Positions 1 through 52,280 of a stretch of 52,280 nt of DNA are shown here, one piece after another. Under the pieces are notes generated by a model. It was not told the origin of the DNA. It searched no databases and saw only the letters and a program-made list of their open reading frames with translations. Source of the stretch: Candidatus Dormiibacterota bacterium (lineage in GTDB: Bacteria > Chloroflexota > Dormibacteria > Aeolococcales > Bog-877); the NCBI GenBank assembly GCA_027306595.1, contig DAHUZI010000103.1, forward strand, positions 1-52,280, in the 5' to 3' direction. The translations under genes were made by a program, and so were the position numbers. Position 1 is the stretch's first letter. Each line of letters opens with the position of its first letter.

Positions 1-1116
1 TACTAAGAAGCTAGTTGGCTACCGGACTCGTCACGGGTGGATGTAGCTGAGGTCGGGGGCTCGGAAGAACCCAAGCACGAGGTCGCGGGTCGCCTGGAGG
101 CGGGCGACCCCGGATTCGATGGCGGTCATCATCTCGTCGACGGTGCGCGCGGCGGTGCGACCGACGCGATCGTGCTTGAGGTTCTTCCACACCCACTCGT
201 CCGGGTTCAGCTCCGGCGAGTACGGCGGGAGGAAGAAGAGGCTGAGGCGGCGCTGGTGCGCCTGGACGAACGCTTTGGTCATGGCCGCGGTGTGGGCGGA
301 GTGACCATCGACGATCACAAAGATCGGCCCGCGGATGTCGTGGAGCAACTTCTTGAGGTAGGCCACGAAGCTGTCGGCGTTGGTCCGCCCGTCGATGAAG
401 GCGAAGTGGAGCTTCCCGCGGGTGGAGATCGCCGAGATCATGTTGAGCGAGCGCCGTTGCCCACTCCCCCGCACGACCGGGGTCTGCCCGACCGCGCCCC
501 AGGTGGTGCCGGCGTGGTGGTCGGTGCGGACGCCGGCCTCATCGCAGAAGAAGATGTGGGCGCCCGCCGCCTTGGCGGCGGCGCGGATGCGCGGGAACTC
601 CACCGCCTTCCACCGGCGCACGCGGTCCGGGTCCTGCTCGTAGGCGCGGATCAGGGGCCGCTGCGGGGACAATCCGAGCCGCCGCAGCAGCAGGCCAACC
701 CCCTGCCGACTCATCTCGACCCCGAAGCGGTCGGCGATCAGGGTGCGTACCAGGTCCCGGGTCCACAGCGCGAACTCGAACTGGAGCTGCCGCGGATCCT
801 TGCTGACGATGAGCCGTCGCAGCTGCGCCTGCTGCGTGGCCGTAAGTTTGGGCCGCGCTCCGGGCCCCTTGCGCACCCGCAGCGCGGCCAGGCCGCCGGC
901 CTGGTAGGCGTGCCACCATCCGAAGACGGTCGAACGCCCACACCCGAAGGCCACGGCGACATCTTCCGGATGCAGACCCCGCTCGAGCAGGCGGATCACC
1001 TGATAGCGCGTGTCCTCCAGCGTCCGACGGGCGATCCGAGTCGCGGCGGGGGGCTGCACCAACGAAGCGTACCACGGCTGCCGCCAAAAGTCCAGTACGC
1101 AACTAGCTTCTTAGTA
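1..1116 (-). mobile_element. IS630-family insertion sequence with terminal inverted repeats
   Basis: Bases 1-17 (TACTAAGAAGCTAGTTG) are the exact reverse complement of 1100-1116 (CAACTAGCTTCTTAGTA), with weaker pairing out to about 28 bp. Ends are TA, the IS630 target. Encloses one transposase ORF. Confidence 0.92.
31..1062 (-). CDS. IS630 family transposase (single-ORF, HTH + DDE)
   Basis: 343 aa; N-terminal HTH; DDE motifs FFCDEAG, VIVDGHSAH and LPPYSPELNPDEWVW. Confidence 0.95.
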   Translation of the reverse strand: MVQPPAATRIARRTLEDTRYQVIRLLERGLHPEDVAVAFGCGRSTVFGWWHAYQAGGLAALRVRKGPGARPKLTATQQAQLRRLIVSKDPRQLQFEFALWTRDLVRTLIADRFGVEMSRQGVGLLLRRLGLSPQRPLIRAYEQDPDRVRRWKAVEFPRIRAAAKAAGAHIFFCDEAGVRTDHHAGTTWGAVGQTPVVRGSGQRRSLNMISAISTRGKLHFAFIDGRTNADSFVAYLKKLLHDIRGPIFVIVDGHSAHTAAMTKAFVQAHQRRLSLFFLPPYSPELNPDEWVWKNLKHDRVGRTAARTVDEMMTAIESGVARLQATRDLVLGFFRAPDLSYIHP

Positions 1117-1170
1117 AGACCTCTGCTGCTTCAGCACCCGGTGTCGCGGGCCGTGAGAATCCTGTTCACT

Positions 1171-1202
1171 CCCGAACGCGGGTTCGTTGGTGAGATGCTA
1201 CC
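1171..1202. repeat. Copy 1 of a ~32-bp direct repeat containing CGAACGCGGGTTCG
   Basis: CCCGAACGCGGGTTCGTTGGTGAGATGCTACC, near-identical to 1445-1477. Core GAAC-N4-GTTC at 1173-1186. Confidence 0.75.
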
Positions 1203-1251
1203 ACCCGTGATGGACGGTCGGGGCCTCCCAGCCGCCGTCGAGCGCCTCCGC

Positions 1252-1437
1252 CTACGGCCTGGCCTCCACGGTGACGGTGATCCGGCCCGGACTTCCCAGC
1301 TGGGCGTGGGCCGCCTTCTGGAAGTAGAGGGTCCCGACCACCTCGCCCTCGGGGTGGGCCCCGGGCTGGCCCTCGGCATCCTCCTTGAACCGGACGGTGT
1401 TCTTCGTCTCCCGCTCGAGGGTCAGGTGGATCGGCAT
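1252..1437 (-). CDS. Small conserved-looking hypothetical protein
   Basis: 61-aa frame MPIHLTLERETKNTVRFKED...ITVTVEARP with protein-like composition. Start placed just downstream of the 1445-1477 repeat. Confidence 0.6.
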   Translation of the reverse strand: MPIHLTLERETKNTVRFKEDAEGQPGAHPEGEVVGTLYFQKAAHAQLGSPGRITVTVEARP

Positions 1438-1444
1438 GGGGCTT

Positions 1445-1477
1445 CCCGAACGGGGGTTCGTGGGCCAGAGTGCTACC
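1445..1477. promoter_or_regulatory. Copy 2 of the direct repeat; LexA/SOS-box-like palindrome CGAACGGGGGTTCG (1447-1460)
   Basis: GAAC-N4-GTTC symmetry, about 10 bp upstream of the ATG at 1437 (minus strand). TAGCAC hexamer upstream resembles a -10 element. Confidence 0.45.
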
Positions 1478-1576
1478 GGGCTGGGTAGGTTCGGGGTGGT
1501 AGTAGGCGAGTCGGAGTCCCAGGTCGCTCTGGGTCGTGGAGCCAATCGGCCGGCGAGTGGGCCTAGACTCCGACGC

Positions 1577-2230
1577 ATGGGGAACTGGCCGTGGGCCTAC
1601 GGGGCCGCAGTCACCACGGCGGCCGTGGCCCTCGGGATGCTGGTGACCGAGGACCAGCGCACCGTGGGAGTTGGCCTGCTTGTCGCTGCCATCCTCCTCG
1701 TGTTCGTCGGCACCCTGCCAGTTCGCGCGAGGCTTGCAGAGGCCAGTGGCCAGGCTCGGACGACCTGGTGGTGGTGGAACGTCCGCCGACAACACCGAGC
1801 ACTCGATCGGCGGGATGGTCCGCGGAGCCGAGGCGTGGCGATCGCATCGTCCAGTGCTGTCCCACCCCGCGGCAGCAAGGTAGCGGAGGTGGCGGTAGAG
1901 GTGCACCACATGACGACGTTGGGGCGTGGGAACCAGTGGATTCCCCTGTCGACCCAGGCGCGGGCGCTGTATTTCACACGGCCGGTGAAGCGGCGCGTAA
2001 AGGCGGGGATAAGGAATTACGAACTACTCTCGTGGCGCGGCCGTTTCACGATCGGGAAGATCATGCCGTCAGGTTTCTGGTTGGATGACCACCGCATCGT
2101 AGACGTCCGAATCGACTTCGAGGTCGAGCCAGTGCGCATCTCTCCCCGAGCAAAGCGACGAACACCGCGACGGAGTGGACTCGATCACTCCTCTCTGCCC
2201 GAGCCACACGGATCCGAGGGGGCGGGGTAG
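1577..2230 (+). CDS. Hypothetical protein with two predicted N-terminal TM segments
   Basis: 217 aa from ATG 1577; hydrophobic stretch AAVTTAAVALGMLV...GVGLLVAAILLVFVGTL, then a soluble domain. Confidence 0.55.
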   Translation: MGNWPWAYGAAVTTAAVALGMLVTEDQRTVGVGLLVAAILLVFVGTLPVRARLAEASGQARTTWWWWNVRRQHRALDRRDGPRSRGVAIASSSAVPPRGSKVAEVAVEVHHMTTLGRGNQWIPLSTQARALYFTRPVKRRVKAGIRNYELLSWRGRFTIGKIMPSGFWLDDHRIVDVRIDFEVEPVRISPRAKRRTPRRSGLDHSSLPEPHGSEGAG

Positions 2231-2463
2231 CGACCATCGCATTGGCCGAGCGCCGCGGCGTGACCCTCCTCCCGCCGGCGTCCCGGAGGTGACCGGGTCC
2301 GGGCTGGCCGGCCAAACGGTCGGGGTGGACGCCGACGGGGAGCCCGCCGTCTACCGGCACGACTGGGAGCAGTGGGCTCGGGGCGGGGAGCCGCTCGACT
2401 GAAGGGGGGCGGGTGGGGGATCCCCGTTCCCGATGCGGGCGCCGGCCCCTACGATCGGGGGCG

Positions 2464-3681
2464 ATGCCCGCCGAGCCGCCCCTCCGTCCACGGGGCCGGA
2501 AGCGCGCCAACGGGGAGGGGACGATCTCGCGGCTCCGGGAGCGTCTGCCCAACGGCAAGGAGCGGGAGCGCTGGGTGGCGCGGATCTCATGGCCGGACGG
2601 GAGGCGGGAGGTCCGCTATGGCCGAACCCACGCCGAGGCGGCCCGGAAGCTGCGTGCGGCTCTGACCGCCCAGGACTTGGGGGCTCTGGCCCCGCCACCG
2701 GCCGAGACCGTGGAAGGCCTCCTGCGGCGATGGCTCGACGGAACGCAGCGATCCATCAGGGCGTCCACCGCCGAGAAGTACGAACGAGACCTCCGTGTCC
2801 ACGTCTTCCCGCGGGTCGGCCGATTGCCGGTCGCGCGACTGACCCCGGACAGGGTCCGGCGGCTGTACGCGGAGCTGGGCGAGGGGGGGCTGTCGCCCAT
2901 GAGCATCCGGCACGTCCATGCGACCCTGCACGTCGCGCTGCGCCAATGCCTCCGGGAGGGTCGAGTGGCGCGGAACGTGGCCGACCTGGTCAGTCCGCCA
3001 CAGGCCCAGCGCCACCCGATCACGCCTCTGTCAGGGGCTCAAGTGGGGAGGCTGCTGGACCTGGCGCGGGGGGATCCCCTCGAGGCGCTGTTCGTCCTGG
3101 CGGTCACCACGGGGATGCGGCGGGGAGAGCTGCTCGGGCTCCAGTGGACCGACGTGGACCTCCCAGGGAGGGCACTCGCCGTGACGGGGTCGCTCCAGCG
3201 AGTCACCGGGCTTGGCCAGCTGCGGTCCGATCCGAAGACCGCGGCGTCACGCCGACGGGTGCCGCTGGTGCCGCGAGCAGTGGCGGCCCTGCGGCGGCAT
3301 CGGGACGCCCAAACGGCGGGACGAGAACGAGCGGGGGAGTGGTGGCAGGACCACGGCCTCGTCTTCTGCACGACGCTCGGCACGCCCCTGGAGGCGGGGA
3401 ACGTCCTGCGCCGGTCCTTCCGGCCCCTCCTGGAGCGGGCGGGCCTGCCGCCGATCCGCTTTCACGATCTCCGGCACACCGCCGCCACCCTGATGCTGAG
3501 CGAGGGCGTGCCGGTGAAGGTGGCGTCGGAGGTGCTGGGCCACAGCACGACGGCGATCACGGCGGACACCTACCAGCATGTGACCGAGGCCATGCAGCGG
3601 CAGGGGGTTCGGGCCATTGACCGGGCCATCGAGAAGGCGGCTTCACGAGACCGGTTGGTATCCCGGTTGGCATCCAGTTAG
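2464..3681 (+). CDS. Site-specific tyrosine recombinase (phage/ICE-type integrase)
   Basis: C-terminal motifs TTGMRRGELLGLQWTDVD and FHDLRHTAATLMLSEGVPVKVASEVLGHSTTAITADTYQHV (R, H-x-x-R, H and Y catalytic set). Confidence 0.95.
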   Translation: MPAEPPLRPRGRKRANGEGTISRLRERLPNGKERERWVARISWPDGRREVRYGRTHAEAARKLRAALTAQDLGALAPPPAETVEGLLRRWLDGTQRSIRASTAEKYERDLRVHVFPRVGRLPVARLTPDRVRRLYAELGEGGLSPMSIRHVHATLHVALRQCLREGRVARNVADLVSPPQAQRHPITPLSGAQVGRLLDLARGDPLEALFVLAVTTGMRRGELLGLQWTDVDLPGRALAVTGSLQRVTGLGQLRSDPKTAASRRRVPLVPRAVAALRRHRDAQTAGRERAGEWWQDHGLVFCTTLGTPLEAGNVLRRSFRPLLERAGLPPIRFHDLRHTAATLMLSEGVPVKVASEVLGHSTTAITADTYQHVTEAMQRQGVRAIDRAIEKAASRDRLVSRLASS

Positions 3682-3736
3682 GCGAGAGACAAATAACCGA
3701 TTATCGATAAGTCAATCTTTTGAGAGTGGCAAGTGG

Positions 3737-3809
3737 TGCCGAGGGCCGGGATCGAACCGGCGACACCGGGTTTTTCAGACCCGTGCTCTACCAACTGAGC
3801 TACCTCGGC
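3737..3809 (-). tRNA. tRNA-Phe (GAA)
   Basis: Minus strand folds as cloverleaf GCCGAGG-TA-GCTC-AGTTGGTA-GAGC-A-CGGGT-CTGAAAA-ACCCG-...-GCCGG-TTCGATC-CCGGC-CCTCGGC-A; anticodon GAA. Confidence 0.96.
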
Positions 3810-3872
3810 GCGACCGCGGAGTCTACCACAGGGGCGGCGCGCCATCCCGCGCGGTAGCGGCGGTGGGGCCGG

Positions 3873-4715
3873 TCAGAGCGCGGCGTGGGCGGCGCGTCGC
3901 GCCCGGGCCGGCGTGGTGTACCCAGCGGCCACCATGGCCTGCAGGACCTGCCCGCGTCGCTCGCGCGCCTCCAGCGGGTGGAGCAGTGGGTCGTACGCCG
4001 AAGGCGCCTGCGGGAGGCCGGCCAGCAGGGCGGCCTGGGCCAGGGTGATTCGGCTGAGCGGGCGATGGAAATACAGCCGGCTGGCTGCGATCGCTCCCCA
4101 GGCACCGCCGCCCAGGTACACTTCGGAGAGGTACGCGGCGAGGATCTCGGGCTTGCTCAGGTGGCTCTCGATCTTGAGTGCCAGGATCATGTCCTCCCAC
4201 CGCAGGGCGAGCGTGCCGTCCCACCCGTGCAGGTACACGTCCTCGGCCAGCTGCTGCGTGATCGTGGACCCGCCCTGGCAGGTGCAGCGGTGCACGAGGT
4301 CGAAGACGCCCGCGCGGATCAGTCCCTCGACGTTGATCCCGTGGTCGTGATAGAACTGTGCGTCCTCGACAGCAACGAGCGCGTGCGCGAGCGGCCGCGG
4401 CACCGCTCCTGGTGCGACCACGCGCCCGTGGTGGGCCCGATCGACCGCCGCGACCCGCTGGAGGATGTGGGCCGTTGACGGCGTCGCCGCCCAGGTCGCG
4501 CCGGTCGCGATCCCGGCGAGTGCAAGCCCCGAGAGGATCGCGACCGCGACCGCGCGCCTGGCTCGCCGCCCGGGCATCGCTTTGGGGGTGGTCCGAGGCG
4601 CTCCCGCGGTGCCCCCGGAGGCGACGGCGTCCGTTGGGGACGGGAGCGGCGCGGTCCCGGGGGGCAACACGGCGCCAGGGTAGCCGCCGCGACTCGCACC
4701 CACCCGCGCTTCCAT
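3873..4715 (-). CDS. Monofunctional biosynthetic peptidoglycan transglycosylase (GT51)
   Basis: N-terminal TM; GT51 motifs VEDAQFYHDHGIN, QGGSTITQQLAEDVYL, EILAAYLSEVYLGGGAWG and LLAGLPQAPSAYDP. Start uncertain. Confidence 0.88.
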   Translation of the reverse strand: MEARVGASRGGYPGAVLPPGTAPLPSPTDAVASGGTAGAPRTTPKAMPGRRARRAVAVAILSGLALAGIATGATWAATPSTAHILQRVAAVDRAHHGRVVAPGAVPRPLAHALVAVEDAQFYHDHGINVEGLIRAGVFDLVHRCTCQGGSTITQQLAEDVYLHGWDGTLALRWEDMILALKIESHLSKPEILAAYLSEVYLGGGAWGAIAASRLYFHRPLSRITLAQAALLAGLPQAPSAYDPLLHPLEARERRGQVLQAMVAAGYTTPARARRAAHAAL

Positions 4716-4739
4716 TCCGTCCCCGTATCGTGCCCGGGC

Positions 4740-4952
4740 ATGGCCCGTCCGCCGATGCCACCCCGCCGCCGCCCCCGGGCCACGCGAGGGGCGTGGTGGG
4801 CGGTCGCAGGGGGCTGCTTCCTCGCCGCGATCCTCCTGTCCTGGACGGAGGGGGCCCGCGACCTGCGCCTGGAGGGGCTGGCGATCCTGATCGCCGTCCT
4901 CGGCTGCGCCGCGCTCCTGCGCGCTGTCCGGCCCACCCGGCCCCCCGGCTGA
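4740..4952 (+). CDS. Small membrane protein
   Basis: 70 aa with two hydrophobic stretches; divergent from the GT51 gene. Confidence 0.45.
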   Translation: MARPPMPPRRRPRATRGAWWAVAGGCFLAAILLSWTEGARDLRLEGLAILIAVLGCAALLRAVRPTRPPG

Positions 4953-5005
4953 CCGTCCGGCCGCCGCGAGTTCGAATGGCCGGGCGGGGCGGGTGGCGTC
5001 GCCGC

Positions 5006-6172
5006 TCAGGCGAGCCGCTCGAGGATCATCGCCATGCCCTGGCCTCCCCCGACGCACATGGTCTCGAGCCCGATGGTCTGGTCCCGGGTGCGCAGGCCGT
5101 TGAGCAGGGTGCAGGTGATCCGGGCACCGGTCATGCCGAAGGGATGGCCGAGCGCGATCGCGCCCCCGAAGGGGTTGAGGACCTCCCCCTCGAGGGGGTC
5201 GACGCCCAGGGCCCGGGCGGAGGGGATGACCTGGGCGGCGAAGGCCTCGTTGATCTCGACGATGTCGACGTCGCGGACCGACATCCCGGCCCGGCGCAGG
5301 GCCTGGCGGCTGGCCTCGATGGGGCCCAGCCCCATGATCTCGGGCCGTAGCGCCGAGACCCCGGTGGCCACGATCCGAGCCAGGGGGGTGAGACCGAGGG
5401 CAGCGGCCCGGGTGTCGGACAGGACGATGACGGCGGCGGCGCCGTCGTTGAGCGGGCAGCTGTTGCCGGCCGTGACCCGGCCCCCCTCGCGGAAAGCGGG
5501 GGCGAGGGTGGCGAGCACCTCGAGGGTGGTGCCGGGGCGGGGCCCGTCATCGCGGTCGAGGAGACGGCCGTCGGCAAGGGGGACGGGGACGATCTCGCGG
5601 GCGAAGAAGCCGTCGGCGCGGGCGGCCACGGCGCGGGCCTGGCTGCGCACCGCGAACCGGTCCATCTCCTCCCGGGAGATCCCCTCCTGCTCGGCGACGT
5701 TCTCGGCCGTCTGGCCCATGGCGAGGTAGAGGTCGGGGAGGCCCTCCGCATTCCCCGGGAGCAGTCGGGGGTTGCGCGCATCGGGGGGGTCGGAGGTGCC
5801 CTGCGCGTAGCGGCTCACGGTCTCGACCCCGACCGAGGCGAAGACGTCGCCCTCGCCAGCGCGGATGGCGTGGGCGGCCATGCGGGTGGTCTGGAGGGAG
5901 GAGCTGCAGTAGCGGGTGATGGTGGTGCCGGGGGCGTCGAGGCGGGCGAGCAGGCTGATCGCCCGGCCCAGGTTGAACCCCGACTCGCCGCCCGGGAGCC
6001 CGCAGCCGCAGAGGACGTCTTCGACGGTGATCGGGTCCAGGGCCGGCACCTGGTCGAGGACCGCCCGGAGGACGTGGGCTCCGAGGTCGTCGGGCCGCCA
6101 GTCGACCAGGGAGCCCCTGCCCGCGCGCCCGATCGGCGAGCGGCCGCAGGCGACGATGACCGGCTCCGGCAT
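5006..6172 (-). CDS. Thiolase family protein (acetyl-CoA C-acyltransferase)
   Basis: MPEPVIVACGRSPIGRAGRGSL..., ITRYCSSSLQTTRMAAHAI (active Cys), NEAFAAQ, GGAIALGHPFGMTGAR, CVGGGQGMAMI. Confidence 0.95.
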   Translation of the reverse strand: MPEPVIVACGRSPIGRAGRGSLVDWRPDDLGAHVLRAVLDQVPALDPITVEDVLCGCGLPGGESGFNLGRAISLLARLDAPGTTITRYCSSSLQTTRMAAHAIRAGEGDVFASVGVETVSRYAQGTSDPPDARNPRLLPGNAEGLPDLYLAMGQTAENVAEQEGISREEMDRFAVRSQARAVAARADGFFAREIVPVPLADGRLLDRDDGPRPGTTLEVLATLAPAFREGGRVTAGNSCPLNDGAAAVIVLSDTRAAALGLTPLARIVATGVSALRPEIMGLGPIEASRQALRRAGMSVRDVDIVEINEAFAAQVIPSARALGVDPLEGEVLNPFGGAIALGHPFGMTGARITCTLLNGLRTRDQTIGLETMCVGGGQGMAMILERLA

Positions 6173-6427
6173 GGCACGCCTCCCCGCCACGGCCGGGACC
6201 CGTGCCGGCCACTCGGGCTCGATGGTGCCACGGTGGGGCCGGGGCCGGCACGCCGCTCACCGCATCGGTCTGGGTGAGGTGGGACGGACGGCGTTCACGC
6301 CGGCTGTGCTACTCTTGGGTCGCCCCGCTGCGGCGGGGACGTTCGCCGTAGGTGCTCCTCGCGGACCTGACGAACCACCAGAGCTTCCGCGGGGTCGGCT
6401 GCATCTAGCGGCAAACGGAGAAACGGA

Positions 6428-6625
6428 ATGGCGACCGGAACTATCAAGTCCCTCAACGAGCGCGGCTTTGGCTTTCTAGCCGCAGAGGACGGTGTCGAGT
6501 ACTTCTTTCATCGTTCGAGCGTCGAGGGAACGTCCTTCGAACAGCTGACGCGCGGACTCCAGGTGGAGTTCGAGATCGAGCCCAGCCCCAAGGGTCCACG
6601 GGCAGGGCGGGTTCGCACGATCTGA
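6428..6625 (+). CDS. Cold-shock domain protein (CspA-like)
   Basis: 65 aa; RNP1-like ERGFGFLA and RNP2-like EYFFHRSSV. Confidence 0.93.
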   Translation: MATGTIKSLNERGFGFLAAEDGVEYFFHRSSVEGTSFEQLTRGLQVEFEIEPSPKGPRAGRVRTI

Positions 6626-7050
6626 TGGTGTCGACGGCCGTCGGCAAGCCGCCGGCCCCGCGCCCATTCAGGCGACTCCACCCCGATCTGCCGCCTGCCA
6701 GGAACTCCCTGTATGACCCCTGGCAATGCGGGTTCCTGCACGATCGCCGCAAGGGAACGTGCCTGTTCGATGTCCGTGACGCCCAGCGCGCAATGCGCGC
6801 GCTGGGTTTCTCGGAGCACCTGTGGTCGGCCCTGGGGGAGGCCCGGCTCACCTTTGACGACTTCCGCACCCACGTCGACGAGGTGCACGCGGCGCTCTCC
6901 GTGCATGCCGACACCGCTGAGGCCCGGCGTCGATCGCTGGTCCCGTCGGCGGTGCGGATCGTGCAGAACTACCTCGCCTGGGCCGATCGGGTCTGCTCCC
7001 ACGGCACGGGGGTGGTGGAGACCGACGACCGCCGCCGCCCGACGCCCTGA
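6625..7050 (+). CDS. Hypothetical protein
   Basis: 141 aa; starts in a TGATG overlap with the csp stop codon; protein-like composition. Confidence 0.55.
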   Translation: MVSTAVGKPPAPRPFRRLHPDLPPARNSLYDPWQCGFLHDRRKGTCLFDVRDAQRAMRALGFSEHLWSALGEARLTFDDFRTHVDEVHAALSVHADTAEARRRSLVPSAVRIVQNYLAWADRVCSHGTGVVETDDRRRPTP

Positions 7051-7074
7051 CCCGACTGCGCGCCACAGGTCCTG

Positions 7075-7848
7075 ATGCCCAACACCCGCGCCGCCACGCC
7101 CGTCTTCGACGTCGACACCTCCGAGTTCCAGGTCCGGGTCATCGACCGCTCCCGGGCCGTGCCGGTGGTCGTCGACTTCTGGGCGACCTGGTGTGCCCCT
7201 TGCCGCACGCTCGGCCCCACGCTGGAGCGGGCCGTCCTCGCCCGCGCCGGCGCGGTGGAGCTGGCCAAGGTCGACACCGACCGCAACCCCGACCTCGCCC
7301 AGGCCTTCGGGATCCGGGGGATTCCGGCGGTGAAGGCCTTCCGCGACGGGCGGGTCGTGGCGGAGTTCGTCGGCGCCCAGCCCGCCCCGATGGTGGAGCG
7401 CTTCCTCGACCGGGTGGTCCCCTCGGAAGCGGACCGGCTCGCCGCTGGCGGATCGGAGGCCGACCTCCGGCAGGCGCTGGAGGCCGACCCCTCCCACGTC
7501 GGCGCGCGCCGCCAGCTGGCCTACCTCCTCCTGCGCGACGGCCGACCGGCGGACGCCCTCGAGGTGGCGAAGGCCGCTCCGCATGATCGCCTCTGCGACG
7601 GGTACGCGGCCTGGGCGGAGCTCGCCCAGCCCGTCGGCGACGATCCCGAGGTCGAATCGCTGATCGAGAAGCTGGCCGCGGACGACTGGGCGGAGGCGAG
7701 CGAGGGCGCCATCGCCCTGGTCCGCGCCCGTGCCGGTGCCGTACGGGATCAGGCGCGGCGGGTGGCGATCCTCTGCCTCGAACAGCTCGGTCCCGCCGAC
7801 CCGCGCACCGCGGCCGGCCGGCAGCAACTCGCCGCCGCCCTCTACTAG
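7075..7848 (+). CDS. Thioredoxin with C-terminal TPR-like region (CnoX/YbbN-like)
   Basis: VVDFWATWCAPCRTLGPTLER, GIRGIPAVKAF cis-Pro motif, then a helical TPR-like tail (LRQALEADPSHVGARRQLAYLLLRDGRPADAL). Confidence 0.9.
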   Translation: MPNTRAATPVFDVDTSEFQVRVIDRSRAVPVVVDFWATWCAPCRTLGPTLERAVLARAGAVELAKVDTDRNPDLAQAFGIRGIPAVKAFRDGRVVAEFVGAQPAPMVERFLDRVVPSEADRLAAGGSEADLRQALEADPSHVGARRQLAYLLLRDGRPADALEVAKAAPHDRLCDGYAAWAELAQPVGDDPEVESLIEKLAADDWAEASEGAIALVRARAGAVRDQARRVAILCLEQLGPADPRTAAGRQQLAAALY

Positions 7849-7954
7849 GCAGCCGCCCCCCCGCGCTGAGGGGTCGTCCGGCCGGGTGCCAGCCTAGTGC
7901 CGGCGGGCTCGCTGGCGCGAATTCTCCGTCCTGGGCGCGTCGCCCGCGCCCGGC

Positions 7955-7983
7955 TTGCGTGCCCCGAGTGCCGCTGCTATGCT
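7955..7983 (+). promoter_or_regulatory. Candidate sigma-70-type promoter for the Liv operon
   Basis: TTGCGT, 17-bp spacer, TATGCT; about 180 nt upstream of the SBP start. Confidence 0.35.
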
Positions 7984-8164
7984 GCTCCCCACTGCGGTAG
8001 GTTGGAAGCCCTATCCGTGATGCGGAGACCGGCCACAGGATGCGAGGGGCGTGCGGGCCGACGGGGCTGGATCGGGCGCGTGCTGACAGTGCGCCCCCTG
8101 GTGCTTGCGGCTGCGGACCACGGGGTGGCGTCCTGAGGGACGGCCGAGGACAAGGGGAGGCCCA

Positions 8165-9472
8165 ATGAGCACCATCAGGCGTCGTGTGACCCTTGCGCTG
8201 GCTGGCGTCGGCGTCGTGGCAGCGACCGTCATCGCGGCGGGCCCCGCAGCGGCCCGACTCGTCCCCGCCGCCTCGTCGAGCACGATCAGCGTTGGCGTGG
8301 TGGCTCCCTTCACGGGCCCCGCGGCCGAGTTCGGCCAATTGCTGAGTGTCCCCTGCTACGTCGGCACCGCCCTCATCAATCGCGCCGGAGGCGTGCTCGG
8401 CAGCACGCTGAAGTGCGTCCCGGTCGATGACACCGGCGATCCGGCCGACGCCGTCCCGAACGTGACCAAGGCCATCGCCACCACATCCAACTTCCAGATG
8501 GCTATCGGGCTCGAGACCAACACTGCCGCCACCACCATCCCGCTGCTGAGCCGGGCCAAGATCCCCTTCTTCACCACCAACGGGTTGGTCTCGTACAACC
8601 ACACCACGGATCCCTACTTCTGGCGCGCGACGCCGGCCGACAATGCCAATGGCGCCGCCTTCGTGGCCTTTGCCGCCCATCGGGGCTGGCGGCGGATCGC
8701 GGTCATCTTCGAGAACACCGCCAGCAACGAGGCGAACCTCCCTGGGGTGATGGCCGCCATCCCGAAGGAGAACGCCAGAGCGGTCATCAACCTGTCGATC
8801 CCGGGCGACTCATCCTCCTACTCCAGCGTCGTCGAACGGGTCTTGGCCGCCCATCCGCAGGTCCTGATCTTCTCAGCCGATCCCCAGACCACGGCCACCT
8901 TCCTGTCCGAATACCAGCAGCTCAACCACAACTCGGTGCCGCCCATGATCACGGCCACCGAGTCGCTCACCCCCGACTTCTACGACACCGTCTCGAAGGT
9001 GATCGGCACCAGCTACATCACCCATCACCTCTACCTGGTCGGAGCCTACTTCAGCACCCGATCTGTGGCCTACAAGGTGTACGCCAAGGAGGCATACGCC
9101 AACCCGCTCACCCACAAGCTGGCGAGCACCATCCTGGCCGTCGGTCCGCCGGCATCCGCCTACGACGGTCTCAACATCATGGCCCTGGCCATGCTGATGG
9201 CCCACAGCACGAAGGGTTCGGTGTATGACCGGTACATCACCCAGGTGGTGTCCAAGAAGCCCGGGGCGGTCGTGGTCCAATCGTTCGCCGCCGGCAAGCG
9301 TGCCCTGGCGGCCGGGCGCAAGATCCAATACGAGGGCGTGGTGGGCGCGATCACCTTCAATCGCTACCACAATTTCGCCGGATCCTTCGCGGTCAACGTC
9401 TTCCGCCCGAGCAAGGCCGGGGTGCTGGTCTACGTGATTCCCGGCGCCGAAGTCTCCCGCCTGCTCGGGTGA
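8165..9472 (+). CDS. ABC transporter substrate-binding protein (branched-chain amino acid/amide type, Peripla_BP_6)
   Basis: Signal peptide; ISVGVVAPFTGPAAEFGQ fold start; GLETNTAATTIPLLSRAKIPFFTTNG. Confidence 0.92.
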   Translation: MSTIRRRVTLALAGVGVVAATVIAAGPAAARLVPAASSSTISVGVVAPFTGPAAEFGQLLSVPCYVGTALINRAGGVLGSTLKCVPVDDTGDPADAVPNVTKAIATTSNFQMAIGLETNTAATTIPLLSRAKIPFFTTNGLVSYNHTTDPYFWRATPADNANGAAFVAFAAHRGWRRIAVIFENTASNEANLPGVMAAIPKENARAVINLSIPGDSSSYSSVVERVLAAHPQVLIFSADPQTTATFLSEYQQLNHNSVPPMITATESLTPDFYDTVSKVIGTSYITHHLYLVGAYFSTRSVAYKVYAKEAYANPLTHKLASTILAVGPPASAYDGLNIMALAMLMAHSTKGSVYDRYITQVVSKKPGAVVVQSFAAGKRALAAGRKIQYEGVVGAITFNRYHNFAGSFAVNVFRPSKAGVLVYVIPGAEVSRLLG

Positions 9473-9505
9473 CGGAGGGGGGCCACCCGTGACCGTGGCC
9501 GACTG

Positions 9506-10393
9506 ATGTCGCTGTTCGTCGACGCGGTTGGCTTCGGCATCGCCTCGGGGGCGGTCATCGCCCTCGGGGCGGTGGGCTTCACGGTCCAGTTCGGCATCAG
9601 TAACGTCCTCAACATCACCTACGGCGCGCTCATGACCCTGGCGGCCTACCTCGGTCTGGTCCTGGTCGGCTGGCACCTGAGCGTGTGGCTGGCGCTGGTG
9701 GTCGTCGCGGTCGTGATCGGCGGGATCTCGGTTGCCTTCAACCGCGCCCTGGTGTCGCCCCTGGTCCAACGCGGCGCCAGCCCCTTCGGGCTGATCGTGG
9801 TCACGGTGGCCGCCGGCATCGTCCTCCAGTACGTCGTGACCGCGATCGCGGGGCCCCAGGCGCAGACCTACGGCGAACAGGGCAACTCGTCCATCGGGGT
9901 CCTCGGCATGACATTCTCGGTCGCCCAAGTGACGATCATCGCCATCACGGTCGTGGTCATGCTCGCCCTCCACCTCCTGCTGACCCGCACCCAACTGGGA
10001 CGGGCGATGCGTGCCACCGCCTCAAACCGCACCCTGGCGCGCAGCTGCGGCATCGCCACTGACCGGGTCAGCGACCTCGCCTGGCTCCTGTCAGGGATGC
10101 TGTGCGGGGCGGCCGGGGTCGCGCTCGCGATCACGGTCGTGTCCTTCGACTTCACCCTGGGGGCGACATTCCTCATCCCGATGATCGCGGCAGCGGTGCT
10201 CGGGGGAGTGGGGCAGCCGTATGGGGCGATGCTCGGCGGGCTGGTGGTCGGGCTGGTGACCCAGATCACGGGCGCACTCTGGGATCCCTCGTACCAGGAC
10301 GTCGTCGCTTTGGGTGTGCTGATCGTGATGCTGCTGGTGCGCCCCCGCGGCCTGTTCGGCGCGGCGTGGTCGGCGCGCCGGCTCCTGGCCTGA
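9506..10393 (+). CDS. Branched-chain amino acid-type ABC transporter permease (LivH family)
   Basis: Multi-TM; GFTVQFGISNVLNITYGALM; GVGQPYGAMLGGLVVGLVTQ. Confidence 0.93.
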   Translation: MSLFVDAVGFGIASGAVIALGAVGFTVQFGISNVLNITYGALMTLAAYLGLVLVGWHLSVWLALVVVAVVIGGISVAFNRALVSPLVQRGASPFGLIVVTVAAGIVLQYVVTAIAGPQAQTYGEQGNSSIGVLGMTFSVAQVTIIAITVVVMLALHLLLTRTQLGRAMRATASNRTLARSCGIATDRVSDLAWLLSGMLCGAAGVALAITVVSFDFTLGATFLIPMIAAAVLGGVGQPYGAMLGGLVVGLVTQITGALWDPSYQDVVALGVLIVMLLVRPRGLFGAAWSARRLLA

Positions 10394-10412
10394 AGCGGGC
10401 GGGGGAGGGCCG

Positions 10413-11438
10413 ATGGGGGCCGCCGGCTACTACGCCACGGTGCTGCTCGTCTACCTTGGCACCGACCTGCTCGCCGCCTGGGGCATGAACCTCGAGTTCG
10501 GGGTGGCGGGGGTGGCCAACCTCGCCTACATCGTGGTGATCGCGGCTGGCGCCTACACCTACGCGGTCTTCGCCCTGCCCCGCGCGACGGCCAACGGCGG
10601 TTTCCAGCAGTACATCCTCGGCCTCCACCAGTCATTCGCGGTGTCCGTCCTCGCCGCCGCGGTGGTGGGGGCGCTGGCCGGCATCCTGATCGGGCTGACT
10701 GGACTCAAGCGGCTGCGCCAGGACTACCAGGCGATGGTGATGCTGGTCGTCTCGCTGATCGCGGCCACGGTCATCGGGGCCGACACCGGGTTCCTCAACG
10801 GCGACATCGGCCTCAGCCTCATCCCCAATCCCTTCGCCAATCTCGCGCCCACCACCGCCAGCTGGGCGTACGTCGCCCTGGTCGCGCTCGCATGCCTGGT
10901 CGGGCTCGTGGTGATGCGCCGGTTCACGACTGGCCCGCTCGGCCGCACGCTGCGCGCGATGCGCGACGACGAGCACGCGGTGGCCGCCGCCGGGCACAGT
11001 GTCGTCAACCTGCGCCTCGTGGTCCAGGCGGTGGGCGGGGCCTTCGGCGGGGTCAGCGGGGCGCTGCTGGTCGCCTTCATCGGCGGTTGGTCCCCCGGCG
11101 CGTGGGCGTACGCCGAGACCCTCGCCATCCTCACCGCCGTGATCGTGGGCGGGATGGGCAACACCGCCGGCGTCAGCGCCGGCGCCTTCGTCGTCTACCT
11201 CCTGCTCCTCCAGGGCGTGCAGTTCCTGCCCCAGTTCGCCGCCCACCCAGGGCTCTCCGAGGACCTCGGCTGGATGGTGCTCGGCGGCCTCACCATCGCC
11301 TTCATCTGGCTGCGGCCCCAGGGGATCTTCCCCGAGCGGCGGCCACGCCTGGGAATCGCCCGGTTCGCGACGGCGGGGGCCCCACCCCCTAGGGAGGAGG
11401 CCGGGCTCGGGGGCGCAGCCGCCCCACCTGGTCCATGA
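10413..11438 (+). CDS. Branched-chain amino acid-type ABC transporter permease (LivM family)
   Basis: Multi-TM; GMNLEFGVAGVANLAYIVV; GPLGRTLRAMRDDEHAVAAAGHSVVNLRL; GGMGNTAGVSAGAFVV. Confidence 0.93.
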   Translation: MGAAGYYATVLLVYLGTDLLAAWGMNLEFGVAGVANLAYIVVIAAGAYTYAVFALPRATANGGFQQYILGLHQSFAVSVLAAAVVGALAGILIGLTGLKRLRQDYQAMVMLVVSLIAATVIGADTGFLNGDIGLSLIPNPFANLAPTTASWAYVALVALACLVGLVVMRRFTTGPLGRTLRAMRDDEHAVAAAGHSVVNLRLVVQAVGGAFGGVSGALLVAFIGGWSPGAWAYAETLAILTAVIVGGMGNTAGVSAGAFVVYLLLLQGVQFLPQFAAHPGLSEDLGWMVLGGLTIAFIWLRPQGIFPERRPRLGIARFATAGAPPPREEAGLGGAAAPPGP

Positions 11439-12247
11439 CAGCCTCCGCGCCCGAGCCCGGCGGCGGGGCGCCGGATGCCGCCGGACGCCCCGGGCCGCTG
11501 CTCACGGTCGAGCGGCTCGCCAAGCAGTTCGGCGGAGTGCGGGCGGTGGATACCGTGGACTTTGCCGTGGATGCCGGGACGATCACCGGGCTCATCGGCC
11601 CCAACGGGGCTGGGAAGTCGACGGTCCTGTCGGTGGTCAGCGGCCAGCTGCCGCCCACCTCCGGCCGGGTCCGCTTCGCCGGCGCCGACGTGACCGGCCA
11701 GCCGATGCACCGGCTCGCCCGGCTCGGCGTGGTTCGCACCTTCCAGCTGGCCCGGGTCTTCGGAGGGCTGACGACTCTGGAGAACCTGGTGGTCGGCGTG
11801 CCCCAGCAACGGGGGCTCACCCCGCTCGGGATCCTCGGCGGGCGGCGCGTCTGGGGGCCGCAGGAGCGGACCCTCATCGACCGGGCCCGCCAGCTCCTGA
11901 CCACCTTCGGCATGGCCCACACGGCCGACGACCTCGCCCGCACCCTGAGCGGCGGCCAGCGGCGGGCAGTGGAGATCATGCGGGCGCTCATGATGCGGCC
12001 GCGGCTGCTCCTGCTCGACGAGCCGATGGCCGGCCTCAGCCCCAGCCTGACGCGCCGGCTGGAGGAGATCTTCCTCGAGCTGTGCACAACCGGCCTCGCG
12101 GTGCTCCTGGTCGAGCATGAGCTCGAGTCGGTGGAGCGGCTCTGCTCGAACGTGGTGGTGATGGCCAACGGGAGGGTCCTCGCCCAGGGGCGGATGGCCG
12201 ACCTTCGGACCCGGCGCGAGGTCCAGGACGCCTATGTCGTCGGCTGA
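11435..12247 (+). CDS. ABC transporter ATP-binding protein (LivG family)
   Basis: Walker A GPNGAGKST, signature LSGGQRR, Walker B LLLLDEPMAGL. 4-bp overlap with the previous gene. Confidence 0.95.
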   Translation: MTASAPEPGGGAPDAAGRPGPLLTVERLAKQFGGVRAVDTVDFAVDAGTITGLIGPNGAGKSTVLSVVSGQLPPTSGRVRFAGADVTGQPMHRLARLGVVRTFQLARVFGGLTTLENLVVGVPQQRGLTPLGILGGRRVWGPQERTLIDRARQLLTTFGMAHTADDLARTLSGGQRRAVEIMRALMMRPRLLLLDEPMAGLSPSLTRRLEEIFLELCTTGLAVLLVEHELESVERLCSNVVVMANGRVLAQGRMADLRTRREVQDAYVVG

Positions 12248-13007
12248 CGGGGCGGCCCCGCGCATCGCCCTCGCCGTGCGCGCCCTCGCGGCCGGCTACG
12301 GGGACCAGCCGGTCGTCGAGGGGGTCGACCTCGACGTGCCCCTGGGACAGGTGGTCGCCGTGGCCGGTCCCAACGGCGCCGGCAAGTCGACGCTGCTGAA
12401 GGCCATCCTCGGCATCGCCCGGCTGCTCGGTGGCCGGATCACCCTGGACGGCGCCGACGTCACCCGCCTGCCGCTGCAGAAGCTCGCCCGCCTCGGGGTC
12501 GGCTACGTGCCCCAGCTCGACGATGTCTTCGACGCCCTGCGCGTGCGCGAGAACCTCGAGATGGGCGGGTATCTGTGCACCCGGCGGGAGCGGGCGCAGC
12601 GATTCGATCGCACCCTGACCGTCTTCCCCCAGCTGACGCCCTTGCTGGAGCGCTACGTGGAGACGCTGAGCGGCGGGCAGCGCAAGATGACCGCGATCGC
12701 CCGGGTGCTGATGCTCGACCCCAAGATCCTGGTCCTCGACGAGCCGACCGCTGGCCTCTCGCCCGAGCTGTCGCGCATGGTCCTCCATGAGCAGGTGCGC
12801 GTCCTCGGCGATCTCGGCACGAGCGTGCTCCTCGTGGAGCAGAAGGCGGTCGCCGCCCTTGAGGTGTCCGACTGGGCGTACCTCATGGTGCGCGGCCGGG
12901 TGGTGATGTCGGCTCCGGCGGCCACGATCCTGGCGGACCCCAGCATGCGCGAAGTCTTCCTGGGCGGGGCCGGGACCGCCGCCGCGGTCGAGGGGGCGAG
13001 CCGGTGA
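12234..13007 (+). CDS. ABC transporter ATP-binding protein (LivF family)
   Basis: Walker A GPNGAGKST, signature LSGGQRK, Walker B ILVLDEPTAGL. Confidence 0.95.
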   Translation: MSSADGAAPRIALAVRALAAGYGDQPVVEGVDLDVPLGQVVAVAGPNGAGKSTLLKAILGIARLLGGRITLDGADVTRLPLQKLARLGVGYVPQLDDVFDALRVRENLEMGGYLCTRRERAQRFDRTLTVFPQLTPLLERYVETLSGGQRKMTAIARVLMLDPKILVLDEPTAGLSPELSRMVLHEQVRVLGDLGTSVLLVEQKAVAALEVSDWAYLMVRGRVVMSAPAATILADPSMREVFLGGAGTAAAVEGASR

Positions 13008-14661
13008 CCGTCGCCGACGCGTTCGTGGCGACGCTGGCGGCCCGGGGGATCGACACCGTCTTCGGCCTGCCGGGGTCGACCGAGGCGCCCCTTCTGGAGG
13101 CCATCCGGGCCGACGGGGGGCTCCGCTACGTCCTCGCGCTCCACGAGGGCGCGGCGGTCTCGATGGCCGATGGCTTCGCGCGGGCGCGGGGCCGGCCCGC
13201 GGTCGTCGGGCTGCACACGACGGTCGGGACCATGACGGGATGAGCCAGCTCTACAACGCCGCCCGAGACGGCACCCCGGTCGTCCTCACCGCCGGGCACA
13301 AGGACCGAGCGGTCCTCGCCGAGGACGGGTTCTGCGCGGTGCCCGACCTCGCCGCGCTCCTGCGCCCGTTCACGAAGATGGCCTGGCTGAGCCTGGCCGC
13401 CGACGCCGTCCCGGCCGACCTCGCCCGGGCCATCGACCGGGCCGCGGCCCCCCCGTCGGGGCCGACCTTCCTCGCCGTGCCGGAGGATCTGATGCGGGAG
13501 GCGGCGCCCGCGGACTGGACGCCCGCCGGGCTCCCCGGCGTCGTCCAGACGGCCCCACCCGCTGCGCCCGACCCCGCCTGGTCGGCCGAGGTGGCCCGGT
13601 GCCTCATGCGGGCTGAGCGACCGATCGCGGTGATCGGCACCCAGGCAGCCGGCGCCACCGGCGCCCTCCAGGCACTGGCGGCCGCCTTCGAGCTGCCGGT
13701 GCTCGCCGCCGACCTGACCGACCTGGGCCGGCTCACCTTCCCGGCCGACGATCCCCATGCCCTTGGGGTGTACGGGGATGAGCCGGCGCTCCTCGAGGGC
13801 TGCGATCTCGTCGTGGCGCTCGGCTGCCGCCTCTTCTTCCCGTTCGCGGAGCGCCTCAGGCCGCGGCTGCCGCTGGGAGCGTCGGTGGTCCACATCCATC
13901 CGGACCCCCAGGTGCTCGGCCGCAACCTGCAGGTGGCCTGGGCCGCGGCGGCCGACGTGGGGGCGGCCGCCCACGAGCTGGTGGCGGCGGCGATGGCGGC
14001 CGGCGGGCTGGGTGCGGCGGTGCGGGCAGCCCGCGCGGCGCGGCTCAGGCGCTGGCGGACAGCCCGCGACGATGCCCTCGGGCGGGAGCTGGAGGCATGC
14101 CGGGCGCGCCGGCCCCCGGCGGTCGCGGAGTGCGCGGCCGCGCTGGCCCGCGTCCTTCCCCCGGGGACGATCGTGGCGGACGAGGGGGTGCGCGCGTCCC
14201 GCCTCCTCTTCCGCCACGGCCGGGTGCCCCGTGAAGGGGCGGTCTGGCGCAGCAGCGGGGGCGCCCTCGGGTGGGGGGTCCCCTGCGCCATCGGCGCCAA
14301 GCTGGCGCAGCCCGACCGGCCGGTGGTGGCGGTGGTGGGGGACGGCAGCCTCCACTTCTCGGTGCAGGCGCTCTGGACGGCGGTCCAGCAGCGGGCCCCC
14401 CTGGTGGTGGTCGTCCTCGACAACGGCGGCTACCTCGCGGTCAAGCGCGCGGTCGAGGTTCATCTCGGGGTCCCGATCGATCCCCGCCTCCACCCCGGGA
14501 CCGAGATCCCGGGGCTCGACCACCTCGCAGTGGCGACCGGCTACGGCGCGAGGGCGACCCGGGTCACGAGTGCCGACGCCCTCGCCGAGGCGGTGGAGGC
14601 GGGGTTGCGCTCAGAGGCGGTCCACGTCGTGGTCGCGGAGGTCGAGCGGATCCGTCCGTAG
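13004..14661 (+). pseudogene. ThDP-dependent enzyme (acetolactate synthase/benzoylformate decarboxylase-like), interrupted by an apparent -1 frameshift at ~13237-13243
   Basis: N-terminal part (13004-13243, ...VVGLHTTVGTMTG*) and the rest (13240-14661, MSQLYNAARDGTPVVLTAGHK...) form one continuous ThDP fold. ThDP-binding GDGSLHFSVQALWTAVQQRAPLVVVVLDNGGY. One extra G in the GGG at 13237-13239 restores ...TMTGMSQLYNAARDG.... Could be a sequencing error or a translationally coupled split gene. Confidence 0.85.
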
Positions 14662-14689
14662 CCGGCGAGGCGACCGCAAGGAGGTGTGC

Positions 14690-16453
14690 ATGTTCGGTCC
14701 CACCTGGAAGTGCTCCGACCGCCGCTTCGGCGTCCGGGTCGAGGCGGATGCCCGCATCCCGCTCGCCGACGGCACGGTGCTGGCCGGGACCTGGGTCCGC
14801 CCCGCAACCGACGAGCCCGTGCCCGCCATCCTCAGCGTCCACGCCTACAACCAGGAGTTCCAGCTGGCCCCGATCCGGCCGGCCGGGTTCAGTTATCAGC
14901 GGGGATGGATGGAGGCCGGCGACCCCCAGTTCTTCGCCCGCCGCGGATACGCCCACGGGGTCTTCACCGTTCGCGGGATCGGCGCCTCCACCGGCCTATT
15001 CCAGGCAATGGGGCCCAAGGAGGCGGACGACATCGCCGAGGCGATCGGGTGGATCGCCTCTCAGCCGTGGTGCAGTGGCCGGGTGGGGATGTTCGGGATC
15101 TCCTACTTCGCCTCCATCCAGCTCCATGTGGCGATGCGCCGGCCCCCGGCGCTGGCGGCGATCTTCTGCCCGTTCGGGCTCACCGACTTCTACCGCGACA
15201 TGTTCTATCACGGGGGGATCCTCTCCCATCGGTTCCTCCTCCAGTGGAAGGAGAAGTTCGACGCCATCCGCTACCGGAGCTGGTACCGCGAACGCCACGG
15301 CGAGGGGGCGTACCAGGCGGCGCTGGCGGCGGCGCTCGCCGACGAGGAGATCAGCGAGGTGCCGGGGCTGGTGGCGGCGCTGGCTCGGCCGGAGGGCGCC
15401 GACGCGTTCCTCGCCGATATCCTGATCCAGCCGTTCGACGGTGAGTTCTACGAGGAGCGCCGGGTCGACTATCGGGCCACGGACGTCCCCGCCTACCTGG
15501 GCGCCTGTTGGGGGCTGTTCGGCCTCCATCTGCCGGCCGCGTTCCGGAGCTGGGACGCCTGGGCCGGCCCCAAGAAGCTGGTCATCGGCCCCCCCCTCTA
15601 CCTCGACCGGCCGTTGACCCAGCTCCATCACGAGGCGCTGCGCTGGTTCGATCACTTCCTCATCGGCAACGACACCGGCTTCCTCGAGGAGCCGCCGATC
15701 CGCCTCTTCATCCCGGGGCGCGCAAGGTGGCGGGCGGCCGAAAGCTGGCCGCTGCCGGAGACCCGCTGGATGGACTTCTTCCTTCACGAGGGGAGCCTCC
15801 TCCACGAGCACGATCCCTGGCCGCTGGAGCGGTCGACCAGCTTCGAGGACTCGCCCTTCGGCCACGGTGAGGCGGTGTTCCTGACCGCGCCGATGGTGGA
15901 GGAGACCGTGGTGGTCGGCCCGTTCGCGCTGGACCTCTGGTGCCGGACCACCGACACCGAGCTCCTCTGCTTCGCCTCGGTGTTCCTTGAGGTGGGGGAC
16001 GGCCAGGAGGAGGAGGTCACTCGCGGATGGCTGCGCGCCACCCGGCGCGCGTTGGACCGTGCCGGGTCACGGCCGGGATGGCCGCACCACCTTCACCGGT
16101 CCGCCCGTGCGGTCGAGCCCGGCGAGCTGCTCCACCTGGAGGTGGCGCTCGGCGCGGGCGCCGCGCGCCTCCTGCCCGGCCAGCGCCTCGGGCTGCGCCT
16201 CAAGGCGGCCGACGACGAGCCCCCGCCGGACGCCGTGCGGGGCGCCGGGTACGGACACCTCAAGCGGCCCACGGCGGCCCGGGTCGAGATCGTCCACGAC
16301 GAGGCCCACGCCTCCCGGCTCGTCGTGCCGGTGGTCGAGGGGAACGTCCTCGGCTCGTTCCTCTCGGGCGGCGTCCTCCCGGCCCCGATCGGCCCGCTCC
16401 CGGTCGCGAAGTTCCGCCGGCCCAAAGGGGGGCGGTCCGCGACGAGCGCCTGA
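14690..16453 (+). CDS. CocE/NonD family hydrolase (X-Pro dipeptidyl-peptidase-like)
   Basis: 588-codon frame MFGPTWKCSDRRFGVRVEADARIPLADGTVLAGTWVRP...; nucleophile motif GMFGISYFASIQL; C-terminal jelly-roll-like region; GGAGGT-like RBS. Confidence 0.9.
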   Translation: MFGPTWKCSDRRFGVRVEADARIPLADGTVLAGTWVRPATDEPVPAILSVHAYNQEFQLAPIRPAGFSYQRGWMEAGDPQFFARRGYAHGVFTVRGIGASTGLFQAMGPKEADDIAEAIGWIASQPWCSGRVGMFGISYFASIQLHVAMRRPPALAAIFCPFGLTDFYRDMFYHGGILSHRFLLQWKEKFDAIRYRSWYRERHGEGAYQAALAAALADEEISEVPGLVAALARPEGADAFLADILIQPFDGEFYEERRVDYRATDVPAYLGACWGLFGLHLPAAFRSWDAWAGPKKLVIGPPLYLDRPLTQLHHEALRWFDHFLIGNDTGFLEEPPIRLFIPGRARWRAAESWPLPETRWMDFFLHEGSLLHEHDPWPLERSTSFEDSPFGHGEAVFLTAPMVEETVVVGPFALDLWCRTTDTELLCFASVFLEVGDGQEEEVTRGWLRATRRALDRAGSRPGWPHHLHRSARAVEPGELLHLEVALGAGAARLLPGQRLGLRLKAADDEPPPDAVRGAGYGHLKRPTAARVEIVHDEAHASRLVVPVVEGNVLGSFLSGGVLPAPIGPLPVAKFRRPKGGRSATSA

Positions 16454-16458
16454 GCCGC

Positions 16459-16508
16459 CGGCCGGCGCGCCGGCCGTTGAGCACCGCGCCACCCCGATCG
16501 GATCGGGG
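16459..16508. terminator. Pair of inverted repeats between convergent genes
   Basis: 18-bp perfect palindrome CGGCCGGCGCGCCGGCCG (16459-16476) and CCCCGATC-G-GATCGGGG (16492-16508), between the CocE stop (16453) and the SHOCT stop (16555). Confidence 0.45.
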
Positions 16509-16554
16509 GCCGTATCCCACGCCGGCTCCGCCAGGTCCGGCCCGCCCGCGGTGG

Positions 16555-16833
16555 TCAGGGGCCGCCCGGCCGGCCCCCCGGTGGAGAGCCGGGCGGCTCG
16601 ACCATCAGGTCGCGCAGCCGCCGGTACTCGTCCGCGTCGATCTCGCCGCGGGCCAGCCGGAGGTCGAGTTGGCGCCGGGCCTCATCGACCGGCCGGCTCG
16701 GCTCGGGCCGGCCGACCACCGCGCGAACGAACATGACCAGCGCCCAGATCACCAGGATCCAGAAGCCGATCCACGCCACCGACATGACGGCGACCTGCCA
16801 GAAGGGCCAGCCGCCACCGTACCAGAACATCAT
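16555..16833 (-). CDS. SHOCT-domain membrane protein
   Basis: TM MSVAWIGFWILVIWALVMFVRAV, then RRQLDLRLARGEIDADEYRRLRDLM. Confidence 0.85.
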   Translation of the reverse strand: MMFWYGGGWPFWQVAVMSVAWIGFWILVIWALVMFVRAVVGRPEPSRPVDEARRQLDLRLARGEIDADEYRRLRDLMVEPPGSPPGGRPGGP

Positions 16834-16974
16834 GGGCGTTCCTCGTTGGGCCCGGGGTCGACGGGGCCATTCATATCGTGCTCGGCCCGGCCCGGCGCGC
16901 GGGCTTCCACCCGCGTCGGCCCGGGCCGCTCCGGGCCCGCGCGCTCGCCGACCGCCGTCCGCTGCACGGTGGCC

Positions 16975-18306
16975 TCAGCCGCCCAGCCGGTCGACGCGCA
17001 GGCCGAAGGCTGCGGCCAAGAGCTCGAATCCCTCCCGGTGGTGGCCGGCCACCAGGATCGAATGATGGGAGGGCAGGCCGCGGACCAGCGCGTGCCCGCT
17101 CGGCACCCGGATGACCGCCCCGGTGCGACAGTCTGACGCCGGGTACTCGGCGTATCCGGTCAGCTCGCCCTCGACCACGACCAGGGACTCGAGGGTCGGG
17201 CCGAGCTTGGCGAGGGTGACGGCGCCCTCGGGGAGGCGGGCATCGATCACCGCCGATCGCTCGTCCACGATCGCCAGGACCTTGGCGCGGAGCCGCCACG
17301 GGCCTGCCATCGGCTGCGGCAGCACCCCGAGATAGCCGCAGTGGGCCGCGAGGACGCAGTCCTCCGGCCGCTCGACGTCGGGAAAGGCCGGGATGCGCTC
17401 ATGGCGGAGCGCGGCCTGCCCGAGCAGGAATGGGTACAGGTTGGTCATGACCACGGGGGCGCCCAGCGAGCGGTGGACGAGGTACTCGGTCAGCATCGAG
17501 AGGGTGTCCGCCTCGCAGCCCCAGATGAGCTGCCGCTCCTGGTAGAGGAGGTTCCAGGCCAGGCACGGGGTGGTGTCGCAGGCGCTCGACTCGTTGAGGC
17601 AGTTGGCCCCGGCCGCGACCACGGGGCCCTCGGCCGCGACCGCCTCGCGCAGGGCGAGATGGAGCTTGACCGCGCTGCGGACGGCCGCCGGGTCGGCGTC
17701 GCCGACCGGGACCCGGCTCCGCCACGGCTCCCAGGCCGCATCGGCCGCGGGATCCGCGATCGCCTTGGCGGCGGCGCCGAGGGCGCCGAGGCTGCGCGTC
17801 ACCACCGGGCAGCCGAAGCGCCGCTCGATCCGCTCGCGCGCCTGGGGCTCCCACCAGTAGAAGCGGCGAAAGATGTCGGGCTGGACGCCGGCCGCCCCCG
17901 GCTGGTCCTGGAACACCAGGAGCCGGCTGCGGGCGAGCTCGGTTCGGGCGGCCAGCGCCCGGCAGGCGGTCCGGGCCCCCTCCAGCGTGTAGGGCACGAG
18001 GGTGGCCACCCCCTCGCTGCGCAGGTAGGAGGTGAGCTCCCAGTCCCACATCGACATCGTGCCGAACTCGGAGGTGACCACCAGGATCGGGCGCGACAGC
18101 GCTCGGAGCTCCGGCACGCGGCCATACGCCTCGCCGACCAGCTGGGGCAGGAGGACGGCGTCGGCCGCCGGCAGCGGGTCCCCGAGGGGGAGCGGGTCGG
18201 CCAGCTCGGCCACATCGCCCAGGAGCTGGCGGAGGCGCTCGGTCTGGGCGCAGAACGCCGGATCGTCGATCGGACCGATGGCGACGGGGAGCAGCCGGGC
18301 TCGCAC
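16975..18306 (-). CDS. L-fucose/arabinose isomerase-like protein
   Basis: 443 aa; fucose isomerase-like architecture; GANCLNESSACDTTPCLAWNLLYQERQLIWGCEADTLSMLTEYLV. Confidence 0.8.
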   Translation of the reverse strand: MRARLLPVAIGPIDDPAFCAQTERLRQLLGDVAELADPLPLGDPLPAADAVLLPQLVGEAYGRVPELRALSRPILVVTSEFGTMSMWDWELTSYLRSEGVATLVPYTLEGARTACRALAARTELARSRLLVFQDQPGAAGVQPDIFRRFYWWEPQARERIERRFGCPVVTRSLGALGAAAKAIADPAADAAWEPWRSRVPVGDADPAAVRSAVKLHLALREAVAAEGPVVAAGANCLNESSACDTTPCLAWNLLYQERQLIWGCEADTLSMLTEYLVHRSLGAPVVMTNLYPFLLGQAALRHERIPAFPDVERPEDCVLAAHCGYLGVLPQPMAGPWRLRAKVLAIVDERSAVIDARLPEGAVTLAKLGPTLESLVVVEGELTGYAEYPASDCRTGAVIRVPSGHALVRGLPSHHSILVAGHHREGFELLAAAFGLRVDRLGG

Positions 18307-18307
18307 C

Positions 18308-19162
18308 TCAGCGCACCGCCACCGCGCGCCGGGGCCCGACCAGTCGCTCCAGATAGGCCCGGCTCCGCTCCGCCTCGTCGATGGTGCCGCACTCGACGCT
18401 GAGGGTGATCTCGCGATCGAGGGGGTCGAGCAGCCTCAGGATCCGCTCGAAGTCGACCACGCCGTCCCCGCAGGCGCAGCCCACCGGCGTGCCCGTGACC
18501 CGACCGCGCTCGCGGTCGCTGTGGGCGACGGAGATGTCCTTGGCGTGGACGTGGTAGACGCGGTCGACCACCTGCTCCAGTCCCAGGTACGGGTCCTCGA
18601 CCCCGGCCAGGTGGGCGTTGCCGGTGTCCCAGTTGACCTGGACCCAGGGGGAGGGGACCAGCTCGACGATCCGCAGCAGCCCGGCCGCGGTCCTCGTGAA
18701 GACGCCGTGGGGCTCGATGCAGAGCCAGACGCGGTGGCGCTCCGCCACCTGGACGGCCCGGGTGAGGGTGTAGCGCATCACCTCGTGTGCTTGCGCGTCA
18801 TCCATCCAGGCCGGCTTGACCATCTCGTCGGTGTTCACGAACCTCGCCCCCACCTGGTCGGCGAGCACCACCGCCCGGGTCAGCCGGGGAATCGCCGCCT
18901 CCGGCTTCATGAGGGGGCTGTGGCCGCTGAGGCTCGAGACCCCCACCTGGTGTCGCTGGCAGATCTCCCGCATCAGCAAGGGATCCTCCTCCATGGAGAA
19001 GGAATGGAAGTAGTGGACCTCGCTCAGCAGCTCCCAGCCGGTGTGCACCATCGGCTCCACCCAGCGGTAGCCGAGCTCGGCGGCGATCGCCACCCCCTCC
19101 TCGAAGCCCTTGTCGGCGCTGCGGACGAACTCCATGTTGACCGCAATCCGGTACCGCGCCAC
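18308..19162 (-). CDS. Sugar phosphate isomerase/epimerase family (TIM barrel), paralogue A
   Basis: FVNTDEM..., LCIEPHG, VNWDTGNAHLAG, HVHAKDISVAH, metal-site-like motifs. Confidence 0.88.
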   Translation of the reverse strand: MARYRIAVNMEFVRSADKGFEEGVAIAAELGYRWVEPMVHTGWELLSEVHYFHSFSMEEDPLLMREICQRHQVGVSSLSGHSPLMKPEAAIPRLTRAVVLADQVGARFVNTDEMVKPAWMDDAQAHEVMRYTLTRAVQVAERHRVWLCIEPHGVFTRTAAGLLRIVELVPSPWVQVNWDTGNAHLAGVEDPYLGLEQVVDRVYHVHAKDISVAHSDRERGRVTGTPVGCACGDGVVDFERILRLLDPLDREITLSVECGTIDEAERSRAYLERLVGPRRAVAVR

Positions 19163-19186
19163 GACGCCACCTCCCGCGAGACGGAA

Positions 19187-19213
19187 GCGGGGCTCCCGCG
19201 TGGGGAGCCCCGC
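19187..19213 (-). promoter_or_regulatory. Strong RNA stem-loop between the SBP gene and downstream genes
   Basis: GCGGGGCTCCC-GCGTG-GGGAGCCCCGC, 11-bp perfect stem starting about 22 nt after the SBP stop codon (minus-strand sense). Confidence 0.65.
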
Positions 19214-19234
19214 CCCCTTCGTCCTATCCTTCGC

Positions 19235-20305
19235 TCACTCGGGCGGGTTCGCCACCGGCCTGAGGAGGGGCATCTTCATGTACTTGGCGACCAGGGAGGG
19301 ATTCTTGAAGAAGTCCCAGCCGACCGCCTGGCCCATGGTCGCCTTGGTCACGAAATTGGTGTGCGAGTAGTAGAGCTTGCCGCCGGAGATCGTGTGGTTG
19401 AGGTAGGCGTTGATGAGCCGCACCGCCATCAGGCCCTCCAGCGCGGGTGAGCAGGTGTTGCTCGCCTTGAGCCAGCCGGCCTTGATGCCGGCGAGGCCGT
19501 AGGGCGCCCCGTTCTGGGAGACCATCAGCACCTGGCTGGCCTTGTGAGCGGCCACCAGGGCGGTGTGGGCCCCGACCGCCATGTCCTCGTTCTCGACGAA
19601 CACGCCAGCCAGATCCGGATACTTGCCGACGATGTCCTGCATCGCGGTGTAGCCGTCCGGCCGCAGCCAGTGGCCGGTCTCAGTCGCGACGTACTGGATC
19701 TTGCCGTTGGCGCAGGTCATGGTCGGGTTGCCCTCGGCGAGATCGCCCTTGCAGCCCAGGCCCTGGAGGAAGCCCTGCCGGTATCCTTCGGCGTCACCGC
19801 GTCCGAGCTGCCCGGTGATGATCGCGATCTTCCCCTTGACGTGGGTGCGCATGTAGACGCCGACCGGGTAGCTGTAGGCGGTGAGGTTGACCTGCTCGAA
19901 GCCGATCACGTTGCTCTTGTTGAGGTACTTGTGGGAGTACCCATACATCAGGAACACCGGCACGTGGACCCGCTGGGCGGCGGCGATGCTGGCGTCCTCG
20001 GTGGAGAGCCCGACCGAGTAGCCGGTGATCGCCTTGACCCCGGCGGCCAGGGCGTTGCGGACGTTGGCGAGCTCGACGGAGGGACTGATGTTGGGGTTGG
20101 GATACACCTTGACGGTGTAGCCGAGGGAGCGAGCCGCAGCGTCAGCACCCTGGAGGCCATCCTGGTAGTACAGGTCTGGCCCAGAGAGCAGGAACGCGAT
20201 CGTCCCCTTGCTCTTGGCGAGCGCGGGTGCGTTGGTCGCCCCCAGGGCCGCCGTCAGCGCGAGCGCCGTGACGGCCGCCAGGGTCGCGCGACCGAATCTG
20301 AACAT
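19235..20305 (-). CDS. Sugar ABC transporter substrate-binding protein (ribose-type, Peripla_BP_4)
   Basis: Signal peptide MFRFGRATLAAVTALALTAALGATNAPALA; IAFLLSGPDLYYQDGLQGADAAARSLGYTVKVY; FVENEDMAVGAHTAL. Confidence 0.92.
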   Translation of the reverse strand: MFRFGRATLAAVTALALTAALGATNAPALAKSKGTIAFLLSGPDLYYQDGLQGADAAARSLGYTVKVYPNPNISPSVELANVRNALAAGVKAITGYSVGLSTEDASIAAAQRVHVPVFLMYGYSHKYLNKSNVIGFEQVNLTAYSYPVGVYMRTHVKGKIAIITGQLGRGDAEGYRQGFLQGLGCKGDLAEGNPTMTCANGKIQYVATETGHWLRPDGYTAMQDIVGKYPDLAGVFVENEDMAVGAHTALVAAHKASQVLMVSQNGAPYGLAGIKAGWLKASNTCSPALEGLMAVRLINAYLNHTISGGKLYYSHTNFVTKATMGQAVGWDFFKNPSLVAKYMKMPLLRPVANPPE

Positions 20306-20387
20306 TACCCTATCCTCCTATCCTGGACATGGACCGACGTCGTCCGACCGCCCTCCCTGCCGCACACCACCCTGTCACCACCTCCTT

Positions 20388-21422
20388 CTACTTCTGCGCC
20401 CGCGTGACCATGACGGCGATGACGATGATCAGCCCGAGGGCCATCTGCTGATAGTTGCTGGAAAGCCCGGCAAACACGATCGCGTTCTGGACGATGCCCC
20501 AGAGCGCGACTCCCTGGAGGGACCGGAGGGCGCCGCCGCGGCCGCCGAAGAGCGCGGTCCCACCGATCACGGCGCAGGCGATCGATTCCAGCTCGAAGTT
20601 CTGCGCCAGGTTGAACGACGCCTCGTTGATCTCGCCGGAGAGGACCATCCCGGTGATCCCGACCAGCAACCCCATGATGGTGTAGAGGTAGATCTTCGTA
20701 CGCTTGACCGGGATCCCCGAGAGGTAGGCGGCCTCCTCGTTGCCCCCGATCGCATAGGCGCGGCGGCCCAGCGGGCTCCATCGGAGGAAGGCGAAGGCGA
20801 ACAGCACCACCAGCACCAGGGGAATGGTGAGCGACGGGAGCCCGAAGAACGGAGGGCCCGAGGGCAGGTAGCCGCCGAATGCGGTGTACAGGCCCTTCAT
20901 GTCGTTGACCGGCGCGCCACCGGTGAGCTGGGTGTCGAGCCCGAAGAGGAAGATCGACATCCCCAAGGTGATGATGAAGGGGTGGGCGCGTCCCTGGGCC
21001 GCGAGCAGGCCGTTGACGAATCCGACCCCGGTGGAGGCCGCGATGCCGGCGGCGATGGCCAGCCAGAGCGGCTGGTTCTGCTGGAGGAGCAGCCCGGTGA
21101 CGATGCCGGCGAAGGCGATGTTGTAGCCGACCGAGAGGTCGAGCCCGGCCGAGATCAGAAGGATCGCCTGCCCCATCGTGACGATGCCGAGCGGGGCCAC
21201 CTGGCTCAGGATGTTCTCGAAGTTGAACACGGTGAGGTAGTGGGAGGACTGGAAGGTGGTGACCGCGATCAGCACCACCATCACGGCCATGGGCCACACG
21301 GAATAGACGTCGACCCGCCGCAACCGGGACCGGATCCGGCCATCGGGCAGGGCCGAGTGGTCGGCTGGCGGCGTCTCCAGCCCGGCGGCCACAGTCGGGT
21401 GACCCGGATGGTCTGTGCTCAT
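20388..21422 (-). CDS. Sugar ABC transporter permease (RbsC family)
   Basis: GQAILLISAGLDLSVGYNIAFAGIV, AYAIGGNEEAAYLSGIPVKRTKI, CAVIGGTALFGGRG. Confidence 0.95.
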   Translation of the reverse strand: MSTDHPGHPTVAAGLETPPADHSALPDGRIRSRLRRVDVYSVWPMAVMVVLIAVTTFQSSHYLTVFNFENILSQVAPLGIVTMGQAILLISAGLDLSVGYNIAFAGIVTGLLLQQNQPLWLAIAAGIAASTGVGFVNGLLAAQGRAHPFIITLGMSIFLFGLDTQLTGGAPVNDMKGLYTAFGGYLPSGPPFFGLPSLTIPLVLVVLFAFAFLRWSPLGRRAYAIGGNEEAAYLSGIPVKRTKIYLYTIMGLLVGITGMVLSGEINEASFNLAQNFELESIACAVIGGTALFGGRGGALRSLQGVALWGIVQNAIVFAGLSSNYQQMALGLIIVIAVMVTRAQK

Positions 21423-22954
21423 GATGCTTGCGCCCCCAGCGATCCAACGGTCATGGCGATGATCTCGGCGTAGCTCGTCTCCCGGGCGCTGACGGTCTGC
21501 ACCACCTCGCCGCTGCGCAGGCAGACGATCCGGTCCACGAACCTCAGGAGGTCGCGCACGTCGGTCGAGATCACCAAGACCGCGCGGCCGGCCGCCGCCA
21601 GCTCGCGGACGATCCGATGGATCTCCACTTTGGCGCTGACGTCGACCCCCTGGGTGGGTTCCTCCAGCACCAGCACGGCGGCGTCGGCGGCGAGGCCCTT
21701 GGCCAGCAGCACCTTCTGGCGGTTGCCACCGCTCAGGGTGCGGACCGGCGTCGCCAGCGACGGGGCGGCGATGTTGAGATCGCGCCTGAACTGCTGGGCG
21801 ACGGCGCGCTCCCGCGGCAGGGAGAGGACGCCGTGCCGGGTGATCGCGCGCAGGGCGACCAGGGTGATGTTGGCGGCGACCGACAGGGGGAGCACCAGGC
21901 CCTGGCGGTCGGGGTCCTCCGGGACCAGGAAGATGTGCCGACCGATCGACTGCCGGGGTCCGCGGGGGCGGTAGGGGTGGCCGGCGAGCCGGATCCGCCC
22001 CGCGGTCGGCCGGTCGAGCCCATAGATCACCCGGGCGACCTCGTGACCGCCGGCGCCGATCACCCCGGTCACCCCCACCACCTCGCCGGTTCGCACCTCG
22101 AGGCTGACATCGCGGAGGACGTCGGTCCGCAGGTGCTCCACCGCCAAGAGGGCGGGCCCGTTCGGCTCGGCCTTCACCGCCGGCGCGGTCGGCGGGGCCG
22201 CCGCCGCGGCCGGGGCCCGACCCGCCATCAGGGTCACCACCTCGGTCTGGGTGACCTCGCGGGTGGGGCAGGTGACCATCAGCCGCCCGTCCCTGAGCAC
22301 CGTGAGCCGGTCGGCGAGCCGGAAGATCTCCTCCAGCGGGTGGGTCACATAGAGGATCGCCACCCCCTCGTTGACCAGCTGGCCGACAAGGGTGAAGAGC
22401 CGCTCGCTTCGCTCCGCGTCCAACGCTGCTGTGGGCTCGTCGAGGATGAGGAGCTTGGCGCGGCGGTACACGGCCTTGGCGATCGCCACCTGCTGGCGCT
22501 CGGGAGTGGTGAGGTGGGCCACCGGCACGGCCGGGTCGATGTCGAGCCGGAACTGAGCCAGCAGGTCCCGGGTCCGGCGGTTGGCCTCGTGCCGGTCGAT
22601 CACGACGCCGGCGCGGCTCGGGAGCTGGCCGAGGAGGACGTTCTCGGCCACCGACAGCCAGGGCAGGAGCTGCGCCCGCTGGTGGAGGACGGCGATGCCA
22701 AGGTCGTAGGCGTGCTTGGGGGTGTAGGTCGTGATCGGCCGGCCATCGAAGAGGATCCGGCCGCGGTCCGGCGGGTGGACGCCGGCGATGCACTTGACCA
22801 GCGTCGACTTGCCGGCCCCGTTCTGGCCGACCAGGCCATGGACCTCGCCCGGCAGCACCGTGAGGCTGACGGCGCTGAGGGCTTCCACCCCGGGGAAGTG
22901 CTTGCTGAGGGCCTCCACGGCCAGAAGCGGCGGGCGGGCGGCGTCGCTGGTCAT
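21419..22954 (-). CDS. Sugar ABC transporter ATP-binding protein (RbsA family, two NBDs)
   Basis: NBD1 GQNGAGKSTLVKCIAG and LLILDEPTAALD; NBD2 LSGGNRQKVLLAKGL. The NBD1 signature (LTTPERQQV) and NBD2 Walker A (GVIGAGGHEV) are degenerate. Confidence 0.94.
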   Translation of the reverse strand: MTSDAARPPLLAVEALSKHFPGVEALSAVSLTVLPGEVHGLVGQNGAGKSTLVKCIAGVHPPDRGRILFDGRPITTYTPKHAYDLGIAVLHQRAQLLPWLSVAENVLLGQLPSRAGVVIDRHEANRRTRDLLAQFRLDIDPAVPVAHLTTPERQQVAIAKAVYRRAKLLILDEPTAALDAERSERLFTLVGQLVNEGVAILYVTHPLEEIFRLADRLTVLRDGRLMVTCPTREVTQTEVVTLMAGRAPAAAAAPPTAPAVKAEPNGPALLAVEHLRTDVLRDVSLEVRTGEVVGVTGVIGAGGHEVARVIYGLDRPTAGRIRLAGHPYRPRGPRQSIGRHIFLVPEDPDRQGLVLPLSVAANITLVALRAITRHGVLSLPRERAVAQQFRRDLNIAAPSLATPVRTLSGGNRQKVLLAKGLAADAAVLVLEEPTQGVDVSAKVEIHRIVRELAAAGRAVLVISTDVRDLLRFVDRIVCLRSGEVVQTVSARETSYAEIIAMTVGSLGAQAS

Positions 22955-23817
22955 CGGGTCGGACCACTGAGGTCGGGGAGCAGTCCGCGCAGGAACCGCC
23001 CGCCCTCCCTGGCGATGGCGTCGGGCGAGGCCCCAAGCGGGCGCCAGACGGAGGCGGCGCGCGCGATCTGCTCGATGCCGGTCGTGAACGACTCGATGAC
23101 GACCGCGCCCTGGTACCGGACCGCCGCGAGGCCGGCCGCGAAGGTGGTCCAGTCGAAGTGGCCGCTCCCCGGCGCGCCGCGGTCGTTCTCGCAGGCATGC
23201 ACGTGCCGGAGCCGGCCGCCCGCCGCCGCCACCGCCTGGGCGATCGACCGCTCCTCGATGTTGAGGTGGAAGGTGTCGAGGAGCAGGCCGCAGTTGGGCA
23301 TGTCGATCCGGTCGCACAGCTCGAGCCCCTGCTTGACCGTGTTGACGAGATCGGTCTCGAATCGATTGAGCGGCTCGATCGCCAGCGACACCCCGCGCTC
23401 CCCGGCGTACTCGGCCGCGGCCCGCAGGCTGGTCGCGGCGCGCTGCCGCTGCCGCTCCCGCTGGGCGTCACCCAGCGGGCGGGCCTGGCCCGTCGGGGCA
23501 TACATGGGGCCGGCGACGTGCGGGGAGCCCACCCGGCCGGCGATGTCCACGCAGGTGCGCAGGTAGGCGAGCCCCTGCCGGCGGCGCTCCGGATCCTCGT
23601 GGGACAGGTCACGGTCGGGTCCGAAGGCGCCGCAGACCGAGACCGCCAGCCCGGCCGCATCGGCCGCGGCCCGGACCCGGTCCGCGCTCACCCGCTCCGG
23701 CTCCTCGATGCAGATCTCGAGGAGGTCGAACCCCAGCGTGCGCGCGCGCTCGAACAGCCCGAGGGCGTCGTCGCCGAAGGGCGAGACCCAAAGGTAGGTG
23801 CTGACGCCGAGCTTCAT
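22951..23817 (-). CDS. Sugar phosphate isomerase/epimerase family (TIM barrel), paralogue B
   Basis: MKLGVSTYLWVSPF...; LAIEPLNRFETDLVNTVKQ; LLLDTFHLNIEE; HVHACENDRGAPGSGHFDW, epimerase-like. Confidence 0.92.
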   Translation of the reverse strand: MKLGVSTYLWVSPFGDDALGLFERARTLGFDLLEICIEEPERVSADRVRAAADAAGLAVSVCGAFGPDRDLSHEDPERRRQGLAYLRTCVDIAGRVGSPHVAGPMYAPTGQARPLGDAQRERQRQRAATSLRAAAEYAGERGVSLAIEPLNRFETDLVNTVKQGLELCDRIDMPNCGLLLDTFHLNIEERSIAQAVAAAGGRLRHVHACENDRGAPGSGHFDWTTFAAGLAAVRYQGAVVIESFTTGIEQIARAASVWRPLGASPDAIAREGGRFLRGLLPDLSGPTR

Positions 23818-24977
23818 CGCCGGCCGCCCCCGTCGGGCTCCGCCGCGGTGTGCTCGACCGCCTCCCAGGTCCCGCTCGCGGACGCGCGCTCGACCGCCTC
23901 GGCCACCTCGGCGGCCCGCAGCCCGTCGAGGAAGGTGGCGCCGTGCGGCCCCAGCGGCCGGGTGCCCGCCACCGCGTCCAGGAGGTGGGCCAGCATGTTC
24001 ACGTGGCCGTGCTCCCATCCGAGAACGTGGCCGGCCGGCCACCACGGCGCCGCCAGCTCGTGCTCCGGCTCGGTGGCGAGGACGTCGGTGAAGCCGCCAA
24101 GGCGACCGGGACCGCGGCGGTGCACCCGGAGCCGGTTCGGCGACTCCAGGCTCCAGGCCAGACTGCCTCGGGCCCCGCTGATCTCGAAGGCGAGGTGGTT
24201 CTTGCGGCCGGGCGCGATCAACGACGCCTCGATGGTCGCGACCAGGCCGCCCGCGAGACGGGCCAGGATCGCGACCGCGTCGTCAGTCTCGGCGGGGCCG
24301 GCGCGGAACGTGCGGGTTGGGGTGATCCTGGTGATCACCGCCGCGACCGCCTCGATCTCGCCGCACAGGTAGCGGGCCTGGTCGATCGCGTGGCAGCCGA
24401 TGATGTCGACCACCCCCGTCGGCGAGGGGAGCTGGGCGGCAGGGTCGGTCCGCCACTCCTGGGCGTACCGGATCTGGACCTGGCGCAGCTCCCCCAGCTC
24501 CCCCTCGTGGATCAGCGCCCAGGCCAGCCGGACGGCTGGGAAGAAGCGGTAGTTGAAGCCCGTGAGGTGGATGACGCCGGCGGCCGCGGCGGCCTCGTAG
24601 AGGCGGCGGGCCTCGGCCGCCGACGAGGCCAGGGGCTTCTCGCACACCACGTGCTTGCCGGCGGCGATCGCCGCCAGGGTCGGCTCCACGTGGGCGGCGT
24701 CGGCGGCCACATTGTCGAACACCGCGACCCTGGGATCGGCGACGAGGTCGTGCCAGTCCGTCGTCCAGGATTCGTAGCCGTAGCGGGTGGCCGCCTCCCG
24801 CACTGCGGCCTCGGTGCGCCCGCCGATCGCCACCAGCTGGGGCCGGGCCGCCGACGGCCAGTGGATGTGGGGGAGGGTGAGCAGGGCGTGGGAGTGGGCC
24901 TTGGCCATGAACCCGTAGCCGAGCAGGCCGAATCCGACCGACCGGCGCTCGTCACGGGGCGCGGCGGACAGGCTCAT
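23814..24977 (-). CDS. Gfo/Idh/MocA family oxidoreductase, paralogue 1
   Basis: VGFGLLGYGFMAKAHSHALL Rossmann start; HVVCEKPLASSAAEARRL; DIIGCHAIDQARYLCGEI. Confidence 0.94.
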   Translation of the reverse strand: MSLSAAPRDERRSVGFGLLGYGFMAKAHSHALLTLPHIHWPSAARPQLVAIGGRTEAAVREAATRYGYESWTTDWHDLVADPRVAVFDNVAADAAHVEPTLAAIAAGKHVVCEKPLASSAAEARRLYEAAAAAGVIHLTGFNYRFFPAVRLAWALIHEGELGELRQVQIRYAQEWRTDPAAQLPSPTGVVDIIGCHAIDQARYLCGEIEAVAAVITRITPTRTFRAGPAETDDAVAILARLAGGLVATIEASLIAPGRKNHLAFEISGARGSLAWSLESPNRLRVHRRGPGRLGGFTDVLATEPEHELAAPWWPAGHVLGWEHGHVNMLAHLLDAVAGTRPLGPHGATFLDGLRAAEVAEAVERASASGTWEAVEHTAAEPDGGGRR

Positions 24978-25873
24978 CGGGCAGCGGTGCCAAGCTGGGC
25001 GCCCGGCGGCGGCTCCAGGGTGCGCAGGTAGGCAAGGCTCTTGGCCACGATCTCCTCCTCGCTCTGGGAGGCCCACGGCTCCCCGATCAGATCCACCTCG
25101 ACGCTGAGGGACCCGTCGAACCCGCCCTGCCCGAGCGCCGCAACCACCCCCTCCATGTCGATGACCCCCTCGCCGATCGGGCAGGCGGGCCACCAGGTGA
25201 AGTTGTCGGACGGGCTCCCGCCCCGTCGCCGCGTGGCGATGTCCTTCGTGTGGGTGCTGACGGTGAGGGGGGCGAGCCGCTCAGCGGCCACCACCGGGTC
25301 CTCGAACAGGCGGATGGCGTTGCCGGTGTCGAAGTTCACCCGAAGGAAGTCGGAGTCGACCGCCTCGATGATTCGCACCATCTCCGCCGAGGTGAAGTCG
25401 ATGTGGTTCTCGAGGGCGAGGGTGACGCCGTGGTCGGCCGCCACGGCCGCGGCCTCGCGCAGCATCGGCACCACCCGCCCGATCAGCTCCTCCCGGGGTG
25501 CCTTGGCGTAGTTCATGCTCGCGGCGGTGATCCGCATTCGGGTCGAGCCCAGCCGCAGGGTCTGGGGGATGTGGCGCTCCAGCGCCGCCAGCTCGTCAGG
25601 CCGGGTTCCGCCCCACAGCCCTTCGGGATGGCCCCAGCCCAGCACCCGGTCCAGACCGTGCTCGTCCAGTCGGGCCCGGATCTCGTCGCACAGCCCGTTG
25701 TCGAGGGCGTCGAAGAAGCAGCTCTCCAGGGCCACCTCGTCGACGTGCTGGGCGAGCGCGAAGTCGAGGAACTCCTTCTCCATCCGCCAGCGGATCCCGG
25801 GGTCGGTCTGCAGGCCCGGGTAGATCTCGCCGAAGTAGCGATGGAAGCAGTAGCTGTCGATCCCGATCTTCAT
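24974..25873 (-). CDS. Sugar phosphate isomerase/epimerase family (TIM barrel), paralogue C
   Basis: MKIGIDSYCFHRYFGEIYPGL; LALENHIDFTSAEMVRIIEAV; VNFDTGNAIRLFEDP; STHTKDIA. Confidence 0.9.
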   Translation of the reverse strand: MKIGIDSYCFHRYFGEIYPGLQTDPGIRWRMEKEFLDFALAQHVDEVALESCFFDALDNGLCDEIRARLDEHGLDRVLGWGHPEGLWGGTRPDELAALERHIPQTLRLGSTRMRITAASMNYAKAPREELIGRVVPMLREAAAVAADHGVTLALENHIDFTSAEMVRIIEAVDSDFLRVNFDTGNAIRLFEDPVVAAERLAPLTVSTHTKDIATRRRGGSPSDNFTWWPACPIGEGVIDMEGVVAALGQGGFDGSLSVEVDLIGEPWASQSEEEIVAKSLAYLRTLEPPPGAQLGTAAR

Positions 25874-26877
25874 GGTGCCACGGCTCCTGTTGGTTCCTCA
25901 CGGACACGCACGGCGATTGCGGAGAGCTCGTCGACGACCGGTGGGGTCATCGCGAGGTCGAACACCTCCTCGATCACGCACGTCCATCCGTGGATGAAGT
26001 AGCGCCAGCCGTCCTCGACGTGCAGGTGCCGGGGCCCGGCCTGGGCCTGCGCCTGGCGCAGGAAGTCGAGCGCGCCGCGGTAGTTCAGCTCCCACACCCG
26101 GGCCTCCGACGGGAACACCCCCGCCTGGGTGATGGGGCTTCCCGGGCTGTCCTTGCCCATCCCCGTCCCGTTGACCACGAGCGACCCCGCAGGCAGGGCC
26201 CGAAGGAGCCGGTCGTTGAGCTGGGGGTCGTCGTTCACGACGTAGCGGACGTCGACGTGCCCCTCCACGCGCTCGTGGACCGCGCGCATGGCGGAGAGCC
26301 GGGGCGAGCTCCGGTTCACGACCGTGAGCCGCTGCGGCCGGTCGGCGCCGGCGCCGGCCCTGAGGAGGTTGAGGCTGATGGCGAGGTTGGAGCCGCCCGC
26401 ACCGAAGAGCAGCGCGTGGGCGCCGGTCCGCTCCCAGTAGCCGGGGGCGAGGAAGTCTCGAAGGGCGCGCCCCGACGAGATCGGGTCCTTGGCGTGGGCG
26501 CGGAGCCGACCGCCCCGCTTGGACAGGCATGAGACCTCGCCCAGCAGCTCGGCATAGGGGTCGACCTCGTCGAAGAGGTCGCGGCTGGCGGCGAACAGGT
26601 CGAGCTTGTGGGTCGTGACCAGACCGCCGAGCTCGAGCGGTTGGGACTTGATGGCCTCCACGACCGCGCGATACCGCTTGGGGGCGGCGTGGAGGGCGAG
26701 GTCATACCCGTGCATCGCCACGTCGCCGAGACCGAGGTGGCTCGCCCAGGCGGGGAAGACGCGCATGATCGCGGAGTGGCCGGTGGTGACGCCCACGAAT
26801 GCAAAGCGCCGGGTTCCGTCCGTCGAGGCCGCGCCCGGGACGTGCAGCGACCGGTCGGCCGCGCCCGCCAGGCTCAT
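25870..26877 (-). CDS. Shikimate dehydrogenase-like (AroE family) oxidoreductase
   Basis: GLVTTHKLDLF (cf. VTxPHK), LLFGAGGSNLAISLNLLRAG nucleotide site, SLVVNGTGMGKD. Confidence 0.8.
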   Translation of the reverse strand: MSLAGAADRSLHVPGAASTDGTRRFAFVGVTTGHSAIMRVFPAWASHLGLGDVAMHGYDLALHAAPKRYRAVVEAIKSQPLELGGLVTTHKLDLFAASRDLFDEVDPYAELLGEVSCLSKRGGRLRAHAKDPISSGRALRDFLAPGYWERTGAHALLFGAGGSNLAISLNLLRAGAGADRPQRLTVVNRSSPRLSAMRAVHERVEGHVDVRYVVNDDPQLNDRLLRALPAGSLVVNGTGMGKDSPGSPITQAGVFPSEARVWELNYRGALDFLRQAQAQAGPRHLHVEDGWRYFIHGWTCVIEEVFDLAMTPPVVDELSAIAVRVREEPTGAVAP

Positions 26878-27539
26878 AACGGCCGCGGCCCGAGCAGTGT
26901 CAGCAGCCGCCTGGCGTTGGCGCTGATCGCGTCCCAGTTGCGCGCCCGGCGGAGCGCGGGCGGCAGGAGATCGCCCCCCAGGCCCACCGCCACTGCGCCG
27001 GCGTCCAGCCACTCCCGTGCCCGCTCGGCTGCGATCCCCCCGGTCGGGACCATCAGCAGGTCCGGGAATGGGGCCAGCAGCGCCCGCACGTGCTGCGGGC
27101 CCACCGTCGAGGCCGGGAAGAGCTTCACGACCGCAGCGCCGGCCGCGACCGCCGCGGCGCACTCGGACGGCGTGAGCACACCTGGCACGACCAGGCGGCC
27201 GGTTGCGAGCATCGACCGCAGGAGCGCCAGGTCGAGGTGGGGGGAGACCAAGAGGTCGGCCCCGGCCTGGCTCGCGGCCTCGGCCTGGGCCGCCGTCGTG
27301 ATCGTCCCCGCGCCGAGGAGGAGGTCGGGGCCGAGCCGCCGCCGGGTCTCGACCAGCGCCTCGGCCACCCCCGGGGTGGTGAAGGTCAGCTCGATCGCTC
27401 CGAGACCGCCGGCGTGGAGGGCCTCGGCGATCGCGATCGCCTCGGCCGTGTCCTGGGCGCGCACCACGGCGATCGCCCGGGCCGCCCGCAGCCGCTCCAG
27501 CGCGCGACGCGCCGTCGAGGGCCCGGTGGCGGCGCTCAT
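26874..27539 (-). CDS. KDPG/KHG-type 2-keto-3-deoxy aldolase
   Basis: ELTFTTPGVAEAL, LLGAGTITTAAQAEAASQAGADLLVSPHLD, VPGVLTPSECAAAVAAGAAVVKLFPAS. Confidence 0.92.
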   Translation of the reverse strand: MSAATGPSTARRALERLRAARAIAVVRAQDTAEAIAIAEALHAGGLGAIELTFTTPGVAEALVETRRRLGPDLLLGAGTITTAAQAEAASQAGADLLVSPHLDLALLRSMLATGRLVVPGVLTPSECAAAVAAGAAVVKLFPASTVGPQHVRALLAPFPDLLMVPTGGIAAERAREWLDAGAVAVGLGGDLLPPALRRARNWDAISANARRLLTLLGPRPL

Positions 27540-28525
27540 GCCGGGAACCTGGGCGCGCGGCCGGCGAGGACCGCGGTCAGCTCCTCGAGCGCGATCCGCC
27601 CCATCGCCGCCGTGGCCGCGTCGGTGTGCGGGGCCATGTGCGGGGTCACCAGCACGTCAGCGCGCCCGAGCAGGGGATGGTGCGGACCGGGGGGCTCCTG
27701 GCTGAGGACGTCGAGCGCGGCGCCGCCGATCCGACCCTCGTCCAGCGCTCGCACGACCGCCGCCTCGTCGATCAGCTCGCCCCGCGCGGTGTTGATCAGG
27801 AGGAGGCCTGGACGCACCCGGTCGAGGAACGGCGCGCCGACCAGGCCCCGCGTCCGTTCGGTGAGCGGCGCGTGGAGGGAGATGATGTCCGATCGGGAGG
27901 CGAGCTCGTCGAGGGTGACGAGCTCCACCGTCTCGGCGGGGGCGACGAACGGGTCGTGGGCGAGCACCCGCAGGTCGAGCCCGGCCGCCTTGGCCGCCAC
28001 CAGCTTCCCGATCCGCCCGAGCCCGACGAGCCCGAGGGTCCGACCGGCGAGCTCGATCCCCGCGAGCGGGGGCCACTCGCCCGCCTCCACCTGCTCGTGG
28101 GCGCTCGTGAGGTGGCGGGCCAGGGCGAAGAGGAGGGCGAGGGTGAGCTCGGCCACCGCGTTGGCGTTGGCGCCCGGGGTGGTCGTGACCACCACGCCGT
28201 GTCGGGCGGCGGCCGCGAGGTCGACCCGGTCGAGGCCCGTGCCGTATCGGGCGACCACCCGCAGGCGAGGCGCCTGCTCGAAGACCCGGGCGCTCACCTC
28301 GTCGAGGCCCGCGATCAACCCGTCGGCGTCGGCGAGGAGATCGGCCAGCGCATCGGCGCCGTGCGGCCCCGGACGGTAGCGCACCTCCGCGACGGTCGAC
28401 GCAAGCTGGCGCCGAAGTCCGGGCGCCTGGAGGCCGAAGGAGCGGGGCGTCACCACCACCACGCAGGCGTGGAGCGGCCGCTGGGCGGGCGCCGGGGCCG
28501 GTCGATCCGCGGCAACCGGCGTCAC
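27536..28525 (-). CDS. D-2-hydroxyacid dehydrogenase (phosphoglycerate dehydrogenase-like)
   Basis: GTG start at 28525; GRTLGLVGLGRIGKLVAAKAAGL, LLINTARGELIDEAAVVRAL, VLVTPHMAPHT. Confidence 0.9.
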   Translation of the reverse strand: MTPVAADRPAPAPAQRPLHACVVVVTPRSFGLQAPGLRRQLASTVAEVRYRPGPHGADALADLLADADGLIAGLDEVSARVFEQAPRLRVVARYGTGLDRVDLAAAARHGVVVTTTPGANANAVAELTLALLFALARHLTSAHEQVEAGEWPPLAGIELAGRTLGLVGLGRIGKLVAAKAAGLDLRVLAHDPFVAPAETVELVTLDELASRSDIISLHAPLTERTRGLVGAPFLDRVRPGLLLINTARGELIDEAAVVRALDEGRIGGAALDVLSQEPPGPHHPLLGRADVLVTPHMAPHTDAATAAMGRIALEELTAVLAGRAPRFPA

Positions 28526-29100
28526 CGCCCGGCCTCCTTGGGCCGGACCACCGGCCCGCCGCTGGTGCTGATGACCCGGTGGGCGAACCCGGTGTGCTCG
28601 ATGGTCGCGTAGTCGTGACCGGCCTGACCGGGGTAGACGGCGAGGAACGAGAGCGGCCCCTCGCCGGTGTTCACGGTGCGGTGTGCCCACCCCGGGGGGA
28701 CGTAGGCGAGCCCGCCGCGCCCGAGGGCCAGCTCCTCGGTGTCCCCATCCTCGTTCTGGAGCAGCACCAGGCCCCGGCCGCGGAGCCCGAGGTACACCTC
28801 GCCAGCCGTCCGGTCGGCGTGGTAGTGACCCTTGGTCATGAAGTACTCGGCGCCGACGGTCCCGGCCTGGATCACCGTCGTGCAGCAGATGAGCTGGCCT
28901 GTGACCTCGGGGACGTCGCGCTGGAGCACCTCATAGACGACGGGGTCTCCATCCGCCACCAGCCGCTCCAGCGCGGGGGCATCGGCGACCTGACCGCGCA
29001 GCGCGGACGCCCGGCGTTCGAGCCGGCTGGTGTGCGGCTCCATCCAGCCGCTCTCGAGGTCGACCGTGAGGATGAACGGGAGCACCGGGATCGCGATCAT
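28522..29100 (-). CDS. Cupin-type (archaeal-type) glucose-6-phosphate isomerase
   Basis: TVGAEYFMTKGHYHADRTAGEVYLGLRGRGLVLLQNEDG...AYVPPGWAHRTVNTGEGPLSFLAVYPGQAGHDYATI: cPGI cupin metal motifs. Confidence 0.88.
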   Translation of the reverse strand: MIAIPVLPFILTVDLESGWMEPHTSRLERRASALRGQVADAPALERLVADGDPVVYEVLQRDVPEVTGQLICCTTVIQAGTVGAEYFMTKGHYHADRTAGEVYLGLRGRGLVLLQNEDGDTEELALGRGGLAYVPPGWAHRTVNTGEGPLSFLAVYPGQAGHDYATIEHTGFAHRVISTSGGPVVRPKEAGR

Positions 29101-30137
29101 GGTTCGATCACCACCTTCAACGCACGGCCGGATCCGGCCAGGGCGAACGCGTCCAGCGCGCGGGCGAGGGGGAACCGCGCGTCGATGAGGGCAGCCGGCT
29201 GGACCCGGCCCGCGTGGATGAGCTCCAGCGCCTCGCGGCAGTCACGGTTGGTGTTGGCCGAGGTGCCGGTCACCACCAGCTCGCGGTAGTGGATGCGGTT
29301 GAGGTCGAGGGCCACGGTGGACGCTGCGCGGGCCAGCCCGGCGAAGAGGTTGATCCGGGCCGCCGGCGCAGCCAGCTCCACCGCCGCTGCCATCGCCGAC
29401 GCCGCCGGGGCGGCGACGATCACCACATCGGCACCCCGGGTGGCCCCGACCGCGTCCAGCGCGTGGCGGAGGGCCTCGGGGTCGGCCCCGTGCACCGAGG
29501 CGGCGCCGGCTGTCACCGCGCGGGGATGCCGGACCGGGTTGGGCTCGCCGACGACGACCGCGCCCGCGCCGGCCAAACGGGCGAGGGCGAGGTGGAGCAG
29601 GCCGATGGCACCGGCGCCGAAGATCAGCACCGCCTCCCCGGACTGGATCCGGCAGGCGCGCGACCCCCGCACCACCGACGCCAGCGGTTCTGCCAGGGCC
29701 ATCGTCGCCGCCTCCGGGTCGCCGGTGAGCGGGATCACGTTGCCCTGCTCAACCAGCGGCTGGGGCAGCCGGACCGCCTCGGCGAACCCTCCGTCCTCGG
29801 TGATCCCCAGGGCGCGCGGCGCCTGGCAGAGATTGACGTCGCCGCGACGGCATTCGCGGCAGACGCCGCAGCCGAAGTTGGGAGCCACGAAGACGCGCGT
29901 CCCCACCTGGGGACCGGCCCCGGACCCCCTCGCCACAACGGTGCCGGCCAGCTCGTGGCCGGGCACGCGGCCCTCGGCGGCGCCGTAGGCATGGTGCGAC
30001 CCCTCGGCGATGCGCAGGTCCGTCCCGCAGATCGAGCAGGCGTCGACCCGGACCACCAGCTCCCCGGCTCCCGGCTCGGGCAACGGCCGCTCCTCCAGCT
30101 CGAGGCGATGGGGACCGCGGTAGGCGAGCGCGAGCAT
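29097..30137 (-). CDS. Zinc-dependent alcohol/polyol dehydrogenase (MDR family)
   Basis: CSICGTDLRIAEGSHHAYG, GHELAGTVVARG, CGVCRECRRGDVNLCQ structural zinc site, LIFGAGAIGLLHLALARLAGA. Confidence 0.93.
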   Translation of the reverse strand: MLALAYRGPHRLELEERPLPEPGAGELVVRVDACSICGTDLRIAEGSHHAYGAAEGRVPGHELAGTVVARGSGAGPQVGTRVFVAPNFGCGVCRECRRGDVNLCQAPRALGITEDGGFAEAVRLPQPLVEQGNVIPLTGDPEAATMALAEPLASVVRGSRACRIQSGEAVLIFGAGAIGLLHLALARLAGAGAVVVGEPNPVRHPRAVTAGAASVHGADPEALRHALDAVGATRGADVVIVAAPAASAMAAAVELAAPAARINLFAGLARAASTVALDLNRIHYRELVVTGTSANTNRDCREALELIHAGRVQPAALIDARFPLARALDAFALAGSGRALKVVIEP

Positions 30138-31165
30138 CAGGGGGTCTCCTCATCGGCGACCGCGACCGGTCGCGTCTCCAGCCAGGACCGGTTGGCGGCG
30201 AGCACCGCGGCGACGGCCGCGCGGCCGTCGGCCCCGGTGGCTGCCGGCGCCGACCCGGTGGCGACAGCGTCGGCGAAGCTCCGCAGCTCTTCCCGGTAAC
30301 CCCCGGCGAACCGCTCCGGCCAGCTGGCGAAGGTCGGGACCTCGCCGCCGCCGCGATGGCGGATCTCCAGGAGCGCGCTCGAGCGGTGTCCACCGATGAC
30401 GAGCAGGCCATCGGTGCCGATCACCTCGGCCCGCGCCTCATAGGTGACGTCGACCGGACAGGTGCCGTCGATGCTGCCGAGGCACCCGCCGGCGAGACGG
30501 AGCGTCACGACCGCGTTGTCGTAGAAGTGGTCGGCGGCGACGCCCCGGGCCTGACCCTTGAAGTTGGCCGTCTCCGCGTAGACCCGAACGATTTCGGATC
30601 CGGAGAGCCAGCGGACCGTGTCGAAGTCGTGGCTGTTGACCTCGGCGAGCATGCCGTTCGAGCGCCGCAGGTCGTGCGCCCAGGGGGGCGGCAATCCGGG
30701 CCCACGCGTGACCGACTTCACCAGCATCGGCGTCCCGATGTCGCCGGCCGCGATTCGCCGCTGGGCCTCGACGAACTCGGGCTGGTATCGGCGCACGAAT
30801 CCGATCTGGAGGACAGTTGCGGCGGCCCGGGTAGCGGCGAGCATGCGATCGCACGCCGCCAGCGTCAGCGCCATCGGCTTCTCGCAGAGCGCGTGGCGGC
30901 CGGCGGCCGCCGCCTCCTCCACGAGCATCGGGTGGGTCTCCGTCGGCGTGGTGACGATCACGGCGTCGAAGGCCTCGTGCGCCAGCGCCGCCTCCAGGGA
31001 GGGATGCGCGGGCACCCCGAATCGAGCGCCCAGTTCGGCCGCCCGGGTGGGGTCGGAGTCGACGACACAGGCGAGGTCGGCGGCGGCCACCCCGCGGCTG
31101 GCGTTGAGCGCATGAACCGCGCCGGCCCGTCCGGCGCCCACCACCGCGAGGCGAAGGCGGCTCAT
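30137..31165 (-). CDS. Gfo/Idh/MocA family oxidoreductase (inositol 2-dehydrogenase-like), paralogue 2
   Basis: RLAVVGAGRAGAVHALNASRGV; HALCEKPMALTLAACDRML; EVNSHDFDTVRWLSGSE. Confidence 0.93.
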   Translation of the reverse strand: MSRLRLAVVGAGRAGAVHALNASRGVAAADLACVVDSDPTRAAELGARFGVPAHPSLEAALAHEAFDAVIVTTPTETHPMLVEEAAAAGRHALCEKPMALTLAACDRMLAATRAAATVLQIGFVRRYQPEFVEAQRRIAAGDIGTPMLVKSVTRGPGLPPPWAHDLRRSNGMLAEVNSHDFDTVRWLSGSEIVRVYAETANFKGQARGVAADHFYDNAVVTLRLAGGCLGSIDGTCPVDVTYEARAEVIGTDGLLVIGGHRSSALLEIRHRGGGEVPTFASWPERFAGGYREELRSFADAVATGSAPAATGADGRAAVAAVLAANRSWLETRPVAVADEETP

Positions 31166-32682
31166 GCCGTGACCGCCGAGGTGGCGGGCGCCGGCGACGC
31201 AAGGACCTCGAGTGCCGCTCGATAGTCGGCCAGGCGGTCGGCGTAGCGGGTGAGGAGCTGCGGGTCGGGGTCGACCCGCTCAGCGGTGGCGGCCGCGCCG
31301 AGCGCAGCGCCCTCGAGGTCGTGCACCAGGCCGACCGCGGCGGCGGCCACCAGGGCCGCCCCCCAGGTGGTGAAGGCCCTCGGTTCAAGGCGCACGTAGG
31401 GGAGCTTGAGCACGGTGGCCTTGATGCGGTTCCAGAGCCGGTTGCGGCTGCCGCCCCCGATGACCCGGACCTCGCGCAGCTCGAGCTCGGGATGGAGGAC
31501 CCGGGCGCGCGCGAGGAAGCCCGCATACTCGAAGGCCACGCTCTCCAGGACCGAGCGGACGAGGTCGCCGCGGCCGGTCGCCAGGTCAGGGGCGACCCAG
31601 CCGCCGCGGGCGTGCGGGGCGGCGGGCAGCAGGCGCCCGGCGAGGTGGGGCACGAAGAGGAGGCGGGCGGGCCTGGCCCCCTCGGCCTCGGCCAGGAGTG
31701 CGGCCAGCGCGAGCGCATCCCCCGCCGGCCGGCCGGCGAGGACGTGGGGCAGCCAGCGGACCAGGTCGCCGCCGGCGAGGTACGCGAGCGCCACCCACTG
31801 TCCCGGGGACGCGGCGCGCATCGCGACCAGGGTGCGGGCCCCCAGGTCGGGGCGGAACCGGGCTGTGGAGATGCCGAGGACAGAGGCGGTTCCCGCGGTA
31901 TCGAGGATCTGGCCCGCCCGCACCACCCCGGCCCCGAGCGTGCCCGCCGCGGTGTCGCCGAGGCCGGCCGCGATCGGGGTGTTCGGGGCCAGCCCGCAGG
32001 CGGCCGCCGCCGCCGTTGTGAGTCCGCCCACCACGGTGGTGGGGGCGACGATCCGGGGCAGGCGCCCGGGGTCGATGTCGAGGGCGCTGACGAGCGCGGG
32101 CGACCACTGGCCGCTGGCGGCGTCGGCGGCCCCTGTGAAGTGGAGATGGGTCCAGTCGATGTAGCTCTCGGCTGCCGAAAGACCGCTGAGCCGGCCTGCG
32201 ACAAAGGCGCTGGGCACGACGAAGCGTCGCACGTGCGCATAGACGGCCGGACGCTGGTGCTGCCACCAGCGAATCTTCGGTGCGTGGGCGATCATCGGCG
32301 GGCAGCCCGTCAGCCGCAGCACGTCCGCTCCCAGCCGGCTCGCGATCCAGTCCACCTCTCCGCGGGAGCGGGTGTCGAGCCACGAGTCGTACGGCGTGAC
32401 GGCCAGGCCGCCGTCCCCGATCCCGAGGATGCCGGCCATCTGCGCGGCAACGGCGATCCCGGCCACGGCACCCGGCCCGCAGCGGGCGGTGCGCACGCAG
32501 GCGGCGATCGCCTGGGTGGTCGCGGCGGTGAAGCCCTCGGGGTCCTGCTCGACGATGTCGCCACCGCGTCGATGGAGGGCCAGCGGCACGGTGGCGTCGC
32601 CGAGACAGGCCCCGTCGGTGGCGTAGAGGCCGGCCCGCACACTCTGGGTCCCGACGTCGACGCCAACCACCAGCTCGCTCAC
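31162..32682 (-). CDS. FGGY-family carbohydrate kinase (xylulokinase-like)
   Basis: VVGVDVGTQSVRAGLYATDG; TPIAAGLGDTAAGTLGAGV; EVRVIGGGSRNRLWNRIKATVLKLPYVRLEP. Confidence 0.93.
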   Translation of the reverse strand: MSELVVGVDVGTQSVRAGLYATDGACLGDATVPLALHRRGGDIVEQDPEGFTAATTQAIAACVRTARCGPGAVAGIAVAAQMAGILGIGDGGLAVTPYDSWLDTRSRGEVDWIASRLGADVLRLTGCPPMIAHAPKIRWWQHQRPAVYAHVRRFVVPSAFVAGRLSGLSAAESYIDWTHLHFTGAADAASGQWSPALVSALDIDPGRLPRIVAPTTVVGGLTTAAAAACGLAPNTPIAAGLGDTAAGTLGAGVVRAGQILDTAGTASVLGISTARFRPDLGARTLVAMRAASPGQWVALAYLAGGDLVRWLPHVLAGRPAGDALALAALLAEAEGARPARLLFVPHLAGRLLPAAPHARGGWVAPDLATGRGDLVRSVLESVAFEYAGFLARARVLHPELELREVRVIGGGSRNRLWNRIKATVLKLPYVRLEPRAFTTWGAALVAAAAVGLVHDLEGAALGAAATAERVDPDPQLLTRYADRLADYRAALEVLASPAPATSAVTA

Positions 32683-33512
32683 GACCGGCCGTCAGCCTCG
32701 AGGCTCAGCCCTTCGAATCGACTGATCGCCGGGGTGGCGGCCCGCAGCTGGACCTCGAAGGTGCTTCGGTCACCGCGGTGGCGGGCGATGAAGTACTCGA
32801 ACGGCCGGCCGCCAACCGTGAAGCTGACGGATCGGAGCACCAGCAGGGCGGCGCCCCGTTGGATTCGCAGGAGGTGCGCCTCCCGGGTGTCGGCCAGGGT
32901 GGCCTCGACCCGTCGGACGCTGGAGACCAACGGGAGTGCATACCGTTCGCGCAGGATCTGGTACAGCGAGGCCGACCCGTTCAGGTCGTGTGCCACCAGC
33001 CCCGGGACGAGGGCGGCGGGCAGGTACGAGATCACGAGCACGATCGGCTCCCCGCCGATGGCTCGGAGCCGCTCCAGCTCGACCACTGCATCGCCGGGGT
33101 CGAGCTGGAGCCGGCGCGCCACGTCAGCGCCGGCCGGGGCCTCGCGCAGCAGCAGAACGGTGCTGTCGACCTCGCGCCCGCGCAGGCGGGCGTCGTCGGC
33201 GAGCCCGCCGAGCCCGCTCATCAATCCATCCGCGGTCTTGGGAACCGAGACGAACGTGCCTCGCCCGCGCTCGCTCGACACCAGCCCCTCGTAGCGGAGC
33301 TCGCTGATTGCCTGCCGGACAACTCCCCGACTGAGGCCGAAGCGCCCGCACAGCTCCGCCTCGGCTGGGATCCGACCGCCGGCCGCGAAGTCCCCGGAGA
33401 GGATCCGCTCCGAGAGCCACTGCTTGAGCTGGTAGTAGAGGGGGATCGGCGTAGAGCGATCAACGGCGGGCGCCGAGCGCGGCAGTGTCGAGTTGACCAC
33501 CTGTCCAGACAT
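32679..33512 (-). CDS. GntR family (UTRA-type) transcriptional regulator
   Basis: PLYYQLKQWLSERILSGDFAAGGRIPAEAELCGRFGLSRGVVRQAISELRYEGLVSSERGRGTFV, then a UTRA-like domain. Confidence 0.94.
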   Translation of the reverse strand: MSGQVVNSTLPRSAPAVDRSTPIPLYYQLKQWLSERILSGDFAAGGRIPAEAELCGRFGLSRGVVRQAISELRYEGLVSSERGRGTFVSVPKTADGLMSGLGGLADDARLRGREVDSTVLLLREAPAGADVARRLQLDPGDAVVELERLRAIGGEPIVLVISYLPAALVPGLVAHDLNGSASLYQILRERYALPLVSSVRRVEATLADTREAHLLRIQRGAALLVLRSVSFTVGGRPFEYFIARHRGDRSTFEVQLRAATPAISRFEGLSLEADGRS

Positions 33513-33640
33513 CTGGCCTTCACTCTCCGCCAGGGTTGGGGCCGGGCCATCGGGGGTTCCACGCCCCGTCACGAGGCGGGTTCCGCCCCCCGACCAGCGC
33601 GGGTTCTCTACCGCTGTGCCGGCAGGTGCGATTACGCACC
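33505..33640. promoter_or_regulatory. Candidate operators in the GntR/lactonase divergent region
   Basis: Inverted repeats CCAGA-CA-TCTGG (33505-33516, over the GntR start codon) and GGTGCG-ATTA-CGCACC (33625-33640). Confidence 0.35.
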
Positions 33641-33699
33641 GGCGGGGGCGCAATTCCCCGGGTCCGCCGGGTGGCCGCCACCCTCGACCCTGCCTGCGG

Positions 33700-34632
33700 A
33701 TGCCTTCGATCATTCGAACCGTCGGCGGGGACATCGCCCCGGAGCAGCTGGGCCCGACGGACGCCCATGAGCACCTCTTCTTCACGACGCCGATCCAGCC
33801 CGGAGACGAGTACACCGACGTCGACCGGGCGATCGAGGGGGTCCAGGAGCTGGCGCGCGCGGGCGCCCGGGCCCTTGTGGACTGGACGCCGATCGGCCTC
33901 GGCCGCGACCCCGAGGCCCTTCTCCAGGTTTCCAGGGCGACGGGTATGTCGATCGTGGCGGCGACGGGGGTGCATCGTGACGCTCACTACGACGCCAGTG
34001 ACGCCGTTCGCGGGGCCGACGCCGCCACGCTCGCCGACCGCTTCACCTCCGACCTCGTCGCTGCCCGCGTGCGCTCGGGGGTGGTCAAGATCGGCGCCAG
34101 CTACCACCGGCTCCAGGGGCTGGAGCCGGCGGTGTTCGAGGCGGCCGCCGAGGCGCACCGGCGCACCGGCGCACCGCTGTGCGTCCACACCGAGCACGGA
34201 ACGATGGGACTCGAGCTCGTGGAGCATCTTGGGCGACTGGGCGTGCCCGCCTCATGCCTCGTGCTCGCCCACCTCGACCGCAATCCCGACCCCGGCGAGC
34301 ACGCCGAGGTGGGCCAGGCCGGCGCGTATCTTCAGTACGACGGACCGGGCCGGGCCAAGTACTGGCCGGACTCGACCATCCTCGACCTGATCGCGCGGAT
34401 CGCGGACCGTGGCCTCGCCGACCACATCCTCCTCGGCGGGGACGCCGGGCGCCGCTCGATGCTCCACGCGTACGGGGGCGGCCCGGGGCTCGACTACCTG
34501 TTCCGGCGCTTCAAGCCGCGGCTCGAGCGAGAGCTGGGCGCGGAGCTGTCGCGGATGATCTTCGCGGCCAATCCCGCCCGGGCCTTCGCCTTCGAGCCCC
34601 GGCGCGATGGCTCGGCCCCGATCGATGGCTGA
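33700..34632 (+). CDS. Phosphotriesterase-like metal-dependent hydrolase (PTE/PLL family; possible sugar lactonase)
   Basis: GPTDAHEHLFF (HxH), GVVKIGASYHRL (Lys), PLCVHTEHGTMGLE, VLAHLDRNPDPGEH, ILLGGDAG. Confidence 0.88.
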   Translation: MPSIIRTVGGDIAPEQLGPTDAHEHLFFTTPIQPGDEYTDVDRAIEGVQELARAGARALVDWTPIGLGRDPEALLQVSRATGMSIVAATGVHRDAHYDASDAVRGADAATLADRFTSDLVAARVRSGVVKIGASYHRLQGLEPAVFEAAAEAHRRTGAPLCVHTEHGTMGLELVEHLGRLGVPASCLVLAHLDRNPDPGEHAEVGQAGAYLQYDGPGRAKYWPDSTILDLIARIADRGLADHILLGGDAGRRSMLHAYGGGPGLDYLFRRFKPRLERELGAELSRMIFAANPARAFAFEPRRDGSAPIDG

Positions 34633-34920
34633 CCTTGGCGGCTCGCTCCCGCCCTCGCTCCGTGGGGCGGTCGATCAGCGGGCGGGCCGGACCCCAGAGG
34701 GCTTCGCCCACCAGCCACCCCGCCGACCTGGTCGGTGGCCCGTCCGCCCCCGGGGGACGCGGTCCCAGCGGTGCGGCTGGCCGCTGCTCGCGCGGTTGGC
34801 CGATGCAACGACATCCGCGGAGCAACGGCGAGCGCGGCGATCACCGGTAGGGCCACCGAATCGTGGTTCCGGCCGGTCAAAAAGACTACGTGCACGGACC
34901 TGTGGTCCGTGGCTGGTCTG

Positions 34921-35403
34921 TCAGCCTCGGTCTTCGACGCGCCAGCGGATGATGCGGAAGCCGTTGCCGATCGCTGCTCCGAGCTTGTCGCGGCTGAAGT
35001 GGCCGGCCCGATCGCGGGGAATGGGAATGAACCGGGCCACGGCAGGATTGGTGACGGTCATGACCCTGAGGAGACGATCGACCTCGTCGATGGCACAGAC
35101 GATGTCAGGCCTGGCGGCGATGTCGTGGCCACCGAGGCGTATCGTCTCGGGTCGCCCCTGTTGGAGGTTGAGCGTCCACTTTCCGCCGCCGGGGGTGAGG
35201 AGGGTGCTCCCGTCGCGGACGAAGCTGACCGGTTGGTGGTACGTCTTTCCGCTGCGCCGGCCGGTCAAGGTCACGAGCATCAGCCGGTCGCCGAGCGGAG
35301 TGGGGAACGGGAGCGCGAGGATCTTGCGCATCGGAACGTTGATGATGCCCATCAGCTTGGCGCGCCGGCGCAGGCGGCGTGCGAGGTCTTCAGGCGTCCT
35401 CAT
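34921..35403 (-). CDS. Nitroreductase/deazaflavin-dependent oxidoreductase family (DDN-like)
   Basis: VTLTGRRSGKTYHQPVSFVRDGSTLLTPGGGKWTLNLQ..., typical F420-binding split-barrel pattern. Confidence 0.8.
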   Translation of the reverse strand: MRTPEDLARRLRRRAKLMGIINVPMRKILALPFPTPLGDRLMLVTLTGRRSGKTYHQPVSFVRDGSTLLTPGGGKWTLNLQQGRPETIRLGGHDIAARPDIVCAIDEVDRLLRVMTVTNPAVARFIPIPRDRAGHFSRDKLGAAIGNGFRIIRWRVEDRG

Positions 35404-35858
35404 GGGTCCCCTTTCGATTGATTGGTCGGCCTGGGCGGACGGGGCGTGGCTGGGTGCGGCATTGATGTGGACCAAGCGTTCCGATCGCCGCCCCGGCTGA
35501 CGCGCAGCGCGACGATCTTGCACGGGGGCTCGTCGGCGAGCACGTGGGTGGCGCAGGGGGTTCCTCCGACGGGGCGGCAGGGATGCTGGCCCGGCTGGGT
35601 TGTGTGCCGTCGACGATCCGGGTCGCGGCGTCGGGTGGAAGGCGAAGGGTCGAAGTGGAGTCCGCCGGCGGATCGAGCCTTCCATTCGCCCTCGGGCGAG
35701 GATGAATCCATTGGGGCCGCCTTCCTGGCGCTCCCGGTGCACGGGCGTGTCGAGGACGTCGCTGCCAGTGGCCTGTTCGGCTTGAGCCCGGGCGATGGCC
35801 TGCTCGTCGAGTGAGGACATGACGGGTCGGTGATCGGGCGGAGCGGCGGGAGGGCTGG

Positions 35859-36618
35859 TTAGGCGAGTACTGAGCCGCCGGCGACGTCGAGCGTGACCCC
35901 GCTGATCCAGGCTGAGGCCTCCGAGGCGAGGAACAGCGCGGCAGCGACCGCATCGTCTGGAGTCCCGAGCCGTCGAATGGGATAGGTTTGCCGGAGCCGT
36001 CTCTTGGATCGGCGCGGGGATCTGCCGGCGGTTGCGTTCGGTGAGGGTGGTCTCGGGCGCGATGCAGTTGACCCGGACCCCGCAGGGACCGGCTTGGAGC
36101 GCGATCGCCCTGGTCAGCAGTTCGGTTGCGGCCTTGGCGGCGGCAGACGCAATCGGCGAGGGCGCAGTCGGGCGGCGAGCAGCCGCCGACCACATGGCGA
36201 TGACGGTCCCGCGGTGACGGTCCTTCATCCCGGGCAGGAACGCCTTCACGGTGAGGAAGGTGGCTGTGAGGTTGGATTCGATCGAGCCGTGCCATCCCTG
36301 CTCCGTGATCTCCTCGAGCGGTCCTGGGGCAATCGAGCTTCCTCCCGCGCTGGCGACCAAGAGGTCGACCGGCCCGAGTTCGCCCTCGATCGTGGTGCGC
36401 ATCGCCTCAATCTGGCCGGAGTCGCTGAGGTCGGACAGGACCGAGATGGCCCTGCCGCCCGCCGTCGCGATCTGCCCCTGGACGGTGGCCACGGCGTCGT
36501 GGTCGCGTCCGTGCACGAGCACGGCGGCGCCCTCGGCGGCACAGCGGGCGGCGATCGCCGCGCCGATGCCCCGCGAGCTGCCGGTCACCAGGGCGACCCG
36601 GCCCTTGAGTTCAGTCAT
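35859..36618 (-). pseudogene. SDR family oxidoreductase, frameshifted and with altered catalytic Tyr
   Basis: N-terminal LVTGSSRGIGAAIAA in one frame. C-terminal IRRLGTPDDAVAAALFLASEASAWISGVTLDVAGGSVLA* (stop at 35859-35861) in another frame, shifting near 35977-35983. YxxxK position reads S-A-A-A-K. Confidence 0.82.
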
Positions 36619-37300
36619 CGATCGCTCCTCCGCTCTGGGGTCCGAAGGCCGGGTTGCGTCGCAATGCGGCTTCGATGAGGCGGATCACCCCTCCGGCGAC
36701 CTCGGTCATGGGGCGGTCGGGCCCGGCCAGCGCGTCGAAGGTCTCAAAGCTGGTCAGCATGCACACGGTCCGCAGCAATTCCTCGCGGGTGTGCGAACGG
36801 GGCTGGGGTTCTCCGGCGCCGAGGATTCGGCCGACGATCACGTCCAACGCGGCCCGGCGCCGCTGGTCCCTGCTGGCAATGACCGCCCCGACCTCGGGAT
36901 CGAGGGCGGCCAGGGCGCGGAGCCGGCGCATGACGCATCGGTCCTCGGCCCAGAACCTTGAGAACACACCGACGAGCGTCAGCAACCCCGCGACCGGGTC
37001 GGGGTCGGAGAAGGCGGCGGGCATGCCCGACATGCCGCCCGCGGCGGCGAGGGCGTCGCAAAGCGCTTCGAGCAGCCCGGTCTTCGAGCCGAACTGGTAG
37101 TAGATGGTCGCCTTGGCGACATCGGCCTGCTTGGCGACCGCCTCGACCGTGAACGTCCGGTAGCTGTCCGCCCCGGCCAGCCGCGCGCGAGCCGCGTCGA
37201 TCACCCGCTGGCGGCTCTCGTCAATCTGGCGCTGGCGTTTTCCGAGCTGATAGGGGCGCGGGCTCACGGCGGTTGGCAGCGTCCTCCTCGTCGAATTCAA
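36611..37300 (-). CDS. TetR family transcriptional regulator
   Basis: RQRVIDAARARLAGADSYRTFTVEAVAKQADVAKATIYYQFGSKTGLLEALCDALA. Confidence 0.93.
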   Translation of the reverse strand: MNSTRRTLPTAVSPRPYQLGKRQRQIDESRQRVIDAARARLAGADSYRTFTVEAVAKQADVAKATIYYQFGSKTGLLEALCDALAAAGGMSGMPAAFSDPDPVAGLLTLVGVFSRFWAEDRCVMRRLRALAALDPEVGAVIASRDQRRRAALDVIVGRILGAGEPQPRSHTREELLRTVCMLTSFETFDALAGPDRPMTEVAGGVIRLIEAALRRNPAFGPQSGGAIDD

Positions 37301-38275
37301 TCATACTGGCAGACGGACTGAATAAAGCCCATGAGGCGCGGTGATCGGCCAATCCCGCCATCGAAGCCCTCGGTCGGCACCGGGCCTGGGCGACCGTGGC
37401 GGACCTCGACGGCCTGAGCGTCGAGATCGCCGTCGGCACCAAGTTGGGGCGGGCTCGGTCCGAGCGCGTCGGGGTAGACGGCCACGGGGCGATCTCGCAC
37501 ACCGCCCTGTGGCCCACGCGGGGACGGCGAGCGGGCGGGGTGTCGCCGCGTGCGGCTCGCGCCAGGATGCCAGCATTGCCGGCGGTGCCCGCCCGTCGAC
37601 TCGCGCTCGGCGCGCAGGGACGGCGGCGGGCGCGGCCGGCCGCGGCGACTGCAATGCGCCGGGCCCTGGACGTGATCCCGGCGGCGTAGCCTCGATGGGG
37701 TGGCGTTCGGGCCCCGCGCCAGCTCTCGCGGCCGCCAGGCGGCGCGTGGCGGCCGCCGTGCGCGACCACCCCGCCCACGGCGGCTCGCACCGGCTCCGGC
37801 ACCATGCGCGGTACCGGGATCGGGTCCCGGTGCTCGCCGCCGTCGGGCGCGCGCGTGGGTCCGCGGGGTGGTCATGACGGCGGGCACGCTGCGGGGCGCG
37901 ACCAAGCCCATGTTGACGACCGCGTCGGTGCGGGCCACCCATGCTCGGCGGGCTCGGCCGCGTCGCCGCGCGCCCCATCGCGCGCCAGACCGACTGTGGC
38001 GGCAAGAACGGGCCGGTGGGGTCGGCACCCTCGCTCGACGCTGCCGCCGACGACGCCGGGATGTCGGCGGCCACGCTCCTCGACCAGCTCGCGCAGTCGC
38101 CTGGCCGAACTCGATGCGGATTGCGCGGCGGCTCCTTCCGCTGGAGCTGCGCTCCTAGCAGGCGCGGGGAGACCCTCGGCGCTGGCGCCCATCGGCCGCC
38201 GAGGCCCACTGGCGTGCCCCGGCTCGGCTGAGTCGTCGCGTCCCCCCGCGAACGACGGCCCGGGCGGGCCCGCGA

Positions 38276-39265
38276 TCAGCCGCCGCCACGCCCGAGGAGC
38301 TCCACGGCGTTCCCCGCCAGGATCCGCTCGCGGTCGGCGGTGGGCAGGTCGGCGGCGCGGATCACCTCGAGCTCGTCGACCGGCCACCGTTCACCGTGGT
38401 CAGGTCCGAACGGGAAGTCGGTGCCGAAGAGGATGTGGCCGGGGCCGAAGAAGTCGAGGGCGCAGCGCAGCGCGGCGGGCGAGCCGTTGCTGACCGAGTC
38501 GTTGTAGAAGCGGCGCAGGTGCGCCAGCACCGGGCCGCGCCCGCGCCGGCTCGGCTCGGCCATCCCCAGCCGCCCGTACTCCTCCACCATGTCGTCCGCG
38601 AAGGCCTCGATCCGGCTCGCGTAGTAGGGCACCATCCCGCCCATGTGGTGGGTCACCACCTTGAGGCCGGGATGGCGGTCGAACACCCCGCCCAATACGA
38701 GGCGGAGCATCGCGAGCGTCGTGTCGAAGGGCCAGGCGACCATCCGGTCGAGAAGATCGCGACGGATCCAGTCGTGGAGCGGCGCGTGCTGGGGATGGAT
38801 CCAGATCGGCAGGCCGACCGCCTCGCACCGAGCGTACAGGGGCCACATGGACGGGTCGTCGACCGGCTGCCCCTCGACGTTGGAGAAGATGAGGACCCCC
38901 TTGAGGCCGAGCTCGGTGCGCAGCCGCTCGAGCTCCTGGATCATGACCTCGTCAACCACCGGCAGGACGCCGACCCCGATGAAACGATCGGGATGCGCCG
39001 CGCAGAAGCCGGCGATGCTGTCGTTGGCGATGCGGGTCAGGCGGTGGACGCTCGTTCGGGGGAGCCCGAGCCAGACCGGTGGCCGCGCCAGCACCAGCAC
39101 CTGGCGGTCGATCCCGACCCGGTCCAGGTAGGCGAGGCGGCGCTCGGCGTCGCGCAGGTACGGGCTCTGCTGGCGCAGGCCGAGGAGCTCGGGCGAGGGC
39201 CGGACCGCCAGCAGGGCGTCGATGAGGGGGTCGGGGAACACGTGGGCGTAGGCGTCGATGATCAC
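38276..39265 (-). CDS. Amidohydrolase family protein (ACMSD-like)
   Basis: GTG start; VIIDAYAHVFPDPLIDAL, FIGVGVLPVVDEVMIQELERLRTELGLKGVLIFSNVEGQPVDDP, WIHPQH, LKVVTHHMGGMVPYY, LFGTDFPFG. Confidence 0.92.
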   Translation of the reverse strand: MIIDAYAHVFPDPLIDALLAVRPSPELLGLRQQSPYLRDAERRLAYLDRVGIDRQVLVLARPPVWLGLPRTSVHRLTRIANDSIAGFCAAHPDRFIGVGVLPVVDEVMIQELERLRTELGLKGVLIFSNVEGQPVDDPSMWPLYARCEAVGLPIWIHPQHAPLHDWIRRDLLDRMVAWPFDTTLAMLRLVLGGVFDRHPGLKVVTHHMGGMVPYYASRIEAFADDMVEEYGRLGMAEPSRRGRGPVLAHLRRFYNDSVSNGSPAALRCALDFFGPGHILFGTDFPFGPDHGERWPVDELEVIRAADLPTADRERILAGNAVELLGRGGG

Positions 39266-39314
39266 GAGCGGTCCTCCGGCGCCCGGCGGCCGGCGGAGCC
39301 GGTCCGGCACGCCC

Positions 39315-39704
39315 TCACGAGAGTGCGTTTCCGTTCAGCGTCACCCGGAGCTCGGTGGGGACAGGGGTGCGGAAGGTCTGGGCGGCGTGGCAGGCGCGCT
39401 CGGCGTGGACGACGAGCCGGCGCACCTCATCCGGGCCGGTCGGGCTCTCGACCGCGAGCGCGAAGGTCACCGGCGGGAAGGCACCGGGCGGTCCGCCCAG
39501 CCCGCACTTCTCGCTGACGTCGAAGGTGGCCCGGACGTCCGCCTCCGGCCGAAAGCGGCCGGCCCGCCCGACCATGTGCCGGTCGCGGTCGATGCGGGCG
39601 ACCGCCGCCTGGGTCAGCACCGGCGTCCTCCCGGTGTCGTTGCGAGGTGCCTCGTCGACCTCGCGCATCCGATCGAGGTCAACCCGGCCGTCGGACTCCG
39701 TCAT
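39315..39704 (-). CDS. OsmC family protein
   Basis: ARIDRDRHMVGRAGRFRPEADVRATFDVSEKCGLGGPPGAFPPVTFALAVES...HAERACHAAQTFRTPVPTELRVTLNG. Confidence 0.7.
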   Translation of the reverse strand: MTESDGRVDLDRMREVDEAPRNDTGRTPVLTQAAVARIDRDRHMVGRAGRFRPEADVRATFDVSEKCGLGGPPGAFPPVTFALAVESPTGPDEVRRLVVHAERACHAAQTFRTPVPTELRVTLNGNALS

Positions 39705-42037
39705 CGCGGTTTCTCCTGAAGCCGGCGCCACAACCGCTCGGGCGTGAGCGGGATGTCCACGTGATCGATGCCGAACGGCTGGAGCGCGTCGGCCGCGGCG
39801 TTGGCGAGCGCGGCCGGGACCCCGATCGCCCCCGCCTCGCCCACGCCCTTGGCTCCGAGCGGATTGAGGGGGGACGGCGTGGCGCGGAACTCGGAGCGGA
39901 GCTCGAAGGTGAGCTCCGCCGCGGTCGGGGTCGCGTACGCGATCCAGCTCGCGGTCTGGGGCTGCCCATCGGGGTCGTGCACCACCTCCTCGAACAGGGC
40001 GGCGGCGAGGCCGTGGAGGGCGGCGCCCTCGACCTGGCCATCAGCCAGCCGCGGGTTGAGGATGGTCCCGGCGTCGTCGACGGCGACCAGGCTGCGAACC
40101 GTGGCGGCGCCGGTGGCCCGGTCCACCTCCAGGGCGGCGCAGTAGGCGCCGGCGCCATACAGGAGGCCCGGCAGGGTGAAGCGACCGCTCGCCTCCAGCT
40201 CGGGCAGCCCCTCGGCCAGCCGGTGGGCGCCCTCCTCGGCGGCCGCCCGGGCGATGTCGCCGAGGGTAGCGGAGCGCGACGGCGGGCCGTCGGCGACGAA
40301 CCGGCCCGCCTCCCAGCGCAGCTCGGCCTCGGGCGCGTCGAGGAGGTGGGCGGCCCAGCTGCGCAGCCGCGCCCGCAGCGCCTCGGCGACGGTCTGGACC
40401 GCCGAGCCGCCGACCGCCGCCGACCGGCTCCCGTAGGTGCCCACCCCCGCCGGGACGTCGTCGGAGTCCCCCTGGCGGACCTCGACCTGGTCCGGGTCGA
40501 CCCCGAGGACGTCGGCCGCCACCTGGGCGAAGGTGGTCTGGTGCCCCTGCCCGTGCGCGCTGGAGCCGGTGCGGACCACAACGGTCCCCTTGGGGGTGAG
40601 CCCGACCGACGCCGACTCCCACAGCCCGCCCCCCGACGACTCGACCATGAGGGCGACGCCGATCCCGAAGACCGAGCCCCGGGCGCGCCGGTCGACCTGG
40701 CGGGCGCGCCATCCCGCGTAGTCGAAGACGGCGAGGGCCCGGTCCAGCAGGCCGGCGTAGTCGCCGGAGTCATACACGGCGCCGACGGCGGACCGGTACG
40801 GGAAACGGTCGCGGGCGATGAGATTGCGGCGCCGGATCTCGACCGGATCGAGGCCCAGCCGGCGGGCGGCGAGGTCGCAGAGCCGCTCGATGGTGTGGGT
40901 CGCCTCCGGGCGCCCCGCGCCCCGCAGCGGCCCGGTGGGCGTCTTGTTGGTCGCGACCCCCACGACCTCGACGTCGGCGGCCGGGATGTCGTAGGCGCCG
41001 GTGAGGAGCGTCGCGAGCGAGAGGGCGACCACCTGGGTGTGGCCGAGCAGGTAGGCGCCGAGGTCGGCAACGGCCCGCGCCCGGAGCCCGAGGAAGCGGC
41101 CGTCCCTCGCCACCGCGAGCGTGGCCGTCACGTCCCAGCCCCGCCCCTGGTAGGCGGCGAGGAAGCTCTCCGTGCGCGTCTCCACCCAGACCACCGGGCG
41201 GCGGAGCTCGAGCGCGCACCAGGCCGCGACGGCGTGCTCCGCGGAAAGGCCGCCCTTGCTCCCGAAGGCGCCGCCGGTGTCCGCCACCACGACCCGGGTC
41301 CGCTCCCGTGGCCGGTCGAGGACCCAGCAGAGCTGGGCGAGCGGCCGGTGGGGGTCCTGGCTGGAGCAGTGGAGGGTGAGCCGGTCGGTCTCGGGGTCGT
41401 GGACCGCGACGCAGCCCCGGGGTTCGATCGGCGCGGGGGCGAGCCGGGGGATCCGGATGCGGCCCTCGACGAGTTCGGCGGCGTCGGCGAAGGCCCGGTC
41501 CACGTCGCCGCTCCCGGTCCGCCCGCGCAGGAGGACGTTGTCCGGCGCCGCCCCGTGGAGAGGGGCGGCGCCGGACACCGCCAGCTCGGGGTCGACGACC
41601 GTCGGCAGCGGCTCGAGGTCGAGCACGATCCGCTCGACGGCGTCGGCGGCCGCGGCTCGGGAGACGGCGACGACCGCGGCCACCGCCTCGCCCACGAAGC
41701 GCACGATCCCCTCGGCGAGGCACGGCATCGCGGCCTCGGCCAGCCAGAAGCTGGGCGGAACCGGCACCTGCCGGAGGGGGAGCGGGCGGACCCTGCCGGC
41801 GAGATCGGCCGCGGTCACCACCTTCAGGATGCCCGGCATCGCGAGCGCGGCGGCCGCATCCACACCCCGGATCCGGGCGTGGGCGAGTGGGCTCCGGCAG
41901 AAGGCGAGGTGGACGGCGCCCTCGACGCGCAGGTCGTCGATGAAGCGGCCGGCCCCGGTGACGAGCCCGGGGTCCTCGCGCCGGCGCAGCGGGCGTCCGA
42001 CGAAGGGGCGCGGGGGCCCGGGAGCCGCCGTGCTCAT
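39701..42037 (-). CDS. Xanthine dehydrogenase family protein, molybdopterin-binding subunit (form II CoxL-like)
   Basis: 779 codons; GRPLRRREDPGLVTGAGRFIDDL, ADTGGAFGSKGG, GPLRGAGRPEATHTIERL (form-II-like loop), GAKGVGEAGAIGVPAALANA (catalytic Glu). Confidence 0.94.
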   Translation of the reverse strand: MSTAAPGPPRPFVGRPLRRREDPGLVTGAGRFIDDLRVEGAVHLAFCRSPLAHARIRGVDAAAALAMPGILKVVTAADLAGRVRPLPLRQVPVPPSFWLAEAAMPCLAEGIVRFVGEAVAAVVAVSRAAAADAVERIVLDLEPLPTVVDPELAVSGAAPLHGAAPDNVLLRGRTGSGDVDRAFADAAELVEGRIRIPRLAPAPIEPRGCVAVHDPETDRLTLHCSSQDPHRPLAQLCWVLDRPRERTRVVVADTGGAFGSKGGLSAEHAVAAWCALELRRPVVWVETRTESFLAAYQGRGWDVTATLAVARDGRFLGLRARAVADLGAYLLGHTQVVALSLATLLTGAYDIPAADVEVVGVATNKTPTGPLRGAGRPEATHTIERLCDLAARRLGLDPVEIRRRNLIARDRFPYRSAVGAVYDSGDYAGLLDRALAVFDYAGWRARQVDRRARGSVFGIGVALMVESSGGGLWESASVGLTPKGTVVVRTGSSAHGQGHQTTFAQVAADVLGVDPDQVEVRQGDSDDVPAGVGTYGSRSAAVGGSAVQTVAEALRARLRSWAAHLLDAPEAELRWEAGRFVADGPPSRSATLGDIARAAAEEGAHRLAEGLPELEASGRFTLPGLLYGAGAYCAALEVDRATGAATVRSLVAVDDAGTILNPRLADGQVEGAALHGLAAALFEEVVHDPDGQPQTASWIAYATPTAAELTFELRSEFRATPSPLNPLGAKGVGEAGAIGVPAALANAAADALQPFGIDHVDIPLTPERLWRRLQEKPR

Positions 42038-43674
42038 GGGCGGGCGGCGGGGGCGGCGGGGGCGGCGAGCCCGGCGACCAGCGCCTTCTTCGACACCTTG
42101 CCGAAGGGCGAGAGCGGGAACGCGTCCATCACCTCGAGCCGCTCGGGCAGCTTGTACTTGGCGACGCCGAGGCCGAGGAGGTGCTCGGCCAGCTCTGCGA
42201 GCGAGAGCCCGCCACCGGGACCGCAGACGACGCACGCGCACATGCGCTCGCCCAGGACCGGATCGGGGACGGCGACGCAGGCGACGTTGCGCACCTGGGG
42301 GTGCGTGAGGATCAGGTTCTCCACCTCCTCGCAGCTGATCTTCTCGCCGCCGCGGTTGACCAGATCCTTGATCCGGCCCTCGACCAGGAAGGCGCCAGAC
42401 GGGTGGCGCCGCAAGAGGTCGCCGGAGCGGTAGAAGCCGTCGGGGGTGAACACCCGCCGGTTGTAGTCGGGCACGCGATAGTAGCCGCGCAGGGTGTAGG
42501 GACCGCGCACGGTGAGCTCCCCGGCCTCGCCGTCCTCGACCTCGCGGCCGTCCTCGTCGGTGAGGCGCACCTCGTCGTCGGGCGAGACCGGGAAGCCCAC
42601 CGTCTCCATCCGAACCGCCTCGGGGTCCGTCGGACGGGTGAAGAAGAGGGTGCCCTCGCTCATCCCGAAGTTCTCCTGGACGAAGGCGTTCGGGAAGGCG
42701 TCCGCCATCCGCCGCCGCACCTCCGGCTGCAGCCGCTGGCCCCCCGACTGGAGGAGACGGACCGAGTGCAGATCGCGTCCCCGGGCCGCGGGATCCGAGA
42801 GCCAGCGAATGTAGAGCGCCGGCACCGCGCCGATGTGGGTGACCCGGTGGCGCTCCACCAAGGGGAACACCGCCTCGGCCCGGGTGCTGGCGCCGATCAC
42901 GACCCGCGCGCCGGCCATGAGGAAGCCCTGGACCCCAGGACAGGCGAGCGGCATGTTGTGGGCGAGCGGCAGGACGCAGAGCTGGACGCTGGCCTCGCCG
43001 ATAGCCTGCACCGCCATCGCCGCCCTCGTGTTGTACAGGTAGTCGTTGTGGGTCCTGGGGATCAGCTTGGGGATGCCGGTGGTCCCGCCGGAGAGGAGGA
43101 GGGCGCAGGGGTCGTCCGGGTCGACTGGCACCGAAGGCGGGTGAGGGGCGACCCCGGCCGCCCGCAGGGCCGCATCGACCCGGGCCGCCGCCAGCTCGTC
43201 GAGTCCGACGACCTGGCGGAGGCTCGGGTGGGCGGCGCCCACCACACGGGCCAGCTCGGGGTCGGCGGTCACGTAGCCGGCTGCGCCCGTGAGCGCGACG
43301 AAATGGTCGATCTCGTGGCGGCGGTGGGGCGCCAGGGCCAGGATCGGGATCACCCCGAGCTTCTGGCAGGCGAAGTAGAGGACCAGGAACTCGGGCGAGT
43401 TGGGCAGGTGCACCACCAGGCGGTCGCGCCGGCCCAGGCCGAGATGGTGCAGCCAGGCGGCGAGAGCCGCGGCTTGTCGGCCCAGCTCCCGGTAGGAGAT
43501 CACCTCGTCGCCCCAGAGCAGCGCCGGGCGGTCACCGTGGCGCTGGAACAGGGCGGAGAAGACCTCGTCAATCGTCTCGTCGCGCCAGTAGCCGCGGGCC
43601 CGGTAGCGGGCGGCGAACTCGGGCGGATAGGGGACGACCCCGTCCAGGGGGACGTGATCGGCGAGCACCACCAC
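42034..43674 (-). CDS. (2,3-dihydroxybenzoyl)adenylate synthase-like acyl-AMP ligase
   Basis: LLLSGGTTGIPKLIPRTHNDYLYNTRAA, ENFGMSEGTLFFTR, GFYRSGDLLRRHPSGAFLVEGRIKDLVNRGGEKISCEEVENLI, FGKVSKKALV. Confidence 0.92.
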   Translation of the reverse strand: MVVLADHVPLDGVVPYPPEFAARYRARGYWRDETIDEVFSALFQRHGDRPALLWGDEVISYRELGRQAAALAAWLHHLGLGRRDRLVVHLPNSPEFLVLYFACQKLGVIPILALAPHRRHEIDHFVALTGAAGYVTADPELARVVGAAHPSLRQVVGLDELAAARVDAALRAAGVAPHPPSVPVDPDDPCALLLSGGTTGIPKLIPRTHNDYLYNTRAAMAVQAIGEASVQLCVLPLAHNMPLACPGVQGFLMAGARVVIGASTRAEAVFPLVERHRVTHIGAVPALYIRWLSDPAARGRDLHSVRLLQSGGQRLQPEVRRRMADAFPNAFVQENFGMSEGTLFFTRPTDPEAVRMETVGFPVSPDDEVRLTDEDGREVEDGEAGELTVRGPYTLRGYYRVPDYNRRVFTPDGFYRSGDLLRRHPSGAFLVEGRIKDLVNRGGEKISCEEVENLILTHPQVRNVACVAVPDPVLGERMCACVVCGPGGGLSLAELAEHLLGLGVAKYKLPERLEVMDAFPLSPFGKVSKKALVAGLAAPAAPAARP

Positions 43675-43675
43675 C

Positions 43676-44443
43676 TCAGGTGGTCGCCGAGAACCCGCCG
43701 TCGATGACGACGATCTCGCCGGTCACGAAGGGGTGGCCCGTGATCAGGGCGCAGATGGTGGCGGCGACGTCGTCGGGGGTGGCGCAGCGGCGCAGCGGGG
43801 TCAGTCGTGCCCGCCGCTCCATCAGCTGCTCGTAGTGGTCCCCGAGCGCCTCGGCCATCCACTCCCCGACCATCCAGCCCGGCGCCACCGCGTTGACCCG
43901 GATCGCCGGGCCGAGGGCGCCGGCCAGGGTGCGGGTGAGGTTGGCGACGGCCGCCTTGCTGGCCGCGTACGGGAACGGCTGGGCCGATGGCCGCAGCCCG
44001 GCGATGCTGGCGCAGTTGACGATCGCGCCCGAGGCCGCGCGACGGAGGAGCGGCACGCATGCACGGGTCACCTGGAACAGCCCGCGGACATTGACCGCGA
44101 AGACCCGATCCCAGTCGTCGAGGGCGAGGCCCTCGAGGTCGGCTTGGGGCGTCGGGATGGTCGTGCCGGCGTTGTTGACAAGGGCGTCGAGCCGGCCGAA
44201 GGTCGCCTCCAGCTCGGCCGCCATGGCGCGCACCGCCCCCTCGTCGGCGACGTCCGCCTGGCACAGGAGGGTGCGGACGCCCAGCGGCTCCATCGCTCGG
44301 GCCACCGCCTTCGCCGCGTCATGGCTGCGGCTGAAGTTCAGGGCCACGTCGAACCCCGCCCGGCCAAGGGCGAGGGCGGTGGCCCGCCCGATCCCGCGCG
44401 TGGCGCCGGTCACCAGCGCCGCCGGCCGGACCCCCTCCGTCAC
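43676..44443 (-). CDS. SDR family oxidoreductase
   Basis: GTG start; ALVTGATRGIGRATALAL, VNNAGTT, ASIAGLRPSAQPFPYAASKAAV, VTGEIVVIDGGFS. Confidence 0.92.
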   Translation of the reverse strand: MTEGVRPAALVTGATRGIGRATALALGRAGFDVALNFSRSHDAAKAVARAMEPLGVRTLLCQADVADEGAVRAMAAELEATFGRLDALVNNAGTTIPTPQADLEGLALDDWDRVFAVNVRGLFQVTRACVPLLRRAASGAIVNCASIAGLRPSAQPFPYAASKAAVANLTRTLAGALGPAIRVNAVAPGWMVGEWMAEALGDHYEQLMERRARLTPLRRCATPDDVAATICALITGHPFVTGEIVVIDGGFSATT

Positions 44444-44463
44444 CGCCCCGATCCCAGGCCGGC

Positions 44464-45348
44464 TCAGCCGACCCCGCGCTCGGCCAGCGGTGCCGGTCGC
44501 GCCGCCGTCAGCCCGAGGACGCGCTCGGCGTTCTCGTGGAAGACCTTTGCCATCACCGACTCGGTGTAGCCGAGCGCGCGCCACTCCCGGAAGAGCCGCT
44601 CGTACGGAAGGCTCGGGTAGTCGCTGCCGAACATGACCTTGTCCTGGAGCCGGCCGCGGATGTCGCGCTTGAGCCCCTCTGGGAAGTGACGGGGCGCCCA
44701 GCCCGACAGCTCCCAGTACACGTTGCCCTTGTGGAGGGCGACGGCGGTCATCTCCTCGACCCAGGGCCAGCCCGGATGGGCGGCGACGATCGTGAGCTTG
44801 GGGAAATTGGCCGCCAGCTCGTCGATGGTGAGCGGATGGGCGTGCCGGAGCCTGGCCCCGAGCCCGCCCGGCAGGCCCGCGCCCATGCCGGTCGTCCCGA
44901 CATCGATCATGACCGGCGCGCGAAGCTGGGCGATCGCCTCGAACAGGGGAAAGAACCGGGGATCGTCGACGGCGAACCGGCCCATGATCGGATGGAAGTG
45001 GAAGCCGAGGACGCCAAGGTCGCGGACCTGGGCCTCGACCGCCGCCACCGCCGCCCGGCCCTTGAGCGGGTCGACCGCCCCCCACGCCTGGAGGATCGTG
45101 TCAGGGTGCCGGTCCCGCATCCCGGCGACGTAGGCGCTGGTGCAGGGCGGTGCCCCGGTCGCCGATTCGATGTCGAAGGCGACGAGCACCGCCTCCACCC
45201 CCGCCCCGCGGAAGTCGGCCACAACCTCCTCCTCCGCCCTGGCGACCCAGTCGCGCTTCCAGTAGGCGCCCAGCGCCTCGACGAACGGACCCTGGGAGTC
45301 GATCCAGGGTTGGGTTCCGGGGTAGCAGTGGAGGTCGACGATCCGCAT
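44464..45348 (-). CDS. Amidohydrolase family protein
   Basis: MRIVDLHCYPGTQPWID, GVLGFHFHPIMGRFAVDDP, PVMIDVGTTGMG, LTIVAAHPGWPWVEEM, VMFGSDYPSLPYERL. Confidence 0.9.
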   Translation of the reverse strand: MRIVDLHCYPGTQPWIDSQGPFVEALGAYWKRDWVARAEEEVVADFRGAGVEAVLVAFDIESATGAPPCTSAYVAGMRDRHPDTILQAWGAVDPLKGRAAVAAVEAQVRDLGVLGFHFHPIMGRFAVDDPRFFPLFEAIAQLRAPVMIDVGTTGMGAGLPGGLGARLRHAHPLTIDELAANFPKLTIVAAHPGWPWVEEMTAVALHKGNVYWELSGWAPRHFPEGLKRDIRGRLQDKVMFGSDYPSLPYERLFREWRALGYTESVMAKVFHENAERVLGLTAARPAPLAERGVG

Positions 45349-45435
45349 GGTTCCGGTAGTCCTCACTCGGGTAGGTACCGAAACGATAGCGCGCCCCGGA
45401 TGACGGTGGCTATCGCCCCCCCGGAGCCCGATCGC

Positions 45436-46731
45436 TCAGTGCGCCGGTGGCCGGGCCGGTCGGCGGCGGATCGGATGCATGACCCTCACGAGCAGCCGGG
45501 ACGGGCCCGGCTCCTCGTCGGTGGCGCCCTCGCCGCCAGCGAGCGGCCAGACGATCGCGAACCGGGCCCCGCCACCGACCCGATTGGTGACCTCCCAGCG
45601 CCCCCTGGTGCCCCGGACCACGGAGTCGGCGATCGCCAGGCCGAGCCCCGCCCCCTCGCCCTGCGGGGTGGCCCGGTGGAAGCGGTCGAAGATGCGCGGG
45701 AGCTCCGCCTCGGGGACGCCCTCGCCGTCATCGGTGACCGCCAGCTCGGCGCGACGCCCGGGGACGGCGCGCACCCGAAGGTCGACACGCGAGCGGGCGT
45801 GCCGGCAGGCGTTGTCGACGAGGACGCCGACCAGGCGATCCATCCACTCGACCGGCGCGCAGACCGACACCACCTTCTGGGGGGCGTCAACCGCGACCTG
45901 CAGGGAGCGCGCCCTGGCCAGGGGCCGGAAGCGCGCCGCACCCAGCTGGGCGGCGGTCACGAGGTCGAGGGGCACCGGGGTCGGCGGCTCGGGCTGGGAG
46001 TCGAACCGGGCCAGCCAGAGGAGGTCCTCGACGATGTGGCGCATCCGCTCCACCTCCTCGCTCACGCGCACCAAGGCCGGGCGCAGGCTCGGCGCCGTGC
46101 CGGTGAGGGCGAGGTTGGCCTCCGCCTGGATGACGGTCAGGGGGGTGCGCAGCTCGTGGGAGGCGTCGGCGGTGAAGGCGAGCTGGTGCTGGCGCATCCG
46201 CTCCACCGGTCCGGCCACCCGACTCCCGATCGCCAGCGCGCCCGCGAAGACGAGCACGCAGAGGAGGGGGCCGACGACCAGCTCGGCCCGCACGAGGTCG
46301 CCGGTCAGGCTGGCGACCGGCGCCAGGCTGGTCCCCACCACGACGCGGCCAAGCTCGGGCAGCCGCCGTCCCAGGATCCGAAAGCTGGTCCCCTCGACGG
46401 TGGCCGTGGTCGGCCCGCCAACCGTGCACAGCGCCGGGGGCAGGGTGGGGGCGGCCCCCGCCGAAAGGCAGCGGCCGTCGCGGACGGTCCACACGAAGAT
46501 CGGCTGGTCGAGGTCGTAGTGGGGGGTCGTGTCGGTGATCGGCACCCGGCCGGCCGCGACCCGGTCGATCGGCTCCCGGAGCCGGTGGTCGACGGCCCCG
46601 GTGAGGAGGTTCGACACCAGGATGTCGGTGGCGGTGAGCGCCGCGCCGAGCCCGGCGGCCACCAGCAGGGTGGCGATCCCCGCGGTTCGAAGGGCGTGCC
46701 GCCGGAGAGCGCTCGAGGGGCCCCGCGTCAT
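45436..46731 (-). CDS. Two-component sensor histidine kinase
   Basis: TM segments; H-box FTADASHELRTPLTVIQAEA; N-box GVLVDNACRHA; G-boxes VTDDGEGVP and GEGAGLGLAIADSVV. Confidence 0.95.
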   Translation of the reverse strand: MTRGPSSALRRHALRTAGIATLLVAAGLGAALTATDILVSNLLTGAVDHRLREPIDRVAAGRVPITDTTPHYDLDQPIFVWTVRDGRCLSAGAAPTLPPALCTVGGPTTATVEGTSFRILGRRLPELGRVVVGTSLAPVASLTGDLVRAELVVGPLLCVLVFAGALAIGSRVAGPVERMRQHQLAFTADASHELRTPLTVIQAEANLALTGTAPSLRPALVRVSEEVERMRHIVEDLLWLARFDSQPEPPTPVPLDLVTAAQLGAARFRPLARARSLQVAVDAPQKVVSVCAPVEWMDRLVGVLVDNACRHARSRVDLRVRAVPGRRAELAVTDDGEGVPEAELPRIFDRFHRATPQGEGAGLGLAIADSVVRGTRGRWEVTNRVGGGARFAIVWPLAGGEGATDEEPGPSRLLVRVMHPIRRRPARPPAH

Positions 46732-47393
46732 CGGTCCACCAGCCGATAGCCGCTGCCCCGGACCGCCAGGATCGCGACCCGAGCGTCGCCGCCGAGCTTC
46801 GCCCGCAGCCGGGCCATGTGCGCCTCGATCGCGTTCCAGCTGGCATCCGCCTCCGGCCACGCGTGCTCGGCGATGCTCTGGCGGCTGACGACGCGTCCGG
46901 CCCGTCGCATGAGGAGCTCCAGGATGGCGTATTCGCGGGGGCTGAGTGCGACCGCGCGCTCGCCGCTCCGCACCTCCTGGGTCGCGGGGTCGAGCTGGAG
47001 GCCGGCGACCCTGAGGGCGGGGCCGGCGGCCGACCCGCCTCGGCGGAGGAGGGCGCGCAGGCGGGCGAGGAGCTCACCGAAGTCGAAGGGCTTGACGAGG
47101 TAGTCGTCGGCGCCGGCATCCAGGCCCTGGATCCGCTCGTGGGGGGTGTCCCGGGCCGTGAGCAGCAGGACCGGGACGTGCCAGCCCCGACCGCGGGCCT
47201 CGACCACCACCTCGACGCCGTCCAGCCCCGGCATCCGCCAGTCGAGGATCGCGGCGGCGTAGTCGCCGAGCTCAAGCCGGTGGAGGGCCTCGTCGCCCCG
47301 TTGGGCGGTATCCACGACGTAGCCGTGCTGCCGCAGCCCGCGGGCGAGCACGGAGAGGAGGGCCACATCGTCCTCGGCTACCAAAACGCGCAT
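46728..47393 (-). CDS. OmpR/PhoB-family response regulator
   Basis: MRVLVAEDDVALLSVLARGL, AILDWRMPGLDGVEVV, LTARDTPHERIQGLDAGADDYLVKPFDFGELLARLRALLRR, C-terminal wHTH. Confidence 0.96.
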   Translation of the reverse strand: MRVLVAEDDVALLSVLARGLRQHGYVVDTAQRGDEALHRLELGDYAAAILDWRMPGLDGVEVVVEARGRGWHVPVLLLTARDTPHERIQGLDAGADDYLVKPFDFGELLARLRALLRRGGSAAGPALRVAGLQLDPATQEVRSGERAVALSPREYAILELLMRRAGRVVSRQSIAEHAWPEADASWNAIEAHMARLRAKLGGDARVAILAVRGSGYRLVDR

Positions 47394-47469
47394 CGGCGCC
47401 TCCACCCTACGGCCTCGGCGGCGGCTGTCCGAGGGCCGCGAGGCGCCTTCGCCCTCAGGCCGCCGGCGG

Positions 47470-47487
47470 CCGTCAGCCTCCCGTCAG
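47470..47487 (+). promoter_or_regulatory. Candidate response-regulator operator: 11-bp-spaced direct repeat
   Basis: CCGTCAG at 47470-47476 and again at 47481-47487, in the divergent region, 23 bp upstream of the 47511 ATG. Confidence 0.4.
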
Positions 47488-47510
47488 GGGCGCCGGTCAC
47501 ACTGGCCGCG

Positions 47511-48956
47511 ATGCGACCCAGCACCCCGTCGAGCCCGTCCGCGGCCGCCATCCGCCGCGAGGCGGCGGCCCGTCGCTCGCTTCGGCTGCCCCGGACCTGG
47601 GGGTTCCGGCCGAGCGATGCCGCCCTGCTCGTGCTCGGCAACGCCGTCGTCATCGTCGTGATGTGGACGCGCCACGGCCAACTCGGCCACCTCGCCAGCC
47701 CCGGGGCGGTCTTCACCGCCATCGGCCAGATCACCGCCCTCCTCGGCACCTACAGCGCCCTGGTCCAGGTGGTCCTCATGTCCCGCAGCCCGTGGCTGGA
47801 CGACCTCTTCGGGATCGATCGCATCGCCGGATGGCACCGCTGGCTGGGCTTCGCCACCGTCGACCTCATCGCCGCCCACGTCGTCTTCAGCACCCTCGGC
47901 TTCGCCACCGCCGACGGCCGCTCCTTCCTCGCCCAGACCGGGGTCTTCCTCTCCAGCTACCCCTACATGCTGATGGCTTACGTCGGCTTTGCGCTCTTCG
48001 TCCTCATCGCCGTCGTCTCGGTGCGGCTGGCCCGCCGGCGCCTCACCCAGGAGCGCTGGCACTTCATCCACCTCTACATCTACCTGGCGATCGCCCTCAG
48101 CTTCGGCCACCAGCTCGCGGTCGGCAGCGACTTCCTCCACGACCCGGTCGCCCTCGCCTACTGGGTCGGCCTCTATGGCGCGGCCGTGCTCCTCGTCATC
48201 CTCTTCCGGGTGGCGATTCCGGCGCGGATCGCGCTGCGGCACCGGCTCACGGTCCAGCGGGTCGTCTCCGAGACCCCGGACGTGGTGTCGATCTACATCA
48301 CCGGCCGGCGGCTCGGCGAGCTCCCCATGCGGGCGGGCCAGTTCTTCAAGTTCCGGTTCCTGAGCCGGGAGCTCTGGTGGCAGGTCCACCCGTTCTCGCT
48401 CTCGGCCGCGCCCAACGGCGAGTTCCTGCGCATCACCGTCAAGCACGTGGGCGACTTCACCGGCCAGCTGCGCGGGCTTCACCGGGGGACGCCCGTTGTC
48501 CTCGAGGGGCCCTTCGGCCTCTTCACGACGGTGCGCCGGCGTCGCCCCCGCGCGCTCCTGATCGCGGGGGGCATCGGCGTCACCCCGCTGCGGTCCTTGA
48601 TCGAGGAGATGCCCGAGCGCAAGGCCAAGCCGACGTCGGCCCGGTCCGGCAAGGACGCGATGACCCTGCTCTACCGGGCGCGCAGCTGGGATGACGTCGT
48701 ATTCAAGGCCGAGCTGGACGAGCTGATGGCCTCCCGCGGCGGGGTTGTCGAGTACGTGATCGGCCGGCGCGGCCATGACGTCAAGCCCCATCCCCTCGCG
48801 CCCCGCGAGCTCATCCGCACCGTTCCCGACCTGCGCGAGCGGGATATCTTCGTCTGCGGCCCAAAGGAGCTGGTCACCGAGGTGATCGCGAGCCTTCGCG
48901 CCCTCGAGGTGCCCGCGAACCAGGTTCACGTCGAGCGCTTCGCCCTGCTCACCTGA
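47511..48956 (+). CDS. Ferric reductase-like transmembrane protein with FAD/NAD(P)-binding domain
   Basis: Paired TM histidines (GWHRWLGF...AAHVVFS; RWHFIHLYIYL...FGHQL); WWQVHPFSLSAAPNG flavin site; LLIAGGIGVTPLRSLIEEM; IFVCGPKELV. Confidence 0.92.
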   Translation: MRPSTPSSPSAAAIRREAAARRSLRLPRTWGFRPSDAALLVLGNAVVIVVMWTRHGQLGHLASPGAVFTAIGQITALLGTYSALVQVVLMSRSPWLDDLFGIDRIAGWHRWLGFATVDLIAAHVVFSTLGFATADGRSFLAQTGVFLSSYPYMLMAYVGFALFVLIAVVSVRLARRRLTQERWHFIHLYIYLAIALSFGHQLAVGSDFLHDPVALAYWVGLYGAAVLLVILFRVAIPARIALRHRLTVQRVVSETPDVVSIYITGRRLGELPMRAGQFFKFRFLSRELWWQVHPFSLSAAPNGEFLRITVKHVGDFTGQLRGLHRGTPVVLEGPFGLFTTVRRRRPRALLIAGGIGVTPLRSLIEEMPERKAKPTSARSGKDAMTLLYRARSWDDVVFKAELDELMASRGGVVEYVIGRRGHDVKPHPLAPRELIRTVPDLRERDIFVCGPKELVTEVIASLRALEVPANQVHVERFALLT

Positions 48957-48966
48957 GGCCATTGCC

Positions 48967-49506
48967 ATGCCGATCCGTGCCGCCGCCACCCTCGCCGCCA
49001 CCGCCATCGCCGTCATCCTCATGGTGAGCTTCCGCACCCCGCCGGCCGCCCCAGTCACGGCCCTGCCGGCGGCCTCCGCCACGACGTCCCCCAACCCCTC
49101 GCCCACGGCGACCCCGACCGCGACGCCGTCGGGCGCCCCGCCCGCCGGAGGCGGCCGACCGACGCCGCGATCGACCCCAACCCCGGCCCCGACCGCCAGC
49201 CCCGCCGCGGCCGGGTCCGCGGGGACGAAGAGCGGGACGTTCACCGGCCGCACGGTCAACGTCTACTACGGCAACGTGCAGATCGCGCTCCTCTACGCCG
49301 GCGGCAAGATCGTCAACGTGCGGGCGCTCCAGTACCCCAACGACAACCCCCAGTCCTCCTACATCAACTCCCAGGCCCTACCCCTGCTGCGCCAGGAGGT
49401 GCTGAAGATCCAGAGCGCTCGGATCAACGGGGTCAGCGGCGCCACCTACACGAGCTACGGCTTCTACGAGTCGCTCACCTCGGCGCTCAAGCTCGCCGGT
49501 GCGTGA
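48967..49506 (+). CDS. FMN-binding domain protein with Pro/Thr/Ala-rich linker
   Basis: N-terminal signal/TM, PT-rich linker (TPTATPSGAPPAGGG...), GTFTGRTVNVYYGNVQIALLYAGGKIVNV..., SGATYTS flavinylation-like motif. Confidence 0.9.
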   Translation: MPIRAAATLAATAIAVILMVSFRTPPAAPVTALPAASATTSPNPSPTATPTATPSGAPPAGGGRPTPRSTPTPAPTASPAAAGSAGTKSGTFTGRTVNVYYGNVQIALLYAGGKIVNVRALQYPNDNPQSSYINSQALPLLRQEVLKIQSARINGVSGATYTSYGFYESLTSALKLAGA

Positions 49507-50287
49507 GCCTGGCCGGGCTCACCGCCTGGTCGCGCCGGCCGCGGGGCTGCTCCGCCGGGAGCCGCTCATGGGGACCGTGGTCACCGTCGACGTCCGCACC
49601 CCCGGCCTCGGCCCCGCCCTCGACCGGGTCTTCGCCTGGTTCCACGAGGTCGACGAGGTCTTCAGCCCCTTCCGGGAGACGAGCGAGATCAGCCAGCTGG
49701 GCCGCGGCGCGATCGGCCTCGGCGACTGCCGGGGGGAGGTCCGGGAGGTCCTGGGCCTCTGCGCCGAGGTGACGCGCCGCAGCGGGGGCGCCTTCGACAT
49801 CCACGGCTCCGGCCGGCTCGACCCCTCGGGGCTGGTCAAGGGCTGGTCGGCCGAGCGGGCTGCGGCCCTCCTCACCCGGATGGGGGCCCGCGACTTCCTC
49901 GTCGACGCCGGGGGCGACCTCGTCGCCCGGGGAGGGGCGCTGCCGGATCCCAGTTGGCGGATCGGGATCCGCCACCCCGTCGATCACGACCAGCAGGCCG
50001 CGGTGCTGGCGATCCGGGATCGGGCGGTGGCGACCAGCGGCACCTACGAGCGCGGCCCCCACATCCTCGACCCGCGTACGGGTCGACCGGCGGACGGTCT
50101 CCTCAGCATGACCGTGGTCGGGCCCAGCCTCACCTACGCCGATGCCTACGCGACCGCCGCCTTCGTGATGGGGGAGGGGGGCGCGACCTGGGTCGCCGGG
50201 ATCGCCGGCTACGACGCCCTCATGCTCACCCGCGACCACCGGATGGTCTGGACGAAAGGGCTCGACGAGCTGCTGGTCCGGGACTGA
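49499..50287 (+). CDS. apbE: FAD:protein FMN transferase
   Basis: LMGTVVTVDV, SGGAFDIHGSGRLDPSGLVKGWSAERAA, DFLVDAGGDLVARG, VATSGTYERGPHILDPRTGRPADGLLSMTVVGPSLTYADAYATAAFVMG. Confidence 0.95.
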   Translation: MREPGRAHRLVAPAAGLLRREPLMGTVVTVDVRTPGLGPALDRVFAWFHEVDEVFSPFRETSEISQLGRGAIGLGDCRGEVREVLGLCAEVTRRSGGAFDIHGSGRLDPSGLVKGWSAERAAALLTRMGARDFLVDAGGDLVARGGALPDPSWRIGIRHPVDHDQQAAVLAIRDRAVATSGTYERGPHILDPRTGRPADGLLSMTVVGPSLTYADAYATAAFVMGEGGATWVAGIAGYDALMLTRDHRMVWTKGLDELLVRD

Positions 50288-50319
50288 CGGCCGCGGGCGC
50301 CGGCGGACTCGCCCCCGGC

Positions 50320-51192
50320 TCAGCCGGTGCCGGTGACGGGCGCCGCGGCCTGGTCCTCGGGGTCCGAGAGGTCGGCGAGGCGCAGCAGCCCGGGGCCGTA
50401 GCGGACCTCCAGCTCCTGGGTGAAGTCGGCGTAGATCCGCTGCACGAAGAGGTCGTGGCGGATGTACGCCTTGACCAGGCCCGCGACCAGCGGCGCGTCG
50501 GCGCAGAAGCCCGCGGCGTCGCGGCCGTCGCGGGCCACCGCCCACAGCGACCAGGCGGAGTCGACGACCACCGCGACGTGGCGCGTGTGGCGGCCGGGGT
50601 GAATGGTGCCCTCGGTGCTCGCGTGGCGCACCACCCGTCCCGGGGGCCGCCGGAACGGCAGCGGCCCGAAGTGGACGATGGCGAAGGTGACCCCCCGGGC
50701 GGCCGCCTGGGCGATGGCGGCACCGAGCGGCTCGAGCTCCTGGGTTCGGGCGTGGACGTACACCCGCTGGCGGGCGCCCTCGATCGCCGCCGCCGCCCGC
50801 TCCAGCCCGCGCTCGAAGCTGTCGACGCGGGTGATGGCCAGGAGCCGCTCGGTCGCGCCGGCCACCGGCAGGCGGTCGAGGTCGTCCCGGGCCGCCGTCA
50901 CCCGGTCGCGGAACTCCTCCTCGAGATGGTGCAGGAGCTCCGACGGCGGCACCGCCGCATAGCGGGCGGGGCGCTCGCCGGTCTGGATCGCGGCTCGCCG
51001 TTCCACCAGCCGTCGAAGGGTCTCGTAGACCTTGGGCTGGGGTACGCCGGTCGAGTTGGAGAGCCCATAGCCGGTCGCTCCGTCGCTGGTGAGCAGGCCG
51101 ACGTAGGTCCGCGCCTCGTAGTGGGAGAAGCCCAACTCGACCAGGCGGGCGACGATCCGGTCGGTCTGATCAGGCACCTTGGCCTTGGCCAC
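50320..51192 (-). CDS. TrmB family transcriptional regulator
   Basis: GTG start; IVARLVELGFSHYEARTYVGLLTSDGATGYGLSNSTGVPQPKVYETLRRLVERRA. Confidence 0.9.
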   Translation of the reverse strand: MAKAKVPDQTDRIVARLVELGFSHYEARTYVGLLTSDGATGYGLSNSTGVPQPKVYETLRRLVERRAAIQTGERPARYAAVPPSELLHHLEEEFRDRVTAARDDLDRLPVAGATERLLAITRVDSFERGLERAAAAIEGARQRVYVHARTQELEPLGAAIAQAAARGVTFAIVHFGPLPFRRPPGRVVRHASTEGTIHPGRHTRHVAVVVDSAWSLWAVARDGRDAAGFCADAPLVAGLVKAYIRHDLFVQRIYADFTQELEVRYGPGLLRLADLSDPEDQAAAPVTGTG

Positions 51193-51334
51193 GCAGAGGA
51201 CTCCCCGGTATCCGCCCCCAGGTCGCCATCGCGGTCCCGGTGGGCTCCGCGGCCGCCCCTGGTCACGGCCCGGTGCCTCAAGCGTACTGCCTCCGGGCGG
51301 CGCAGGGTCCGGCCGCCGATGGACGAGCGAGACA

Positions 51335-51374
51335 CCGGAACCGGGCCCGCCGCGCGCGGCGCGCCCGGTTCCGG
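51335..51374. repeat. 40-bp near-perfect palindrome (19 of 20 base pairs)
   Basis: CCGGAACCGGGCCCGCCGCGCGCGGCGCGCCCGGTTCCGG; single mismatched pair (51347/51362). Confidence 0.85.
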
Positions 51375-51844
51375 ACGGCCGCGTCCGCCCGTCGCTCCGC
51401 TGGGCTCCGGGGCGCATCGGGCCATCCGGGCGGACGGGGGCCGGCCGTGCCCGCGTCCGCCCGCCCCGCGGTGGGCCGGGACCCACTCCCTGACCCGCGG
51501 CCGCGGGGCGGGCCCCGCACCCCAGTGGATTGCGGGGCCGACGAATGGTGGACGAAGCCGAGACGCTCAGCGTCGAGGGGGCGGTGGCCGGCTGAGCTCG
51601 GGCAAGCCATCCGCGGCGCCCGCGCCCGGGGCCTTTGGCGGCGGATCCGGCTCGGCGGGGTGCAGGGCCCAGCTGGCGCGCTGGCGCGCCAGCCTCGGGC
51701 GCGTGGCGGCTCCCGGGACGCGTCGGCGGCCCGCCGGCGGGCAGGGTGGCGCTTCGGCAGGTGCCGCCCGGTCTCGAACCCCCTAGGCTGGTGCCACGGG
51801 CCGGTTCGGCGCCGGCCGGTGGGGCGCAGACGGAGGGATCGGCC

Positions 51845-52264
51845 ATGGCCTACTGGCGTGGACTCGTCCACGGCACGATCTGCGGCATCGTGGTCGGCGT
51901 GTTGGTTGCCCCCCGCTCGGGGCGGGAGACTCGGGTGCAGCTCGAGAGGTCGGCCCGGCGCTGGACCGGCCGCGGCCAGCGGGTGGCCGCCGGGACCGAG
52001 TCCGCCTGGCGCCAGGCCGAGCCCGTGGTCCGGGCCGCCGCCAAGGGGATGGGCGGCCTCGCCCACACCGCGCACCCGCTGGTCGAGCGTGCGGCCCAGC
52101 GGGTCGCGGAGATCGCAGCCCGCCGCGGCGAGACGATCGACGCGGTCGCCGCCGGACCGGCCCCAGCGGGGCCGGGCGCCAATGGGCGGGCGGCCGGGTC
52201 GGGGCCGCCAGACCTCGGTGCGTCCGGCCCCACCCCCGGCGCGGATCCGGGCGCCCGGGCGTGA
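51845..52264 (+). CDS. YtxH-like small membrane/stress-type protein
   Basis: MAYWRGLVHGTICGIVVGVLVAPRSGRETRVQLERSARR (GxxxGxLxAPxSGxExR pattern), then a low-complexity tail. Confidence 0.7.
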   Translation: MAYWRGLVHGTICGIVVGVLVAPRSGRETRVQLERSARRWTGRGQRVAAGTESAWRQAEPVVRAAAKGMGGLAHTAHPLVERAAQRVAEIAARRGETIDAVAAGPAPAGPGANGRAAGSGPPDLGASGPTPGADPGARA

Positions 52265-52280
52265 GCGCGCCCGGCCACCC

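Follow-up and report, generated by a model that had tools for sequence, protein, structure and literature searches.

Our preferred interpretation, for and against which the chances seem to us nearly balanced, is that the locus at positions 16975-34632 of the window (the whole stretch analysed, 52,280 nucleotides of contig DAHUZI010000103.1 from a Candidatus Dormiibacterota bacterium) is an import and catabolism operon composed of two modules, serving a sugar alcohol or a rare, possibly cyclic or anhydro, sugar. A run of 16 genes on the minus strand (16975-33512), whose neighbours mostly overlap by 4 bp, is accompanied by a divergent gene of the PTE family on the plus strand (33700-34632). The original prediction of a coherent carbohydrate-catabolic locus unlike the canonical ribose, xylose, fucose, inositol and Entner-Doudoroff operons is borne out; the NCBIfam cut-offs for the enzymes of these pathways are missed, with the generic Eda subfamily model as the exception. 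In the full-text literature we found neither a description of this gene set nor synteny with a characterised pathway, which the prediction itself had named as contrary evidence; since the searched texts were mainly open-access, this is weak evidence.

All enzyme types listed in that prediction are present where it places them, subject to corrections of some boundaries: the PTE gene more probably begins at 33700 than at 33493, because the homologues begin there; the GntR gene occupies 32679-33512; and many genes begin later than the longest open reading frame. The PTE-family hydrolase, a candidate phospho-sugar lactonase (Pfam PTE, 156 bits), faces a GntR/UTRA regulator of the HutC type (32679-33512; Pfam GntR and UTRA), and a search for inverted repeats in the region between them yielded no one operator that was convincingly common. 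Further along the minus strand lie an FGGY carbohydrate kinase (31162-32682; Pfam FGGY_N/C), which is xylulokinase-like and falls below that cut-off (TIGR01312, 226 bits versus 380); the Gfo/Idh/MocA dehydrogenase A (GfoA, 30137-31165); a Zn-dependent alcohol or polyol dehydrogenase (ZnDH, 29097-30137; Pfam ADH_N, ADH_zinc_N); a cupin phosphoglucose-isomerase-type enzyme (28522-29100; Pfam GPI PF06560, 96.7 bits); a PGDH-like D-2-hydroxyacid dehydrogenase (HADH, 27536-28525; Pfam 2-Hacid_dh/_C); a KDPG/KHG-type aldolase (Eda, 26874-27539), which passes TIGR01182 with 184.6 bits versus 156; and an AroE-like dehydrogenase (25870-26877). The remainder of the run consists of the TIM-barrel isomerase/epimerase-like TIM3 (24974-25873; Pfam AP_endonuc_2, 104 bits), the Gfo/Idh/MocA dehydrogenase B (GfoB, 23814-24977), the ketose 3-epimerase-like TIM-barrel protein TIM2 (22951-23817), a sugar ABC importer with an ATPase of the RbsA/AraG type that has two ABC domains (21419-22954; Pfam ABC_tran in two stretches), a permease (20388-21422; Pfam BPD_transp_2; ribose permease model, 171 bits) and a sugar-binding protein (SBP, 19235-20305; Pfam Peripla_BP_4), the isomerase/epimerase-like TIM1 (18308-19162; Pfam AP_endonuc_2, 103 bits), and a protein of an unnamed family (16975-18306). 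The latter had been called FucI-like, which holds for the fold, because its AlphaFold model (pLDDT 78.5) matches L-arabinose isomerase (AraA, E 7.5e-17) and then L-fucose isomerase (FucI, 6.3e-11); in Pfam, NCBIfam and PDB sequences it has no match, and as a query among plasmids it gave none.

The hub of the conserved module is the AroE-like protein, a member of an uncharacterised family. Its designation agrees with the predicted model (AlphaFold, pLDDT 91), which has the fold of shikimate dehydrogenases (Foldseek E 1.4e-17 to 2CY0); in Pfam the protein has no match. The family is tight, with 54 invariant positions that include K91 and D131; according to a mapping onto a reference AroE by sequence and by eye, it keeps the catalytic Lys/Asp pair and an NRSxxR motif and has lost the AroE substrate-binding residues. 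A shikimate-dehydrogenase fold acting on a sugar is likewise known from 5-ketofructose reductase (KFR; AroE superfamily; PDB 7COK; PMC7954740). KFR belongs to a different family, however (the fold match has an identity of about 18%, and sequence similarity is weak), and has no known kinase-isomerase-lactonase module, unlike the AroE-like locus.

With the AroE-like protein as query, we retrieved 80 loci, distributed over at least eight bacterial phyla and one archaeal assembly. Common to these loci is a trunk of FGGY kinase, archaeal-type cupin phosphosugar isomerase, AroE-like protein and a lactonase-type hydrolase of metallo-beta-lactamase (MBL) or PTE fold; genes for a PGDH-like HADH and for a KDPG-type aldolase often accompany it. 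Near AroE-like genes, cupin genes occur in 68 of 89 loci, FGGY genes in 69, HADH genes in 46, lactonase-type genes in 57 and Eda genes in 33, although, owing to kinship among the loci, the evidence is less independent than these counts and the Fisher p of 9e-5 suggest; L110 and L111, whose contigs are apparently those of L033 and L041 to judge by their equal lengths, were not counted as independent evidence. The lactonase-type gene is PTE only in 13 loci and MBL only in 44, and the two never share a locus, as expected of interchangeable enzymes for a single step. Near-complete Actinomycetota genomes carry the window's trunk almost exactly. Among genomes drawn regardless of neighbours, L115 and L116 show the arrangement ABC-GfoA-ZnDH-cupin-FGGY-GntR-Eda-HADH-AroE-PTE, and nearly the same operon is found in L113 and L121. 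Furthermore, 10 out of 201 sampled Actinomycetota genomes contain cupin-GPI matches (E <= 1.4e-15), 4 of them with an AroE-like gene at most 4.5 kb away. Because the same neighbours surround the family in unrelated phyla, the association is more than chance. One related group has its AroE-like gene beside ROK kinase, DeoC and SIS genes, without a cupin gene, and there the protein may act on another substrate class.

Catalytic residues of the aligned trunk enzymes are intact: the metal ligands H23, H25, K130, H163, H191 and D248 of the PTE are kept in 13 homologues, H92, H94, E101 and H140 of the cupin in 67, and R248, E277 and H296 of the HADH in 45, and the Schiff-base K139 of the aldolase is conserved. 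The PTE is closest to 3PNZ in the PDB (169 bits) and, among NCBIfam models, to phospho-furanose lactonase (NF045706), at 143.5 bits well short of the cut-off of 630. It is possible, if somewhat doubtful, that the AroE-like family is a new phospho-sugar dehydrogenase, central to an undescribed kinase-cupin isomerase-lactonase-HADH-aldolase trunk that has spread across phyla and whose interchangeable front ends serve various polyols and rare sugars.

In the route that we propose, GfoA, GfoB, ZnDH, TIM2 and the AraA/FucI-fold isomerase would convert the imported compound to a ketose, which the FGGY kinase would phosphorylate and the cupin isomerase would turn into an aldose phosphate. The AroE-like enzyme, probably NADP-linked, would oxidise this to a phospho-aldonolactone; the PTE (elsewhere the MBL-fold enzyme) would open the lactone, HADH would yield a 2-keto acid phosphate, and the aldolase would cleave it. 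Cleavage of a 2-keto-3-deoxy acid, as originally envisaged, is a weaker ending than claimed: the Eda gene is present, but it is optional in relatives, and the operon contains no dehydratase gene (three IlvD/Edd-family matches lie elsewhere in the same genome, outside the operon). Hence, either a dehydratase encoded outside the operon or a 3-deoxy substrate would be required for a normal 2-keto-3-deoxy acid, unless the aldolase accepts a 3-hydroxyl group. The close Acidimicrobiia relatives L004, L006, L009 and L010 have no Eda in the operon; Mesorhizobium has hexulose-phosphate synthase/isomerase-like genes in its place; and many loci (Paraburkholderia, most Mesorhizobium) lack Eda and HADH.

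The redundancy of oxidoreductases and isomerases, which the prediction took as a sign of a modified, branched or cyclic substrate, is partly better explained by a widespread trunk joined to a clade-specific, levoglucosan-type set; GfoB, the TIM barrels and the arabinose/fucose-isomerase-fold protein form this second set, mostly limited to Acidimicrobiia relatives. Such a substrate is not established. An unlikely alternative is a cyclitol route in the style of Thermotoga IolG-IolM-IolN-IolO, in which GfoA and ZnDH would oxidise an inositol twice, the PTE would open the ring, TIM2 would epimerise the keto acid so formed, and the AroE-like protein would act on a ring intermediate; ring alcohols are indeed substrates of AroE relatives. 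This pathway provides best or near-best models for GfoA, ZnDH and TIM2, yet every cut-off is missed, and we reject it for the whole locus. GfoA, with conserved EKP and NSHDxD motifs, scores 251 bits against inositol 2-dehydrogenase (TIGR04380, cut-off 355; next model 114); ZnDH scores 163.8 versus 450 for IolM, in a tie with threonine dehydrogenase, itself far below cut-off; and TIM2 reaches 146.5 versus 300 for IolO, being closer to D-psicose 3-epimerase (NF051856, 177.9 bits versus a cut-off of 300) and matching D-tagatose 3-epimerase structures. Moreover, SDR and glycerol-dehydrogenase-type enzymes replace GfoA and ZnDH in rhizobial versions. To our knowledge, neither an FGGY kinase and phosphosugar isomerase, nor a phosphorylated trunk as such, nor an AroE-like enzyme is part of the Thermotoga-type route.

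Improbable, too, is an Lgd-kind operon for levoglucosan, another anhydrosugar or a glycoside, fused to ordinary sugar genes and with the AroE-like protein as final keto-sugar reductase. The Bacillus smithii pathway LgdA-LgdB1-LgdB2-LgdC ends at glucose (PMC7676230), and its cluster shares with the window a levoglucosan-dehydrogenase-like and a further Gfo/Idh/MocA protein, dissimilar TIM barrels and a sugar ABC importer; as described, it lacks FGGY kinase, cupin isomerase, AroE-like protein, HADH, aldolase and lactonase. Levoglucosan dehydrogenase is the best model for GfoB (NF052479) and its solved series (PDB 6A3F) the second PDB match (213 bits), and TIM3, TIM2, TIM1 and the ABC genes share the operon with GfoB, but 237.1 bits fall far short of the cut-off of 650, on which ground we reject a levoglucosan operon for the whole locus. 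Since GfoB and the TIM proteins are absent from most trunk loci, the AroE module is left unexplained by them. Within the proposed two-module operon, GfoB, TIM3, TIM2 and TIM1 may nevertheless carry out the 3-oxidation, elimination and hydration that are the steps of levoglucosan catabolism.

Very improbable, finally, is the input of a 3-deoxy ketose or polyol (e.g. 3-deoxyfructose from sugar degradation), which kinase, isomerase, AroE-like enzyme, lactonase and HADH would convert directly to KDPG: the trunk would be a balanced route with one use per enzyme, the absence of a dehydratase, also seen in trunk variants except one adjoining an Edd/IlvD gene, would be explained, and rhizobial aldolases keep the KDPG-type GGTW motif, but Acidimicrobiia aldolases carry GGE/GGD instead, the aldolase is optional, and a deoxy substrate is without direct support. 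Entner-Doudoroff and 2-ketogluconate-type routes have a KDPG-type aldolase and a 2-hydroxyacid dehydrogenase in common with the window, whereas its operon lacks Zwf and Edd, its kinase is of the FGGY type, and the AroE-like protein has no counterpart; an Entner-Doudoroff operon is rejected for the whole locus, as 6-phosphogluconate dehydratase is absent from the operon despite the Eda-type aldolase. The Luteolibacter pathway for L-glucose and L-galactose (PMC12632266) likewise proceeds by oxidation to a keto-aldonate and KDPG-type cleavage, but with a dehydratase (LguB) and a KDG kinase (LguH), and no AroE-like, cupin or FGGY step is named in its abstract. The classical inositol pathway (IolBCDE) is dismissed for the whole locus, with TIM proteins at no more than 33 bits versus 290 for IolE and no IolB/C/D in the operon, and a shikimate/quinate operon with AroE NCBIfam models at 43.3 and 31.9 bits, far under their cut-offs of 295 and 200, and other aromatic-pathway genes absent.

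The sole clue to the substrate comes from rhizobial relatives and points to sugar alcohols: their version includes polyol dehydrogenases and a binding protein close to PDB 4RY9 (388 bits), which we take to be a D-talitol complex. For the window's SBP, the PDB offers no more than distant relatives (52.7 bits at best). If our interpretation is true, it would assign a function to a dehydrogenase family that is uncharacterised yet strongly conserved and is carried by rhizobia, Paraburkholderia, actinobacteria, Verrucomicrobia and others; it would also define a phosphorylated sugar route whose enzymes are currently annotated as shikimate dehydrogenase, glucose-6-phosphate isomerase and phosphoglycerate dehydrogenase. 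With Sinorhizobium, Shinella and Paraburkholderia among its culturable carriers, this route is testable.

Thirteen consecutive genes on the minus strand, from the GntR regulator (33512) to the ABC permease (20388), overlap by four bases almost throughout. Beyond the permease lie the genes of a sugar-binding protein (SBP), a TIM-barrel protein (TIM1) and an AraA/FucI-fold protein, preceded by gaps of 82, 72 and 1 bases; the gene of the PTE-type hydrolase is divergent from GntR, with its best start at 33700. The function classes of the original prediction are borne out by Pfam and NCBIfam, and the two for which these models give no match by structure prediction. The assembly (2.6 Mb, 76% complete) carries a window whose closest matches are MAGs of Acidimicrobiaceae and other Actinomycetota.

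A genome-collection scan with the AroE-like protein yielded 212 confirmed relatives, of which 80 were fetched; with annotated plasmid loci and the window, neighbors were counted in 89 loci, within about 10-14 kb around the AroE-like gene. Most loci contain an FGGY kinase (69/89) and a cupin phosphoglucose isomerase (68/89), followed by a D-2-hydroxyacid dehydrogenase (HADH, 46), SDR (42), RpiR (36), a KDPG/KHG-type aldolase (Eda, 33), iron-dependent glycerol-dehydrogenase types (21), Zn-dependent dehydrogenases (ZnDH, 20) and the inositol-2-dehydrogenase-like GfoA (11). Rhizobial operons read cupin-Eda-AroE-HADH-MBL-RpiR, MBL being a metallo-beta-lactamase-fold protein, and adjoin genes for an ABC importer, FGGY, SDR and glycerol dehydrogenase, in many cases with a HAD phosphatase gene as well. 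The Paraburkholderia version has SDR-MBL-FGGY without HADH and Eda; that of Mesorhizobium has cupin-AroE-FGGY, in some cases with MBL and RpiR. The Mesorhizobium trunk is divergent from genes near 3-hexulose-6-phosphate synthase (151 bits vs 200) and isomerase (150 vs 160), as in locus L038 (7806-8956), a hint that this version deals with formaldehyde or 3-hexulose phosphate. GfoA-ZnDH-FGGY with AroE, cupin and HADH is common to Verrucomicrobia, Hydrogenedentota and Acidimicrobiia, and a single archaeal MAG (labelled Lokiarchaeota) has FGGY, AroE, cupin, HADH, MBL and Eda. In a related group of five loci without cupin (L033, L034, L041, L053, L055), from MAGs labelled Chloroflexi yet Actinomycetota by genome search, the AroE-like gene is accompanied by an ABC importer, a Gfo/Idh/MocA enzyme and DeoC; L033 adds a ROK kinase and an SIS isomerase.

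MBL (44/89) and PTE (13/89) never co-occur (Fisher p 9e-5, inflated by kinship of the loci). The nearest structure to PTE is 3PNZ and the nearest model a phospho-furanose lactonase; from this mutual exclusion and these relatives we infer that two unrelated enzymes serve one hydrolytic step.

From known family chemistry we deduce the following order: FGGY would phosphorylate a ketose, the cupin would convert the ketose phosphate to an aldose phosphate, the AroE-like enzyme would oxidize this to a lactone, PTE or MBL would open the lactone to an aldonate phosphate, HADH would yield a 2-keto acid phosphate, and Eda would cleave it. Since the kinase, the isomerase and the AroE-like enzyme persist across loci whereas HADH and Eda are variable, the first steps of the trunk have stronger support than the last ones. 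The chief loose end of this route is the absence of a dehydratase, which could be provided in trans (IlvD/Edd-family genes are present in the genome); it could also be dispensable if the substrate is 3-deoxy, or the aldolase could act on something else. As to the substrate, the SBP of the window has only distant solved relatives; an R. leguminosarum SBP adjoining the trunk is a close relative of 4RY9, which we take to be a D-talitol complex, and the polyol dehydrogenases of the proteobacterial versions likewise suggest sugar alcohols.

Close Acidimicrobiia-type relatives (L003, L006, L008-L010) are the main other carriers of GfoB (similar to levoglucosan dehydrogenase), TIM3, TIM1 and the AraA/FucI-fold protein; the AraA/FucI-fold protein also occurs in L004, L025 and L029. 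This second module recalls the gene composition of the levoglucosan (lgd) cluster, where one TIM protein performs elimination and another hydration (PMC7676230), and it could supply the trunk with a keto sugar.

Several observations concern the rest of the window. A transposase (DDE_3, IS630-like) lies at its edge (31-1062, minus strand). Behind a branched-chain-type ABC operon (8105-13007), a thiamine-diphosphate enzyme gene of the benzoylformate decarboxylase/acetolactate synthase type (13004-14661, plus strand) is split by a frameshift or assembly error into two frames (79 and 473 aa, 4-base overlap). A 565-aa ORF (34921-36618, minus strand) combines a short-chain dehydrogenase with a C-terminal part resembling deazaflavin-dependent nitroreductase, possibly two genes with the middle seemingly out of frame. 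At 38276-45366 (minus strand), an AMP-binding acyl-CoA ligase-type gene (42034-43674) between Amidohydro_2 enzymes (38276-39310 and 44464-45366) perhaps belongs to an aromatic-acid catabolic set. At 46818-50287 (plus strand), consecutive genes for a ferric-reductase-like membrane protein, a small protein and an ApbE flavin transferase form a candidate flavin-based extracytoplasmic redox unit.

In a separately drawn sample, the AroE-like family occurs in 17 of 400 Actinomycetota genomes and in 2 of 18 of the window's own family, where it is therefore accessory. Trunk genes surround sampled matches in L112-L116 and L121, and two near-complete genomes have the order ABC-GfoA-ZnDH-cupin-FGGY-GntR-Eda-HADH-AroE-PTE. 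The cupin isomerase is rare in Actinomycetota (15/201 genomes, 10 of them at E <= 1.4e-15); four of these ten matches lie within 4.5 kb of an AroE-like gene.

The AroE-like protein has a confidently predicted structure (pLDDT 91) that matches 5-ketofructose reductase as well as shikimate and quinate dehydrogenases. The catalytic pair of AroE has its counterparts in K91 and D131; by our own sequence mapping, the second shikimate-binding serine, the asparagine and the glutamine of AroE are replaced by I37, S116 and H296. Further family marks are the invariant N265-Y266-R267-G268 and K242-D243. The second Rossmann strand is followed by an NRSxxR motif, which by analogy with AroE points to NADP as cofactor. 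In the family tree, support is good for the Acidimicrobiia-type group but weak at the deeper nodes; sequences from archaea, spirochaetes, Verrucomicrobia and proteobacteria are intermingled, which is consistent with horizontal spread without proving it. The locus is a real, conserved catabolic module of familiar type, apparently undescribed, and its most interesting component is this uncharacterised family of AroE-like dehydrogenases.
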